Origin: Thuidium tamariscinum
Lineage: Eukaryota > Streptophyta > Bryopsida > Hypnales > Thuidiaceae
Direction: 5' to 3'
Length of the DNA: 64,000 bases
Assembly (NCBI GenBank): GCA_947034885.2
Contig: OX344755.2
Coordinates: 23,877,052 to 23,941,051 of the forward strand
Positions 1 through 64,000 of this stretch are shown here, piece by piece (the first letter of the stretch is position 1; every line of letters starts with the position of its first letter). A program made the position numbers and the translations under genes. A model generated the notes under the pieces. It was given only the letters and a program-made list of their open reading frames with translations, was not told the origin of the DNA and ran no database searches.

Positions 1-2456
1 ACAAATTTCTTAAATTCTATTTATTTATTCTTTTCAAATTATACTCTTTTAGACCTAAAACCTTGTACTAAAATGCTTGAAACTATACAAAACAATTTGA
101 AATATAATTGGCATGACAATAGTGTTTCCATTTTGTACTCATTTTTTGCTATAATTGGATTTGTAGGGTCTCACTTTAGAAAAGATGATGTATATGATTT
201 TCTATAATTTGTCTAAAATGGTATATAATAAGTGGCTATAAATGTTAGGAAGAAGAAAAAACAATTTGTTTGATGAATCTTGTTTTGACAATATTTGCAC
301 CTGGATGCAAATGACAAACTACCAAACATACCTAAACAAATATGCATTACGGTCAAGATCATCAAAGGGAGGAATTGAAGTTGAGAGGTGCAAGATGCAC
401 CGAATGCCTCAAAAAAATTGGAAAAGTATTGAATACATTGCCAAAAGCACATGGTGTGGGAACTTGAGTACCACATCTGGAAGGAGAAGAATTTTTGGAA
501 GCACAAAGAAGATACTTGATGTACCTATTGGTGATGTAAGAGATTAATATAGATCAAACAAAGTCAACTTCTTGTAGCCATACGTTCAAAACTTCAAATA
601 TGGTCTAAAAAGTTTATAGAAGATTTAATAAAAGGTACTCAAAATTGCAATGATGTCAATCCTCTCTACTATGTGACGTTTGGTAGTATGCAAATGCGAT
701 TGTAACACATTGAAGTGGCATATTGCAAGGATCAAATACAAATTGAGTGCAAGATGCTTTGCTCAGCAACAGACATCAAACATCAAGTGTACTTTCAAGG
801 ATTGCAAAGGATAGAAAGGAAACCCAAGCTCCAACATATCATGGTAGAAAATAAGAGTTTTGAACTAAGTGAGAGGTGGTGGATTTCTCGTTCTGTTAGA
901 ATGACATTGAATGATGTGTAGAAGGTACAAAGAAGAAGTGAGTCATTGATTAGCCAGAGCTACTTGAAATTCAGTCTATACTAATATGGACCAATCTCAA
1001 TCGAGAGAAGACTTTACTCTTATAGGATGCAAGTTTTTGCCCCCACAACTAGCCCACATTATTGCCAACTAAATTCTTTACAATGGCTAAAATTTTTGAA
1101 CTTGTCTTTTTCAACCAATCATGTCCACCAAATCTAAATGCACATCCAATAGTAAAGAACAACCAAACAATTAAAAGACTTGCAAATGATCCAACTAAAG
1201 AACAATAAAACAAATAGAAAAGTGTTGGAAATATTAGAGGACAAATTCTGGAAGTAATCTTTATACCTCTTCTAGAACTTGGTGCAATAGTGGTGTTGGA
1301 GACTAGGGTGGAGTCAAATAAAAATGTATATCAAGTGACAATTGGTATATTTCCTTATATCCTATACGTATAAGCTCTAATTTTATCAGTATAGTAGTGT
1401 CCCTTGTCAAAAGAAAAGTGCAATGTGTAAATTGTAAGCACTTATACTATTTATATAGGTAATTTTGCAAGATGGATATTCATGATGACAAATTCATTTA
1501 TGCACTTAGATATAGCTTCAATGACTTGAAGCTATTTCTAGTTCAAGCAGAGATCATCATTGTTTCAAAGTAGGTATGGTTAGTTTTTGGTGTGTATTAC
1601 ATTCATATTATATTTCTTTACATATAGAGCAATTGAAATGATATATTCTAATTTTGAAGGCATCTTTTTTGGCATGTGTTTCTATTTTTTGACCTTTTTT
1701 TAATTCACTCACTTTTGGAATTGTCCATATACATTCCGGGTAGTGAAAAAAATACAATTTACTATTGGAATGTGATACAAGTCTTTGTATTTAAAGTGGT
1801 TGGCATATTCTTTGCTATGGTTCAGAAAAAAATTTATAAACTCTAAATACATAGCACTAAACAATAATTGCCCTAAAGTAGAGGATTCTATGATAATCCA
1901 CGGTTATAGGAGGCACGGTCATAGGTACCAAAATTTACTATAAATAATGAAAATTTTGTTCTAATTTTTGAAAAAGTCAACCAAAAACAAAATTCAACTA
2001 AAATTTCTCCAAAAAAAGGTGCTTCAGGCTCACCGCTCGCAACCTTCACACTCGCAACTCACAAGCTCACCGCTCCACGCTCGAGCGCTAGTGTCGTTGC
2101 TACACAAAGGCTTCAAATAAGGATTAAACACAAAATACTATGACATGAGATTGGGTTCATTTTTATGGAAACCTCCTACTCATTTGACTTGGAGTAAAGT
2201 TCTTCTCAAATTGTACACAACATTGTTATCATTTGGTCAATGCAAGCATCTTTACAATAAATACTTGTCCTTAAGATGCATTCAACATAATCCATTATTG
2301 CAACTAAATCCACATAAATTTTGGAGGCTAAGATATCCTCTTTAGGATACTATCTAATTGCTTAGATCAATGTCATTAAGGTCCATGTTAGAGCTAAAAA
2401 GGTAACTTAAATTTCTAATATTTTATTTGTAAATGTCTTTCTATTTCCACATTCTT
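1..2456. other. AT-rich DNA without a convincing gene
   Basis: Only short open frames occur (for example at 242-547 and 715-921 on the plus strand), with no domain I recognise and no sustained coding composition. The stretch 230-960 has a mildly coding-like texture and may be a decayed transposon or retroelement remnant; I cannot classify it. Confidence 0.5.
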
Positions 2457-2935
2457 GGATAAGTGCCATATTTTTTCAATTTTGTCTTCCCATTTTTCTT
2501 CAACTAATCTAAGTCTAATATTGAAATCTCAAAAATATTACATTCCCTTCTTTTTTTTAAAGTACTAGGGGGGGTTTCCATTGAATTTTAATAGAAACTC
2601 TATCTCCATAATGTTTTGGTAGAAGTTCAAGTATACATTTTTGAATAAGTGTCATTTTTTAAAATTTTGTCTTCCCATTTTTTTTCCCAATAATCTAAGT
2701 CTAATTTTGAGATCTCAAAAATATTACATTTCCTTTTTTTTAAAGTACTAGGGGGGGGGGGGATCCATTGAATTTTAATAGAAACTCTATCTCCATAATG
2801 TTTTGGTAGAAGTTCAAGTATACATTTTTGAATAAGTGTCATTTTTTAAAATTTTGTCTTCCCATTTTTTTTTCCCACTAATCTAAGTCTAATACTGAGA
2901 TCCCAAAAATATTACATTCCCTTTGTTTCATATTG
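2457..2935. repeat. Tandem repeat, ~187-bp period, 2.5 copies
   Basis: The words gaataagtgtcat, tgtcttcccat and ctaatctaagtctaat recur at about 2457, 2642 and 2830. Each unit contains a T-rich run, a poly-G run next to aaagtacta, and gttttggtagaagttcaagtat. Copies differ by small indels in homopolymers, so this is a non-coding local duplication. Confidence 0.8.
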
Positions 2936-3380
2936 AGATTTGCTTCACCCTTACAAGAAATTGCCATTGAAAACTTTGAAGATGACACATTGTATCTTCT
3001 TAGTCCTTTAGGGATTAAGCATTTGAAATATCATGAAATTGAGGGTTGTCCTCCTCCATAATTGAGCTCTCATAGAACTCAACATTCCTAAGTAAAAGTA
3101 TGATATTTTTTATTGAGGTTTGAAGGTTCATGATTTCTTGGAGAAAGAGCCAATAGGGCTTGGTGGTGAAGGGGTTGGAAATACCTTTAAAAGCTTCTAT
3201 GTGCATCAAATGGTAAATCACTTTGGAGTAACTATTGCTACATAGTAATTTAGATGCTGCTTTTAATGAGAATGAAGTGGGATATAATGTGGAACTAGGA
3301 GGAATCTCTGAATCTCTCAAATAATACCTGTTACAGCTGGGTTAATAACTGTCCACCTTGCTCAGGCCAGCTGGTCATGT
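2936..3380. other. AT-rich spacer left of element A
   Basis: No supportable gene. One plus frame near 2950-3050 has a leucine-rich texture ending in EIEGCPPP, faintly like plant NLR leucine-rich repeats, but it stops at once and has no neighbouring repeats. Confidence 0.3.
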
Positions 3381-3890
3381 AAGGCGACCGCGCGTACAGC
3401 AACCGCGCTTTCCAAAAATTGAAAACCTGCAAAGGTGCGACCGCGGGTCAGGGGCGACCTCAGGTGCCAGAACTACTGCCCGCCACCTCCATGCGCGGTC
3501 GCCCGTCCGGGGAGTGCGACCGCGGGTCAGGGGCGACCTCGGGTGCCAGAACTGCCGCCCGACACCTCCAAGCGCGGTCGCCCGTCCGGGGAGTGTGACC
3601 GCGGGTCAAGGGCAACCTCCGGTGCCAGAACCTAAACCGCCACCTCCATGCGCGGTCGCCCGTCCGGAGAGTGCGACCGCACTTGGGGCGACCACGGGTC
3701 ATTTTTTGCAGTTCCTCACCCTGTCCCGCGGTCGCCCTTCCACGCGCGGTCGCCCCACTACCCGCAGTCGCCCTCGTACGTGCGGTCGTCTTTGCAGGCA
3801 CCGTCGCCCCCATTACCCGCGGTCGCCCATTACCCGCGGTCGCCCTGTTCACCCGAAGTCGCCCTGTACCCGCAGTCGCCCCTGTGGCGA
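3381..3890. repeat. Subterminal array A-left (GCGGTCGCCC words)
   Basis: About 500 bp made almost wholly of GCGGTCGCCC, CGCAGTCGCCC and the reverse complement GGGCGACC(GC), in both orientations and irregularly spaced by 5-20 bp. It is extremely CpG-rich against an AT-rich background. Open frames here in all phases are composition artefacts, not genes. It ends a few bases before a TATA box that precedes the transposase gene. Confidence 0.85.
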
Positions 3891-3895
3891 CAGAG

Positions 3896-3902
3896 TATAA
3901 AA
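3896..3902 (+). promoter_or_regulatory. TATA box of transposase gene A
   Basis: TATAAAA lies directly after the last array word and 227 bp upstream of the chosen ATG at 4129. The same array, TATA, leader, ATG order recurs at other genes in the window. Confidence 0.6.
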
Positions 3903-4128
3903 CTGCAGCTGAAACACCGAGGGATTACCTTGCTTCAGTGATTAGACTCTAGCCTTGAACCTTCGAAAGAGGCTTCTTGCGGATGTTTTGGTTCATTGGA
4001 GGGCAAGAGCCTTGCTTTGAGGGGGTTTAAAAACCCTCTCACAGTAGGTAGCATTGTCATAACTTTTTCCTCGTTACTGGATTTTTGGATCGATTTTTTG
4101 GGGGTGAAACTCATTGTGGATTCACACC

Positions 4129-7100
4129 ATGGTTGTCCCAGGTGGTGGTCAAGGTCGGCCCGATACGCGTAGGGCTACAAAAGATTGGGACCCTTGGCTT
4201 GTACCGTGCGTTCCAAATGATAATTCATCCTATGCTCGGAAATGCGTGTTTTGCGGGTGGAGCAAAGTCTTTGTGCGGAAAAGGGCATTTAGTCACTTTG
4301 GATATGGTGGCTCGGCAACAGCAGACCATTGTCCAAAAATCCCTAGAAGTGCACGTGAAAAGTTTATGACTTGCAGCGGAAACGTTCCAAAAGCCATGAG
4401 CTTTGAAGAATTGTTTGAAACACCATTTGTGGGCAATGAGGCCATTGGTGCGGCATAATCCCTCATTCAAGAGGTAGAGGGTGGTGAGGTGGGTGGTTCT
4501 TCAAATCCAACAGGTCCAACCGGCCCGACAAACCCTACCCCAGATTCAGTGGATTCTACTCCAAGTACGATTGACAAAACAGGAAGCCGCCCTGTGGTTT
4601 CTCGTCAAAGAAGTATGGATGAAGCATTACAAATAGGCTTGAGACAAAAGTTGGATGTGACGTGGGCTTCATTTTTTTATGAAGCCAATATTGCATTCAA
4701 CGTCACGCGACACCCTGCATTTATAAATGCAGTGAAGGAAACTGCAGCAGCTGGAATTTTATATCGTCCACCAGCATTCAACGCGTTGCGTACCAAGATG
4801 ATTGATGTGAAGAAAGAAGTTGTCCAAAAAATGGTCAATGACCGGACAAAGAACTCTATTGCGCAATATGGAGCAACTATTTGTTCAGATGGGTGGTCAG
4901 ATACCAATAGGCGACCGTTGATGAACGTGATGCTCGTTTGTCCAGCAGGGGATGTGTTTTTGGGATCAGAGGACAGTACGGGAGCGAAGAAGGACATTGC
5001 CTACACGACAGCTTTAATGTCGAAGTACATAGACAAGGCCGGTCCTTCAAATATTGTGCAATTGTGTACAGACAATGCTTCAGTAATGATTGGAACTATG
5101 TCATATTTGTTACTGAAATATCCCCACATGTACAAACAAGGGTGTGCGGCTCACATCTTGGATTTGCTTTTGGAAGATTGGAAAAAGTCTCAAACGATGA
5201 AGGATTTGGTAAGCGAGTGTAGGACAATGGTGAAGCATATAAGGAAATACCATTTCACTATGGCTTTGTTTCGGAAACATTCTCCAAACAAAATGCTTAG
5301 GCTGCCTACTTTGACACGGTTTGCCACCAATTTCCTTATAGTAGACCGCCTGCTCGATTGCAAACAAGCTTTGCAAACCGTGGTTGCAGATGACGCTTAC
5401 ATGACCTTCGAGTTCAGTTTGCAGAATCGGACTAATGGAGGTACCATTAGGCGCAAAGCAATGGATGTTCGGCTAAACATTCATTCTGAAAGGTTTTGGT
5501 CAAAATGCAAGAATTTCGTGTTTATGATAGAGCCAGTACTCGTTGCTCTACGACACTTTGATGGCAAAAAACCAGCAATGCCAAAAGCTTGGTTGATAAT
5601 GTTCGAGTTGAAGAAACACGTGTATGCTCTCAGGGATCCTCCATTTCTTTTAGACCCTGTGGTTGCAACGCGTTACGAGAAGAAATTTGAAGCTCGTTGG
5701 AAGTTAATGCGAACGGACCTCCACTATGCAAGAGCACTCTTGAATCCGTTTTTGGCAGGAGTAGAAGAAATTCAAAACGATGGGGCGGCCAAAGCAGCTT
5801 TGAATCGAGTCATACGAAAACTAGCTCCATCATTAGGAGTTTCAGTGGTCATGGCAATGCAAGAGCTTGTCCAATTTGAGGAGAAGACAGGGCCATTTGA
5901 TCCCCGAGAAGAGGTTCTCGACATCACAAAGACCAATTTAGAACCTCATCAATGGTGGAATCATGTAGACAGCGATGCTCTTCCGAAGATTGCAAAGAGA
6001 ATTCTAGGGTTGACTTGTTCAGCATCTTCATGTGAACGAAACTGGAGCATGTATTCATTCGTGCACAGTAAAACGCGAAATCATTTGACCACAAAGAAGG
6101 CTCAAGATTTGGTGTACATTTATGCTAACTGCCACTTGGAACGTCAAAAGCGTGGGTACAATGCTACTCAATTTTATGAAAGGGTCCTCGTGGATGGAGA
6201 CACTGATGAAGAGAGGGACGAGCCTATGCCTTCAGGATCGGAGGACGAGGGTTATTTTGATTTTATCGAAGATAATTTAGTCCGAAGAGAAGAAGAAGAT
6301 CTCTTGCGCGATCACAATGAATGGGCAGATATGGTCCCACCTCCACCAAGTCCACTGCTATATCGATATGGAAACACATTTGCAAGTGGCAATGATGCGG
6401 AAAGTGTTGCTGAGGAAGAACTTTTTCGTTCTCCAGAGCGGAACCCTGATGATGCGTGGGTCGGAAATTGGGGCACAGTTTCACCACGAACTGCAGCAAG
6501 AACACCTTCTGACAACAACGAACAAGCAGATAATCAAATGCCTGCCTCAGATGTTCAAGAAACATCTCCAGTACCAACACGTATTCCTTCAAGCAGAGCA
6601 ATGAATATTGGAAACATTGCACCAATCAATGCGGGAATTGAAGCAGAAGAAGAGGTGGATCACATTGAAGAGGTTGTAGAAGAAGTAACTCCTATTTCAG
6701 TAGCAATGAATTCACCAACCATACAAACAACGGAGGCAGCTGAGTATGATTCAGATGCGCCACTGAATACCATCCTCAACCGAAGTCGGAACGTTTCCTT
6801 GACTCGAGGTGGACATACAGGGCAGACTACAGTCAGAAGGTCAGTCACAAATCCTTCTATAAGGGGCCGTGCGCCCAGAGGGGAAGATACAAGCCAAGGT
6901 AGAGTCAGAAGATCGGCCCCTAGTTCATCGACAAGGACGCCTTTGGATGGAGGTCCACTATCCAGCATCAATGAAGAAGTCCCCGAGTCCGCTCCACAAG
7001 CCACCCAACCAACCCCAGTGTCTGAGCCAAGAGAAATATCGTTGGAAGAACGACTACGCAATAGCAACAATAGAGACAGAAGTAAAAAAAGGCGCATTAG

Positions 7101-7497
7101 AAGAGTAGATGAAAGGACACACAGACATCCGAAGCGCGCAAATCAAATTGTGGAACCTTGTAGGCTTGGGGCAGGGTGCTCTACGCAAGAGGTCCAGCAA
7201 TCAAGCCAATCAATAGCGGTTCAAGCAGGTCCTGAATCTGTAGTTGATGGAATTATTGATGCAACGCATCCCACAAAACGACTAGTCCAGACTGCGATTC
7301 CTGGTGGTCAAGACATAGTTGTGCGGAATTTGACCTCGGAGGTGGAAAGAGAAATACGACCAGAACCAATAACAAGAGAAGAGGACGAGAATGACAGCTC
7401 AAGCCACGATAGCGACACAGACGCTGGTTACGCATCGCGCGAAGATACGGACCCTGATGCTGACGAAGTGCAGAACGATTTAGATTTTTGTTTGTAA
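4129..7497 (+). CDS. hAT-superfamily transposase (BED, DUF659, hAT dimerisation)
   Basis: This gene would encode the cut-and-paste transposase of unit A. From the ATG at 4129 a BED-like zinc finger is seen with ligands C39, C42, H56 and C68. The DUF659 / RNase H-like core follows, with CSDGWSD (D254) and CTDNAS (D315), then a helical insertion and the hAT C-terminal dimerisation region with CERNWSMYSFVHSK carrying the final acidic residue E636. About 450 further residues are acidic and Arg/Ser/Pro-rich low-complexity sequence. One in-frame TAA at 4456-4458 separates the zinc finger from the rest; the frame is otherwise open to the TAA at 7495. If translation restarts downstream the first ATG is at 4615, which would lose DNA binding. 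The stop probably replaced a CAA codon. The frame after it is 1002 codons long, so decay is recent. Family assignment is firm. Confidence 0.9.
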
Positions 7498-9310
7498 CTA
7501 GATATTAGTCCAATTGTTTGGAAGGTAAATTAGTCCCACTGTATCTTCCAAAAATGTTTTTTTGAAAAGATTTCTAGCAGAAGTTTATAGCCTAGTAGTT
7601 TAGTACCTTACATATTGATATGTTGTAGCACCTTACTAGGCATTTTCATCGTATTTCGACATATTAACTTTGGGGTTACTTTATTATTTTCTAGCCTTTG
7701 GTTTAGTTGGTTAACCTCACAGATTTTTAACTAAGTATATTTCTACCCAAATTGCTCCAAAATTGCGTTTTGTAATACAAGTGCAATGTTTTTGAAATTT
7801 TTGTTGTCACATATGAAATGGTGAGATATTCTTGTGGGATGGTTTCAGAAGATGTGGAGAAAATCTTCACCGTGTACATTGCAAGATATTAACATTTGTA
7901 CTAGCAAAACCCCTTTTTTTCCGGCAATTGGCCAATTGCCCTTCACAAGGTGACAATAGTATAAAAAACACTCAAAATTGATGGTTATTCTTTAAACTCA
8001 TATTAGAATCAAAGTGGTATGTATGCTCTACATTCTACAAATTTGTAATCATTTGGAATTGTTCAACATATGGGAGAAAAAACATTAAGTTAGAAACCAA
8101 CAAAAAAATAGAAAATGCTTGAAAATACTAAGTTGTCAACAAATTATTTATAAAAATGACAAATGCCAATTACTTTAGTTAAAGTATTGTAAGAAACAAT
8201 CTTCATCCAATGTTTCACTTTTTTTTCAAAAATAAAAAAAATTGAATGGAATAAAGAATTTCAAACTTTTTTGGTAGAGTAGAGATTCTATAAGTACCCA
8301 TTGACTACCCCAAACTAAAATTCCTCATAACTTTTGACTCATGTATTGAAATGGAATGATTCAAAGGTTTACACATAGATAAAAATCTAATAAAGATATT
8401 TCAAATTTTTATTTCTTAATGTCACAATTTCTAAAGAAGTTTTTTTTTGGTGCCCGGGCTACGCACAATTTTAAAGGAAACAACACGTCATGTCCTAACT
8501 TTTTGATCGTGTAGTCAAAAGGGATTATATTGTTGGTCCTTTTCCCCTAAGTTGCGGGCACATGTTGTGTCAAAATTTCAAAGAAAAGAAAATCAAATTC
8601 AATAGGTAGTGAGATCCCTAGAAATGCAATTCGGGGCTTTACGGGTTAATGATTGTGTCAATTCAATTCAATACACCACCAACACAAAGGTCCTTTAGAG
8701 GCACACCCTCACACCCCTACAAGAAAAAATTCAAAATGTATAATATATTGTTGTTATTTAAAATGAAAACTACAATGAAGTGTAGACCTGTAGTAATAAT
8801 CAAGGATTGTAGTTTAAAAGGTCACAATGCTATAAATAAACTTTGAAAATGGTAGTTATATTTTAAAACCATTCTATAAGGCAAGCTCGGTATACGCTTC
8901 AAACAAAATTAAAGACTATTGGAATTGTACATTATATAGGAAAAAGATTGTAGAGTACATTTTGAGAAGCTATAAATTGACCGGGGTTATGCTTGTAAAG
9001 CCCTTTCATCCCGTTTTTTTTAATCATAAACTTTTTAGATTAGACTTGTAAACGGAGGGTTGAATGACTTCAAATCTCTTTGGCAATTTGGATACTATAG
9101 TGATTAAACATTATAATCTTTCAATCCATAAGTGATATATGTTTTGTTCTCCTAAATGATCTCTGACATGTCTAGTTTGAATTAGAATGGTTACATTTTA
9201 AATTTTCTTTCTTAAAGCTCATCATGAAGTAATTTTTTTCTTCACTTTAGAAATTAGAACAAATTCCTAGAAACTCCCCCAAAGGCCTTGAGCATTTAGG
9301 GGTAAAAAAC
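7498..9310. other. AT-rich 3' region of unit A, no gene
   Basis: This stretch holds the 3' flank of the transposase gene. No frame longer than about 65 codons has recognisable content. In unit E the corresponding space holds a kinase gene on the other strand; nothing kinase-like is visible here. Confidence 0.6.
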
Positions 9311-9606
9311 ACCCGCGGTCACCATCAAAGACAGAGGCGCGGTCGCCCTGCACCCGAGGTTGCCCCTAACCAGAAGTCGCCCTTCTCTTGTACCCGAGGT
9401 CGCCCTATACCCGAAGTCGCCCTTCCATTGCACCCGCGGTCGCGAAAGAGACGCAGTCGCGCTGGATTTTTAACCCGCGGTCACGCTTGAGCCCGGTACC
9501 CGTGGTCGCCTCTGCACCCGCTGTCGCCTACCCGCAGTCGCCCTGAAAATCAGATGCGCGGTCGCCCTTACCAGAGACGCGGTCGCCCCACCCGTAGTCG
9601 CCCTGC
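9311..9606. repeat. Subterminal array A-right (GCGGTCGCCC words)
   Basis: ACCCGCGGTCGCCC, CCCGAAGTCGCCC and similar words recur about every 15-25 bp, mostly in one orientation. The core is the same as in the array at 3381-3890. Confidence 0.8.
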
Positions 9607-9639
9607 CTCGCTTTCCACGTCAACGTGGACAGCCTGCCA

Positions 9640-11050
9640 CGTAGGCAAAAACTTTTTACTTCGCGGTAAAAAAATTTACCCTTGCGCGACAGGACAGGAC
9701 GGGGTAGCGACAGGTTGTCTTATACGACACGCGACATCGGACGTCTAACACGACGCCGAAACCCAAAAATATGTCTAACAGAACAACCCTGGTTGGCAGA
9801 CCTTCCGGTGGACAGAACTTTCCTATGGCGGCCGCTTAACTCCGCACGAATCCGCCCCTGCGGTTCCGGAACCTCCTTCGCGTCACTCCTGGATTCACAC
9901 TGAATCACCGTTCTGGTGAATTAAAGGCTCCACGCTCAAACTCACGACTCAAAACCTTGGATCTCGGAAGTTGGTCACTCAGTTCGGATTTCAGTTGCCT
10001 AAGAATCCGGATTCCTCCTCACTCGTCCCTCTTGCCTCTCAACACTTCAACAAACACACCAAGAAAGACTCAAATACAAGTCAGAGCTAGATTGTCCATT
10101 CGCCGGCTCAGATTAAAGAAGGGAATGAAATACAATGGAATATGCACTAGGAAAGAATGACAGGCCAACTAACTTGCTTGCCCCTTAAAAGCTCAAAACA
10201 AAACGAAAGTCAAAGCCTAAAAACAGAAACGGAATGCCAACAAGGCAAAAAGGAAATCCGAAACAACCAATCGGAACCCAACCGGATTATCCGGAAAGGT
10301 CCGGCCAATTGATCCTAAAGTTCCGGATCGGGACCCACACCCAAGAAATCCGTCCAGGAAACTTCCGTCCAAAATCAAAATCCTAACTACTCAACTCTGT
10401 CCTACTTACGCGCCCGCTTCGATGTAGTACTCGCGGGCGGAACTGAACTCCTCCGCGTCATTGCCTTGGGAGCGGGAGCCTTCTTGGTGGCGGATCGGGT
10501 CTGCCTCTTCTGAATCGGAACCGATGGCGTTCCGCTGTCTTCCGTCGAGGTCTCATCCGAATCCGCCTCGAAGCTTTCTGACCGCTCCACTTCCTGGAAT
10601 CCGCCCTGCTCCCTAGCTTCATCACGGATGATGAGGGGCGGATTGTCTTCCCTGTCCGAGTCATCCAGGATGACTGTCTTGTTGCGCGGATCCTTGCCTG
10701 GAACCTTGTCTGGCTCGTTCATGTGGGCGAACTTCTCCGGATTCTCCCTGGCCGGATTCGATAGGGCCTTCACCTAGATCTCTAGGTCGAGCCGCAGTGA
10801 TGCCCTCTTCTCTTGCGGTTCCGTAGGTGTATTTGATGGTCCGGCCGCATTCGGATCCGATCCGAGCTCACCGAGGTTCTTCACGACCGGCGAGTTTCTG
10901 AGTAACTTCCGATCCGTCGACATTCGTCCTTGCGCTCTGGGGCTGAAGTCCGTGTAAACCTACTGGTTGAACAAGCTTGACAGGCCTTCCCCCAATTCCG
11001 GATTGAGAGCCCCAATCAAGGCCCTCATCTCCTTCAGTACCCCCTCCATC
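9640..11050 (-). other. GC-richer coding-like remnant, probable retroelement fossil
   Basis: On the minus strand the part 11050-10402 has coding-like composition: an acidic, Pro/Ser/Thr-rich stretch ending in a basic tail (TRSATKKAPAPKAMTRR, then SKRARK). Part 10400-9640 is non-coding and GC-richer than its surroundings. Low-complexity gag-like proteins look like this, but there is no zinc knuckle, protease or polymerase in view. It looks broken. An unrelated transposon accessory gene is also possible. Confidence 0.3.
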
Positions 11051-11054
11051 CAGG

Positions 11055-11285
11055 GCTGTGCGGACGTCCGGGCGTCCGCGTCCGCGTCCGGCACCCCGCG
11101 GGCGTCCTGTGACATTTAAATTTCCTTATTTAGTGCACCCGGTAAAATATAGAGGCGGACGGCCGCCCCGGCAGGCGGCGTTGGAGGTCCCGTCCGACCG
11201 CCTGTCCGCCCCGACCGCCAACGTCCGCCACGAAAGCGATCCCGTCTGCTCCGACCGACTGCGTCCGCCACGCGTCCGTGATTCT
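11055..11285. repeat. Subterminal array B-left (GTCCGCC words)
   Basis: Clustered CGTCCGCG, GACCGCCTGTCCGCC and GGCGGACGG words of the GCGGACG class, interrupted by a short AT-rich segment at 11115-11150. It is the likely left end of unit B, whose other array is at 18399-18700. Confidence 0.65.
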
Positions 11286-11289
11286 CACT

Positions 11290-12992
11290 TTCAATATAGC
11301 CATTTTGGTATTTAACTTAAAATAAGAAAATGAAGCTTGAAAACTTTTCTTTTTATTTGAACTTAAAATTTTGAAAAATTCCAAGAATTGAAAAATTTAT
11401 TGCAATTGCAAGTTCTATGTGTTGAAATCCGTCAAACACAATACATTGTCTTTTTCATTCATATTTATTCGTTTTAAGATCAATCCTTAATTTCAATTGC
11501 AATATTCAGTTTTCCATTTAACATTCATTAATGGTGAAAATTTCAAACTATTCCAATATATAGTATAATTGATATAATTTTCTTAATTTTTTACTTTAAA
11601 ATTATTACAATAATATGTAGTTTTCATCAAGCAATTTGTAGAAAAATAGAATATGTAGAAAGTAGAATTTTACAATAGAATTTCTCTTGATAATGTATAA
11701 AATCAAAAATTTAATTTTCTTTAATAGCCAAATTTGACTTTGAGGTCTTTGTTATTGTAGTTTTTGGTTCAAAATTTTTGAAAGGCAAATTGAAAATTAT
11801 ATATAGTGATCTTCACTTATACTTGTACCTTTGGAAGAAATTGAAAGTATTTCGGATTTTTTCTGCTAGTTTTCCTATATTTATTTTTAATTTTTGTAAA
11901 AAAATGATAACGATTAGAATTTTTCTCAAAATCAATTGCTCCCATTTTTGGTTCAATTGATAATCAACTATTGTTTCAATCAAATTTTTGTTTCAATTGA
12001 TTTGGTTATTTTTGTTTCAATTAAAAATCGGCACAAAATCAATTGAAACCAAAATATAAATTTTATATCGATAAAATTCATAGTTTCTATTCCATTTGGT
12101 CAAATATCATGCTTAAGCTAAAATAAGCATATCTTATTTTGTTCAAACATCAATCTTATATTTTTATTACTTGAAACTATGAATTTTATATCACTATGAG
12201 GAAATTCAAATGATTTTGAGAGAAATTTTAGTCATCTTTTTAGTTGCAAATATTAATTGGTGGGGAAATTCACAATAAAATTTTGGAACAATGTACCCTA
12301 TTACTTGAACAAGTTAACAAAAAGATCGATAAGTTGGTTTTCTTAAAAAAAATTTAATCATGAAGATTTTGATTTTTGACATTCCTTTCAGGACAAGTTT
12401 TTAGTATTTTGAAGTGCATTTCGGGCACCAGTCCTTTTGGGGTTAATGGCATTTTCGAATTTTGAATCATGATCTCTCCATGTCATGATTTTATTTAAAA
12501 TTGCCATAAATTTCTCAGAGCTCCGCAAAAAGAATTTTGTCACTTGAATTTTATTTGTGAAACGTTTGTACACCTCTGAAAAATATATAACTCTCTTGAA
12601 GTTCACCCTAACATACTCAGATTGCAAGTCAGGGCGCTAATAGGTACTTCTACCTTACTTACTACTTAGACCTTATACATCATGCAAATTGTTACACAAC
12701 CTTATCAAGTATCTATGTGCACAACAACATCTACCAACAATAAATACTATTGATCTCATTCCCCCCCCTATGAATACATTTGCCTATCAAGTATCAAAGA
12801 TCATAAACATTAATAGCTGAAATTTTCAAATGCTTTCAGTAATTCAAAAAATATAATAGATTTCATTTGGGTTGCCATACATTGGTGCTCCGTATATATA
12901 CTACATATTATATATGCCGCACGTGTACATTCTCTCTATAACATAGACTACATATCATTCTATACTTACGTATGCTACTATACTATGCCGAT
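11290..12992. other. AT-rich interior of unit B, no gene
   Basis: Long A/T runs and weakly repeated words; no domain-bearing frame. It is the 3' flank of the kinase-like gene on the minus strand. Confidence 0.6.
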
Positions 12993-13956
12993 CTATTCAT
13001 ACGAGCGCCGAAAGTGTTCATTGGGAATAGGCCAATTAAAAGTACTGGTCCAACGATTGATGATGCGTGCCAAACCGCCCGCATTCTCCGGGCTGTCTTT
13101 GCAAGGGCGCTCCAAGTACACACGAAATGAAATTGCCAAGGCTTGGTGATCAAATTTGCTCATGCTTGCCGTTTCCATGTTCAACTTGTGGTACTCCTCA
13201 GACATGCAATCCCTGTTTATTGCCATGGCTATTTTGCACACCGCGTACTCCTCCGTTGCAATGGATAAACTTGGAATTACTTGCACATTTTTGTCTTTTT
13301 CGTGCAAATATGCAATCTTCGAGGTCACCCACCAACGGTTTTGCAAAGCAGCATCCATCTCTTATTTGGATGTGAACACGTACAATGACTTCGGTGGTTC
13401 TGTAACGTACGAAGTCATGCCCCAATCGCACACTCCAATGTACACGCGCGACTCGTCCGCGGGAAAGTGCAACATAATGTTGTCTAGTGAGATATCATTG
13501 TGCAAATATCTTGCATCGTGCACCGCATGCATGATATGCAACAACGCCCATGCTAGCTCCGTACGTTTCTTCCGAAATCGTGCAAGATGATCCGCGGCAA
13601 TGACATCCGCATCCGTTGGCGAGCTATATTGCAAGTGCATACGTATGTTGTCTGGATAAGTTCTATCCAAATGCATCATCTTCCGTAAGGTCTTGCCATT
13701 CCACCAATATGCATATCCTTCATTCCTCTTTGCATGAACTGCATGAAACCGTATCACTTCGGGATGGCCAATCCGCACCGCCATGGACTCGTTTTGGTGT
13801 TCCGCCTTTAAGATGAGGTAGCGTCTGCTGTACATTAGATAGCTTTGCTTCAAACTCCCAATACTCAGGTATTTCACGGCATCCCTGAATTTGCACCCTC
13901 CGAATTGTTGCGTACCCGCCTTTGGTCACGACATCATCACAATTAATCACGGTCGC
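12993..13956 (-). pseudogene. Kinase-like gene B, catalytic part (split by a solo LTR)
   Basis: Reads right to left. A glycine-loop-like segment (VTKGGYATIRRVQIQ) is encoded near 13900. The catalytic loop HNDISLDNIM has the HxD aspartate and the Mg-binding asparagine but lacks the usual Lys, and the metal motif reads DWG instead of DFG. The APE position of the related gene at 36112-37773 is TSK here, so the activation-segment anchor is lost. A frameshift lies near 13820 and an in-frame TAA follows VFTSK near 13363. The N-terminal part of the same gene lies on the far side of the solo LTR at 17702-18236. The kinase fold call is good; activity is unlikely. Confidence 0.75.
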
Positions 13957-16900
13957 TGTGAGCCCTCGAGATGGCACTCAAGACTCTGGGTCCATTTTTC
14001 GCGATTAAATAGCGAAAATTAGTCAAAATATTCAAGAAAAAGACATAAAAAGAGTGTTGAGGGAGTTTTGGTGTCAGTCTATGCCAAAATGGTGGAAAAC
14101 CAACTTAGAAGGTGGAAAATTCCTAATAGTAGAAATTTTAATCATTCTAAGTCTCTAAAGCAAGTTTATGTAAAGATTTAGTAATTCCGAGAGAAATAAG
14201 GAATAGAGAGTTAGTCAGGCCTAGCGATTGTCTGTGCAAAGTCAACCTTTTAAGGATGCACACGACATACTGACTAAGCTAAAGGAGTCTACTACGAGCG
14301 TGGGAGAATTACCAGAGCTTAAATTCAATTTCGAAACAAATTGGATTTAAAGGTAAAACCACTACAATGGATTTGGAGAATTCGAACTTCACGAGATAAA
14401 AGATGGAGGATTGGAGATTGAAGACTACAGAGAGGTGTTCCAAGGGTAGGAGCATGTCAGGAGCGAACAAAAATCAAACAATTGTCCAAGATTCCCGGGC
14501 ATCGGGAATTAAATTGTCCAATTGGGCAAAGTAATTTCAAATTGCTAAAATTAGAAAGGTGCAAGGTTGCGTGGGACTTACACCTAAAATCTAGGAATGC
14601 CCTAGATGTTACCCAATTTATTTCGGATTTTTACGAAATTCCACGTTGACTCCATGGGAAATCAACCGCACATAGAAATGTTCGTAAAATCATAGGAATT
14701 ACATATGATGCGGTAAAATCTCACTAAAAATTAGGATAGGTTTTTGTGTGCTTAATAAGCGCCCGGTCAAGTTTGAAGACATTCCGACATTCCCAACTAC
14801 CAAAACCGGCATCGACATCGAAATTCACTGGAAATTACAAGTTGGCGGCGGGTTGACCGGCGTATCAGGAGCGAATGATGTCCGATTGTCGCAAATAAGG
14901 AGTCATTCCTTACTCTCACGGACATTCCTAACAACCCTGACCTGACAGATTCATCAAAATGCACAAATCCTAAAAGTTAGATTTTTGACTTTTAATTGGA
15001 GTTACCGTAATTCCAATTTGGGCGCACAAATGGCCTAGGAGTGAGGGGTAAGGGGTCCCTTAGGCTAATGGGGGTCTTCTGAAGACAATGGCGCATACGG
15101 TTTTCCGTTTCGAGTTGTTCCCTAAAAGATAGAGAGGGTCAGCTCTTAGTTTGACTTTTTAATCGTTAATTGCGGTTAATTAGAAGTGATTTTGGAAATA
15201 TCTCTTGGAAAATCAAAGATTGGATTTGGTCAAGATCTCTTTCTTGCGTAAAAAGCCATCTTTGGGCTAAAGAAAGACAATTTTCGAAATGACTTTGGAT
15301 TAATTTGCAAAATATCTACGTAGATTAGGGTTAATTCCAAAATATTTTGGGTTAAGATCTTGGATTTGATTTGGCCAAGATTTCTTTGACAAAATGGGGA
15401 TGTTTTTAGAAATTTTCACCATTAAACAACTAATATTTTGGAATTACATTAGGGTAGTTTAGGATAGAAAGTAACAAAATGTTTTCACTGGCAATTACCG
15501 GGAGGGGCCCGGCCACGGGTATATAAGGGCCCCCCTCGAGGTTGCCAGTACCCTTATTTCTCGCATCGACATTTCGTTACTCTTCTGTGCTACCAACGTG
15601 GTTGGAGCACCTCTTGGACCAAAGATCTTGGCCAAGTCTTGTTTGCATTCTGTTCTTTGAATTTGAAGGCTTAGGTCCCCTTCAACTTTTATTCCTTTGT
15701 CATACATACTCAAGAGGCAAGACCTCGACGCTTCCTTTGTCACTAATTCACGGAACTTTTGAGCATTGAGTGCCGAAGTTCGGTTTAAACACTGTCATGT
15801 GTACCTCCTTTGGTTGCAAAATCCCAAAATACTAAGACATTTTAAGAATTTAAAGTGAAAGTTAGATTAAACACTATCATGTATACCTCCTTTTGCGAAT
15901 AAAACTCTTAAAATACGATTCAACATTTTCACGGCGAAGCTTTGAACTTATAATACCCCAAGGTTATAAACTGAAGAAACCTTGAATTGAAAGTCAAAAG
16001 GATTAAACACCAAGTGGGATTATTTCTCATACCCTGTTAAACCTTGCCACATATTCTAGTACTAGAATTAAGGTGTGTTAGACCCAAAATTCAAAAGTAC
16101 TTAAACCCAAAAAAATCAAAGTTGTGAGCCAGCCGTTGGGCGGACCAGAGCCAGCCGTTGGGCGGGCCAGAGCCAGCGGACCGAGCGGAACAGGGCCAGC
16201 GGACCGGGCAGACCGGGAGCCAGCGTGGCCGGGCGGAGAGAGCCAGAGGCTGAGCAGAGCAAGCCAGAGGCTGGGCGGAGAGGCCAACAGGCTGAGCGGA
16301 GCAAGCCAGAGGTTGGGCGGAGAGAGCCATTCACTCACAAGTGAGACTTTGAAACACAAAAAATCGATTTCTTAACAAAATCAAGGGTTGGCAGTTGGCG
16401 CCACAATCCCTTTTTTTTATTTCATTTGAAAATCTAAATCTTAGAGTTTCACATTTCTCACCAAAATTTCAACACTCAAACTCCATAGCCGTCGTCTCTC
16501 TCATGAAACATTGCAACAAAAACCAATTGAGGAAGAAAACTAGACTTGTGAAGAGATTAAGACTCGGGGATTGCAAAACGGAAGGTATTAACAATATAAA
16601 ATTAATATCCAAAGGAACATTACTATTGAATAAGGTTCTTTATTCCTTGGAAGTTGACCTTTGGAATTAAATAACTATTTAAACGGAATCATACTATTGA
16701 GTTTTATTCTTGTTCTTTAGGAATGTTCTACATTCTTTGGTAGTTAGTTATTAATTAGATTCTTAGAAGGTTTGGATTTTGTTTGTTTTGTTTTATTATG
16801 CCTAATAAGCCAAAAGGGAAACAAACAAATTGACAACTAATTTCTTTACAAATTAACGCAAATTTAAAAACTAATTAGATTTGAAAAGATTTGAAGATAG

Positions 16901-17696
16901 TTTTCGATTAAAATATTCTAATAAGCCAAAAAGGAAACAAACAAATTGCCAACCAATTTCGTTAGAATTAAAACAATTTCAAAAATCAATTGGATTTGAA
17001 AAGATTTGAAGGGAATTTCCACCCAAATCATTTCTAATTCAATTGGGATTTTTATCATATTTTAGAATTAAAGAAAAACTAAAAACAACCAATAGTGAAT
17101 TATTAGATTTCCTTTGATTTCTTTAGAACCTTAACAATTTAGGTAGACTAGTTAAATTGCAGTAATTCTTAATTACCGGGGATTTAGGAATTAAAAGAAT
17201 TACGCAATTAAATTAACGCTACATAACTTTAGTTTCTTTTAAAAAACAGGACCAAATTAATTGACCGACAACGTGAAAATTATTATGGATTAGATGGAGA
17301 GCCGGGATGAGTTTGATGGTGAGGTTGTAGGAGAATATTTGCATATGATGATGTTCGACGACGAGACCATGGAGATTTACGCAGAGGAGGTAAACCGCTC
17401 ACATTTAATTTTCATTCTCATTGTTTTACTGTTAAGTTTCTTTTTACCAAATGCTTGGAATTAGATTTAGGCAAAACTATAGAATAGAATAGAGTAGGGT
17501 CGCTTGGTTGAATTTCATACTAAAAAAGGATCGAATCATAACCACAAAATTAGATTAGAAACACTTAAAAGACGTGACTAAAAGAGTTCATTGCTTGGAA
17601 GGCTTTCTTTTTCACCCAATTAGAAAGAAAACTCAATTAGACACAGGACCCGTGTGAAAAACTCTTAGCTCGAAGGTGGAGTTAGGAGCGCTCAGA
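13957..17696 (+). mobile_element. Solo LTR, copy 1 (3.74 kb) inserted in kinase gene B
   Basis: The termini are TGTGAGC at the left and GCTCAGA at the right, a near-perfect short inverted repeat beginning TG as in LTRs. They are bounded by an identical 5-bp duplication GTCGC (13952-13956 and 17697-17701). No internal gag-pol region is present, so I read it as a solo LTR left by recombination between the two LTRs of a full element. It carries a TATA box at 15520, a pair of direct repeats near 15785 and 15867, a GC-rich variable block at 16125-16330, and a short leader reading frame near the 3' end (17294-17399) that stops at a likely splice donor. Copy 2 at 52868-56725 is closely related, so both are fairly young. 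Confidence 0.85.
15520..15527 (+). promoter_or_regulatory. TATA box of solo LTR copy 1
   Basis: TATATAAG sits in a GC-rich context (gggcccggccacggg upstream) and is conserved in copies 2 and 3. It sets the transcription direction of the fossil element. Confidence 0.7.
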
Positions 17697-17701
17697 GTCG
17701 C

Positions 17702-18236
17702 CGTGTTTGGAAGTGCTATTAGATGCTTCCTGCCTTCCGTCAATTCAACCATTCCATCATTGGTTTTCCACCAACCCATAGATCCTAGTCTATTCCTGGC
17801 AGACGCGAAATGAAGCACATCGGCCGACAAACAATTCAGCCCTTAAAATGACTTGCTGAAATGCAGCATCATGTTGACGGTGATGCTTCCCATACTTCGT
17901 TAAGATGTCCTTCGCAATCCACAACGCGTCATGCACCTTATTTTTCAGAAACGGCTCAAAACCACTCTTATCCATCTCACTGTGCCATTGTGGAACAGAA
18001 ACCGCATCCATAAGCCGTCGCCACATGTCGTCCTTGAATTTTTTAGGACAGTCCTCATTGTAGCGAACATACTTCATCTGCAAGGACATAGTGCTCTCCG
18101 ATTCGTAGAAGTCCACGATCACTTTAATCAGCATATTATTCAATGCTTCAGAGGGCTTGTTTGCTTTTACCTCCTCTTTAGATGGACCTACCACCTCCTC
18201 CAGTTTCCTTTTACCCGCCTTCTTTGTTCGTCCCAT
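17702..18236 (-). pseudogene. Kinase-like gene B, N-terminal part
   Basis: Starts at the ATG at 18236 (MGRTKKAGKRK; an alternative ATG lies at 18251). A basic start is followed by a helical region with DFYESESTMSLQMKYVRY and then KVHDALWIAKDILTKYG. This matches, in order and spacing, the N-terminal region of the kinase-like gene of unit E (DFLEQYTIAQLNTTYVSRG, then VQTCVFNIAQVAASVKG). A frameshift occurs near 17825, after which the other frame continues with similarity (ALPNTATL next to the start of the kinase fold). The solo LTR begins immediately at the low-coordinate end. The TATA box at 18423 and array at 18399-18700 lie just upstream. Confidence 0.7.
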
Positions 18237-18398
18237 CATGATAAAAATCACGTCAAAACTTCGAAAAAAAGCAACAAGGGGGCCCCAATAATGTCACCCT
18301 TGCTTTCCCTAGGAGGGGAACCAATGGAGACTTAAGAACTTAAGCCACCAAGCTTTCCACTCCACGCTTGCAAAATGCAAGGGAGAAAACAAGAGTGA

Positions 18399-18700
18399 GG
18401 GCGGACGGCCCCGACTGCCCCTCTTATACCCTAGCGGACGCCCTAAACCTGTGCGGACGACCCGACGAGGCGTTGTCCGCCGTCCGATCGATTGGACGGC
18501 GCGCACGCGTCCGCGCGATGGGGCGTCCGCGCGATCTGACGGGCGGACGGATATGCGTCCGCCTCGTCGGACGGCATCAGTCCGTCCGCCGACGCAATGC
18601 ACGTCGGAAACGCGTCCGCCCGATCGGGCGAACGGGAAGTCCGCCGTCTGATCGATCCGATGGACGACCATGATCGGGCGGGTGCCGTCCGCCTAATCCA
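18399..18700. repeat. Subterminal array B-right (GCGGACGG words)
   Basis: Dense GGGCGGACGGCC, GCGTCCGC and CCGTCCGCC words in both orientations, CpG-saturated. It lies 160 bp upstream of the kinase-like gene start. The AT-rich tandem array at 18703 starts at its right edge. Confidence 0.8.
18423..18428 (-). promoter_or_regulatory. TATA box of kinase-like gene B
   Basis: On the minus strand the sequence reads GGTATAAGAG, within the gene-side edge of the array and about 190 bp upstream of the ATG at 18236. Confidence 0.5.
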
Positions 18701-18702
18701 AC

Positions 18703-19680
18703 GGTCTACTTTGTAGAAGGCCTTCATTTGAAATTTCACGTGAAGAGGGGCCAAAAAAATATGGAGAGGTTGAAATTTCTTAGAACATTTGTGTTCTTTG
18801 ACAAATTTCCATTTGGAAATTGAAATTGCCTATTTTTTGTGAGATTCCAAAAAATAGGCTACATTGCGATATTTGGAGTTTTTTGCTAAGTGCCCTATTC
18901 ATTTCAAATTTCACGTGAAGACGGGCCAAAAAAAATATGGAGAGGTTGGAATGTCATAGGACATTTATGTTCTATGACTAATTTCCATTCCACATTTGAA
19001 ATTGTCTAGTTTTGATTTTATTTCAAAAAATACGCCACGTAGCCATTTTTGGGTCTACTTTGTAAATGGCCTATTCATTTGAAATTTCACGTGAAGACGG
19101 GCCAAAAAAAATATGGAGAGGTTGGAATGTCATAGAACATTTGTGTTCTATGACTAATTTCCATTTGGAAATTGAAATCGTCTAGTTTTGATTTTATTTC
19201 AAAAAATACGCCACATAGCCATTTTTGGGTCTACTTTGCAAATGGCCTATTCATTTGAAATTTCACGTGAAGATGGGCCAAAAAAAATATGGAGAGGTTG
19301 GAATGTCATAGAACATTTGTGTTCTATAACTAATTTCCATTTGGAAATTGAAATCGTCTAGTTTTGATTTTATTTCAAAAAATACGCCACGTAGCCATTT
19401 TTGGGTCTATTTTGTAAATGGCCTATTCATTTGAAATTTCACGTGAAGACGGGCCAAAAAAAATATGGAGAGGTTGGAATGTCATAGAACATTTGTGTTC
19501 TATGACTAATTTCCATTTGGAAATTGAAATCGTCTAGTTTTGATTTTATTTCAAAAAATACGCCACATAGCCATTTTTGGGTCTACTTTGTAAATGGCCT
19601 ATTCATTTGAAATTTCACGTGAAGACGGGCCCAAAAAAATATGGAGAGGTTGGAATGTCATAGAACAATTGGAGAAATTG
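18703..19680. repeat. 176-bp tandem repeat, about 5.5 copies
   Basis: The phrase gggtctactttgtaaatggcc recurs at 19051, 19227, 19403 and 19579, exactly 176 bp apart; a first, more diverged unit starts at 18703. Each unit holds tttgaaatttcacgtgaag, a poly-A run, ggagaggttggaatgtcat and a small palindrome-like pair aacatttgtgttctatg. Non-coding. The near-identical central units mean recent amplification. Confidence 0.9.
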
Positions 19681-19689
19681 GAATGTCAT

Positions 19690-20381
19690 TGAATTTTGAC
19701 TACGGATGAGGAATTAGGGCCTCTCTTATTTTATTCTCATAAAAACTCTAAATGTACATGCTAGAGATCACATAGGGAAAAAAAACACGTAAAAGTTTCA
19801 TTCAACCTCTTTGGACTACGCATGAGGAATTAGGGCCTCTCTTATTTTATTCTCCTAAACTTAAATAAACTAACATGTAAGTCTTCTATTTCTTTTAACC
19901 CCCAAATGACCAAGTATTGCCTTGACAATTTTTACAATTTTCAAAATGGGTCATCAAAATATATTAGTTTCAAAGGCATAACAAGCATAATCCCAATCAA
20001 GTTTTTAGCTTATTAAATTCTACTTCACAATTCTAAGTTGTTAAAACTATGTTTCAAATATATGTTCGAGGAGGCATTGTAACCGGAGTACTAGAAAAGA
20101 GGGGAAAACATTCCAATGCAATATTCATATTTAAATAATAACAATAGCTATACATTGGTTAATTTTAATACTACAAGTCAAAGGTCCCATCCATAGATCC
20201 AATATTGTACTCAAGCATTTCAAAAATTTGTATTTTCATAAATACTTATAGGTTCGTGAGTACCCCTCACCAACATTACAATACCATGCTTGCCACCACC
20301 TACAGTACATGGCAGTGGATTACAATCATTACACCGTAGTGCAGACTAGCCACTACAAGAGTGTAGTCTTTTTGTTGTACT
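19690..20381. other. AT-rich 3' flank of gene C
   Basis: Contains two copies of the phrase ggaattagggcctctcttattttattctc at about 19711 and 19829. No gene seen. Confidence 0.5.
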
Positions 20382-21458
20382 TCACTCGGAATCTGAGTCG
20401 GTATCATCTCTCTGACTATGGCCTACAGAACTAGATCCATACACCCCCATATATGGTCCTCCACCGTACACGTCTCCTGCTCCACTTCCCGCTCCTCCTT
20501 GTCCATAGTGCCCGTAATGAGGCCCTCCAAAGATTGGAGGAGGAACTGAATCTCCATAGTAGGAGCCTCCTTCATTTGAACGGCCATGGTAAGACCCTCC
20601 ATGATGCCCATAATTTCCATATGAACCACCTCCACTAGACCTTGAATGGTATTGGGAGCCTTCTTGGGTAGAAAGAGCATTGTGTGCGGTTCCGGAGCTT
20701 CCTCCTAGGATTTGAGAACGACTTTGCCCACCTCGTGGGTCATGTGTACCACGTTCACGTCCATAGTACCCATCGTAACCATATTGTGGACCATGATCTT
20801 CTATGCTTCTCCGCATTGCCTCACGCATTTCATGCTCGTATTGAATGTCCTCTCGAGCTTCTCTACGTTCATGTCTCTCTCCACCGGCCACGGGTGCAGT
20901 AGCCTCTTCAACATCATCATCATCATCATCTGGGACGGGCTCATCTGCATCCAGCATCACTGTTGCAGGAAATCCAAATTGCCCTCGATTGGACCATTCG
21001 GGCATGCAATCGCTTGCATTAGTCCAGCTTGTATAAATGACTGCTTCGTTGCAATTGAGAGTCGCCACATCTTTTCCATATATTGTGCGCCAATCAACAT
21101 CTTTGTGAAGTACAATCTCTGCCCAGACCATGGCCATGTTCGTATAATTCATGACATTTGGTTTGGAGTCACGTATACCAGCATTATGCGTCACTTCATT
21201 GTATTGGTGAACAAAGTGTCTACTGAGACATGTGGATGTTTGCCCTTCCCAACAGCAAACTTGTTGCGCTGCACGGTCCGATGCCCACAATTTGGCAATG
21301 TGCGTCATTTTCACGTACTTCTTGCACGTAGTGGCGGTCCAAACTTTCTTTGGTTCACTCTCCCATCCGGGTTCACCAACACACATTGGATCATTCCAAT
21401 CATCCCAATTTATGCTTTGGGATTTCCCCTTGTTTTTCTTGTTTTCATCACGAGGCAT
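20382..21458 (-). CDS. GWE-WT-domain protein with a prion-like tail (unit C)
   Basis: Uninterrupted 358-residue frame from ATG 21458 to a TGA. Residues ~30-130 form a domain shared with the N-termini of the genes at 25753 and 42653: GWES, WTATTCKKYVKM, HIAKLW, a Cys near 80, HFVHQ, MAMVWAEIVLHKDVDWRT. I do not recognise this domain from any named family. An acidic patch DDDDDD and a basic helix (HERREAREDIQ) follow. The last ~140 residues are Gly/Tyr/Ser/His-rich (GGSYGNYGHHGGSYHG), like RNA-binding or phase-separating tails. There is no RING finger, unlike its relatives. Array 21725-21965 lies upstream. Function unknown; I infer an accessory protein of the transposon family. It is the best-preserved accessory gene here. 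Confidence 0.7.
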   Translation of the reverse strand: MPRDENKKNKGKSQSINWDDWNDPMCVGEPGWESEPKKVWTATTCKKYVKMTHIAKLWASDRAAQQVCCWEGQTSTCLSRHFVHQYNEVTHNAGIRDSKPNVMNYTNMAMVWAEIVLHKDVDWRTIYGKDVATLNCNEAVIYTSWTNASDCMPEWSNRGQFGFPATVMLDADEPVPDDDDDDVEEATAPVAGGERHERREAREDIQYEHEMREAMRRSIEDHGPQYGYDGYYGRERGTHDPRGGQSRSQILGGSSGTAHNALSTQEGSQYHSRSSGGGSYGNYGHHGGSYHGRSNEGGSYYGDSVPPPIFGGPHYGHYGQGGAGSGAGDVYGGGPYMGVYGSSSVGHSQRDDTDSDSE

Positions 21459-21724
21459 GGTGGCGTTGACTAAAATGAGAGCAACTGATGACTTCGTTCA
21501 CACTAATTCCAGCAATAAGAAATCAAAATGCTTCAAAGTTACAATGCGATGCAGTTTAGATGAAGTTGTAGTCCCTCAGAGCCTGATCATTACTTCAACT
21601 AAAGTTCGTGAAGCATTTTAGTGATGATTAATGAAGTACAACCATTTGCACACAACGTCGGAAGGGGCACGCAGAGCCACAGATTAAAATCAGGCACTGG
21701 ATCGTCCACTCCGGAGGGAAACGG

Positions 21725-21965
21725 TTGTGGCAAAATGAGCCGTCCGCCCCGCTTCTTATGCTGAGCCGTCCGCCCCCCACCGAGGCGGACGGCCAGATGC
21801 TCATCCGACAGCCGAGAGGCGGACGGCACAATCCAGCGGACCGAAATCGGCATCCGCTGGATCGCACGGACATCGGGCGGACTCACCGAGGGATGGACGG
21901 ACCGACGGGCGGCCAGGCGGCCAAGCGGACGGGGGCACCGACGGAAGAACGGACGGAGGGGCGGG
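21725..21965. repeat. Subterminal array C (GCGGACGG words)
   Basis: GAGCCGTCCGCCCC, GGCGGACGGC and ACGGACGG words in both orientations. It ends in a G-rich run at 21961-21969, followed directly by a MITE. A TATA-like CATAAGAA occurs on the minus strand at 21753-21760, upstream of the gene starting at 21458. Confidence 0.75.
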
Positions 21966-21987
21966 GGGTTTGAAACCCTCAAAGACC

Positions 21988-22347
21988 TAAGGTAGAAGCA
22001 CCCAGTACAACCAAAGTTAGTTAGTTAGCAGTTTCAGCATAGTTGGAGGCACCTTTTCCTATAAAGAATATTTTTGTAGTATTGGCAACTGAAAATCATG
22101 AATTTTTTAAAAAAAAATTAGAATTTTTGGACGAGGCATCTAATTTCTGTGAATTTTCAAAGTAGGACTTAGTAGAGCACCTAAATCAGCACTCCTAGTA
22201 AATCTGCCTAGATTCTCACACCAAAATCTAAAATAATCATAAACCACCAAGCACAACTAAAGTTTCAAGGTACTAGTGGGGACACTTTGTAAGAAACTCT
22301 AATGTCAAACTATGGATACACTGAAAATAATGGGTGCTTCTACCTTA
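21988..22347. mobile_element. MITE with perfect 16-bp inverted ends
   Basis: TAAGGTAGAAGCACCC at 21988-22003 is matched by its exact reverse complement at 22332-22347. The outermost TA on each side could be the target duplication (Tc1/mariner-like). The 360-bp body is AT-rich and non-coding. A related single end (ggtacttctacctta) is visible near 12641. Confidence 0.65.
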
Positions 22348-22810
22348 CATCGATACTTGAATTCTTGAAATTCATTGAGTAAGCAGTTTACACTGGTTTA
22401 GGTTCTGAAACCAACCAAGTTGATGTTAAATCTTCTCGAAAATCAGAAATAAATGCTAGATTCTCTTTGCAATTTGCATGCATTTTGGGGAATTTGAACA
22501 CTTCATGGAATAACTATGACTTTAGGTTTCAATGTTCAAATTATATGTATCCAAAATTCACCTTAGGACCTGATAGAGAGGAATGATTTATATTACCGTA
22601 GTACGTTTTCAATTTCAACAAAAATTAAATTCTTTTGGAAGAATTTGTAATTCTAGGAAATTATAATGATACTAGTCTTAAATATTGGAAATTGTCAATA
22701 TCATTTGTTGAAATTCAGGTGATTCAAATTGTTCCAAACATAGTAACACACCTTCTATGACAATTGACAAAGGAATATTCAAATTTAATGAAATTCCAAT
22801 TGAAAGTTGG
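22348..22810. other. AT-rich spacer, nothing seen
   Basis: No gene, repeat or motif that I can support. Confidence 0.5.
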
Positions 22811-23468
22811 AATCCTAAAGGATCATTCACTTTTGGCCCTTGTGGGGAAACATGGGATTTGTGGTAGTACCTGCGGGCTGAAATTTCAAATTCGATCCTC
22901 GTTTTTAGTTTTTAAAAACTTCTTCAGAAGATAAAAAAATTGATTAACTTCCATGGAATGTAATTTCTTTCACAATTGATTCCCAATAACAACATCTATG
23001 ATCCAATGAACTCAAAATATTGAAAATAAGGGACGGGGGGTTGAAAAAACTAGAACAATCTCACCATTGAGATTATTGTGTTTCAATCCCATGTTAGAGC
23101 TATTAATGATTTAGTTTTTCTTTCAATCTTGGACTTACTTGTACTTAACCATTTTTTGAATAATGAAAATCAAGCCTATTTTTCTTGAAATTTTTGTCTT
23201 AGACTTTCAACTCCCATCCAAGTTCTTCAAATTCCTTCAAAATTTTTAATTCAAGGTCCATTCTCCGTACTCCATAGTTCCAAAAAATTCCACGAATAGC
23301 GATCAAAGTCATCTGATATTTTTGCTACTTTTTCCTAGATAAGTAAAGTACAAGATCCTAAGGTTAGATCCGAAGAAAAGTATTTTCTTGGTTTTCTTAT
23401 AGTGAACGCAGCAAAAATGACAGTTCTGAGTGGTTTGTAACAAAAAAATGGCCTTGGTCCTTTAAGGG
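22811..23468. mobile_element. TTAA-type non-autonomous DNA element, older copy
   Basis: The right end CCTTTAAGGG is followed by TTAA at 23469-23472. The left end is diverged (AATCCTAAAGGATCA). The interior matches the copy at 34979-35895 over the phrase beginning caatctcaccattgagattattg and over a long T-rich stretch. It has no coding capacity. Confidence 0.6.
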
Positions 23469-23472
23469 TTAA

Positions 23473-25280
23473 CAATAAAGGGAGAGATTTATATTTTATA
23501 ACCATATTTTATTGCAAGACATTCTGAACTCTCAAGTTGTAACTTGTAAGGGCCTAATATAACAATTTCTAAACAAATTAGATAAATGTATCACCATACT
23601 TTCTACAATTCTACAGTTGGAAGATGGTGACATTCATGATTGCATTAGAGGATGAGTGAAATTTGAAAATGATGCAATTATACTTGAAAAAGGATTTCAA
23701 AATGTGAAAAATTATAGAATCGTTCATTTCAATGTAAGTGAATGTAAATATGAAGGAGTGTACTTCAAATGATTTTACCCCTTACTGCCTTACTGGTTTG
23801 CATTTAGAAATATGTAAAGAGTATATGTTTTCTCTATTAAAGTAGGGTGCATACATTTTTTAAATTAATAATGTGTTGGATCCTTGAATCATTCATCAAT
23901 TTCTTTTCACTATTTATTATTTTATATGACACCCATATTCCCATAATGCAAAAATGATGAAGAAGCTAGGGTTTAGGTTCTAGGGTTTAAGGTTTAGGGT
24001 TTGGGCTTGTCTACACTCTACAAAAGTGGACGTTGATGCTATTCGGATAGGGTGTAGGGTTGAGGACTTACTTTCTTTAAAAATTTTAATGTGCAGAATG
24101 AAACTCAATTTCACACATACACAATACATTGAACATTGGATGCTTTTTCCAACCCTTCCCATTTTTACCCCTAAAAGCCCGCACTTTTTTTTTGGGATGT
24201 ATAGAAATTTTGGGTAGGTACCTACTACTTAGTACTTACGAGCGGGGATATCTAGATTTGAGGCTAAAATTTGAATGGAATTGAGTCAATTGACCAATGT
24301 GGGGGCGAGGAAGATCTGTCATATGCACCAAATTTTCATGGCATTTGAAAACACCGGTCAAAGGTTATAGCCTAATATGTTACTTTTTTTTTGTAACAGG
24401 GCATTTTATGCAAATAAGAGAAAATCACTTATTTCATAAACAAGAATTCCAAAAATTCATTTTCTAGAGTTCTGGATACGCGTGAAGTTTTGAATCATTC
24501 CATTTTGATGAATGAGTCAAAAGTGATGTGGATTTTCTGTTTCTGGGTAATTTTGGATTTCCTACTCTAAAATAAACTTTGAAATCCTTTATCTTACCCA
24601 ACTTCCAATATTTTTGGACGAAAATAAAATCGTAGGATGTAGATACATTATTACAACATTTCAAATTTGTGACCATTGGAAATTTGGGATTGGGAATTTT
24701 CAATTCCATATTTCAACTGTAAATAATGTAGTGCGTTTTATCATTCTCTACTCCTATGTATTTACTGTTTTTTTCCTATACGTTGTACTATTCCAAATGA
24801 TTTGAAAATTTTTAAGCATGTGCCCAACTTCTGTAGGAAAACAAATCCAAAGAAGCACGACCATTTAGGTCATTTTTTCATAGAAATGTGAGCTTGGAAA
24901 GTGCAGCTGCCTTGCTTTTTGGCTTTCGCAGGGTAAAAAAATGGTTTCAGTTAATTTGAATGCTTATATCTTCCAATCCACTCGGTGGAAATGTTTGAAA
25001 TTTTTAAAACATGCTTTTGATGCTATATAATACAATATCCTACGATCTGATATGTCAAAAAAAGTTGTTTTCCAAAGATTTTGGTACTTGTACTAGAAAT
25101 GGCAGTTTTGGTTTTTTGGAGGCAATTGGAGTGCTTTTGGAGTTTTGGTGAAAGTATATTGACGGTCCTTTAAGGGTTCAAGCTTTAAATATGACTTTTG
25201 GAGAACCCAATGTTCAGTTTGGACTTGTGGAATCCAATGTGGACTTTTCACTTCTGGAATCCAATGTTCAGTTTGGACTT
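23473..25280. other. AT-rich region with a diverged TTAA-family copy
   Basis: No gene. The right part, from roughly 24900 to 25178, resembles the 3' half of the TTAA-flanked family: aatgcttatatcttcc, aaatggcagttttg and the end phrase ggtcctttaagggtt. Its left end is not clear. Confidence 0.4.
23968..24003 (+). repeat. Degenerate plant telomere-like repeat
   Basis: Imperfect run of GGGTTTA/AGGTTTAGG units. Too short and mutated to be more than an interstitial telomeric trace. Confidence 0.6.
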
Positions 25281-25289
25281 CAAAATCTG

Positions 25290-25545
25290 AGCGGTCGGCA
25301 GGGCGGACGCCTTTGTCGGACGCCCAGTCGGTCGTCAAGGCGGATGGGAAGGTCCATCGGACGTCCGCATGGCCAGCAGGGCGGCCGACCGCCCAGCGTC
25401 CACCGGACGGGCGGACGACCCCAGGCGGACGCCCCGTCCGGCGACGGTCCGCATTGGCCATCCGCCGGTCCGGTGCCGGACCTGTCTAGGTCTGGCGGCG
25501 GACGGGTATATGGTCGGACGGCCCCTTCATTTTCCCTCACTTCTT
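25290..25545. repeat. Subterminal array D (GCGGACG words)
   Basis: GGGCGGACGCC, GGCCGACCGCC, GGACGGGCGGACG and similar words. Just left of it, at 25190-25280, three AT-rich near-repeats of a 36-bp unit (tggaatccaatgt...ttggact) form a second small direct repeat. Confidence 0.8.
25507..25513 (+). promoter_or_regulatory. TATA-like box of gene D
   Basis: TATATGG in the gene-proximal edge of the array, 246 bp upstream of ATG 25753. Weaker than the TATA boxes of genes A and E. Confidence 0.35.
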
Positions 25546-25752
25546 TTCTCCTCACGAAGTGACCCAAGTCGGATGTGCTGCTTATTGCCACGTGTGAGTG
25601 CGTGGTGCTAGTTGCTCCTACTTGGCGGAGAGAAGGGGTCATTACTTTTTCACGTTGAAGCTTTGACCGATTGTATTACGAAGACACGTTTCATACCCTC
25701 TCGTTCACAAAATTGAAGGTTTCCAAGGGCTTGTAAATTTGGATTCTCTATC

Positions 25753-28700
25753 ATGGCTACAGATAGCGGTGCAAGTACTGATGGGATGAATTCAGGAGGT
25801 GACCAAAAAAAGCGAAATAAAGTGAAGGGGACTACACATGGACTATACTATGAAATTTTGGATGATCCGAACATCATAGCAGAGAGCGGTTGGGAATATG
25901 AGACCGCAGATTATTGGACCTCCAAACTATGTAAGCAGTACGTTAAAATGTACCACATCAACAAGTTGTGGCCTCAGGATGCACACGCACGCCAGACTGC
26001 GGATTTCAACTGTAAACCACATAGTTGCATTGACCCGCACTTTGTCCATCGAGCGACAGAGGTGTGGGGGGCCATGTTTGGCCCTAAACCAATGTCTAAA
26101 GGGTACATCAACTACAGCTTGGCGTCCATGGTGTATGCAGAACTGAGATTGAAACGCAAGGTGGATTGGAGCACGTTCCTAACAACAAAGAAGAATCCTC
26201 TACTCCTGCAGCAAAATCAAAAGGATATTCCCGATTCGTGGCCGCAGACGGCGCAGAGGGTACAACCAATCTTACAGAATCCAACAATGCCTACAACGGT
26301 GGCCTCAGCAAGCGCATGTGCGAAACCGTAGTTGGATTCGAGGGAGACGACATCCAACGTTATGAACGTTTCTGCGGTTCATGTGAATGACCAAAACAAA
26401 TCTCCCAACCGGGAAGACCTCGTCAACAAAAATGGTGGCCCGTCTCCTCCAAAGACGGACCCCACGGACGAAGAGGTTGCAGGGGCCAATGTCACAATTG
26501 GACATTATGTAGACAGCGGTGTTTTAGATAGTTTGGGATATGCAACTCTAAATCCACAGTTGCCAACATCGGAGAGCCCATTGTGTACTCCAATCATTCA
26601 AGAGGACCTGTCAAGAACGAATGTGCAACAATCTAATGCTGCTTCCACCAATGTAATAGTGGATACATATGAGTTTATAAAAAAGTATCCACATTTGTCA
26701 AGTTTAGACTCGACTAGCTTCAAGAATCTTGTTGCAATGCCACAGATTCCGCATTTGGAAGGCTTGCTTGACCTTAGTATCAAGTGGAAGACAGTTGAAG
26801 AACGTTTGTTTCCATTTGAGCAACGAACTCAACAAAACGAGCCGGAAAGCAGTACTCCACCGAAGAAAGTATATCAACCCGCTGACTTTCCACATGCCGC
26901 TCTGGCATTGACAAGAACTGCCACATGGATAGATGAATTGGCTCCAAGGGTTGGTGCGTTTGCTGATGAATTAGCGTCCCTAGCTCCTACACTATTGAGC
27001 GGTGCGTCGGCTTTCTTGCACTTCACCGATCAAATGTTACCAATTCTCATGTTCGCGATTCATTGTGAAGAAAGTCACGTTGAATTGAGGGAGGAGCTAA
27101 AAGAAAGTGCAAGAGAAATTATACGGTTGAAGGTTGCGCTCGACAGTGAACGAGAAGAACAGAAACGCCCGGAAAGGATTCAAAGGATGGAGGAATCATT
27201 GAAATGTATTGAGCCAAATCAAGGGACTCAAGGTAGCGATCAACTCTCTCTTCCAATGGACAAGGGCAAAGCTCATGTCGAGCCAGACCAACAAACTTTG
27301 CCGATTGGCCGTAAAAGTTGGCTTGACTTGCAAAAAGAATTGGACTAGTCCAATGCCGAAAAAGCCCTTCTTCAGTCCAAGTTGGATCAAATGATACGAG
27401 TGCAGGCCATGGATGAATATTTGCCTAGGAGCGGATCGGAGTCTCATTGGTTGGGATGGGTACAAAAACTTCAAGACCCACCCTTATTAGCAGCTCGAGA
27501 AATGAACAAGCTTCGTATGATTGCATTGAAGGGTAACGATGAATGCAATGCCGTCGAGAAACATTTGAAGAAGTTTGAGAGCGAGGTGGATCGCCATCTA
27601 ATTGAGAGTGCTTCAATCACATGTTGGGGAAACACAGATGCTATGATGGAGCGCTTGAACCACACAAAGAAAACGGAGGGTGGAAATATCAATTGGGCCT
27701 TGGAAGTAGAGGAAGGATGGGTCCCTTACCAAACGCTTTCAGCACACATCAACAACAAGGAGAAGCGTGTTATGCATAATTTTGATGTAGGTCATAAAAT
27801 GTTGGATGGTATTTGTACAGTTTGCCAATACGGTTTTGGACCTGAAGGAGCCATAACCTTGGGCCATTGTGGCCACACTTTTCACGTGCGGTGCATCATT
27901 CAAGCATCAATGTTTAGCTCGGTTTGTGCCGAATGTCGTTCTCCTTTGAGTCCTAGGTTTTATGAATTGTTTGGACTCTTGGATGTTATGCCCCCCGGCC
28001 AGGAATACAACAGGTGGACCCTTCCATTGGACCAAGGGCCATACGAATTTGTGAATTATAAGCATTGGGGAAAACCTCTACAATGGAATCCAACAGAACG
28101 GAGGCATGCATTGTACGATGACGTCCGTGGTCCAGTGGATGCTTTCAATTGGATGACCCAAACGAACGAGGTGGAAATACGTGCCCGTTCAATTGACGAT
28201 GATGAGGGTCGTGAATTGTTTTGTCGCAACATGGGGGGGCATTGGAGCGTGTAACGTAAAAAGTTCTTCCGGTTTCCAGAGAAGCACGTGGAGAAAACGG
28301 AAGATGGAGAATGGGTTGCCGTGGAGGATTTAGAAGAATTCAAGGAACAATATGCGGCATACGACCACGGTTTGATAGGTCGGGCCTTGTTGTTGTCAAT
28401 GTTGGAAGAAGCTGCCGAATATCGTGCTTCCGTGGACATAGATACGGAATGGAACACAAGCGAACCAATGGTGGAGGTGGTGGAGGCGTTTGACTGGCAG
28501 GTTGGGGAAATCATAAAGCAGTGGAGGACACTTCTATTCGAAGGATGTACGACCGAAAAATCATTGAATGAATTCTCATTTGAAGTGGCCAACAAAGTGG
28601 TAGACGAGGTCTTACTTCGATTGCAATCTACTTTGTCAGCCTTGAAGTTGAGGTCTGTGGATTTGACTCCCAAAAGAGAGAAGAAACGGAAGTTGGAAGA

Positions 28701-28893
28701 TGATGATGATTATACAGTGGACACGGCAGAAGCATTCAAAATAGTTGAGCGGACTAATAAATCCGCACGGCTAGTTGGCCTTGAAAGCCCTGAGGCCCAA
28801 GCTCGTCGAGAAAGTCTACGAAGTGCAGCTCGACGCACTAAAGATGAATCGTCTCGTGGTTCGGGAGAGGGTAGTAGTAGTAAAACAAAGTAG
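25753..28893 (+). pseudogene. GWE-WT domain plus coiled coil plus RING-H2 protein (unit D)
   Basis: One reading frame runs 1046 codons from ATG 25753 to TAG 28891, broken only by three stops: TAG 26329, TAG 27346 and TAA 28252. No frameshift is needed. Residues 46-140 are the GWE-WT domain (GWEYE, YWTSKLCKQYVKM, HINKLW, VDWST at 137-141). The middle is Pro/Ser/Thr-rich, then heptad-like helices (VELREELKESAREIIRLKVALDSE). A RING-H2 finger has C688 and C691, then GHCGHTFHVRC, then C725 and C728. After it come YELFGL and a C-terminal helical region with a KKRKLE basic patch. Known RING-H2 proteins are ubiquitin E3 ligases; that role is inference here. The gene at 42653 shares the whole layout. 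The stops fit C-to-T changes of Gln codons. It is probably inactive, though recently so. Confidence 0.75.
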
Positions 28894-29887
28894 ACATGGA
28901 CCTATACGTCTTATATGAGTTTTTGATTGAACCATCGTATTGTATGGACTATGGATGGTTAGATGGTGATGTGTATTTTAGAAGGATAGAGCAATACTAG
29001 GTAAACGTACACGGAATATGCTTTGAGTTATTATCAGTTTTTAATATGAACATATATATGGAATTATTTATCTATCTATTCATATATCTATCTATTTATG
29101 TATGTATCAATTAGTCAATGTACATATTCACTATGCACAATACTTTTTGATGTGGAATGTATGGTATTAGAGGCATGGTATTGGATGTAAGAAATTATGA
29201 TTGAATATTATAATCTTTGAATTCTTAATTGATTTTGATTTGTTTTGTTCTTGTATATGATATCTAATATGCCTAGTTTCAATTGGCACGGTTACCATGC
29301 AAAAAAAGAAATATACAACTTATAAAAATGTTTGTTGTTTGTTAAATTTGAACAAATTCGTCGAAGCTCAAAATAGGCCTTGGATATTTATGGGTAAACA
29401 CTAAAGGTGTTTTCAATAAAATATTATTTTTAGTAAACATGTATAGTTGTGAAATAATTTCTAAGAACTACTTCCGTTGGTAGATTTGAAGTTGCTTTCT
29501 ATGAGCAAATCCTTAGAACTTGAAATTTGGCATACATATTATCAACATAGAGATGATCTCATGCAAAGAATTTCATGGCCAAATTTTAATTTCTCAATCT
29601 TTGCTTCTTTGGGAGGGTGTCAAAGTTGGTAGCATTGGAATTTTAGTCACAACCACACATGTACGTAGATTTTGAAATATCTTTTTCTGGGCAAATCTTT
29701 TGGCCTTGAATTTTGACGCATGTGTTATTAACATAGAGACAATCTTGTGCAGAAAATTAAATGTAAAAATAATAATTTTTGAGCCCTAGGGAGGGCATCA
29801 AAGATGGCAACAGCAGGGGATTTTTTTTCCATGTGACAGCAAGAATTCGTAAATGAAGTAGACCTTCCTGTATATGTTTATGCACGG
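28894..29887. other. AT-rich 3' flank of gene D
   Basis: Contains short TATC/TATG microsatellite-like runs at 29055-29110. No gene seen. Confidence 0.5.
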
Positions 29888-30005
29888 TCAGTCCGCCTGG
29901 ACCGAAGTCGCCGTCCGCCCCGACCGAACTGGCCGTCCGCCCTGACCGAATTGGGCGTCCGCTTCGATTCAGCGACTGTTGCAACGGGTATTTGACTGTC
30001 CGCCC
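29888..30005. repeat. Short subterminal array (CGTCCGCC words)
   Basis: Four or five CCGTCCGCC(C/T)GACCGAA units in about 120 bp. It could be the right end of unit D, the left end of the truncated transposase unit that starts at 30265, or a shared junction. Confidence 0.65.
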
Positions 30006-30264
30006 CAACGGTCAGCTGCGCTCAGTTTACAATAAGTAGACTGAGAGAAGTCATTTGTAAGCACTCTTGATGAACTGAACACTAAGATTTCCAAGGGCTA
30101 GGCGCTGCAAATTTATTTGTGTCCCTTGCTTGGTAATGCATAGTTTGGTGGAAGGGGGGGCTTTCATTTTGAAGGCTTTTTGCACTGAGTGCTTATTTGA
30201 TTGTGGACTTTTACAACACAGTGCTAACGTTACCAATTACAATTGAAGGGAAAAAGAATTCAAT

Positions 30265-30660
30265 ATGAGCAAAGACTTCACCACTTGGTACATGATCCCG
30301 GAAACGAACAAAATACAATGCAAGGCTTGCAAGTGTGTGTTTGCCCGAAAAACTAGCCGTATGTTGAGCCACTTGGGATACGAAGGCCCTATGGGACAGC
30401 GTGATAGGGGCATCGGCTTGTGCTCGCAGTTGACATCCAGAACAAAATCCTTATTTGTTAATTGCAATGGGTTGTTTCCAAAAAGACCTATTGCGGACGG
30501 AACGGATGGCAACGGCATGCCTATGTCCACAAGCAATCTTTTAAATGATAGGGGCACGCCGTGTTCTACGCAAGAAGATTCATGCACCGCACCGGAAGAA
30601 GTGGTTGTTGTGGCTTCGCAAATAACTCCAAATACCAGGGTTGTCTATCCCGACGTGACG
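30265..30660 (+). pseudogene. 5' stub of a second hAT transposase gene
   Basis: From ATG 30265 a BED-like zinc finger is seen: C-x2-C in QCKACKCVF, SHLGYEG, and a distal Cys in GIGLC. It is followed by NCNGLFPK, matching FNCGGNVPT in the gene at 31433 and TCSGNVPK in the gene at 4129. Similarity ends at TRVVYPD near 30650, where array sequence begins. The rest of this transposase is absent, so unit E appears to have landed in, or recombined with, this gene. Confidence 0.7.
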
Positions 30661-30699
30661 TGGGCTTTTCCCGTCCGGATGTCATGACGTGTCAGTCGT

Positions 30700-31195
30700 G
30701 ACGAGTCAGGACGCGTTAGAGGCCGTCCCGAATGCTGACGGCGTCGTCGACAGCGCGGATGAAGTCCGTCGACAGCGCGCAGACGGCCTGTCGGCCGCCT
30801 CGACGACTGGCCGTCGCGTGGACGGATAGAGCGTCCGCGGCTTTAGGGTTTAGGCGCGACGGCCAGGCCGTTGCCTCGACAGTTTTCTGTTCAGCGGACA
30901 GTCACGGCATCTAGAGTTCGTCCACGCAGCGGGGACGGCCAGGCCGTCGTCTGGACGGCCAGAGCGTCCGCGGCTTGTGCACTTCGACGGGACGGCCAGG
31001 CCGTCGACTCGACAGTTTTCCGTTCAGCGGACGGTCATGGCGTCCAGAGTCCGTCCACGCTGCGGGGACGGCCAAGCTGTTGTCTAGACAGCGGGACGTC
31101 CGCTGGACGGCCAGAGCGTCTGCGGGGACGGCCACGACGTCCCGTCCGCGGCTGTCCACAGTGCGCCAACGGACAGGCCGTCGACTGGACGACTG
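30700..31195. repeat. Subterminal array E-left (GGACGGCCAGGCCGTC words)
   Basis: Palindrome-like GGACGGCCAGGCCGTCGAC and shorter GGCCAGAGCGTCCGCGG, ACAGTTTTC and GTTCAGCGGACGGTCA modules repeat two to four times. The larger modules of ~90-120 bp also repeat as blocks (compare 30862-30960 with 30996-31090). Confidence 0.85.
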
Positions 31196-31212
31196 CTGCC
31201 AAGCCTTCACAG

Positions 31213-31219
31213 TATATAG
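31213..31219 (+). promoter_or_regulatory. TATA box of transposase gene E
   Basis: TATATAG just beyond the array and 220 bp upstream of ATG 31433. Confidence 0.55.
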
Positions 31220-31348
31220 CACAAGCCGTGTATTTGAAGGTCACTTTTCCTTGTTGATCTCTGCTCTTATGACCTGGTTGGCACACAGCCATTGCACTAG
31301 AGTGAAGTCCAAGAAGAGTGTGTGGGAGGAACACTTGTTGTGAAAGTA

Positions 31349-31406
31349 GTAAGTGTTATTTCCACATCACATCCAAACAGAATACTAACCTGTTTTGTTT
31401 GTGCAG
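31349..31406 (+). other. Predicted 58-bp leader intron of transposase gene E
   Basis: GTAAGT at 31349-31354 and a pyrimidine-rich tract ending in GTGCAG at 31406 form a good donor-acceptor pair inside the leader. The first in-frame ATG after it is 31433. Confidence 0.45.
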
Positions 31407-31432
31407 TTTCAAGTGAAGAACCAGTGGGAGCA

Positions 31433-34400
31433 ATGGGAGGGGGGAGGACACAATGGGAACCCTGGTACAGGCTACAAGAGGATGGGAAAGTGGAATGCAA
31501 GTTCTGCAAAACGAAGATTAGTTACCGCAAGGATCGCTTGCTTTTCCACTTGGGTTATAGACAAAATGACACCCTCCCCGGAGTGAGAATGTGCAACAAG
31601 GCCAGTGCAGCAGTGAAGGCTATGTTTTTCAATTGTGGGGGGAATGTTCCTACGGTCTCCGAAGACGAAGAGGAACATGATGTGGAAGTGACATCACCGT
31701 CATCGAATCCAACGAGGGTGGTACGTGATCAAGAATTACCCAATGCTTCAATCTCAATTAGTGGAGGGGGAGGAAATACTTTGGGCCAAAATTCTCAAGT
31801 TCGATCATCAGAGGTGCCTGTCCCTTCTTCGACCCATAGTCGACCGCTGAGGCAATTATCCGTACAAGAAGAAATGGATACATCCAAAAAGCAAGTACTA
31901 GACAAGAAGTGGGCGAAGTTTTTCTACGAAGCAAATATCCCATTCAATGTGGTGAGACACCCCGCTTTTGTGGATGCCGTAAAGTCAACCTCCGAGTCCA
32001 GAGTTCTTTACAAACCTCCACCTTACAATGCCATACGTACGAAGCTCATGACATCAACAAAGGAGGAAGTGGCTGCACTGGTAGCGGAGAAGACAAGGGG
32101 GCCTATCCACAAGTACGGTGTCACTATATGTTCTGACGGATGGGACAATGTCAGCCATCGGCCATTGATCAATGTAATGTTGTCGTGCACGAGTGGAGAA
32201 GTATTTTTGGGATCGGTGGACACTACAGGCGAAAGCAAAGACGTTGTTTATGTGGCTAATCGCATGATCGATTACATTGACGCGGTGGGGGGACATAATG
32301 TGGTGCAAGTTTGTACGGACAATGCGCCAAACATGCGTTTGGTTGGTACTCAAATTACTCACGAATTCCCTCACCTATATTTCCAAGGTTGTTCCGCGCA
32401 TGCACTTGACCTTCTACTTGAAGATTGGGGCAAGCAACTTTGGGTGGTCAAAATGGTGAAGAAAGCAAAATCAATCGTGAAATTCATTCGCACGCATCAC
32501 ATGCCACTCGCCATTTTCCGACGACATTCTCCTAACCTCATGTTGAAGAATCCCATTGAGACACGTTTTGCGACCATGTTCCTCATGATCGAGCGTTTGG
32601 CCGAGGTCAAGGAAGCCGTGGAATCTACAGTCCATGATCCGCAGTGGAACGAATATGTGAGGTCCTCGAACGCTGCAATACACAATAAGGCAGAAAAGGT
32701 TCGACGTAGGGTTCGAAAGGACGAGTTCTGGAGGAGGTGTCTCAACTTTGTGCATATGGTAGAGCCTGTGTTGGTGGCTCTTCGAGAGTTTGATGGAAAA
32801 CATCCAGTCATGGGCAAAGCATGGATCGTGATGAAGAAGCTAGAAAAGCATGTTTTGGCTTTGAGGAATCGACCATTTTCATTGGAGGCAAATTATGCGG
32901 ATCGTGCTGAATACGCGTTTTACGAACGATGGGATTTGATGAAGACCGATTTGCACTACGCAGCTGCCCTGCTCAATCCATTCCTCCTTGATGAAATTGT
33001 ACTAATAGACGATAACGAGGCAAAGGAGGCCATTCTTAGAGTACTACGCAAATTGGCAGTTGGAGGGTTGGGATATGCAACCGCTTTGTTTGAGTACCAA
33101 TCCTTTCGAGACCGCCGAGGCATGTTCGCTGGACTTCCCGATGTGAATACTTTGAATTTGGAGCCGCATGAATGGTGGGATCTTCTCGGAGCCGGTGCTC
33201 ATACGCTTGCACCTATTGCAAGAAGGATCCTCGCACAAGTATGTTCCGCATCATCATGCGAACGCAATTGGAGCATGTATTCATTTGTCCACAGCAAGTC
33301 TCGCAACAGATTGACATCTGAGCGCGCGGAGGAATTGGTTTACATTTATACCAATTCGAGGACTCTCAAGGAAAGGGGTGCGGCGGATGCAGCACGATGG
33401 TACACTGAGAACATGTTGTCCGAAGATTCCATGACAACCGAATCAGATGGCTTGGATCGTGGTTCGGTTATGTCAGACGCTAACAACGATGACTCAGACG
33501 ATAGTTCTAGTGGCGATGATGATCCACCATTTCGGCCTTTGGGTGAAAGGCAAGAAAGGGGTCCCCTAATTGATGAGTCCGTATTTGACTTTGATGGCGC
33601 GGATAATGATGGAAATGACCACGGGGGAGATGAGGATGGAAATGACAACGGGGGAGACGAGGGTGGAAATGACAACGGGGGAAATGATGGCAGTCCGTCA
33701 TGGATGCCATGTACATCGATTGCGGGGTCAAGTGGTGGAAATCAAAACGAAGGGGTTGAAGCCCCACCTTTGCCGGTTATAGGGCCGATTGAAGAAGAAA
33801 TGCGTACCCGAAGACATGAACATGTAGTTGTGGTAGAAAGACAAGGCGAAGATGAGGTCGTTGCCACAGATCCCCCAGTGGCGCGGAACACTCGTAGCCA
33901 CAGATCCCCCATTGGTGTCGAGATAGACTTTCGCACATTGCGTCAAGACATGATCGGCGTGCGACCACAAGCGCCTAGCTTGGATGATCCACCCGTCCAA
34001 ATTTCAGCACGGCCTTCATCTTCTAGAGTCCGCCCCAACCAAGAAACTCCATCAGTCGGTACACGATTGGCCGGTCTCTTCCCAACTCTAAATATGACCG
34101 AGCGAAGGAATGCACCTCCATCCTCAGAACAACCCGTTGCACCGCCTACACGCACTACTAATCGACGCCCGCGGCCACGTGAAGAAGGCCCTACCAACGA
34201 ACGAGTGAATAGAAGAACACGTAGAAGGCTAAGAAGGGAAGAAGCGGCGAGTATACCATTTCTTCGCGAAGGTCTTCTCCCTGGACCGACGGGGCCCAGT
34301 GTGGATACCGCTGGAGATGGAGTAGGGGGGCGAACAATCCGCAGATTGGCTTCTATAGTAGGTGAAGGCTCAGACAGCCCTGACAACTCACCAAGCGAAG

Positions 34401-34603
34401 TCGGTAGGGCAACGTCCAATCATGATGATGAATCCATGGGTCCTAGTATAGTGAAGATGGTGAAGTTCCGGGAGATAGTGATTATAGAGGGACTCGTAGA
34501 GGTCCTCCACCTGCACCTCAAGACAATCAAGCAACCACGCGAGAGGCTGCTGCAAGGAGCATGGCTCTTAATCGTACACGTGCAAGACGTTGAGAGCATC
34601 TAG
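31433..34603 (+). CDS. hAT-superfamily transposase (unit E)
   Basis: Starts at ATG 31433 (MGGGRTQWEPWY). BED-like zinc ligands are C22, C25, H39 and C54. The DUF659 / RNase H-like core has CSDGWD (D235) and CTDNAP (D296); the hAT dimerisation region has CERNWSMYSFVHSKSRN (E610). Beyond residue ~660 is acidic, Asn/Gly-rich sequence with a GGDEDGNDNGGDE minisatellite, then Arg/Pro-rich tail. The core is co-linear with the gene at 4129 but clearly diverged, so the units are different subfamilies. No stop interrupts the core. Near 34455 the composition switches frame: the next frame reads DGEVPGDSDYRGTRR onward to TGA 34591, which suits the tail better, so a small late frameshift is likely. Catalytic residues are all present. 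Confidence 0.9.
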   Translation: MGGGRTQWEPWYRLQEDGKVECKFCKTKISYRKDRLLFHLGYRQNDTLPGVRMCNKASAAVKAMFFNCGGNVPTVSEDEEEHDVEVTSPSSNPTRVVRDQELPNASISISGGGGNTLGQNSQVRSSEVPVPSSTHSRPLRQLSVQEEMDTSKKQVLDKKWAKFFYEANIPFNVVRHPAFVDAVKSTSESRVLYKPPPYNAIRTKLMTSTKEEVAALVAEKTRGPIHKYGVTICSDGWDNVSHRPLINVMLSCTSGEVFLGSVDTTGESKDVVYVANRMIDYIDAVGGHNVVQVCTDNAPNMRLVGTQITHEFPHLYFQGCSAHALDLLLEDWGKQLWVVKMVKKAKSIVKFIRTHHMPLAIFRRHSPNLMLKNPIETRFATMFLMIERLAEVKEAVESTVHDPQWNEYVRSSNAAIHNKAEKVRRRVRKDEFWRRCLNFVHMVEPVLVALREFDGKHPVMGKAWIVMKKLEKHVLALRNRPFSLEANYADRAEYAFYERWDLMKTDLHYAAALLNPFLLDEIVLIDDNEAKEAILRVLRKLAVGGLGYATALFEYQSFRDRRGMFAGLPDVNTLNLEPHEWWDLLGAGAHTLAPIARRILAQVCSASSCERNWSMYSFVHSKSRNRLTSERAEELVYIYTNSRTLKERGAADAARWYTENMLSEDSMTTESDGLDRGSVMSDANNDDSDDSSSGDDDPPFRPLGERQERGPLIDESVFDFDGADNDGNDHGGDEDGNDNGGDEGGNDNGGNDGSPSWMPCTSIAGSSGGNQNEGVEAPPLPVIGPIEEEMRTRRHEHVVVVERQGEDEVVATDPPVARNTRSHRSPIGVEIDFRTLRQDMIGVRPQAPSLDDPPVQISARPSSSRVRPNQETPSVGTRLAGLFPTLNMTERRNAPPSSEQPVAPPTRTTNRRPRPREEGPTNERVNRRTRRRLRREEAASIPFLREGLLPGPTGPSVDTAGDGVGGRTIRRLASIVGEGSDSPDNSPSEVGRATSNHDDESMGPSIVKMVKFREIVIIEGLVEVLHLHLKTIKQPRERLLQGAWLLIVHVQDVESI

Positions 34604-34974
34604 GGAAAAAAATGTCTCCATGTCATCTTATGTAATATTGTGTAAGGCTGAATACCTTGCATGTGAAATTTGGCATTAATTATAAATACTACCCATGCTT
34701 CTTGTGCTCATGTAAGGCGCATGGGTAGAAATTTTTTATCTTCACATGTCACAAATTCTACAACGCAACAACGGATCCATTTATGCATATTTGTCCCAAG
34801 AAATGGAAATATTTGCTTTGTCGTTTGCCATGTGTTCTATACTCTTAAATTTGGATTCATTCTTCGAAGCTGGTTACCTACATACTTGGATATTTTGAGA
34901 TCATTATGGATTTTGCCATGTACAAGAAAACAAATGTAATCTGGAATATGGAGAAAATGATTGAAAGTACTGAA
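34604..34974. other. Spacer between transposase and TTAA element
   Basis: AT-rich 3' flank of transposase gene E; no gene seen. Confidence 0.5.
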
Positions 34975-34978
34975 TTAA

Positions 34979-35895
34979 CCCCTAAAGGACCAAGAGTCCC
35001 CTCGGGGAACTCTAAAAATTAGGGCAGGTATTTGTGACTTCAATTTTTAATGAATTTTATTGAAATTTTCACATAAGATAAAAAAACTAATTAGCTCCGT
35101 GGAAATATTCATTTTTTTTCAATTGGTGACCGGGAGCAAAAGTTATGCCATCATAAACATAATTTTTATGTTGCCGGGCAGAAAAAAAATCTACAGAAAC
35201 TTCAAAATTAAAAAAATAATTTTTTTTCTTATAGATTATATTTTTGTCTACAAGTAAAGCTTTGATTCATTCCATTTGGATTAGTAATGTGAAAGTTATG
35301 AACAATCTTGTTTTTCGGGCAATCTAAGCATCTTCTTGAAAAAATAACTTCTAGGATTCATTTGTGAATGCAATTTCCACAATTTAAAAAAAAAAATTGT
35401 TGGACAAGGTTGATTTTGTTTTCTAGAACAATCTCACCATTGGGATTATTGTGTTTCAATTCCATCTATGAGATATTTGCAATTTAGTTTTTCTTTCAAT
35501 CTTGGACCTACATCTACTTGACAATTTTTTAAAGAATGACAAAAAGTCTTTATTTTGTGAATTTTTTTTCCTAAGCTCTTAGCTCAATTTCTCAATAAAA
35601 AAAATTTAATTCAAGGTCTGTAGTGCAAAAAGATTACATAAATGGAGGACAAAGTCATTTGAAGTTGCAAACTAGAGTTTAAGAAAACTTTGTTTTCCAA
35701 CTTTGAATGCTCATATCTTCCTATCTATACGGTCAAACTTCATGAAATTTTCACCACATCATCTTAGTTAAGTAAAGTTCAAGATCCTATGTTTAGATTC
35801 TAAAAATTTAGTTTTTTGTTTTTCATGGATGAATGGAACAAAAATGGCAGTTTTGAGTGGTTTTGGGTTGAAAAACGGCCGTGGTCCTTTAGGGG
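34979..35895. mobile_element. TTAA-flanked non-autonomous DNA element, 917 bp
   Basis: The left end CCCCTAAAGGACCA and right end TGGTCCTTTAGGGG are perfect 14-bp inverted repeats, each bordered by TTAA (34975-34978 and 35896-35899). CCC ends with TTAA duplications are the piggyBac signature; with no coding content it is best called a piggyBac-like MITE. Its interior matches the copy at 22811-23468. Confidence 0.75.
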
Positions 35896-36111
35896 TTAAC
35901 ATGGCATTAAGTCCAAAATTTACGAAGGGACAGAACTACTCACAAATCCACTCACCGGAATCATACTTGAATGGAACAAAAAGATTTACATATATTTATT
36001 TCAAAAAGGAGTTAGTACAAAATTCAGTGATGCAAAGTTCGTGGACTATACTGTGGTAAAAGCAAGTACTAAGGTACGTCTACGATTACATTGCCACTAA
36101 AATACTATTCT

Positions 36112-37773
36112 CTAATCTTCATTCCTTGCTTGTTCTTGTAGAAGTGCTTGCTCCTTGCGGGCCTCGCGGTAGCAATCTACGGGTGGAGTCCAAAATAAGG
36201 GGGCGCCACTAATTCGTCCCACGGCGTACGTTACCGTGCGTTGTTGTAGTGGGTCCTCTTTGCACAATTCGCCCAATGTGGCTTGAAATGTACCAAACGC
36301 TGTATGGTCGGGAAGCATTTGTGTATTTTCGCGGTCTTTCTTCCATATCTTCTCTGCAAGCTTCCCAACAGCATATCCGTCTGTATGTATACTAACACAC
36401 GGTGCCCCATCTGCACGAGTGGGGGATACCGAAGTGCCCACCTCTCCAGGAACATACATCAATTCAGGGGCCACCCACCAACGTTTCTGACGTGTAGCCC
36501 GCATTTGGCTTGCACATTGAAACTGGTACAAAGAATGGGTTTCTTCATTGATACGACTAGCCATTCCCCAATCACATAGCCCAATCCACACTGTTCACCC
36601 ATCATCATTCGGAAAATGCAACATGATGTTTTCTGGCGTGATGTCGTTGTGGAGCACCGAAGATTGTTGCACCGCATCCACGATGCAAATTAACGCCTAT
36701 GCAAGCTTGGTGCGGTTTCTACGATAAGCCAAGAGTCTTTTGGCTTCTTGCATCGTCTGTGGAGTTGCATGGTAGGCAAGCTCCCCGATCTCAGCATAAT
36801 CTCGGTTTTTGTGGTCCAATGCGAACATGGCTCCCAATGTTCCTCCATTCCACCATTGAGAATAACACTCCATGGTCATGTCATTTATAGCAAAAAAATT
36901 TATGACCCCTGGATGATTACATGGACAAACCAAAGCCTCGATGGACAACTTCTCCCGCGACTTCTTCAATTGATCCACATATAGGGCTGTCTTGCCCGCC
37001 AATTCCATCGTGGGGGGAATGTGCCTTGAATTTTGGAGGCTCACTTTACGCACCCTCCCGTGCCCCCCTTGTTTGTTGTGGCCTGACAATGGAATCACCA
37101 CCACTCCTCGTTCCAGAAATACCACTCCTCCCGCACCCGCTTGGCCTAGGGACAAGCTTTGGCTCTGCTGAAACCATGGGGCAGAGCGGATATTGCTGGA
37201 AGACAGCGCTCGCATTGCGTCATGCCACCAATACACCTTTTTGTGCAACAAATGCAATGCTTGTTGCTTCGGCGCTACATCTCGTTTGAAGCCCTTTACC
37301 GATGCGGCGACTTGGGCGATGTTGAAAACACAAGTTTGCACTTGTTCGTCAAGCCAACGACGGAAGTGTTCCTTTGTGCGATCTTCAAGCCACTCATCCT
37401 CGCCCATTGTTGTCCAAAACATGTGGGTGAATTTGTTTTTTATTGTCTCCACCCCTTGCAATCCACGCGAGACGTAGGTCGTATTCAATTGAGCAATCGT
37501 ATATTGCTCCAGAAAATCCAATGCCACTTCCTGCACTTTCCTGGTCGCAGCCTTCCTTGGCCAGTCGTCTGTATTCGTAGCCTTGTGCCTCCGCCTGCTC
37601 TTTTTTTTCTTGGCCCCCGAAGATTCTCCTCCAGCCGCACCACCGACCCCTTCTCCGGCCAATACTGCCTCCGATACGCAGTCAATGGATTCTGGAGACT
37701 GCTCACCAACAGGATCTCCGATGCCTGAAAACCACTCATCAACCTTGCGCTTCGACGCACCTCGCCCGTCCAT
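36112..37773 (-). pseudogene. Kinase-like gene of unit E
   Basis: One frame of 553 codons from ATG 37773 to TAG 36112, with two in-frame stops (TAG at 36697-36699, TGA at 36595-36597). Residues 1-70 are low-complexity and basic (KKKKSRRRHK). Residues ~75-190 form a helical region shared with gene B. The kinase fold follows: a Gly-rich loop near 225-240 (NKQGGHGRVRKV), catalytic loop H375-N-D377-ITPE-N382, metal motif D401-W-G and APE at 435-437. HND/DWG in place of HRD/DFG and the missing catalytic-loop Lys make it divergent, but the key Asp and Asn remain. Gene B has Trp where the TAG lies, so that stop is a Trp-codon change, not a recoded Gln. Substrate unknown; regulation of transposase or host silencing factors is speculation. 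Confidence 0.8.
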
Positions 37774-37967
37774 TCTGAAAAAAAATATGCGATGGTAAAA
37801 CCAACGAATTAGGGTTCAGTACTCACAAATGTGAAAACTATCCCCCCTTCCTCAACCGAGCCTCCTCGCAAGCACCCGCGCTCCCAAGCAAGGACTGCAA
37901 CCAATCCAGGGCAAGAGAGCACCGTCAGAGTAGGAGAGACTCGTGCAGAGTGGAGGACCTGGCCCAC

Positions 37968-37975
37968 CTTATATA
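37968..37975 (-). promoter_or_regulatory. TATA box of kinase-like gene E
   Basis: TATATAAG on the minus strand, between the array (37985-38265) and the ATG at 37773. Confidence 0.65.
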
Positions 37976-37984
37976 GTCGTTGGC

Positions 37985-38265
37985 GAGCCATCGCATGGAC
38001 GGCCGATCCGTCCAAGGAACTTGAAAGCCGTCGAGGGGTGTCGGGAACTCCGAAACCGTCGAGGGGACGCGCTGAAGCCGTCGAGGGGAATGTCGAGGAC
38101 GATGAGGCCGTCGACGGGACGCACCCATCCGTCCCGGGAATTTCGAAGCCGTCGTGGGGACCATTGAGGAACTGCGAGACCGTCGACGGGACGCACAAGC
38201 TGTCTTGGGAATTCGGGGGTCCGTCGTGGAACGAGGCCGTCCACGCGACCCCACAGGGCGTCCCG
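37985..38265. repeat. Subterminal array E-right (GCCGTCGAGGGG words)
   Basis: About ten (GAA)GCCGTCG(A/T)(G/C)GGGA units, separated by CGGGAATTC-type spacers, spaced about 20-30 bp. The core matches the E-left array in reverse orientation, as expected for opposite ends. Confidence 0.8.
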
Positions 38266-38462
38266 GGAATTCTGAACCATTAAGGGGATCGTCGGGGAAG
38301 CACAGGGCGGTGAAGATGCCAGCGAAGACTTAATGGCAAGCCTCGTGCAACTGAAATTCCTCTACAAGGTAATAAGGTAACAGGCCAGAAACCGCCCATC
38401 TAAGGGCTGACACTGAATTTTGAGAAGGTCAAAAACCCAGCCTAAAGCCCTTGCCCAACCGA

Positions 38463-38504
38463 GGGTTTAGGGTTTAGGGTTTAGGGTTTAGGGTTTAAGT
38501 TCCT
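38463..38504 (+). repeat. Interstitial plant telomere repeat, 6 x GGGTTTA
   Basis: Six perfect units in a row. Supports a green-plant origin. It lies about 200 bp outside the right array of unit E, perhaps marking a repaired break. Confidence 0.9.
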
Positions 38505-39720
38505 TTTTACTTTTGCGTAAATGAGGGTAAAATGTCTAGTTTAGTAATTTAATAACTTAAGAAGTGCATTATAATTTGTATTCGGTAATTGATCTTTATT
38601 TTCCTAGCGTCAATCTAATTTTGCAAATTTTGAAGTAAATAAAAGAAATAACATGAAATGATTAAACTTATTGGTTCTAGTCTAAACACATACCTCTTCG
38701 GTTGATGCGTATCCGTTCTCAGTTGTGTCGTCAAAAAGCTCTACTTCCTCCCTTTCCATCTAATTTCATTCTCCCCCGCAAATTTAGGAAATAGGAGCTA
38801 ATTTTAATAATTTAATCCGGCTTAATTAGCATTTGCTATTTGATGGTCACACTATAACTCCTTGAGGAACTTAAATCATTTCCGTACAATGACTTTGCCT
38901 AAATCTAATTCAAGCGTACATACATCTATTTTACAAAATGGGGTCATATAAAATGCCTAATTGAATTCTTCAACCCAATTATATTGTTGTAACTTACTAG
39001 GAATCTAGGATGTTTTTTGGTATGAAAGATGTGCATATGGATGTTTCCTACATATCTCCTCTTTGCAAATTAATGCTAATTCATCACCAATGTTTTATAA
39101 TTAATTATCATGCTAAACCATGAGTTTTGAATGAAACAATTCACCAAAAACTGAATTTGACTTATGTGAAATCCACATTTGGTATGCTTGATTATATTAT
39201 GCAAAATTCGTTTCAATGGCAGAATTGGATGATCCTAAACTTGTTGGTGGGTAGTGTGTAATGTACACGGCTAAAATTTTACATTGCCTTCCAGTGCTTC
39301 AGCTCATATCGAGAATGGCTGAAGTGATGGACCCTAAATTTTAGAAGTTGCCCTACGGATATGTAGGGATTTAAACTTCTCAATTTTAAATTCGGGAGCC
39401 ATCCGACTAGGCATGTATTTTTTAGGAAATTAGATTAGTACTACATGTACATATTAGTATATTACTATATTGCATAATATTCTGGTCATGTAGTCATGTA
39501 CTCTACTTATGAGTTATGAAACTATGAGTTATGAAAGTATAAGTGAACTAAAGCACTAATTAGGAGTTTAGGACGGGGGCACTGGCAAGCAAGACTCCGT
39601 TAGTGGGCACCAACCAATTTTCAGAATTCAGACTTCTGCGGAACCCTAAACCGCTCTAATCCTCTCTTTGCCGAAGTGTATGATAAACCCTAGAAGAAAG
39701 AGTTAGAATTCCGCAAGTGT
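38505..39720 (-). other. Non-coding stretch with a retroelement-like leader remnant
   Basis: A short minus-strand frame (38694-38759) ends at a GTATGT donor and has the same start context and FDD..T..YA.TEE texture as the leader frame near the 3' end of the solo LTRs. The flanking DNA does not align well, so this may be a distant LTR relative, very decayed. No other feature seen. Confidence 0.3.
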
Positions 39721-39724
39721 GTTA

Positions 39725-40085
39725 ATGGTTTGAACCAAAAAAACACGTCAAAGGGTTAAAAAAGTTACCCCAAAAAAATATAGAAAGGGTTTGGAAAGAA
39801 ATTGTCGAGCCCTGTTCGAATAAAAAAAATGTGGAAATGGGTTGGAAAAAAATGTGTTAATGGTTCAATTAAAAAAAATAGGGAAAAGGTTTGAATCCCC
39901 AAAATGGAAGTGGTGTGAATAAAGCAAAACGTTAATGGTTTCGGGTGTTGGGCAAAAATATATAGAAGGGATTTGGACCAAAAAATGGGTTAATGGATCG
40001 ACTAAAAAAATATGGAAATGGTTCGGTTTGGAAAAAAATGTGGAAATGGTTTGAATAAAAAAAATGGGAATGGTTTGAATAACAG
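39725..40085. repeat. Degenerate minisatellite (GGTTTGAA..AAATGTGGAAATGG)
   Basis: Alternating tggaaatggtttgaa and poly-A blocks, unit about 25-45 bp. The same unit in the opposite orientation fills 45360-46690. Confidence 0.75.
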
Positions 40086-41667
40086 ACTCAAGGGTTCACA
40101 CCCCTTATCTTTTGGTAACCACGTGCGATAATGGGGTATTTAATGGGGGGGTATTTATGTCCTTCTCATGTTTTTTTCCCTCCCTATTAGTAGAAATAAA
40201 GCTACCGGAGTGTATTTTAGAGTACCCTATTTTCTTTTGTAAATTCTTTGAAGGACTATTTTTGAACACCCTATTTTTTTTCTACATTTCATAATTACAA
40301 AATATTGAGAAGATCAAAAACATTGTATACAAGGAAACATGTCAGCTTCAAGGATTTTGATGAACTAAGAACATGGTGAAACGCACAGCATATGCTATCT
40401 ATGTGCCACTAAAGAGTTTGAAAATCAAAAATCAAAGCTACAACTATTTATATTTCACCATTTATAAGAAAACAAAGCACACAATAGAGAAATTAAACTA
40501 TAGTATACAATCCTAATGCAATATTTAAAACCAATTTAAAGGCACAAGAGCATATTCACATTCATTTATATAATAAGAAAACTTAGGGAATTTAATAAGC
40601 CGATTGTGTTTAAAAACACAAGTATCAATAAGTCTGCAAATCCATTCTAACATCTAAAATGAAGAAGTTCAAGGACCTCTTGCTCTCAAATCAACTATTA
40701 TGGTAGGAAGCTCACAAGGAGGTTCATAAACTATGCAGGCTTTTTTATCTGCCTAATAGGACTATAGGAGGGTCTGAATTGAAAAGCTCATTGTGAGGAA
40801 ACTAATTGTGGATTATATTGAAGCATGCTAAGATTTGATTTTTACTATATGAATGGATGGTTTTAGAGTTACAATGGATTCAATCGTAACTAAGTGTACT
40901 TATAGGTGTCTACTAATTTTATTCAAAATAAAAAATGGTTGTTAAACTACCTTCTTTCAAATGTGAAATTGTTTTGAAATAATGATTAATTGAAGAATTC
41001 ATTTCAGTTTTTGAAAGGGACACATTTAGAAACCATTTCAAACCGTTTTTTACATGTTGCATTACTAGTTTTTGAACCAAACCAGATTCTTTTAGAAACT
41101 GTGCATGTATAGATTTTCAAGGCTTACTGATCACAAATAGGGTCCTATGACAAATTGTGTTTGAAAATTCATAATTAATTCAATTTTTCTTCCAAAAAAT
41201 ATGAAACAACTTGTATTAGATTCCTCATCTATTTCTCCTTGACTGAAAAATAAACTAAAAATATTTTCATTTAAAGACATACACGAAAAAGGCAAATCAA
41301 CTCTTAATTTAAATAAGTGCAATCTTTGCCTCCTACTTGTCACAATCATGAATCCCAAAAAAATTTAAAAAGAAATACAAGATCTGAATGAGTCACACAC
41401 TTGTCACAACCATGAATGAATCCCAAAATATTTAAAAAAAAAATGCAAGCTGTGAATGTTAACTCATTGAGCTCCAATAAAAATTACAGTATACAGGTAC
41501 TGCATTGGCAATCTTCACCAGTTCACCCACATTAAAATTCTGCTGTCTTACAGCTTATTGCATCTCAACTGCCTAAATGAATACCAATTGCGTAATTGGA
41601 TCCTGGCTGTCTAATTGGATTCCACCTGCCTAATTGAAATTCAGTATATATTGTAGCCACCTATTGG
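40086..41667. other. AT-rich spacer without a gene
   Basis: A duplicated phrase (cacacttgtcacaaccatgaatg near 41398, tgtcacaatcatgaatccc near 41338) and runs of attggatcc-type words near 41585-41640 are the only structure seen. Confidence 0.5.
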
Positions 41668-42370
41668 GCCCGTCCAGGACCTGGGCAGGCCGTCACGGGG
41701 ACGGAGGGCATCCCTAAAACCGTCCAGGAAGACGGGCCCGTCGAGGACGGCCAGGGAGGACTGACCCCTCTATTGCCCCTTTTTTACCCTTGCAGAAAAC
41801 CCTGGAATTTCTTTTATTTTTCACACAAATTCTTTTTTGCAAATTCTGAATTCTTATTTGGAATCAGAGACCTCGATTTAGCTAGGGGACGTGTTGAAAT
41901 CTAAAATTTAATCGGCACAAAATAGGGGGGAATTTTTTACATATACCCTCCGAAGGGGCAATAGAGGGGTCAGTCCTCCCTGGCCGTCGAGGACCTGGGC
42001 AGGCTGTCACGGGGACGGAGGGCGTCCAGAAAACCGTCCAGCAACACGGGCTCGTCTAGGACCTGGGCAGGCCGTCCGCAACGAATTTGGGCCGCGGGCC
42101 GGAGCGTCGAACTGTCTGGGCAGGCTGTCCACAGCGGAACAGTGGCCGTCCAAGACCACGGGCAGGCCGTCACGAAGAGCCATTTTTGGCCATCGAATTT
42201 GTAATTCGGCGGAGTAATTATGGATTTTCGAACTCATGAGTGTTTTCGAACTCGTTGACGGCGCCGGACTTGTGGACGGCCTCTGTGACGTCATCCCGAA
42301 GCTATCGACGGCCTCCCGAACCTCCGTCGACGCTCCCTGGACGCCCCAGCCGTCGATGGCCGTCTGCATC
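41668..42370. repeat. Subterminal array F-left (GTCCAGGACCTGGGCAGGCCGTC words)
   Basis: Two long direct repeats of ~75 bp (41671-41746 and 41986-42060) plus shorter GGGCAGGCCGTCC and GACGGCCTC words. A 237-bp MITE divides the array. Confidence 0.8.
41749..41985. mobile_element. MITE inside array F-left, 31-bp perfect inverted repeats
   Basis: A 31-bp segment at 41749-41779 (starting GGCCAGGGAGG) is matched perfectly in reverse complement at 41955-41985. The 9-bp GTCGAGGAC borders both sides (41740-41748 and 41986-41994). Long inverted repeats and a 9-bp duplication suggest a Mutator-like MITE. Because the array itself contains GTCGAGGAC-like words, chance agreement of the flanks is possible. 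The interior is AT-rich and non-coding. Confidence 0.65.
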
Positions 42371-42444
42371 AACGGCTCCAGGTGGTGCATGGCGATGTGA
42401 TTAGACACAAATTAACACTCCTAACGAGGCTTGGTAATGGGGAG

Positions 42445-42450
42445 TATAAA
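42445..42450 (+). promoter_or_regulatory. TATA box of gene F
   Basis: TATAAA in ggggagTATAAAtccc, after the array and 208 bp upstream of ATG 42653. Confidence 0.6.
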
Positions 42451-42652
42451 TCCCAAATTCAGCCACAATTAACCTTGCTTTCTCTCTTGAGTTGCTCTGT
42501 TCTAGCTTGAAAAAAGCTTTGCATTGCAATTCGGGAGGAAGTCAAGCATTTGGCTATTGCTTTGCCACATTCCAGTTGCCCTCACGCAACAGGAGGCAGA
42601 GCATAGTCATCTGTACATACACATCCGTGTTGTGGCATTGTGTACAGGTACT

Positions 42653-45016
42653 ATGGCCTTAAACCCACTAGAGATGGTAATACATGTAGAGAACCCCCCC
42701 ATGGCAGAGAACCAGGAGGTGGTAGTTCCTGGAAATCACCCCCTAGTGGTAGAAAACCAGGAGATGGTAACCCATGAAGGTGAACCCCCACACAGGAGGC
42801 ATCGTGGGAACAGGAGCACTGTAGACTGGGCGACTTTCAACACTGGAGAAGTTTTGGCTGGGCACGGGTGGGAACAGGCGCTTGAGCCATGGACCCGCAC
42901 CACATGTCGGACATACGTGGACTGGGCCCACATCAACCGCCATTTTCCACGGGAGAGAAATGAGACGCAAGTGCGATCTGGCGTTGCATTGATCAAGTAT
43001 TGCGTACACCCAACGTTCAAGAAGCGATTGACCGAGGTGGCATTGGCACTTTGGGGGACCCTCTCGAAGAAGGATGGGACCCTCGCATTGTGTCAAATGG
43101 CGTATGCGGAGGTTTTTTTGGACAAGGACGTGGATTGGAACACATATCCGGCAAAACAACGGGGCGGCCGTTTCCCTGCTAAAAGCCATAGAATTCCACC
43201 AAATCCTGCACTGCAATTGGAGGGCGAAGGAGTGGCTGGGGCACAAGGGGACGAAGCGGCGGCCGCGGACCCCATGGAGGTCGACAATGCACCTCAAGGC
43301 GCCAACGAACAAAATCCGGTGGCTCCCGAATTGGAGGCGCCCATTGCCGGTCCAAGCGAGCCCATGCCACTCGCCATTCACCCAATTCCCCCGTCCATGA
43401 CAATTAATGAAGTATTTGGAGCAAATGGGGAATTAGAGGCATTACGTGCATTGGTGATTAAGCTGTGTGAGGATGGTGCAGAAGCTGAGCGAAGGCACGA
43501 GATGGAGGTACAAGCCCACAACACACGAGTGAAGGCTTTGGAGGAAACGAATGCTAAGTTACTAGCAAGTAACATTGACTTGCTTGAACGTGAACGTTGC
43601 CAAAGCACGGATGGCACTCCACCATTGGATGAGGTTGTGGAGCGGGCCACGTATGGTCTAATTGAGCCAGCTGACCCGTTGACGGTGTGCCGGGTGCGGC
43701 CTCGTGGTATATTCCCAACACCACATTTTCGTGGTGAGAGTTCAAATGCGGCAACCCAATCAACAGATGCATTGGGCCAAGAGTTCATAAGCGTTGAGCG
43801 CGTGGCATACGATGCCCTTGTGGCACGAGCGGAGCGTGCAGAGGGCGAGTGCAATGAGGCCAAGGCCAACATGGAGACTGTATCAGCGGCTTTGGAGGGA
43901 CTACAGGACGAGTTGGCATTTGTAAATGCCATGAAGGATAGATTGTTGCAACAAACGTCAACTACGAGGGAGCAAAAGTTGCTTGCCATGAGCAACATGA
44001 GATTGGCATGCACTTTGGCTATGAACGAGGTCGCACAACTGCAACGTGAAGTCAGGAGAATAGCTGCACAATTTAGAGATGGTAGCCAACGTTATTTTGG
44101 CTTGACATCGTGGGCCCGACTGGAGGATATGTTTCCAGTTACATTGCCCACAAATCGCGATAATGCAAGCATTGATTGGGACGGGCATCCGCATCTAGAC
44201 TTCCAATTCAACACCGCGAGATACCGATACGGGCCCGTGGATAGAGAAGGCAATGCCCCCTTACTGTGGCCCATAGTTCCCGAGTTTGTGAAGGATGGAA
44301 CGACGTGCACAATTTACATGGAACCGTTTGGGCCCGAGGGTGGATGGAGCCTTGGAACGTGTGGACATATGTACCACCCCGGATGTCTCATTCCGCACAT
44401 GGTCACAAGAAAGCGATGCGCACAATGCAAGGCTCCTTTGCACCGGCGGTTGTACGTCCAATTTGGGTTGGAGGATTACATGCCCCCACACTTCGAGTTG
44501 AACGAAGAGAACTTGCCTGGCAATGAGAATAGAGGGAGTTGGGGTAATGACATGATATGGATGTGGAAGTGGGGCCATGACAGTAGACACCTCACCGTGT
44601 GCAGCGTGTAAGACGTTCCGTGGATCGATGATGCGGAGATTACGGAGGTGTGCAAGAAGCTGATTAGTGCGGGCGATCCAGGGCGGCGAGTATTTTTTGG
44701 CCAACTTGCTGGTGGCCATTGGGACTTGGACCGACAGGAGTTCGTGCGCCGACCACATCCAGAGAATGTGGTTTTTGACTCCAGCGGAAATCCTATCGGA
44801 ATACTCCAAGACATGGATCATGAGGCACAAATGAGGTTCATCGAAGACACTACGTTCAATGAGGTGCAAATGTTGTCAACCATTTCTTCCTACTTGCACG
44901 ATCGATATGATCGGACCGTAGTGGCTACGTTGAACAGTTTGCAATCTAGAGAAGGATTGCAAGATTTTTTGAGAAATAGTATAGGCAGAGGCATTGTAGA
45001 ACCAGAACAAGGTTGA
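42653..45016 (+). CDS. GWE-WT domain plus coiled coil plus RING protein (unit F)
   Basis: ATG 42653 is chosen because it starts just ahead of the conserved domain; the frame is also open from 42524. Domain motifs GWEQ, WTRTTCRTYV, HINRHF, MAYAEVFLDKDVDWNT lie at residues ~65-165. Long heptad-like helices follow near 260-320 and 400-480. The RING has C552, C570, H572, H575, C578, C589 and C592, but the second ligand position (555) is Tyr, one G-to-A change from Cys, so zinc binding at that site is probably lost. A TAA at 44609-44611 interrupts the frame; it then stays open to TGA 45014 with a region (GRRVFFGQLAGGHW) that aligns with GRELFCRNMGGHW of the gene at 25753. Role unknown; E3 ligase-like by fold. 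Confidence 0.75.
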
Positions 45017-45359
45017 ATACCTTCTGGTGATGAGTTAGGCCATTAGACGGATGTATAGTATATTAGTATTGTAAATAGTATTTGGCTATGACGACCATTT
45101 ACGAGCGTTTGTTGCTCATGTTGCAAAAGTACATTTTTTGGGCAATGAAGCATTTTCATTTTTCTCGTACAACTGTATTGTCTATTAAACACTTAAACTG
45201 AAAACTTAACCATGAACAAATGAAAAGAATACTCAATACGTTTGCTTGAAATGTATGTGCAACAAGTTCATTTAAATCCAATGCCATACTTTCACTTAAA
45301 GTATATTTTGTAAGTTCACTTTTAAAAATTGCCAAAATTCTATTTTTTACATATGCCAC
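45017..45359. other. 3' flank of gene F
   Basis: AT-rich, no gene; leads into the minisatellite. Confidence 0.5.
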
Positions 45360-46690
45360 AAGTATATATGCTTTTGTTTTTGATTCCCACCATTTCGAAT
45401 TTTTTTAATCAAACCATTAACCCAAGTTTTTCCCACCGCATTTTTCCACATTTTTTTTTTCCACATGTCAAACCATAACCATTTTTTTACCCTAACCCAT
45501 TTCCATTTGTTAGATTCAAACCCTTTCCATATTTTAGATTGAACCCATTTCCATATTTTTATTAGTCGAACCATGAACACATTTTTTTAAACCATTTCTA
45601 TATTTTTTTGTCGTCCACATTTCAAACCATCAACGTTCTTTTTTATTCAAACCATTCCCATTTTATTGATTCAAACTATTTCCAATTTGAGCCTTAACCA
45701 TTAAGGCATTAACATTTTTTTTCCAAACCATTTCTAAATGTTTTTTATTCAACATTTCAAACCATGAAAGTTTTTTTTTTCAAACCATTTCCATTTTTTT
45801 AATTCAAACCATTTCCATATTATTTTTAATCAAACCCTGAACACATTTTCTTTCCAACTTATTTCCATATTTTATTTAGTCAAACCATTAACACATTTTT
45901 TTTCACGACCCTTTCTATAAGTTTTTTTCCAACCTTTCAAACCATTGCCTTTTTTTTTATTCAACCCATTTCCATATTTTTTTTTATTCGAAGCATTTTC
46001 ATATATTTTTTAGTCAAAACATGAACACATTTTTTTCTAAACCATTTCTATATTTTTTTGTATTCAACATTTCAAATTATTAACTTTTTTTTTATTCAAA
46101 GCATTTCCTTTTTCTTTTTCTTTGATTCAAACCATTTCCATATTTTTTTTAGTCGAACCATTAACCCATCTTTTTTCCAAACCATTTCTATATTTTTATT
46201 TCCAACACCCTATACCATTACCGTTTTTCTTTACTCAAAACTTGGCCATTTTTTTTACCCTAAACCATTTCCATATTTATTCTAGTCAAACAATTAACAC
46301 ATTTTTTTTCCAAACCATTTCTAAATTTGTTTTTCCAACATTTCAACCCATTTCCATATTTCTTTTAGTCAAACCCTAATCACATTTTTTTCCCAACCCA
46401 TTTCCAAATTTTTTTGGTCGAGCCATTAACACATTTTTTTCCAAACCCTTTCTATATTTTTTTTTCATTCAACATTTCAAACCATTAACGTTTTTTTTTA
46501 TTCAAACCATTTCCATTTGTTTGATTCAAACCATTTCCATAATTTTTTTATTCGAACAATTAACACATTTTTTTTCAAAACCAGTTTTACATTTTTTTTT
46601 ATTCACAATTCCAAACCATTAACGTTATTTTCATTCAAACCATTTCCTTTTTTTTGATTCAAACCATTAACACCCTTTTTTTAAAATACA
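45360..46690. repeat. Degenerate minisatellite (TTCAAACCATTTCCATATTTTT)
   Basis: About 1.3 kb of alternating caaaccatttccatattttttt and caaaccattaacacattttttt blocks, unit about 20-45 bp, strongly T-rich. It is the reverse complement of the unit at 39725-40085. Open frames here are artefacts. Confidence 0.85.
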
Positions 46691-46849
46691 GAATATATAT
46701 TATATTTAGACTATGGAAGGCCTAAAATACAAAACCATGGGAAATTATTTTTTGAGAGATGGTTAAACCTCATAGACTAATGAGAAAATTTTGATTGCGA
46801 ATATGAACTTAGACTTTTAAGTCTTACAAATAAAGAGTTCCAGTCCACG

Positions 46850-47310
46850 GAGCTCAGGCCGTCCATCCTGACCATCGACGGCACGGCCAGGCCGTCCATC
46901 GAACCCAGGCCGTCCAACCTTCCTCTCAATCCAAGTCGTCCTTCCCAAGCGTAGACCGTACCCAGACCGTCGATCTGGAGGCGTCCGTCCGGGCCGTCCA
47001 CTAGACGTCCTGTCCATCGGGGCCGTCCATACCCTGCGAGTGGGGCCGTCCCCTAAAACCGTCCACCGGATCCGGACCGTTCGCAGAACCGAGAGTGTCC
47101 ATCCAAGCCGTCCAGTCAGCCAGGACCGTCCATCGGAACTGTCCACCGAGCACGTCCTTCCAGGCCGTCCACGGAGGTCATCCGTGAGGGCGTCTACGAC
47201 CGCTGTCACGATTTTTCATCCTCTGTCGCGGATTCTGTCGTGAATTTCATCCTGACGGACGCTCGGCTCCCCGTCACGTCAACGGACGGACATCCTGACG
47301 GATGGACGCG
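46850..47310. repeat. Subterminal array F-right (GGCCGTCCA words)
   Basis: CAGGCCGTCCATC, AAGCCGTCCA and ACCGTCCACCG words about every 15-25 bp. No gene starts inward within 300 bp of it; the nearest inward sequence is the T-rich minisatellite. Confidence 0.8.
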
Positions 47311-47965
47311 ACGCGATGGAAGCAACCCTGTTACAACCCCTACAGTTGTTGCATGGACAGTGCAATTTTTTAACATTATACTCTCTGGCTCTTTGCACCT
47401 CCCTCAGCCACATCCGTTTGTCTCGAAGTCTCTGTCTTTCCCTATCTGATAAGGGAAGCCTCGCGGAAATCATCTGGACCCCGGAGACGAGATTGTATAC
47501 CCGTGATACAAAACTTAGAAAGTAGGATGCTTGGCAGCTCGACTATGTGACTTCAGGCTTGCTCCTATAACTGACGTTTCTCCGGAGTAACTGATAAATG
47601 TCTCCCACAAGTCAAGACTACGTTTATTAGTCATTCAAAAGTAAAAAATGTTCACAGGTATATGACTGAAGTGTGTCACATGGTGACCTCAAGGAAGACA
47701 AACTTTGAGATGCTTTAGCAACACAGAAGTCATTTGAGTACTACCAGAGAAAGTGCTTATTACTGTCTTCAGCAAAGTAGAAAACACAATTCATAAATAG
47801 GAAATAGAACATGACCTCACATGTGATTCCTTCAACACATTGGGGTTAGAACTTGATCATTGTAACATCTTCCATGAGAACACATTTCACAAGGGCCATT
47901 CAACACAATGGAAACTACTACGGAACAAAGTTATGCTTTTTCATTAATGCATATTTCTGAACATG
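47311..47965. other. Possible left part of the CACTA-like element
   Basis: From about 47550 the words aagtcattt, gtcacatggtgacct and agtgtgtcac appear, the same class of words scattered to 61262. No clear CACTA terminus seen. Confidence 0.4.
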
Positions 47966-48409
47966 TCATCCACTCCGACTAGCCTTGTTTGGAAGGCGAT
48001 TGTAGGCCTCCAGAGTAGTGGTGACACTCGCCACAATTCTAGGCACAGGTTCCACGGAGGGGGGGTCAACTGATGGTTGTACTACTGAAGATACACCAAG
48101 GGCCAGAGCAACCCAAGCTTCAAAACGCCTATGTAACTCACTATTCATAGGGGAAGGTGGAGTTTGGGATCTAGTCGTGTCATTGAGGCACTAACCCAGT
48201 GGGGCAAATCCTCCATCATTGCTTCCTGCTATTTTGGACACAGAATTCTGTTTCCTTGTCGAACTTGCAGACGAGGATAATGAACTTTGACTGTTCAACG
48301 AAATGTGTTGGTTAACGATGCCCACCTCATTGTCAGATTCAGGTGTTACCATTCTGCGTCTCTTCCTCAAGAAGAGGGGTGCAGCTCTTAGCACTTTTCG
48401 CTTTGGCAT
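47966..48409 (-). CDS. Small Ser/basic-rich protein of the CACTA-like element
   Basis: From ATG 48409: a basic start (MPKRKVLRAAPLFLRKRRRM), a Ser-rich middle, one in-frame TAG at 48191, then the same frame continues through TTRSQTPPSPMNSELHRRFEAWVALALGV to 47966. The helix ELHRRFEAWVAL resembles the start of CACTA-associated proteins. I do not recognise a family. It could be an exon pair with an unseen intron. Confidence 0.35.
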
Positions 48410-48981
48410 TCTGTATTGCAGGATTATTTGACAGGGAGGTGCACTTCACGGTTTCCAGCTTTGACTACTATGGATAAGAAAAGTGCAAACATGGGGGTTG
48501 AATACCTGAAGGGCTACAGTGGAACCCACTTCCTGGATTCAAGTGTCTTCCTTTACTCACAAAATGGGCTTCACGCAGTCAATAATCGCCACCGTATTTT
48601 GCAAATGTTGTGCTCCCTGAATGACAATGAAAAAAGCTTTCATAAGTTCAAATTCAGATCTACAGTATTGTTGCGCATGGAAGACACCGGACAGTTATCA
48701 TAAATGACTATAGAGCAACCTTAGTCATCTTCAGTAATATTATATGAGGTATTTACGACTTGTGAATGACTGAGGAAGTCGCGTAGAAGTCGCTTCGCAG
48801 TCACTTCAGTGACTGCGGTACGCGCTCATCTCTGATGATAATCACGCTCGTTGCATGAAGCTCTGACATAAAGGAGGCAGTTCAGCTATGGAGTATTTAC
48901 TTGGCACTACAAGACATACACTAAACAATTAAGTTACTTGCTGAGTCCCCAAAAGAACAAAAACACTGCTGCGCTCTACTC
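48410..48981. other. Spacer with subterminal-type words
   Basis: At 48765-48840 there are several overlapping agtcgc/agtcacttcagtgactgcg words, one a perfect small hairpin (gtcacttcagtgac). No gene. Confidence 0.45.
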
Positions 48982-49475
48982 GAATGGCCCAAAAAAAAGG
49001 GGAATTCATATGTCCCCCACTGCCTTACACTGAAATAAAAGCACTTGGGGCACAAATTAGAACAAAAATTGCCCTAGTCATTCACATACTAGAATGGACA
49101 AAAAAAATGGGGAATGGATATGTCCCCCAGTGCCTTACACTGAAATAAAAGCACTTGGGGCACAAATTAGAACAAAAAATGCACTAGTCATTCACGTACT
49201 AGAATGGACAAAAAAATGGGGAATGGATATGTCCCCTACTGCATTACACTGAAATACAAGCACTTGGGGCACAAATGAGAACAAAAAATGCACTAGTCAT
49301 TCACGTACTAGAATGGACAAAAAAAATGGGGAATGGATATGTCCCCTACTGTATTACACTGAAATACAAGCACTTGGGGCACAAATGAGAACAAAAAATG
49401 CACTAGTCATTCACGTACTAGAATGGACAAAAAAAATGGGGAATGGATATGTCCTCTACTGCATTACACTAAAAC
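48982..49475. repeat. 110-bp tandem repeat, 4.5 copies
   Basis: gaatgg(a/c)c...ggggaat.catatgtcccc recurs at 48982, 49092, 49202, 49311 and 49421. Units share cttacactgaaat, gcacttggggcacaaat and ctagtcattcac. Non-coding. Confidence 0.9.
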
Positions 49476-51163
49476 TGACCTGATTTGAATTTGAGCCTAT
49501 GCAAAATCGAAGCTACCCGGACACTCCAGGACCTGCTACCACAACTATTTTAATGTTAGTACTGTAGTACAGAATTTCATATTGAACACAAAAATGGGTA
49601 ATGCCTTCCTGCTTATGGTCTCCCTCATTCTATACTATCTTGAAAATGCAATGCTTAGACTGTCCACGATAGGGAGGTTGCAATCAAGTTGAGTGCAGGG
49701 ATTGAAGGGAATGCCTACATGGACTGTCGCATGGTTTTAGAAACAACAACTACTGAGTGACTTCTATAAGACTGAAACAAGTCTTTCTTCAGTCATTTTG
49801 TAGTTGTAGAGGCAGTGAAATGACTTGTCACCATGAAGCTGTAATGACTTCAAGCAATTGTCTACTTTGCAGAAGTAGTTGGCTACTAGTCTGTGCCACT
49901 TGTTGGCTATTGCCTACTTTGTGTAACTAGTTGCCTAGTGACCCAAATTGACGTCCCAATGCTTTAGCCGTATGTTTAAGCATTTCAGTCATAATTAAGT
50001 GTCCAGCTTGCCAAGCCGCAGCTTCAACGGATTGTACTCAAATTCATATCACATGAGATCACCGCTAGTGCACCTCAGTCTAGTCCAATAATCGGGATGA
50101 TGGACCCCAGTAATGACACAATCCCGAAATTAATGATGACCCGCCGTCACTCCACAACCCATGCCTAGCTTCGGCCGCCCAGTTAACCTTCAACCGCTGT
50201 TCCATTTTCTCAGATGTGCACGTCGTAAGTAGCGCGTGGAACTGAGACCTTGCAGTTTCCATTTGCATTGCACCGCTACGCAAGCTTGGGCGCACGGAGG
50301 TGGACCCCGATCGTGACCTACAATGCGACAAGCCGGAGTCTTTTGCACGTCGACTTCAGGAGAGAGCGTGAAGCCAACACTGAGGCATCGCGAGAGAGGA
50401 GGAAGACATCGCTAGAGAGGAGCCTGACATTGTAGAAGAAGACTGAGCCATCGGAAGAGACGAGGAAGACATCGGAAGAGAGAAGACTTACAACGCACGA
50501 TGGAATCGAAAGAAGACAGTCCCCCGCCCGAGAAGACACGCTACGAACTCTAGCGTGACGAAAACGTAGCAAGGTTGCAGAAGATTGCCGGTCTAGCCGT
50601 GGCGGCACGAGTAGAGCTGTAAGTTTCTCACAATGTTGCGTCTTGCGCCGTCATAACTGCAGGGAAGAGTCGCCGCGTACTTCTACGAAGGCGCGATTGT
50701 TGAGCGGACCCTCACTGACAGCGCAGTCCATGGGTTTCATGTCGTTCTGCATGGGTTTCACGTGGCCCCGACGTTGTGCGCACTTTCAAGGTGTCGAGGG
50801 CCCCCGTAGAAGGTCTTTAGGTGTTATATTTGACCGTTGTTGTGTTTATTTGCAATTGCACGTTTTTCCAAGCACAGGGGCGGCGCATTCCTAGGGTTTC
50901 AGTCCCAAACGCAGTGTCTGCGGCTGTCATTCCCCCTGAAGTGGAAACGGCGTCGTTCATGAGAAAGTTCTAAGTCACATTATGTGTCTCGTAACTTACA
51001 CACAACTCCGGGTAAGTCACCTGGAAGTCTTATACGAGTTACTAGGTAGTCACACTGTCGAAGCATTCCTGAGAAGGGGAATGACCAACGTGGCGGCCAC
51101 GTAGGAGTCGTCGTGCTCGTTGGGTGGCTTGGGAAGTTTGTTGTCCTCTGTGTTCACTAACTC
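49476..51163. other. Non-coding interior of the CACTA-like element
   Basis: Subterminal-type words at 49740-49980 and 50970-51060. At 50360-50500 a purine-rich short repeat (gaggaagacatcg) occurs about four times. Nothing convincingly coding. Confidence 0.4.
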
Positions 51164-52841
51164 TTGCCTAACTCTGCCTTCCTCTCCGTTGTATGTGCGC
51201 GCTATTGTGATTTTCTAGAGTTGTTGCATTGTAATTTGTGGTGTGTGAGTGCACTCAAGTGTAGCATCCTGAAGTCCACTTGTTCGTGGCGGCGTAGGGA
51301 GAAAGAGTACGCCAAAGCCAAGCTCGCTAGGGTTTCTTCCGCTGCTGCAAAGGAAGGCGACGCTGTTGTGCGGAGGAACGCACGGCGGGCAAGCCTTCGA
51401 GTGCGCAACAATAGGAAGGCAGAGGAGGGCAACAAAGTCGAGGGGCGCGAGATGAGATCAGCAAGAGACTCGTTGTCGGAGGCAACTAAGTCTGATGGCG
51501 ATGCCATCGCGACAGGTATGATGCATCTTGCTATTGCTTGTATCCATGTTGAGTGGCAATTTGACAAGGAGGCTAAAGCCGCAGGTAAATCAAGATCCCT
51601 CACCAAATCTTTTGGGTCGGGATTAGAGTGTTAGGGTTTGATTTTCCTTGAAGGGTTTAGGGTTTAGGGTTCTTATTTGAATTCTTCATCCGTTATGCTA
51701 CTAGGATAATTGCACGCCTCCATGTATGTGTTCAATTGGCGTTGTAATCGGGAACACTTATGAGTGCTGAGTCCTGTTTTCCAGGATCGGAGGAAGAGCC
51801 GATTGACTCTTCTGAAGAAGAGTTGGAGCTTGAGGAGGAGGAACCTCTGGTTGATAGAAGGAGGAAGAAGAAGAGGATCAACACCATGCACGCTTCGACG
51901 GTGCAGGTGGCCCCTCCACCTCCACCTCCTCCTCCTCCACCACCAGTTGAACCAAGCCAACCCACCCTTACCTGGGTGCCGGGACACTACATGCTAGTCC
52001 CCCCAGCAGCCCAAGGTGCTTGGCCCGCAATTCCAAGCGCAGCACTAATAAAGTCGTGGCCTGGAGAAGATCAGAAGGATCGGAATGACCGGAGGAAGCG
52101 GAAAGCGGAATATGATCTGGCGAGTCGAGAACGAGCAACAGCGGGTGTGAAGCCAAACAGGGTGTATGTGTTACCAGGTGGGGAAGTTGATAGCACATGT
52201 GAAGGGAAGAACGCCTGGGATGAAGCTCTGCAAGACTTGGTTCCTAAATGTTTGGACTTGAGTATTGTATCGTGGTCAAAGGATGACTGCATGAGCCACA
52301 AACCCTGAAGAAACTCTGAGGTGCCTTAGATAACGAGTTCGAGTACTTGGGCAATCCCCTTAGCATGGTTGGATTTAGGGTGGCCATCACCAAATTCATG
52401 AATGTCGAACGCTGCCGCTTGAAAAATCGGTACTTGAGAGGTATCGACACTCCTCCTCTGCATTGTGACAAGCCGGAGTGGGACCGGCTAAAGGAATACT
52501 GGAACACGGACAAACAGAAGGACAAGGCACGGAAGATGTCCGTGGCTCGTCAAAGCGTCCGGAATTTATCAACGGTGGGGAGGAGAGGGAAGCCTTCACG
52601 TCAGTCCTTCCTGGTAAGCGTCCAAAAACCTTGCTCCCCGTGAACGCATAGTACTTGCCAAGTTTTAGATGTGTATAGCAATAAACGTGCCACACTGAAG
52701 TCGAGTCCCTGCGCTTAGCCAATGTATACTAAAACTTGGTGACGGTGTGCTTACTAGGGAGGGGGGACAGAAACAAGCCAGGGGATGATGGACGAAGGGG
52801 AAGGGAGTTTATCAAGTGCACGGCAACGAATTGCGGGCAAT
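51164..52841 (+). CDS. CACTA TNPA-like gene, 5' exons
   Basis: Three predicted exons. Exon 1 (to 51584) is basic (WRRREKEYAKAKLARVSSAAAKEG). A 200-bp intron 51585-51784 has a GTAAAT donor and TTTTCCAG acceptor and keeps phase. Exon 2 has an acidic run, a polyproline tract, then RCRLKNRYLRG, PEWDRLKEYWNTDKQKDKARKM and ARQSVRN. That last part matches the plant En/Spm-associated domain in which a Trp-x2-Leu-x2-Tyr-Trp motif precedes a Lys-rich helix. A GTAAGC donor follows at 52613, and a small third exon 52782-52841 ends at GTAAGT. Frame changes near 52290-52330 suggest small indels. No start codon was fixed; the first in-frame ATG of exon 1 is 51451. Confidence 0.5.
51653..51671 (+). repeat. 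Short interstitial telomere repeat
   Basis: Two and a half GGGTTTA units inside predicted intron 1 of the TNPA-like gene. Confidence 0.7.
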
Positions 52842-52867
52842 GTAAGTTCCCATTCTATTTGTGAGGT

Positions 52868-55800
52868 TGTGAGCGCTCCTAACTCCACCCTCGAGCTAAG
52901 AGTTTTTTCACACGGGTCCTGTGTCTAATTAAGTTTTCTTTCTAATTGGGTGAAAAAGAAAGCCTTCCAAGCAATGAATTCTTTTAGTTACGTTTAGAGT
53001 GTCCTATAATCTAAGTTGAGGTTGTAAATTTATCTATTCTATTCTAAAAGTCAGTCAAACAATCCTACTCTAGTCTATTCTGGCAATTGATATTTCCTAA
53101 GTCTAATTCCAAGCATTTGGCAAAAAGAAGCTTAACAGTAAAACAATGAGGATGAAGATCAAATGTGAGTGGTTTACCTCTTCTGCATAAATCTCCATGG
53201 TCCCGTCGTCAAACATCATCATGTGTAAGTATTCCCCTACAACCTCGCCATCGAAATCATCCCGGTTCTCCATCTAATCCATAATCATCACGTTGCTGGT
53301 CAAATAATTCTATCCTGTCTAAAAGGGATTTAAAGGTTATGTAGCGTTGATTTAAATGCGTAATTCTTTTAATTCCTAATTCCCCGGTAATTAAGAAATA
53401 CTACAATTGAATCAATCTACCTAGTTGGTTAGTATTTTATCCTAAAGGAATGAACGAAAGTCTAGTAGTTAACCATTTGTGGTTTGTTTAGTTTCTTTTT
53501 GAATTTTTATAAAATTCCTCAAATTAAATTAGACTAATTTGAAGGAGATATTTCCTTCAAATCTTTTCAAATCTAATGAATTTTTGAAATTCCTTTAATC
53601 TTAAGAAATTGGTTGTCAATTTGTTTGTTTTCTTTTTGGCTTATTAGAATATTTTAATCAATAACTATCATCAAATCTTTTCAAATCTAATTAATTTTCG
53701 AATTGGTTTTAATCGTAAAGAAATTGGTTGTCAATTTTGTTTGTTTCCCTTTTGGCTTATTAGGCCTAATAAAACAAAACTAACAAAATCCAAACTTTCT
53801 AAGAATCTAATAGCCAAAGAATGTAGAACATTCCAAAAGACCGAGAACAATTTCAATAGTGTTATTCCAAATAAATGGATTTTTTATTCCCAAAGGTCAA
53901 CCCCCAAGAATAAAGAATCCCGCTCTATAGTGTTATTCCAAAGAAATTAGTTTTTTAATCTAATTTGTCATGGTTAGGAATCTCACAACTTTAATCTCCC
54001 TCCTAGTTCTCTTTCTTTCTCATTTGTGCTTTGCAAGGTTTGCAAGTTTTCTATGAGAGAGTTGGCTATGGCGGAATGTTGTTAGTAAGGCAAGAATTGA
54101 AATTTCCCAAAAATTAGATTTTTGAAAAAAATTGAAAGGGGTGTGGCTTCCACTGCCAACCCGTGGTTTTGTTCAAAAACCAAGTTTTTGGGTGAGTTTT
54201 TCGGACCTAAGGCCTGGCTCTCAGCCGCAGCTCCCAGCCTGCTCAGTCGGGCTTCCCAGCTGCTTAGTTCGGGCTCCCAGCCGCTCAGTCGGGCTCCAGC
54301 CGCTCAGTTCGGGCTCCCCAGCCTGCTCAGTCGGGCTCCACGTGGCGGAACCCAGTTGGCCGGGGTTCCGTCCGCCTTGGGGGTCTGGTTGCCTCCTTGG
54401 GGGTCTGGTTCGCCTCCTTGGGCTATAAGTTTTGGTTTTTGGACTATAAATTCAGCACTTTGGAGTTCTAGACTCTCTAACTTGATCTCTCTTTCTAAAC
54501 TCTACGTGAATCCACCTACTCTATATCTCTAATGAGGTGTATCCTTCATCAAAGATGACTCTAATTTCTACTTAAATACGCAAGTATGGAAAATAGGGGT
54601 GACGAAAATAATGACAAATGGGAGTTTGGACTTGGGTTTGGAGACTTTTATTCCTTCCAAATTCTTAGCCCTTCAATTGGCATATGGCTTTGACTAAACT
54701 TTCCAAATTAATCTTTTAACTTGGGTCATTAGTTATGAGGTTCAAAGCTTCGCCGTTGGGAATTTTTCCAGAGTACTTTAAGAATTCTTTGCGCAAAAGG
54801 AGGTACACATGACAGTGTTTGAACCAAACTTTCACGTTGAATTCTCAAAATTTCCTAGTATTTCAAGGTTTTGCAAGCAAAGGAGATACACATGACAGTG
54901 TTTAAACTGGACTTTGGAGCTCAATACTTGAAATTTCAAAGATAATTGTTAACAAGGTCTAAGGCTTCGTTGCAAGAATGAAGTGTAGTAAAGAAATGAA
55001 CTTGAAGGGGCCCTAAGCCTTCAATTGGTTAACAAAATACAAAACTTGGCCAAAATCTTTTTGGTCCAAGTGGCGCTTCGACTATGTCGGTAGCACAAGA
55101 GAGAGACAAAGTGTCGGTGCAAAAAATAAGGGTACTGGCAACCTCGAGGGGGGCCCTTATATACCCGTGGCCGGGCCCCTCTCGGTAATTGCCGGTGAAA
55201 ACACTTTGTTACTTCCTACCCTAAACTACCCTAATGTAATTCCAAAATATTAGTTGTTCAATGGTGGAAATTTCTAAAAACATCCCCATTTTGTCAAAGA
55301 AATCTTGGCCAAATCAAATCCAAGATCTTAATCCAAAATATTTTGGAATTAACCCTAATCTACGTAGATATTTTGCAAATTAATCCAAAGTCATTTCGAA
55401 AATTGTCTTTCTTTAGCCCAAAGATGGCTTTTTACGCAAGAAAGAGATCTTGACCAAATCCAATCTTTGATTTTCCAAGAGATATTTCCAAAATCACTTC
55501 TAATTAACCGCAATTAACGATTAAAAAGTCAAACTAAGAGCTGACCCTCTCTATCTTTTAGGGAACAACTCGAAACGGAAAACCGTTTGCGCCATTGTCT
55601 TCAGAAGACCCCAATTAGCCTAAGGGACCCCTTACCCCTCACTCCTAGGCCATTTGCGTGCCCAAATTGGAATTACGGTAACTCCAATTAAAAGTCAAAA
55701 ATCTAACTTTTAGGATTTGCGCATTTCGATGAATCTGTCAGGCCTGGGTTGTTAGGAATGTCCGTGAGAGTAAGGAATGACTCCTTATTTGCGACAATCG

Positions 55801-56725
55801 GACATCATTCGCTCCTGATACGCCGGTCAACCCGCCGCCAACTTGTAATTTCCAGTGAATTTCGATGTCGATGCCGGTTTTGGTAGTTGGGAATGTCGGA
55901 ATGTCTTCAAACTTGACCGGGCGCTTATTAAGCACACAAAAACCTATCCTAATTTTTAGTGAGATTTTACCGCATCATACGTAATTTCTATGATTTTACG
56001 AACATTTCTATGTGCGGTTGATTTCCCATGGAGTCAACATGGAATTTCGGAAAAATCCGAAATAAATTGGGTAACATCTAGGGCACTCCTAGATTCTTTG
56101 TGTAAGTCCCACGCAACCTTGCACCTTTCTAATTTTAATAATTTGGAATTACTTTGCCCAATTGGACAATTTAATTCCCGATGCCCGGGAATCTTGGACA
56201 ATTGTTTGATTTTCGTTCGCTCCTGGCATGCTCCTACCCTTGGAACACCTCTCTGTAGTCTTCAATCTCCAATCCTCCATCTTTATCTCGTGAAATTCGA
56301 ATTCTCCAAATCCATTGTAGTGGTTTTAGCTTTAAATCCAATTTATTCCAAAATTGAACTTAAGCCCTGGTAACTTCCCCACGCTCGTAGTGGACTCTTC
56401 TAGCTTAGTCAGTATGTCTTATGCATCCTTAAAAGGTTGACTTTGCACAGACATTCGCTAGGACTGACTAACTCTCTATTCCTTATTTCTCTCGGAATTA
56501 CTAATTCTTCACATATACTCGCTTTGGAGACTTAGAATGATTCCAACTTCTAGTATTAGGAATTTTTCACCATCTAAGTTGGTTTTCCACCATTTTGGCA
56601 TAGACTGACACCAAAACTCCCTTAACACTCTTTTTATGTCTTTTTCTGGAATATTTTGACTAATTTTCGCCATTTAATCGCGAAAAATGGACCCAAAGTC
56701 CTGAGTGCCATCTCGAGGGCTCACA
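52868..56725 (-). mobile_element. Solo LTR, copy 2 (3.86 kb) inside the CACTA-like gene
   Basis: Termini TGTGAGC and GCTCACA are perfect 7-bp inverted ends, bounded by the 5-bp duplication GAGGT (52863-52867 and 56726-56730). It lacks any internal gag-pol region. It is co-linear with copy 1 in reverse orientation: splice-donor leader near 53178-53273, GC-rich variable block 54210-54420, paired direct repeats near 54800 and 54885, TATA box at 55156. It sits 26 bp after a splice donor, so it lies in a predicted intron. Few differences from copy 1 over 55700-56700, so both are young compared with copy 3. Confidence 0.9.
55156..55163 (-). promoter_or_regulatory. TATA box of solo LTR copy 2
   Basis: CTTATATA on the plus strand, TATATAAG on the minus strand, in the same GC-rich context as copies 1 and 3. 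Confidence 0.7.
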
Positions 56726-56730
56726 GAGGT

Positions 56731-57384
56731 CCCTTTCTGGTCATGGCTTACTGTACAGACGTATAGAGTATCATGAGGGGTAGCCTATGATGTGTGAACT
56801 CTTGGAATGGCCAAGCAAATAGGCTAGCAGTAGTAGGTAGATTTCAAATTGGAGCATGACCTACCACTATGTCATCCCGTGCCATTGATTAATTAGAAAG
56901 GGATGATTCCTCAATGCGAGGTTGCCAACAATAGATTTGGTAAATGTATTGGCAATACCTCTCTGTAGCATTGTTTTTTAGTGGATAAAGTAGAAGGTTG
57001 TAGGTGCAATTTTCCGTAAGCAAAGTTCTGATCATACACAAGTGTATGGTGCTTGAAGATACACTCCTCGTTATTTGGTGTTTAGTTGGAGCCATCGTAC
57101 CAATGTCTTCGTAGTGGTATCTGAGTCACTGTGCTCTGTCTATATAGTCATTTAGGAGTTGCTCTACAGTCTCACCTTAGTCATACCTGAGTTGCTCTTT
57201 AGTCTCACATTAGTCATACCTGAGTTGCTCCGCAGTCTTGACGTAGTCACGTAGGAGTTGCAGTGAAGTCACCTTGTAGTTGTTTTGTAGTCATTATGAA
57301 GTTAAAGTTCTGTCTGTGGACTTGTAGCTAACTGGGGGTGACCGTGCGGCTGACGGTCATTGTCCTTTACGTGCTTGTGAGCAG
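56731..57384. other. Predicted intron remainder with subterminal-type words
   Basis: At 57125-57300 phrases such as gtcatacctgagttgctc and agtctcac.ttagtcat repeat four to five times. This continues the intron interrupted by the solo LTR and ends at an acceptor (gtgagcag) before 57385. Confidence 0.45.
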
Positions 57385-59298
57385 ATGCTGGGTACAGGTG
57401 ACTCAGCTCGATGGGAAGCCATGGAATTGTGGAAGAAGGATGTGGACGTCAAATTCGGGCAATTCCTCGCAAATTCAGCTGCATAGACGGCGGCCCTAGC
57501 TGACTTGCGGTCAATGGTGTCCATCATCGTGGGCACTCCTCCAAATGCGAATGAAGGAAGTCCTTCTATGTTGCAATCGGCGTTGGAGGACGTCGACTTC
57601 CATGCCAGGGCTACATGTGAAGCCGTTGGGGTGATGCCGAAGTCCAAGAAGAAAATGAAGTCCCCTAAAGCCGGAGTAGCCACCGTTGTTGATTCAGCAG
57701 AAGAGAGAAGAGGTCCTCCTGGTTTGTCACGGAAAGAAGTGGGCAATGAGATTACTGCAGTGGCTGCAGACATCACGCTCTCAGATTCCGAGCCTGAGCG
57801 TCTGCCACCTGTAGCCAAAGCACTGAACTCAAAATCCATGCCCAAAGAGTGGAAGGTGACTGAGCGGGTGGTTCATGGGTCAGTTGCAAAGGCGGTTGCG
57901 GTCTCACAAGACAAAGTAGATGCAAAGCTTGTGAGTGGTGTAGGCCCAGAGTCTGCTTGGGAGGTGGCAACCCCTCGTCTGTCCCCATTGAGAAAACCAA
58001 CAACCGTGGTTGTGCCGCATTGCTAGGGAACGGGAGAAGTTGTGCATTTGGAGCACAACACAACTGAAGAAACCACACCGGTGGAAGAGCATGAAGGAGG
58101 GGAAGACATAACAGGAGGAGACTGGTTGCCAAGCACGCTTGATAGCGGAGGTCCTCCTCCGCCAGCTTCACCATTTCGCAATGATTGCGACCGCAACATG
58201 GTGAACGAGGAGGACAATCAGGTTGCAGTGGTGGCAGCGGAGAAAGCCTCGACCACACCACCCGTGGAAGAGCCAACTGAAGAAAGCGCAGCAGTTGTGG
58301 AAGCAGCCCCCGCAGCCCCTTCACCATCACAGCCAAAGTCGAAGAAACCCCCGAAGTCGCCTGTGAAGGTATTTCCCCTGCCCGACGTTCGCCCACTAAT
58401 GTCGAGTGAGGTGAGACCTTCCGGTACCCTGGACCAATGGCCTAAATTATTTGAATGTCCTCAAGTCAAATTAGTCATTTTCAATGTACATGGTACATTG
58501 CTAGATTGTAGTATGCTGTCAGAGGTGAATCCGAACCCTAAAATTAGAAGCACCGTGAACACAACACTAAGGAGGGTCATCTTCCGTCCATGGTTGAAGA
58601 CCTTCCTCAGCCGATGCTTCGAAAATTTCAGTGTGGGGTTTTGGGGTAGCGGTAGTAAGTCGCATATGAATGATGTCCTGCCCACCATCCTTCTTGATTT
58701 GCCATGTGAGAATGTAGCCCCCTTGTTTGCATGGTCTGGTGACGTTCTTGAGGGCGAGGATACTTTAGATGGCTGCACCCCTAAGTAGGGTAAACAACTA
58801 GAGGCAGTGTACTGTAGATGGCCCTATTTCAGCGGAGCCAATACAATGATCATAGATAGTAAACCCGATAGAGTCAACTGCAATCCTGATGCTAACGTAA
58901 TCATCAGCACCCCATTCTACGTGAAGTGGATGTGTTCATTGGCAGATGACAAGGAGTACTTGAAACGGTACCTGTGGCCACTTTTGGAGGCTTGGAACTC
59001 ATGCCTAGACATCACTAATTTCCGTTCCAAATTTCCCGAAATTATCAACGAATCCATGTCACAAATGCTGCACAGACGCCGAAGTGGACATCCATATGAG
59101 TTTCTCGATATTCTTGAAGGTGAGGGGACTAGCTGCCCCCGGGCTTGCATCCGTGAAAGCATCCCCTCACCTTCCCTTGGTCGTTTTATCTGATAGTCTG
59201 TCGATGTGTCTGCAGGGCAAGGGACAGAAGCGGGAGGCGAGGCCAAGGGTTGCATCGGGGGCGCCCAAGAAAGGTTCCGTTCCATCCACGAAATCAGT
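57385..59298 (+). pseudogene. CACTA gene 3' exons with captured FCP1/HAD phosphatase-like domain
   Basis: After the acceptor at 57384 one frame runs to a GTGAGG donor at 59120, broken by TAGs at 57484, 58024 and 58786. The start (RWEAMELWKKDVDVKFGQF) is helix-like. Then Glu/Pro/Ala-rich linker with KSKKPPKSPVK. From about 58465 a NIF/FCP1-type HAD fold is seen: VIFNVHGTLLD (motif I, with Asn for the nucleophile Asp), RPWLKTFLSRCF, VGFWGSGS (motif II) and NTMIIDSKPD (motif IV, DS instead of DD), then YLKRYLWPLLEAW. Such enzymes dephosphorylate Ser, for example on RNA polymerase II tails; the lost nucleophile means catalysis is unlikely. A further small basic exon is at 59216-59298. I infer capture of a host gene piece. 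Confidence 0.55.
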
Positions 59299-59904
59299 AA
59301 GTTGAACCGCTTAGCTTCTGTATATTTAGGGTTTTTGACTATCAAAATTTTCATTTCCTTTTGGCCAAAGTATATTGCAGAGTCCGTAGGTGAAGTCCTG
59401 ATGAATGCAATGACCTGATAGTCACGTTAAAGTTGTTCCATAGTCATTGTGAAGTCACCTTCTAGAAATTGTAGTCATAGAATATAGAAGTTATTTTTAT
59501 TAATGGAGCCCTAACTGTCACGGACAATGCTAGTGACAATTGAAAAAGTAGAGGAGGTAGCCATAATGGTTGTAGTGAGATAGCATTTTAGGGGCAGCGA
59601 GTGCAGTGGTAGCAGGTTGTGTGGAGACTGTGAGCTTGTTGTGTGAGACTGTGAGCTTGTTGTGTGGAGACTGTGTAGACTTGGAGTTGCTTGCTATTTT
59701 TTGTCTACCATTGTAGTAGTACAACAGACACGGCTTTTTGAAAGAAGTTCTGATATAGTTGTAAGGAAGTGGAAGAGTAGTCGTGAAAGCGACAAGTCTT
59801 CGAGAAGTGAGGAAGAAGTCACATTTCAGTCATGTAAAAGTCACAAGGAAGTCACTACCCAGTAATAGTCTGGGTTCAGTCCCAAATTACATTGGGCCAC
59901 ACTG

Positions 59905-60201
59905 CCCGCTTTCTAATCGGTGGCTTGTTTGCAATATCGATGCGGAGATGAAGTATTTCTCTTCAACCCACGCGCTCACAAGCAAAAAGTGGCGGTGGGT
60001 AAGATCAGTGGTTTGCCGGGGAAACACAAATACCACGGCTCCGAGATTCCAGAGACCTGGTTTAAGGTGGACGTCCGTGAAGTTCTGCAGAAGGGGGTGG
60101 CGCTCATGTTTCCTAATCCTTACGATGATGCAACACTAGTGGATCATGTGAGCGGGACATGTACCATATGGGACCAGAAGTACCTGAAGATGACGATGTG
60201 A
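59905..60201 (+). CDS. CACTA-associated C-terminal exon
   Basis: The frame includes RCGDEVFLFNP, KVAVGKISGLPG, HGSEIPETWFKVDVREV, VALMFPNPYDDATLVDHVSG and TIWDQKYLKM before TGA. The order (small beta-rich motif, P.D..TL.D..G, then IW) resembles the conserved C-terminal domain of plant En/Spm TNPA-like proteins. Domain assignment is from memory of the pattern. The start is set by an upstream acceptor that I could not place exactly. Confidence 0.4.
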
Positions 60202-61129
60202 GGTGGCAGTATTTTGTAGTGTGTTTGTTTACATTGCCTCCCCTAAAGACTTGGAGCACCGTGTGGACTCTTCCTTCAGGATTATATTTTTGTAAATATA
60301 ATCGCTTGTTGGAACTCATGGCCATTCCTATCTCAGGGGCCACTTGTTCATTTTGCATCTAAGGATTCCAAAGGCAACATTTGATTTTTGAATGTTTTTA
60401 GTAGGTTGGCTCCTCCTGGCATTCTTCGTAGTCATTGTAGGAGTCTGTTGGGCAGTTCATATAGTGACATTGATGCTGCTCCCGTGAGGCTTTATGAATT
60501 TAGCACCCGTTCTTCCCAATCTGAATGCTCCGTAGTTGTTGCATGTCCAAGTCACGTCCCAGTCATGTGCATATAGTCCTAAAGATATGGAAGTGTCGAG
60601 AGCGATTTCTGTATGACACTCTTCCCATTTCAATTGCACCGCAAATATAACTAGGGAAAGACTAAGAAGAGCCCTCACAGAGAATACAGAATGTCATGTG
60701 TACAACTGCTGAATGACTTCCCTGCAGCCTACATGCTGCCTTACACCAATATCACAGAACTACATAATGACTGAGAAGTGACTAAATACATGTCCCTCCC
60801 TACGACTCCAAAATGACTTGCATACAAGTGTAGAATGACTCGCGAAATTGCCATGTGTCAACACCCAATGAAAGTGGTGCAACTAGAAAACAACTCCAGC
60901 ACAACTCCGGATGTTGCTGACGTGTCCATCCACGTCAGGTACCCCATGACTTCAACGTAACTGCAAAATGACAGCGGAATTGCCCACGTCATACTCCACC
61001 CACAGAAATTTTGTTCAAAATGGACAGCTACCCAGTCTTTCTTAAAAAGTTTTCCAAAGATCCCATGTGCCACGTAGACCCTCCCATCGTGGTTTCATCC
61101 AAGTCGCCACTGGATGGTGATAATACACT
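60202..61129. other. 3' subterminal region of the CACTA-like element
   Basis: No gene. GACTTCCCTGCAG, AATGACTTGC and AGTGACTAAA words recur at 60710-60840 and beyond. Confidence 0.5.
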
Positions 61130-61262
61130 ACAAGTCACGGCAGTGCGTGACTTGTCCACAATGAATTCCAGACCGGAAGTCGGGCTGTAGTCGTTTTTGT
61201 CCTAAATGACTTCCCTGCAGTCGTTTATCGCAGTCACGTGTAGGCCCCTTTTTTGTAGTGAT
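61130..61262. other. CACTA right terminus and adjacent inner CACTACAAG word
   Basis: An internal CACTACAAGTCACGG starts at 61130 and the element ends with TTTTTTGTAGTG at 61262, with GAAGTCGGG and GACTTCCCTGCAGTCG words in between. The first 3 bases outside are att. The 133-bp interval could be mistaken for a mini-element, but flanks (ata / att) do not match. Confidence 0.55.
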
Positions 61263-64000
61263 TTGATGGAATGTGAGATTGGTGTATGTTTTAGTTTGAG
61301 TCAAAGACTTGTTTTTGAAGAGAGTTGTGCTTTGTAGAGATTGTAATCTAAGATCACATCAAACTACTTTTAATTGTGAGGACATGAATTGAAAGGTATT
61401 TGGTGAGTTAGTAGGCTTACCAATGATCTTACACTTCTTGTCTTGATGATTAATCCTTGATTTCCAAATTGTGAGTTTAAAAGGCAAACTTGAAATTGTC
61501 AAGCCGCGGCCTGGACTCCCAACTGTCTCCCCTCCGGCCTTGGTCTGGCTGCTCCGACTTTGCCTTTACGGACTGGCTGCTCCGACCTTGCCTTACAGAC
61601 TGGTTGCTCCGACCTTGCCTTACGGACTAGCCGCCCCTGGCCACGTGGCCCTTCCCAATTGGTCGGGACCTCGCCCCGTAGGCTGCCGAGTGGCAGCTCC
61701 CGATTGGTCCGCTAGGGCTTCTTGTTGCCCTCCTTGGCTACTCCGACCTTGCCTTTACGGACTGGCTGCTCCCAGCCTAGCTGTCTAGCCGATGCAGGCT
61801 AGGCCGATGGCCTGGCTGGGTGTTTGGGACACTAAAACTGAATTTGAAATTTACTAAGACTAAACTAATTGAAATTTTGGGTTGCTAAGACTAAACTAAT
61901 TGAAATTTTGGGTTACTAAGACTAAACTAATTGAAGGGTTGAGCTAATCGGGAGTTTCTAATGAGTGACTATTACTCTAAATAATGTCTCAATTTGTTTG
62001 GGTTTGTTGTTCTAACAAGGAAAACTATTGGGACATATAAATCCACTTGAGAAGAGTATGCTTGGGATGGGAGTGTTTGGAAGATCCAAGCTTCCTAAAT
62101 TCTTCCCTTTCAAGTGTACTTGTAATCCAAGGGTTGTTTATTTGGTAGTCCAATTCCTTGGTGGAAGGGTAAAACTTTGGTATTCGGAAGGCAATCAATT
62201 GCGGTTTTTTCCGAATAGTTCTACCTTTAGCTAACGCGGAAATAGTATTCAAAGTATCTAGGTGCAGAAGGAGGTACACATGACAGTGTTTAACCAAACT
62301 TCCACTGGAAAATATTTAGAATGTCCAAAACTTAGTACTTTAAAATCTGGAGACCAAAGGAGGTACACATGACAGTGCTTAAACCGAACTTTGGTACCAA
62401 ATTCTTCAAGTTTCAGAGAAAAGAGGCTTAGAAGACAGCTTGAAGTGGGTCTAGATGACCGTGAGGAAATGCGAACTTTCGAAGGGGCCCTAAGCCTCCA
62501 AAGTTTCAAATAAACACATAACAAGACTTGGCCAAGAATTTTGGTCCTGGTAGTGCTCCGACCACGTCGGTAGCACGGAAGAGAACAAAGTGTCGATGCG
62601 AGAAATAAGGGTACTGGCAACCTCGAGGGGGGCCCTTATATACCCGGGGCCGGGCCCCTCTCGATAATTGCCAGTGAAAACACTTTGTTACTTCCTACCC
62701 TAAACTACCCTAATGTAATTCCAAAATATTAGTTGTTTAATCGTGGAAATTTCTAAAAACATCCCCATTTGGCAAACAAAATCTTGGCCAAATCAAATCC
62801 AAGATCTTAACCCAAAATATTTTGGAATTAACCCTAATTTACGTAGATATTTTGCAAATTAACCAAAAGTCATTTTGAAAATTGTCTTTATTTAGCCCAA
62901 AGATGGCTTTTTATACAAGAAAGAGATCTTGACCAAATCCAATCTTTGATTTTCCAAGAGATATTTCCAAAATCACTTCTAATTAACCGCAATTAACGAT
63001 TAAAAAGTCAAACTAAGAGCTGACCCTCTCTATCTTTTAGGGAACAACTCGAAATGGAAAACCGTCTATGCCATTGTCTTCAGAAGACCCCAATTAGCCT
63101 AAGGGATCCCTTACCCTTCACTCCTAGGCCGTTTGCGCGCCCATATTAGAATTACGGTAACTCCAATTAAAAGTCAAAAATCTAACTTTTAGGGTTTGCG
63201 CATTTTGATAAATCTGTTAGGCCAGGGTTGTTAGGAATGTCCGTGAGAGTAAGGATTGACTCCTTATTTGCGAAAATCGGACATCATTCGCTCTTGATAC
63301 GCCAGTCAACCCGCCGCCAACTTGTAAATTCCAGTGAAATTCGATGTTGATGCTGGTTCTGGTAGTTGGGAATGTCGGAATGTCTTCAAACTTGACCGGG
63401 CACTTATTAAGCACACAAAAACCTATCCTAATTTTTAGTGAGATTTTACCGCATCATACGTAATTTCTATGAATTTACAAACATTTCTATGTGCGGTTGA
63501 CTTCCCATGGAGTCAACGTGGAATTTCGGAAAAATCCGAAATAAATTGGGTAACATCTAGGGCACTCCTAGATTCTTTGTGTAAGTCCCACGCAACCTTG
63601 CACCTTTCTAATTTTAGTAATTTTGGAATTACTTTGCCCAATTGGACAATTTAATTCCCGATGCTCGGGAATCTTGAACAGTTGTTTGATTCTTGTTCGC
63701 TCCTAGCATGCTCCTACCCTTGGAACACTTCTCTGAGGTCTTCAATCTCCAATGCTCCATCTTTTATCTCGTGAAGTTCGAATTCTCCAAATCCACTGTA
63801 GTAGTTTTACTTTTAAATCCAGTTTGTTCCAAAATTGAATTTAAGCCCTGGTAACTCTTCTAGGCTCATAGTAGACTCTTCCGACTTAGTCAGTATGTCA
63901 TGTGCATCCTTAAAAGGTTGATTTTGTACAGACAATCACTAGGACTGACTAACTCTCGATGCCTTATTTCTCTCGGAATTACTAAATCTTCACATAAACT
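61263..64000 (-). mobile_element. Third copy of the LTR family, cut by the window edge
   Basis: Clear co-linearity with copy 2 from about 62265 to 64000, including the TATA box (62635-62642) and paired direct repeats near 62270 and 62355. A GC-rich block at 61500-61805 holds the position of the variable block. The window ends roughly 200 bp short of the expected terminus. The low-coordinate end of the LTR is missing: the CACTA right terminus abuts it. It is visibly more diverged than copies 1 and 2, so it is the oldest. Whether it is a solo LTR or part of a longer element cannot be told. Confidence 0.7.

What the first reader, a model, noticed from the sequence alone, without database searches (positions are those of the whole stretch)
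3381..47310. A family of hAT-type transposons that carry kinase and RING-type accessory genes
Within 44 kb the same plan recurs at least six times: CpG-rich word array, TATA-like box, short leader, one long near-intronless gene. Genes are of four kinds only (hAT transposase, kinase-like, GWE-WT domain, GWE-WT plus RING). Unit E joins transposase and kinase between matching arrays. Typical hAT elements encode only a transposase, so protein-modifying cargo (kinase, ubiquitin-ligase-like) is unusual and may act on transposase or on host silencing.
Basis: partly seen in the sequence, partly recalled or inferred. Interest (0 to 1): 0.92.

Follow-up and report, generated by a model that had tools for sequence, protein, structure and literature searches.

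The report
Decayed multi-gene transposons with kinase genes
This stretch of a eukaryotic genome holds decayed jumping genes that seem to carry, beside their own transposase, a protein kinase and a ubiquitin-ligase-like gene, each gene sitting behind a cluster of short DNA words that is alike within one element and different in the next.

Summary
Eight genes or remnants of four kinds (hAT transposase, protein kinase, GWE-WT, GWE-WT+RING) each follow a CpG-rich word array; three more arrays have no gene.

The 11 arrays use three word families in three contiguous blocks: GTCGCCC (3.4-9.6 kb), GTCCGCC (11.1-30.0 kb), GGCCGTC (30.7-47.2 kb). Every array's nearest relative lies in its own block (11/11), never in its own gene class (0/11); 1 of 6,930 labelings, the observed one, fits this well. 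Array identity follows the block, not the gene. Block 3 is probably one 16.7-kb element (30636-47330) with hAT, kinase and GWE-RING genes and outward-facing CAGGGTTG ends.

Against it: no 8-bp target duplication; the end match is notable in place, not in score; of eight gene copies five carry premature stops and one is a remnant; F may be a nested unit; no genome for copy number.

Closest precedents: VANDAL/VANC arrays, fungal hAT7 with TET/JBP, fungal IS3EU with alpha-kinase, Ac subterminal repeats. I read it as a new variant: multi-gene hAT-like elements whose genes share element-specific arrays. The anti-silencing mechanism is inferred.

The parts
3381..3890 (.). Block 1 array upstream of hAT A (word GTCGCCC)
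4129..7497 (+). hAT A transposase gene (DUF659, hAT dimerisation), one premature stop near 4456
9290..9791 (.). Block 1 geneless right array and candidate right end (..CAACCCTG, last base 9791)
11051..11290 (.). Block 2 geneless left array (GTCCGCC) and candidate left end CAGGGCTG
12996..13955 (-). Kinase B, C-terminal part (LHNDIS..N, CDWG), one stop plus frame break
17793..18239 (-). Kinase B, N-terminal part
18400..18705 (.). Array upstream of kinase B (GTCCGCC)
20382..21458 (-). GWE-WT C gene, 358 aa, open
21715..21970 (.). Array upstream of GWE C (GTCCGCC)
25290..25520 (.). Array upstream of GWE-RING D (GGCGGAC)
25753..28893 (+). GWE-RING D, 1046-codon frame with three premature stops
29885..30020 (.). 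Array upstream of hAT D' (GTCCGCC)
30265..30635 (+). hAT D', N-terminal remnant; taken to end where block 3 begins
30636..47330 (.). Block 3: probable single element, CAGGGTTG ends facing outward
30680..31200 (.). Array upstream of hAT E (GGCCGTC)
31433..34603 (+). hAT E transposase, 1056 aa, open
36112..37773 (-). Kinase E, kinase motifs by eye (Gly-rich loop, HND..N, DWG, APE), two premature stops
38000..38300 (.). Array upstream of kinase E (GGCCGTC/CCGTCGA)
39720..40082 (.). AT-rich array, left arm of an inverted pair around F
41665..42400 (.). Array upstream of GWE-RING F (GGCCGTC)
42653..45016 (+). GWE-RING F, 787-codon frame with one premature stop
45384..46684 (.). AT-rich array, right arm of the inverted pair around F
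46860..47330 (.). Block 3 geneless right array (GGCCGTC) and candidate right end (..CAACCCTG)

Best explanation
The region holds three decayed, diverged hAT-type transposons side by side: block 1 (about 3.34-9.79 kb, transposase only), block 2 (from 11.05 kb, kinase, GWE-WT, GWE-WT+RING and a truncated transposase, right end not found) and block 3 (30.64-47.33 kb, transposase, kinase, GWE-WT+RING). In each, every gene starts behind an array of CpG-rich words special to that element, and the same words stand near the ends that could be found. Most likely the words are binding sites of an element-encoded DNA-binding protein; the first candidate is the transposase (its N-terminal Cys/His pattern looks BED-like by eye, though Pfam reports no BED finger), as Ac transposase binds its CpG-containing subterminal AAACGG repeats; the second is the GWE-WT protein. 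One protein would mark the ends for transposition and switch on, or keep unsilenced, the genes of its own family and not of the others, as VANC proteins do for VANDAL elements. The kinase and the GWE-RING protein would act as helpers, modifying the transposase or host silencing factors. Shown: gene kinds, arrays, word partition, end motifs. Inferred: unity of each block as one element, DNA binding, anti-silencing, the targets of kinase and RING.
For: Array 6-mer profiles, corrected for dinucleotide content, group by block and not by gene class (two control stretches correlate at 0.08 or less with every array); for k=5, 6, 7 all 11 arrays have their nearest neighbour in the same block, 0 of 11 in the same class (hAT, kinase, GWE with or without RING, geneless), and 1 of 6,930 labelings, the observed one, reaches the value. 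Word places: GTCGCCC 22 of 23 in block 1 arrays, GTCCGCC 25 of 28 in block 2 arrays, GGCCGTC 32 of 37 in or at the edge of block 3 arrays, the other 5 being one in each block 2 array. CAGGGYTG occurs 7 times; 4 lie 85-188 bp outside an outermost array word and face outward (9791, 11051, 30636, 47330), 2 are in copies of another repeat, 1 in hAT E coding. 30636 and 47330 are each other's best 65-nt end-anchored match of 63,935 positions, and the block 1 right end also picks 30636 as best in the window. Kinase and GWE-RING both recur in two diverged blocks (kinases 33%; RING parts 41% over 91 aa), which speaks against one chance capture. TATA-like box 189-246 nt before the ATG in 6 of 8 genes. 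CpG o/e 1.21 in arrays, 0.77-0.90 in coding parts, 0.48 in block noncoding DNA: fits arrays kept unmethylated in the germ line, but also simple word content. Precedents.
Against: No target duplication: the 8 bp beside 30636/47330 differ at 5 of 8 places and beside 3337/9791 at 4 of 8; near-duplicate 8-mers around the block edges are about as many as chance gives (22 vs 19 block 1, 69 vs 69 block 2) or, where more (30 vs 15, block 3), the best of them lie mostly inside word-rich DNA, and none of the five best shown per block sits at a CAGGG end. The 65-nt end match scores 34, no more than array segments reach in general (60 random anchors: mean best 33.8, max 43); only its place is notable (best at 30600-30690 in 1 of 60). 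Block 1's left end (3337) is weak (rank 259 of 63,935); block 2's left end finds its best partner inside the D array (25379), not at an edge. Gene order differs between blocks 2 and 3. F lies within an AT-rich inverted pair. An array inside repeat R1 in block 2 also correlates at 0.09-0.22 with block 2 arrays. Words and the CAGGG motif were chosen after reading the sequence. No second copy of any element was seen.
Confidence: 0.55

Rival explanations
1. Separate small elements: each kinase, GWE and GWE-RING unit is its own non-autonomous element with array ends, mobilised by whichever hAT shares its words; blocks are clusters of family-preferential nested insertions.
For: Each gene has its own array; F is enclosed by an AT-rich inverted pair; geneless arrays could be the far ends of such units.
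Against: CAGGGYTG was found at block edges, not around single units. Three insert families each landing in one contiguous stretch is less simple than three elements. Ends of another sequence were not searched for unit by unit.
Confidence: 0.25
2. GWE-RING F alone is nested: a foldback-like element (about 39.7-46.7 kb) with long AT-rich inverted arrays inserted into a shorter hAT plus kinase element (block 3).
For: 39724-40082 matches stretches of 45389-46684 in inverted orientation at 66-80%; three of its words fall in the arms in 23 of 26, 14 of 18 and 6 of 6 cases.
Against: F's promoter array has block 3 words, not words of its own. No such AT pair was reported around GWE-RING D. No convincing duplication at the arms: 3 near-duplicates vs 5 expected.
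Confidence: 0.3
3. Host genes: a lineage-specific family of host kinase and RING genes with CpG-island promoters, near which hAT elements have landed; words were homogenised locally.
For: Arrays look like promoters (TATA, leader); local gene conversion could make neighbouring arrays alike.
Against: Of the five kinase, GWE and GWE-RING copies four are broken; arrays also stand without genes near CAGGG ends; transposase genes use the same arrays as their neighbours; local homogenisation would not by itself give steps at 9.8/11.05 and 30.64 kb that coincide with end motifs.
Confidence: 0.12
4. Remains of a large DNA virus or provirus with a hAT gene, kinase and RING genes.
For: Near-intronless kinase and RING genes are usual in large DNA viruses (recalled).
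Against: No virus hallmark gene among the ORFs scanned (not all ORFs); hAT, GWE and GWE-RING profiles found no relative in viral contigs (the kinase alignment could not be searched).
Confidence: 0.03

Closest known systems
VANDAL elements with VANC anti-silencing protein (Arabidopsis; PMC5735166, outline, abstract and passages seen; PMC10398659, passages seen)
   Same: DNA transposons with accessory genes; noncoding parts rich in tandem short words that differ between related families; VANC binds the words and removes silencing of its own family.
   Different: MULE transposase, not hAT; words such as YAGTATTAY and AGTTGTCC, here CpG-rich; GWE-WT has no Pfam match and was not compared with VANC itself; binding not shown.
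Fungal TET/JBP-carrying DNA transposons: hAT7 and IS3EU (PMC12730594, passages and two sections seen)
   Same: hAT elements with an extra gene that may act on chromatin; IS3EU carries transposase and an alpha-kinase in opposite orientations, as hAT E and kinase E here.
   Different: Cargo in hAT7 is TET/JBP; the kinase is an alpha-kinase and sits in IS3EU; no RING gene or family-specific promoter arrays in the passages seen.
Maize Ac/Ds (PMC3260210, passages seen)
   Same: hAT superfamily; subterminal repeats of a CpG-containing word bound by the transposase.
   Different: 4.6 kb with a single gene (gene number recalled); repeats near the ends, not before internal genes of other kinds.
KIU VANDALs (VANC with an Ulp1 domain; PMC13317346, passages seen)
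   Same: An accessory protein family with a second form fused to a ubiquitin-system domain, as GWE-WT and GWE-WT+RING.
   Different: Ulp1-type protease domain rather than RING; VANDAL, not hAT.

Membership tests
hAT superfamily | Transposase with DUF659/RNase H-like core and C-terminal hAT dimerisation domain | tested here: met
   hAT A and E: DUF659 111.5 and 122.1 bits, Dimer_Tnp_hAT 30.2 and 37.4 bits, all above cut-off; E has weak phmmer matches to Hermes C-terminus, E 0.002-0.004
hAT superfamily | Short terminal inverted repeats | tested here: inconclusive
   CAGGGTTG at both ends of block 3, best-placed match but of ordinary score
hAT superfamily | 8-bp target site duplication | tested here: not met
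   Flanks differ at block 3 and block 1 ends; near-duplicates around block edges look like chance or word content. So only the transposase genes, not the whole elements, are filed as hAT.
VANDAL/VANC system | Family-specific short-word arrays in noncoding DNA of related elements | tested here: met
VANDAL/VANC system | MULE transposase and VANC protein family | tested here: not met
   Transposases are hAT; GWE-WT ORFs C and D have no Pfam match; VANC itself was not compared
VANDAL/VANC system | Element protein binds the words and removes DNA methylation | not testable with these tools
   needs binding and methylation data
TET/JBP-carrying fungal transposons | TET/JBP dioxygenase gene | tested here: not met
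   No such match among the 10 ORFs and 5 further frames scanned; not every ORF was scanned
Eukaryotic protein kinases | Conserved kinase domain with catalytic motifs | tested here: met
   Kinase E read through: Pkinase 35.4 bits, cut-off 31.7; HNDI..NIM and CDWG shared with B. B piece below cut-off. Model uninformative, pLDDT 33.7
RING-type E3 ligases | RING zinc-ligand pattern | tested here: inconclusive
   D at cut-off or above, F below it, with CTIY where D has CTVC

The most novel reading that the evidence does not exclude
A new class of multi-gene hAT transposons in which every gene, and the ends, carry the same element-specific CpG-rich word array, read by an element protein (GWE-WT or transposase) that frees only its own family from silencing, with a kinase and a GWE-RING ligase as effectors against host silencing: a VANC-like self-recognition system evolved independently in hAT.
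Probability: 0.25. Interest if true: 0.85.

Novelty: new variant of a known kind. Interest (0 to 1): 0.62.

Why it matters
If right, it adds protein kinase and ubiquitin-ligase-like genes to what hAT-type elements carry, and gives a second, independent case of family-specific word arrays tied to the genes of an element. It would make the open question of how transposons evade silencing without waking their rivals testable in another transposon superfamily, with the array words as ready probes.

Tried and rejected
Whole-genome search: no genome is held for the window. Relatives: hAT, GWE and GWE-RING alignments in viral contigs (88, 45 and 28 pattern matches, none confirmed); GWE in prokaryote genomes (24 pattern matches, none confirmed). 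PDB by sequence: the N-terminal ORF of kinase E and the GWE profile gave only chance-level hits (E 0.39 and 0.96); the catalytic part of the kinase was not searched there. Structure: GWE model pLDDT 55.3, best PDB hit E 9.2, uninformative; kinase model pLDDT 33.7, not used. The organism was not identified; a paper search with the guess Chara braunii gave nothing bearing on it. A window-wide scan for inverted ends plus duplications gave 408 pairs, of which I saw the best 60, many from the R1 repeat or AT-rich DNA; a focused check of block edges followed. One 8-mer near-match to the right flank of block 3 stands before a CAG in the D' leader (30211, 7 of 8); with 23 such near-matches in the window I took it for chance. 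The mononucleotide-shuffle comparison of block ends was set aside because word-rich DNA inflates it. I first took the hAT D' frame to run on to 30684 because of a five-residue match; the blastp match covers only the BED-like part, so I now end it at 30636. Papers: nine searches, several with capped lists (25 of 37, 20 of 55, 10 of 2,600, 10 of 1,925, 12 of 16 shown); in the titles and abstract starts listed I saw no hAT element with kinase and RING genes; one search found 0 papers for its five phrases. Most subscription papers are not in that library, so this is no proof of absence.

Full report
What was checked. The window is eukaryotic-looking DNA without a held genome, so the case rests on the 64 kb and on published relatives. 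ORFs and Pfam show four gene kinds with arrays in 3.4-47.3 kb: hAT transposase (A, D' remnant, E), protein kinase (B, E), GWE-WT (C) and GWE-WT+RING (D, F). hAT A, kinase B, kinase E, GWE-RING D and GWE-RING F carry premature stops (1, 1 plus frame breaks and an insert, 2, 3, 1); hAT E and GWE C are open; D' is a remnant. The copies are not recent duplicates: hAT A and E are 47% identical over 556 aa, GWE domains 29-36%, RING parts 41% over 91 aa, kinases 33%.

The arrays. Eleven CpG-rich arrays were bounded by eye from the sequence and CpG counts. Counting seven-base words shows three families in three contiguous stretches. GTCGCCC: 22 of 23 matches in the two block 1 arrays. GTCCGCC: 25 of 28 in the five block 2 arrays. 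GGCCGTC: 32 of 37 in or at the edge of the four block 3 arrays, the other five being one in each block 2 array, so blocks 2 and 3 are more alike than either is to block 1. Because these words were picked after looking, I tested the grouping without them: 6-mer profiles corrected for dinucleotide content, repeated for k=5 and 7 with all 6,930 labelings. Within minus between block correlation is 0.33 at k=6, reached by 1 of 6,930 labelings (the observed one); nearest neighbour in the same block 11 of 11; in the same gene class 0 of 11. The block labels came from the word counts, so this is not a fully blind test, but limits and labels were set before the profiles were compared. Two control stretches correlate at 0.08 or less with every array; the array of the R1 repeat that sits in kinase B correlates at 0.09-0.22 with block 2 arrays.

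What follows. If the arrays belonged to the genes, kinase arrays would resemble kinase arrays; they do not. They resemble the arrays of whatever genes stand beside them. The simplest reading is that the genes of a block are, or were, one element.

The ends. CAGGGYTG occurs seven times in the window. Four lie 85-188 bp outside the outermost array word of a block and face outward: 9791 (block 1 right), 11051 (block 2 left), 30636 (block 3 left), 47330 (block 3 right). Two lie in copies of repeat R1 and one in hAT E coding. I took the motif from three of the four; 30636 came out of the search. In an end-anchored comparison of 65 nt, 30636 and 47330 are reciprocal best of 63,935 positions each way, and the block 1 right end independently picks 30636 as the best left end in the window. 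The score itself is ordinary for word-rich DNA: 60 random anchors in the right array reach 33.8 on average, up to 43; only the place is unusual (1 of 60 has its best at 30600-30690). Block 2's left end finds its best partner inside the D array, not at an edge. The 8 bp beside the block 3 ends differ at 5 of 8 places; near-duplicates around the edges are at chance level for blocks 1 and 2 (22 vs 19, 69 vs 69) and above it for block 3 (30 vs 15), where the best of them lie mostly inside word-rich DNA. Block 3's left neighbour is the hAT D' remnant and in its right neighbour no hAT gene was found, so one side has probably been rearranged (inference).

Anatomy of block 3 (30636-47330, 16,695 bp): array, hAT E reading right, kinase E reading left toward it, array, about 3.3 kb spacer, array, GWE-RING F reading right, geneless array, end. 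Block 2 has geneless array, kinase B and GWE C reading left, spacer, GWE-RING D and hAT D' reading right. Gene order is thus not the same. Block 1 has transposase only.

Doubts. F stands within an AT-rich inverted array pair, 39.72-40.08 and 45.38-46.68 kb; three of its words fall in the arms in 23 of 26, 14 of 18 and 6 of 6 cases. F may be a nested unit; its own promoter array nevertheless has block 3 words. CpG o/e is 1.21 in arrays and 0.48 in block noncoding DNA; this fits lack of germ-line methylation but also follows from the words themselves.

Function. hAT A and E have the domains of hAT transposases. Kinase E shows kinase motifs and passes the Pfam cut-off when read through. RING is clear in D and degraded in F. 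GWE-WT has no relative in Pfam, PDB, viral contigs or prokaryotes at the sensitivity used, and its model is too poor to use. In maize Ac the transposase binds repeated CpG-containing subterminal hexamers (PMC3260210, passages); in Arabidopsis VANDALs an element protein, VANC, binds family-specific tandem words in noncoding DNA and removes silencing (PMC5735166, PMC10398659, passages); fungal hAT7 carries TET/JBP and fungal IS3EU carries an alpha-kinase opposite to the transposase (PMC12730594). The present elements combine features of these. I take array reading by an element protein as likely, and effects of kinase and GWE-RING on transposase or host silencing as plausible but untested.

Verdict. 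It is a new variant of known multi-gene transposons; genome-wide copies are needed to settle it.

Noticed in passing
window 13956-17694, 52870-56726, 62264-64000: A 3.7-kb repeat (R1): one copy splits kinase B, a second lies inverted to it, a third matches its first half and runs to the window end. Two copies hold GC-rich word arrays (16126-16329, 54230-54340) with words unlike each other.
   Followed up: partly
window 34977-35901 and about 22830-23474: MITE-like inserts with CCTTTAGGGGTTAA-type ends by eye; 23050-23474 and 35423-35901 are 76% alike.
   Followed up: partly
window 39720-40082 and 45384-46684: Long AT-rich inverted word arrays (AAACCATTTCCA) that flank GWE-RING F, like arms of a foldback element.
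   Followed up: partly
window 18703-19671: 176-bp tandem repeat, 5.5 copies, directly beside the kinase B array.
   Followed up: no
window 48977-49474: 110-bp tandem repeat, 4.5 copies.
   Followed up: no
window 10405-11050: Minus-strand coding-like stretch (retroelement gag-like by eye only) that stops where block 2 begins.
   Followed up: no
window 58198-58788: NLI-interacting-factor phosphatase (NIF) match, 26.9 bits, above cut-off.
   Followed up: no
window 38462-38497 and 23967-24002: Telomere-like AGGGTTT words in the spacers between the divergent gene pairs of blocks 3 and 2.
   Followed up: no
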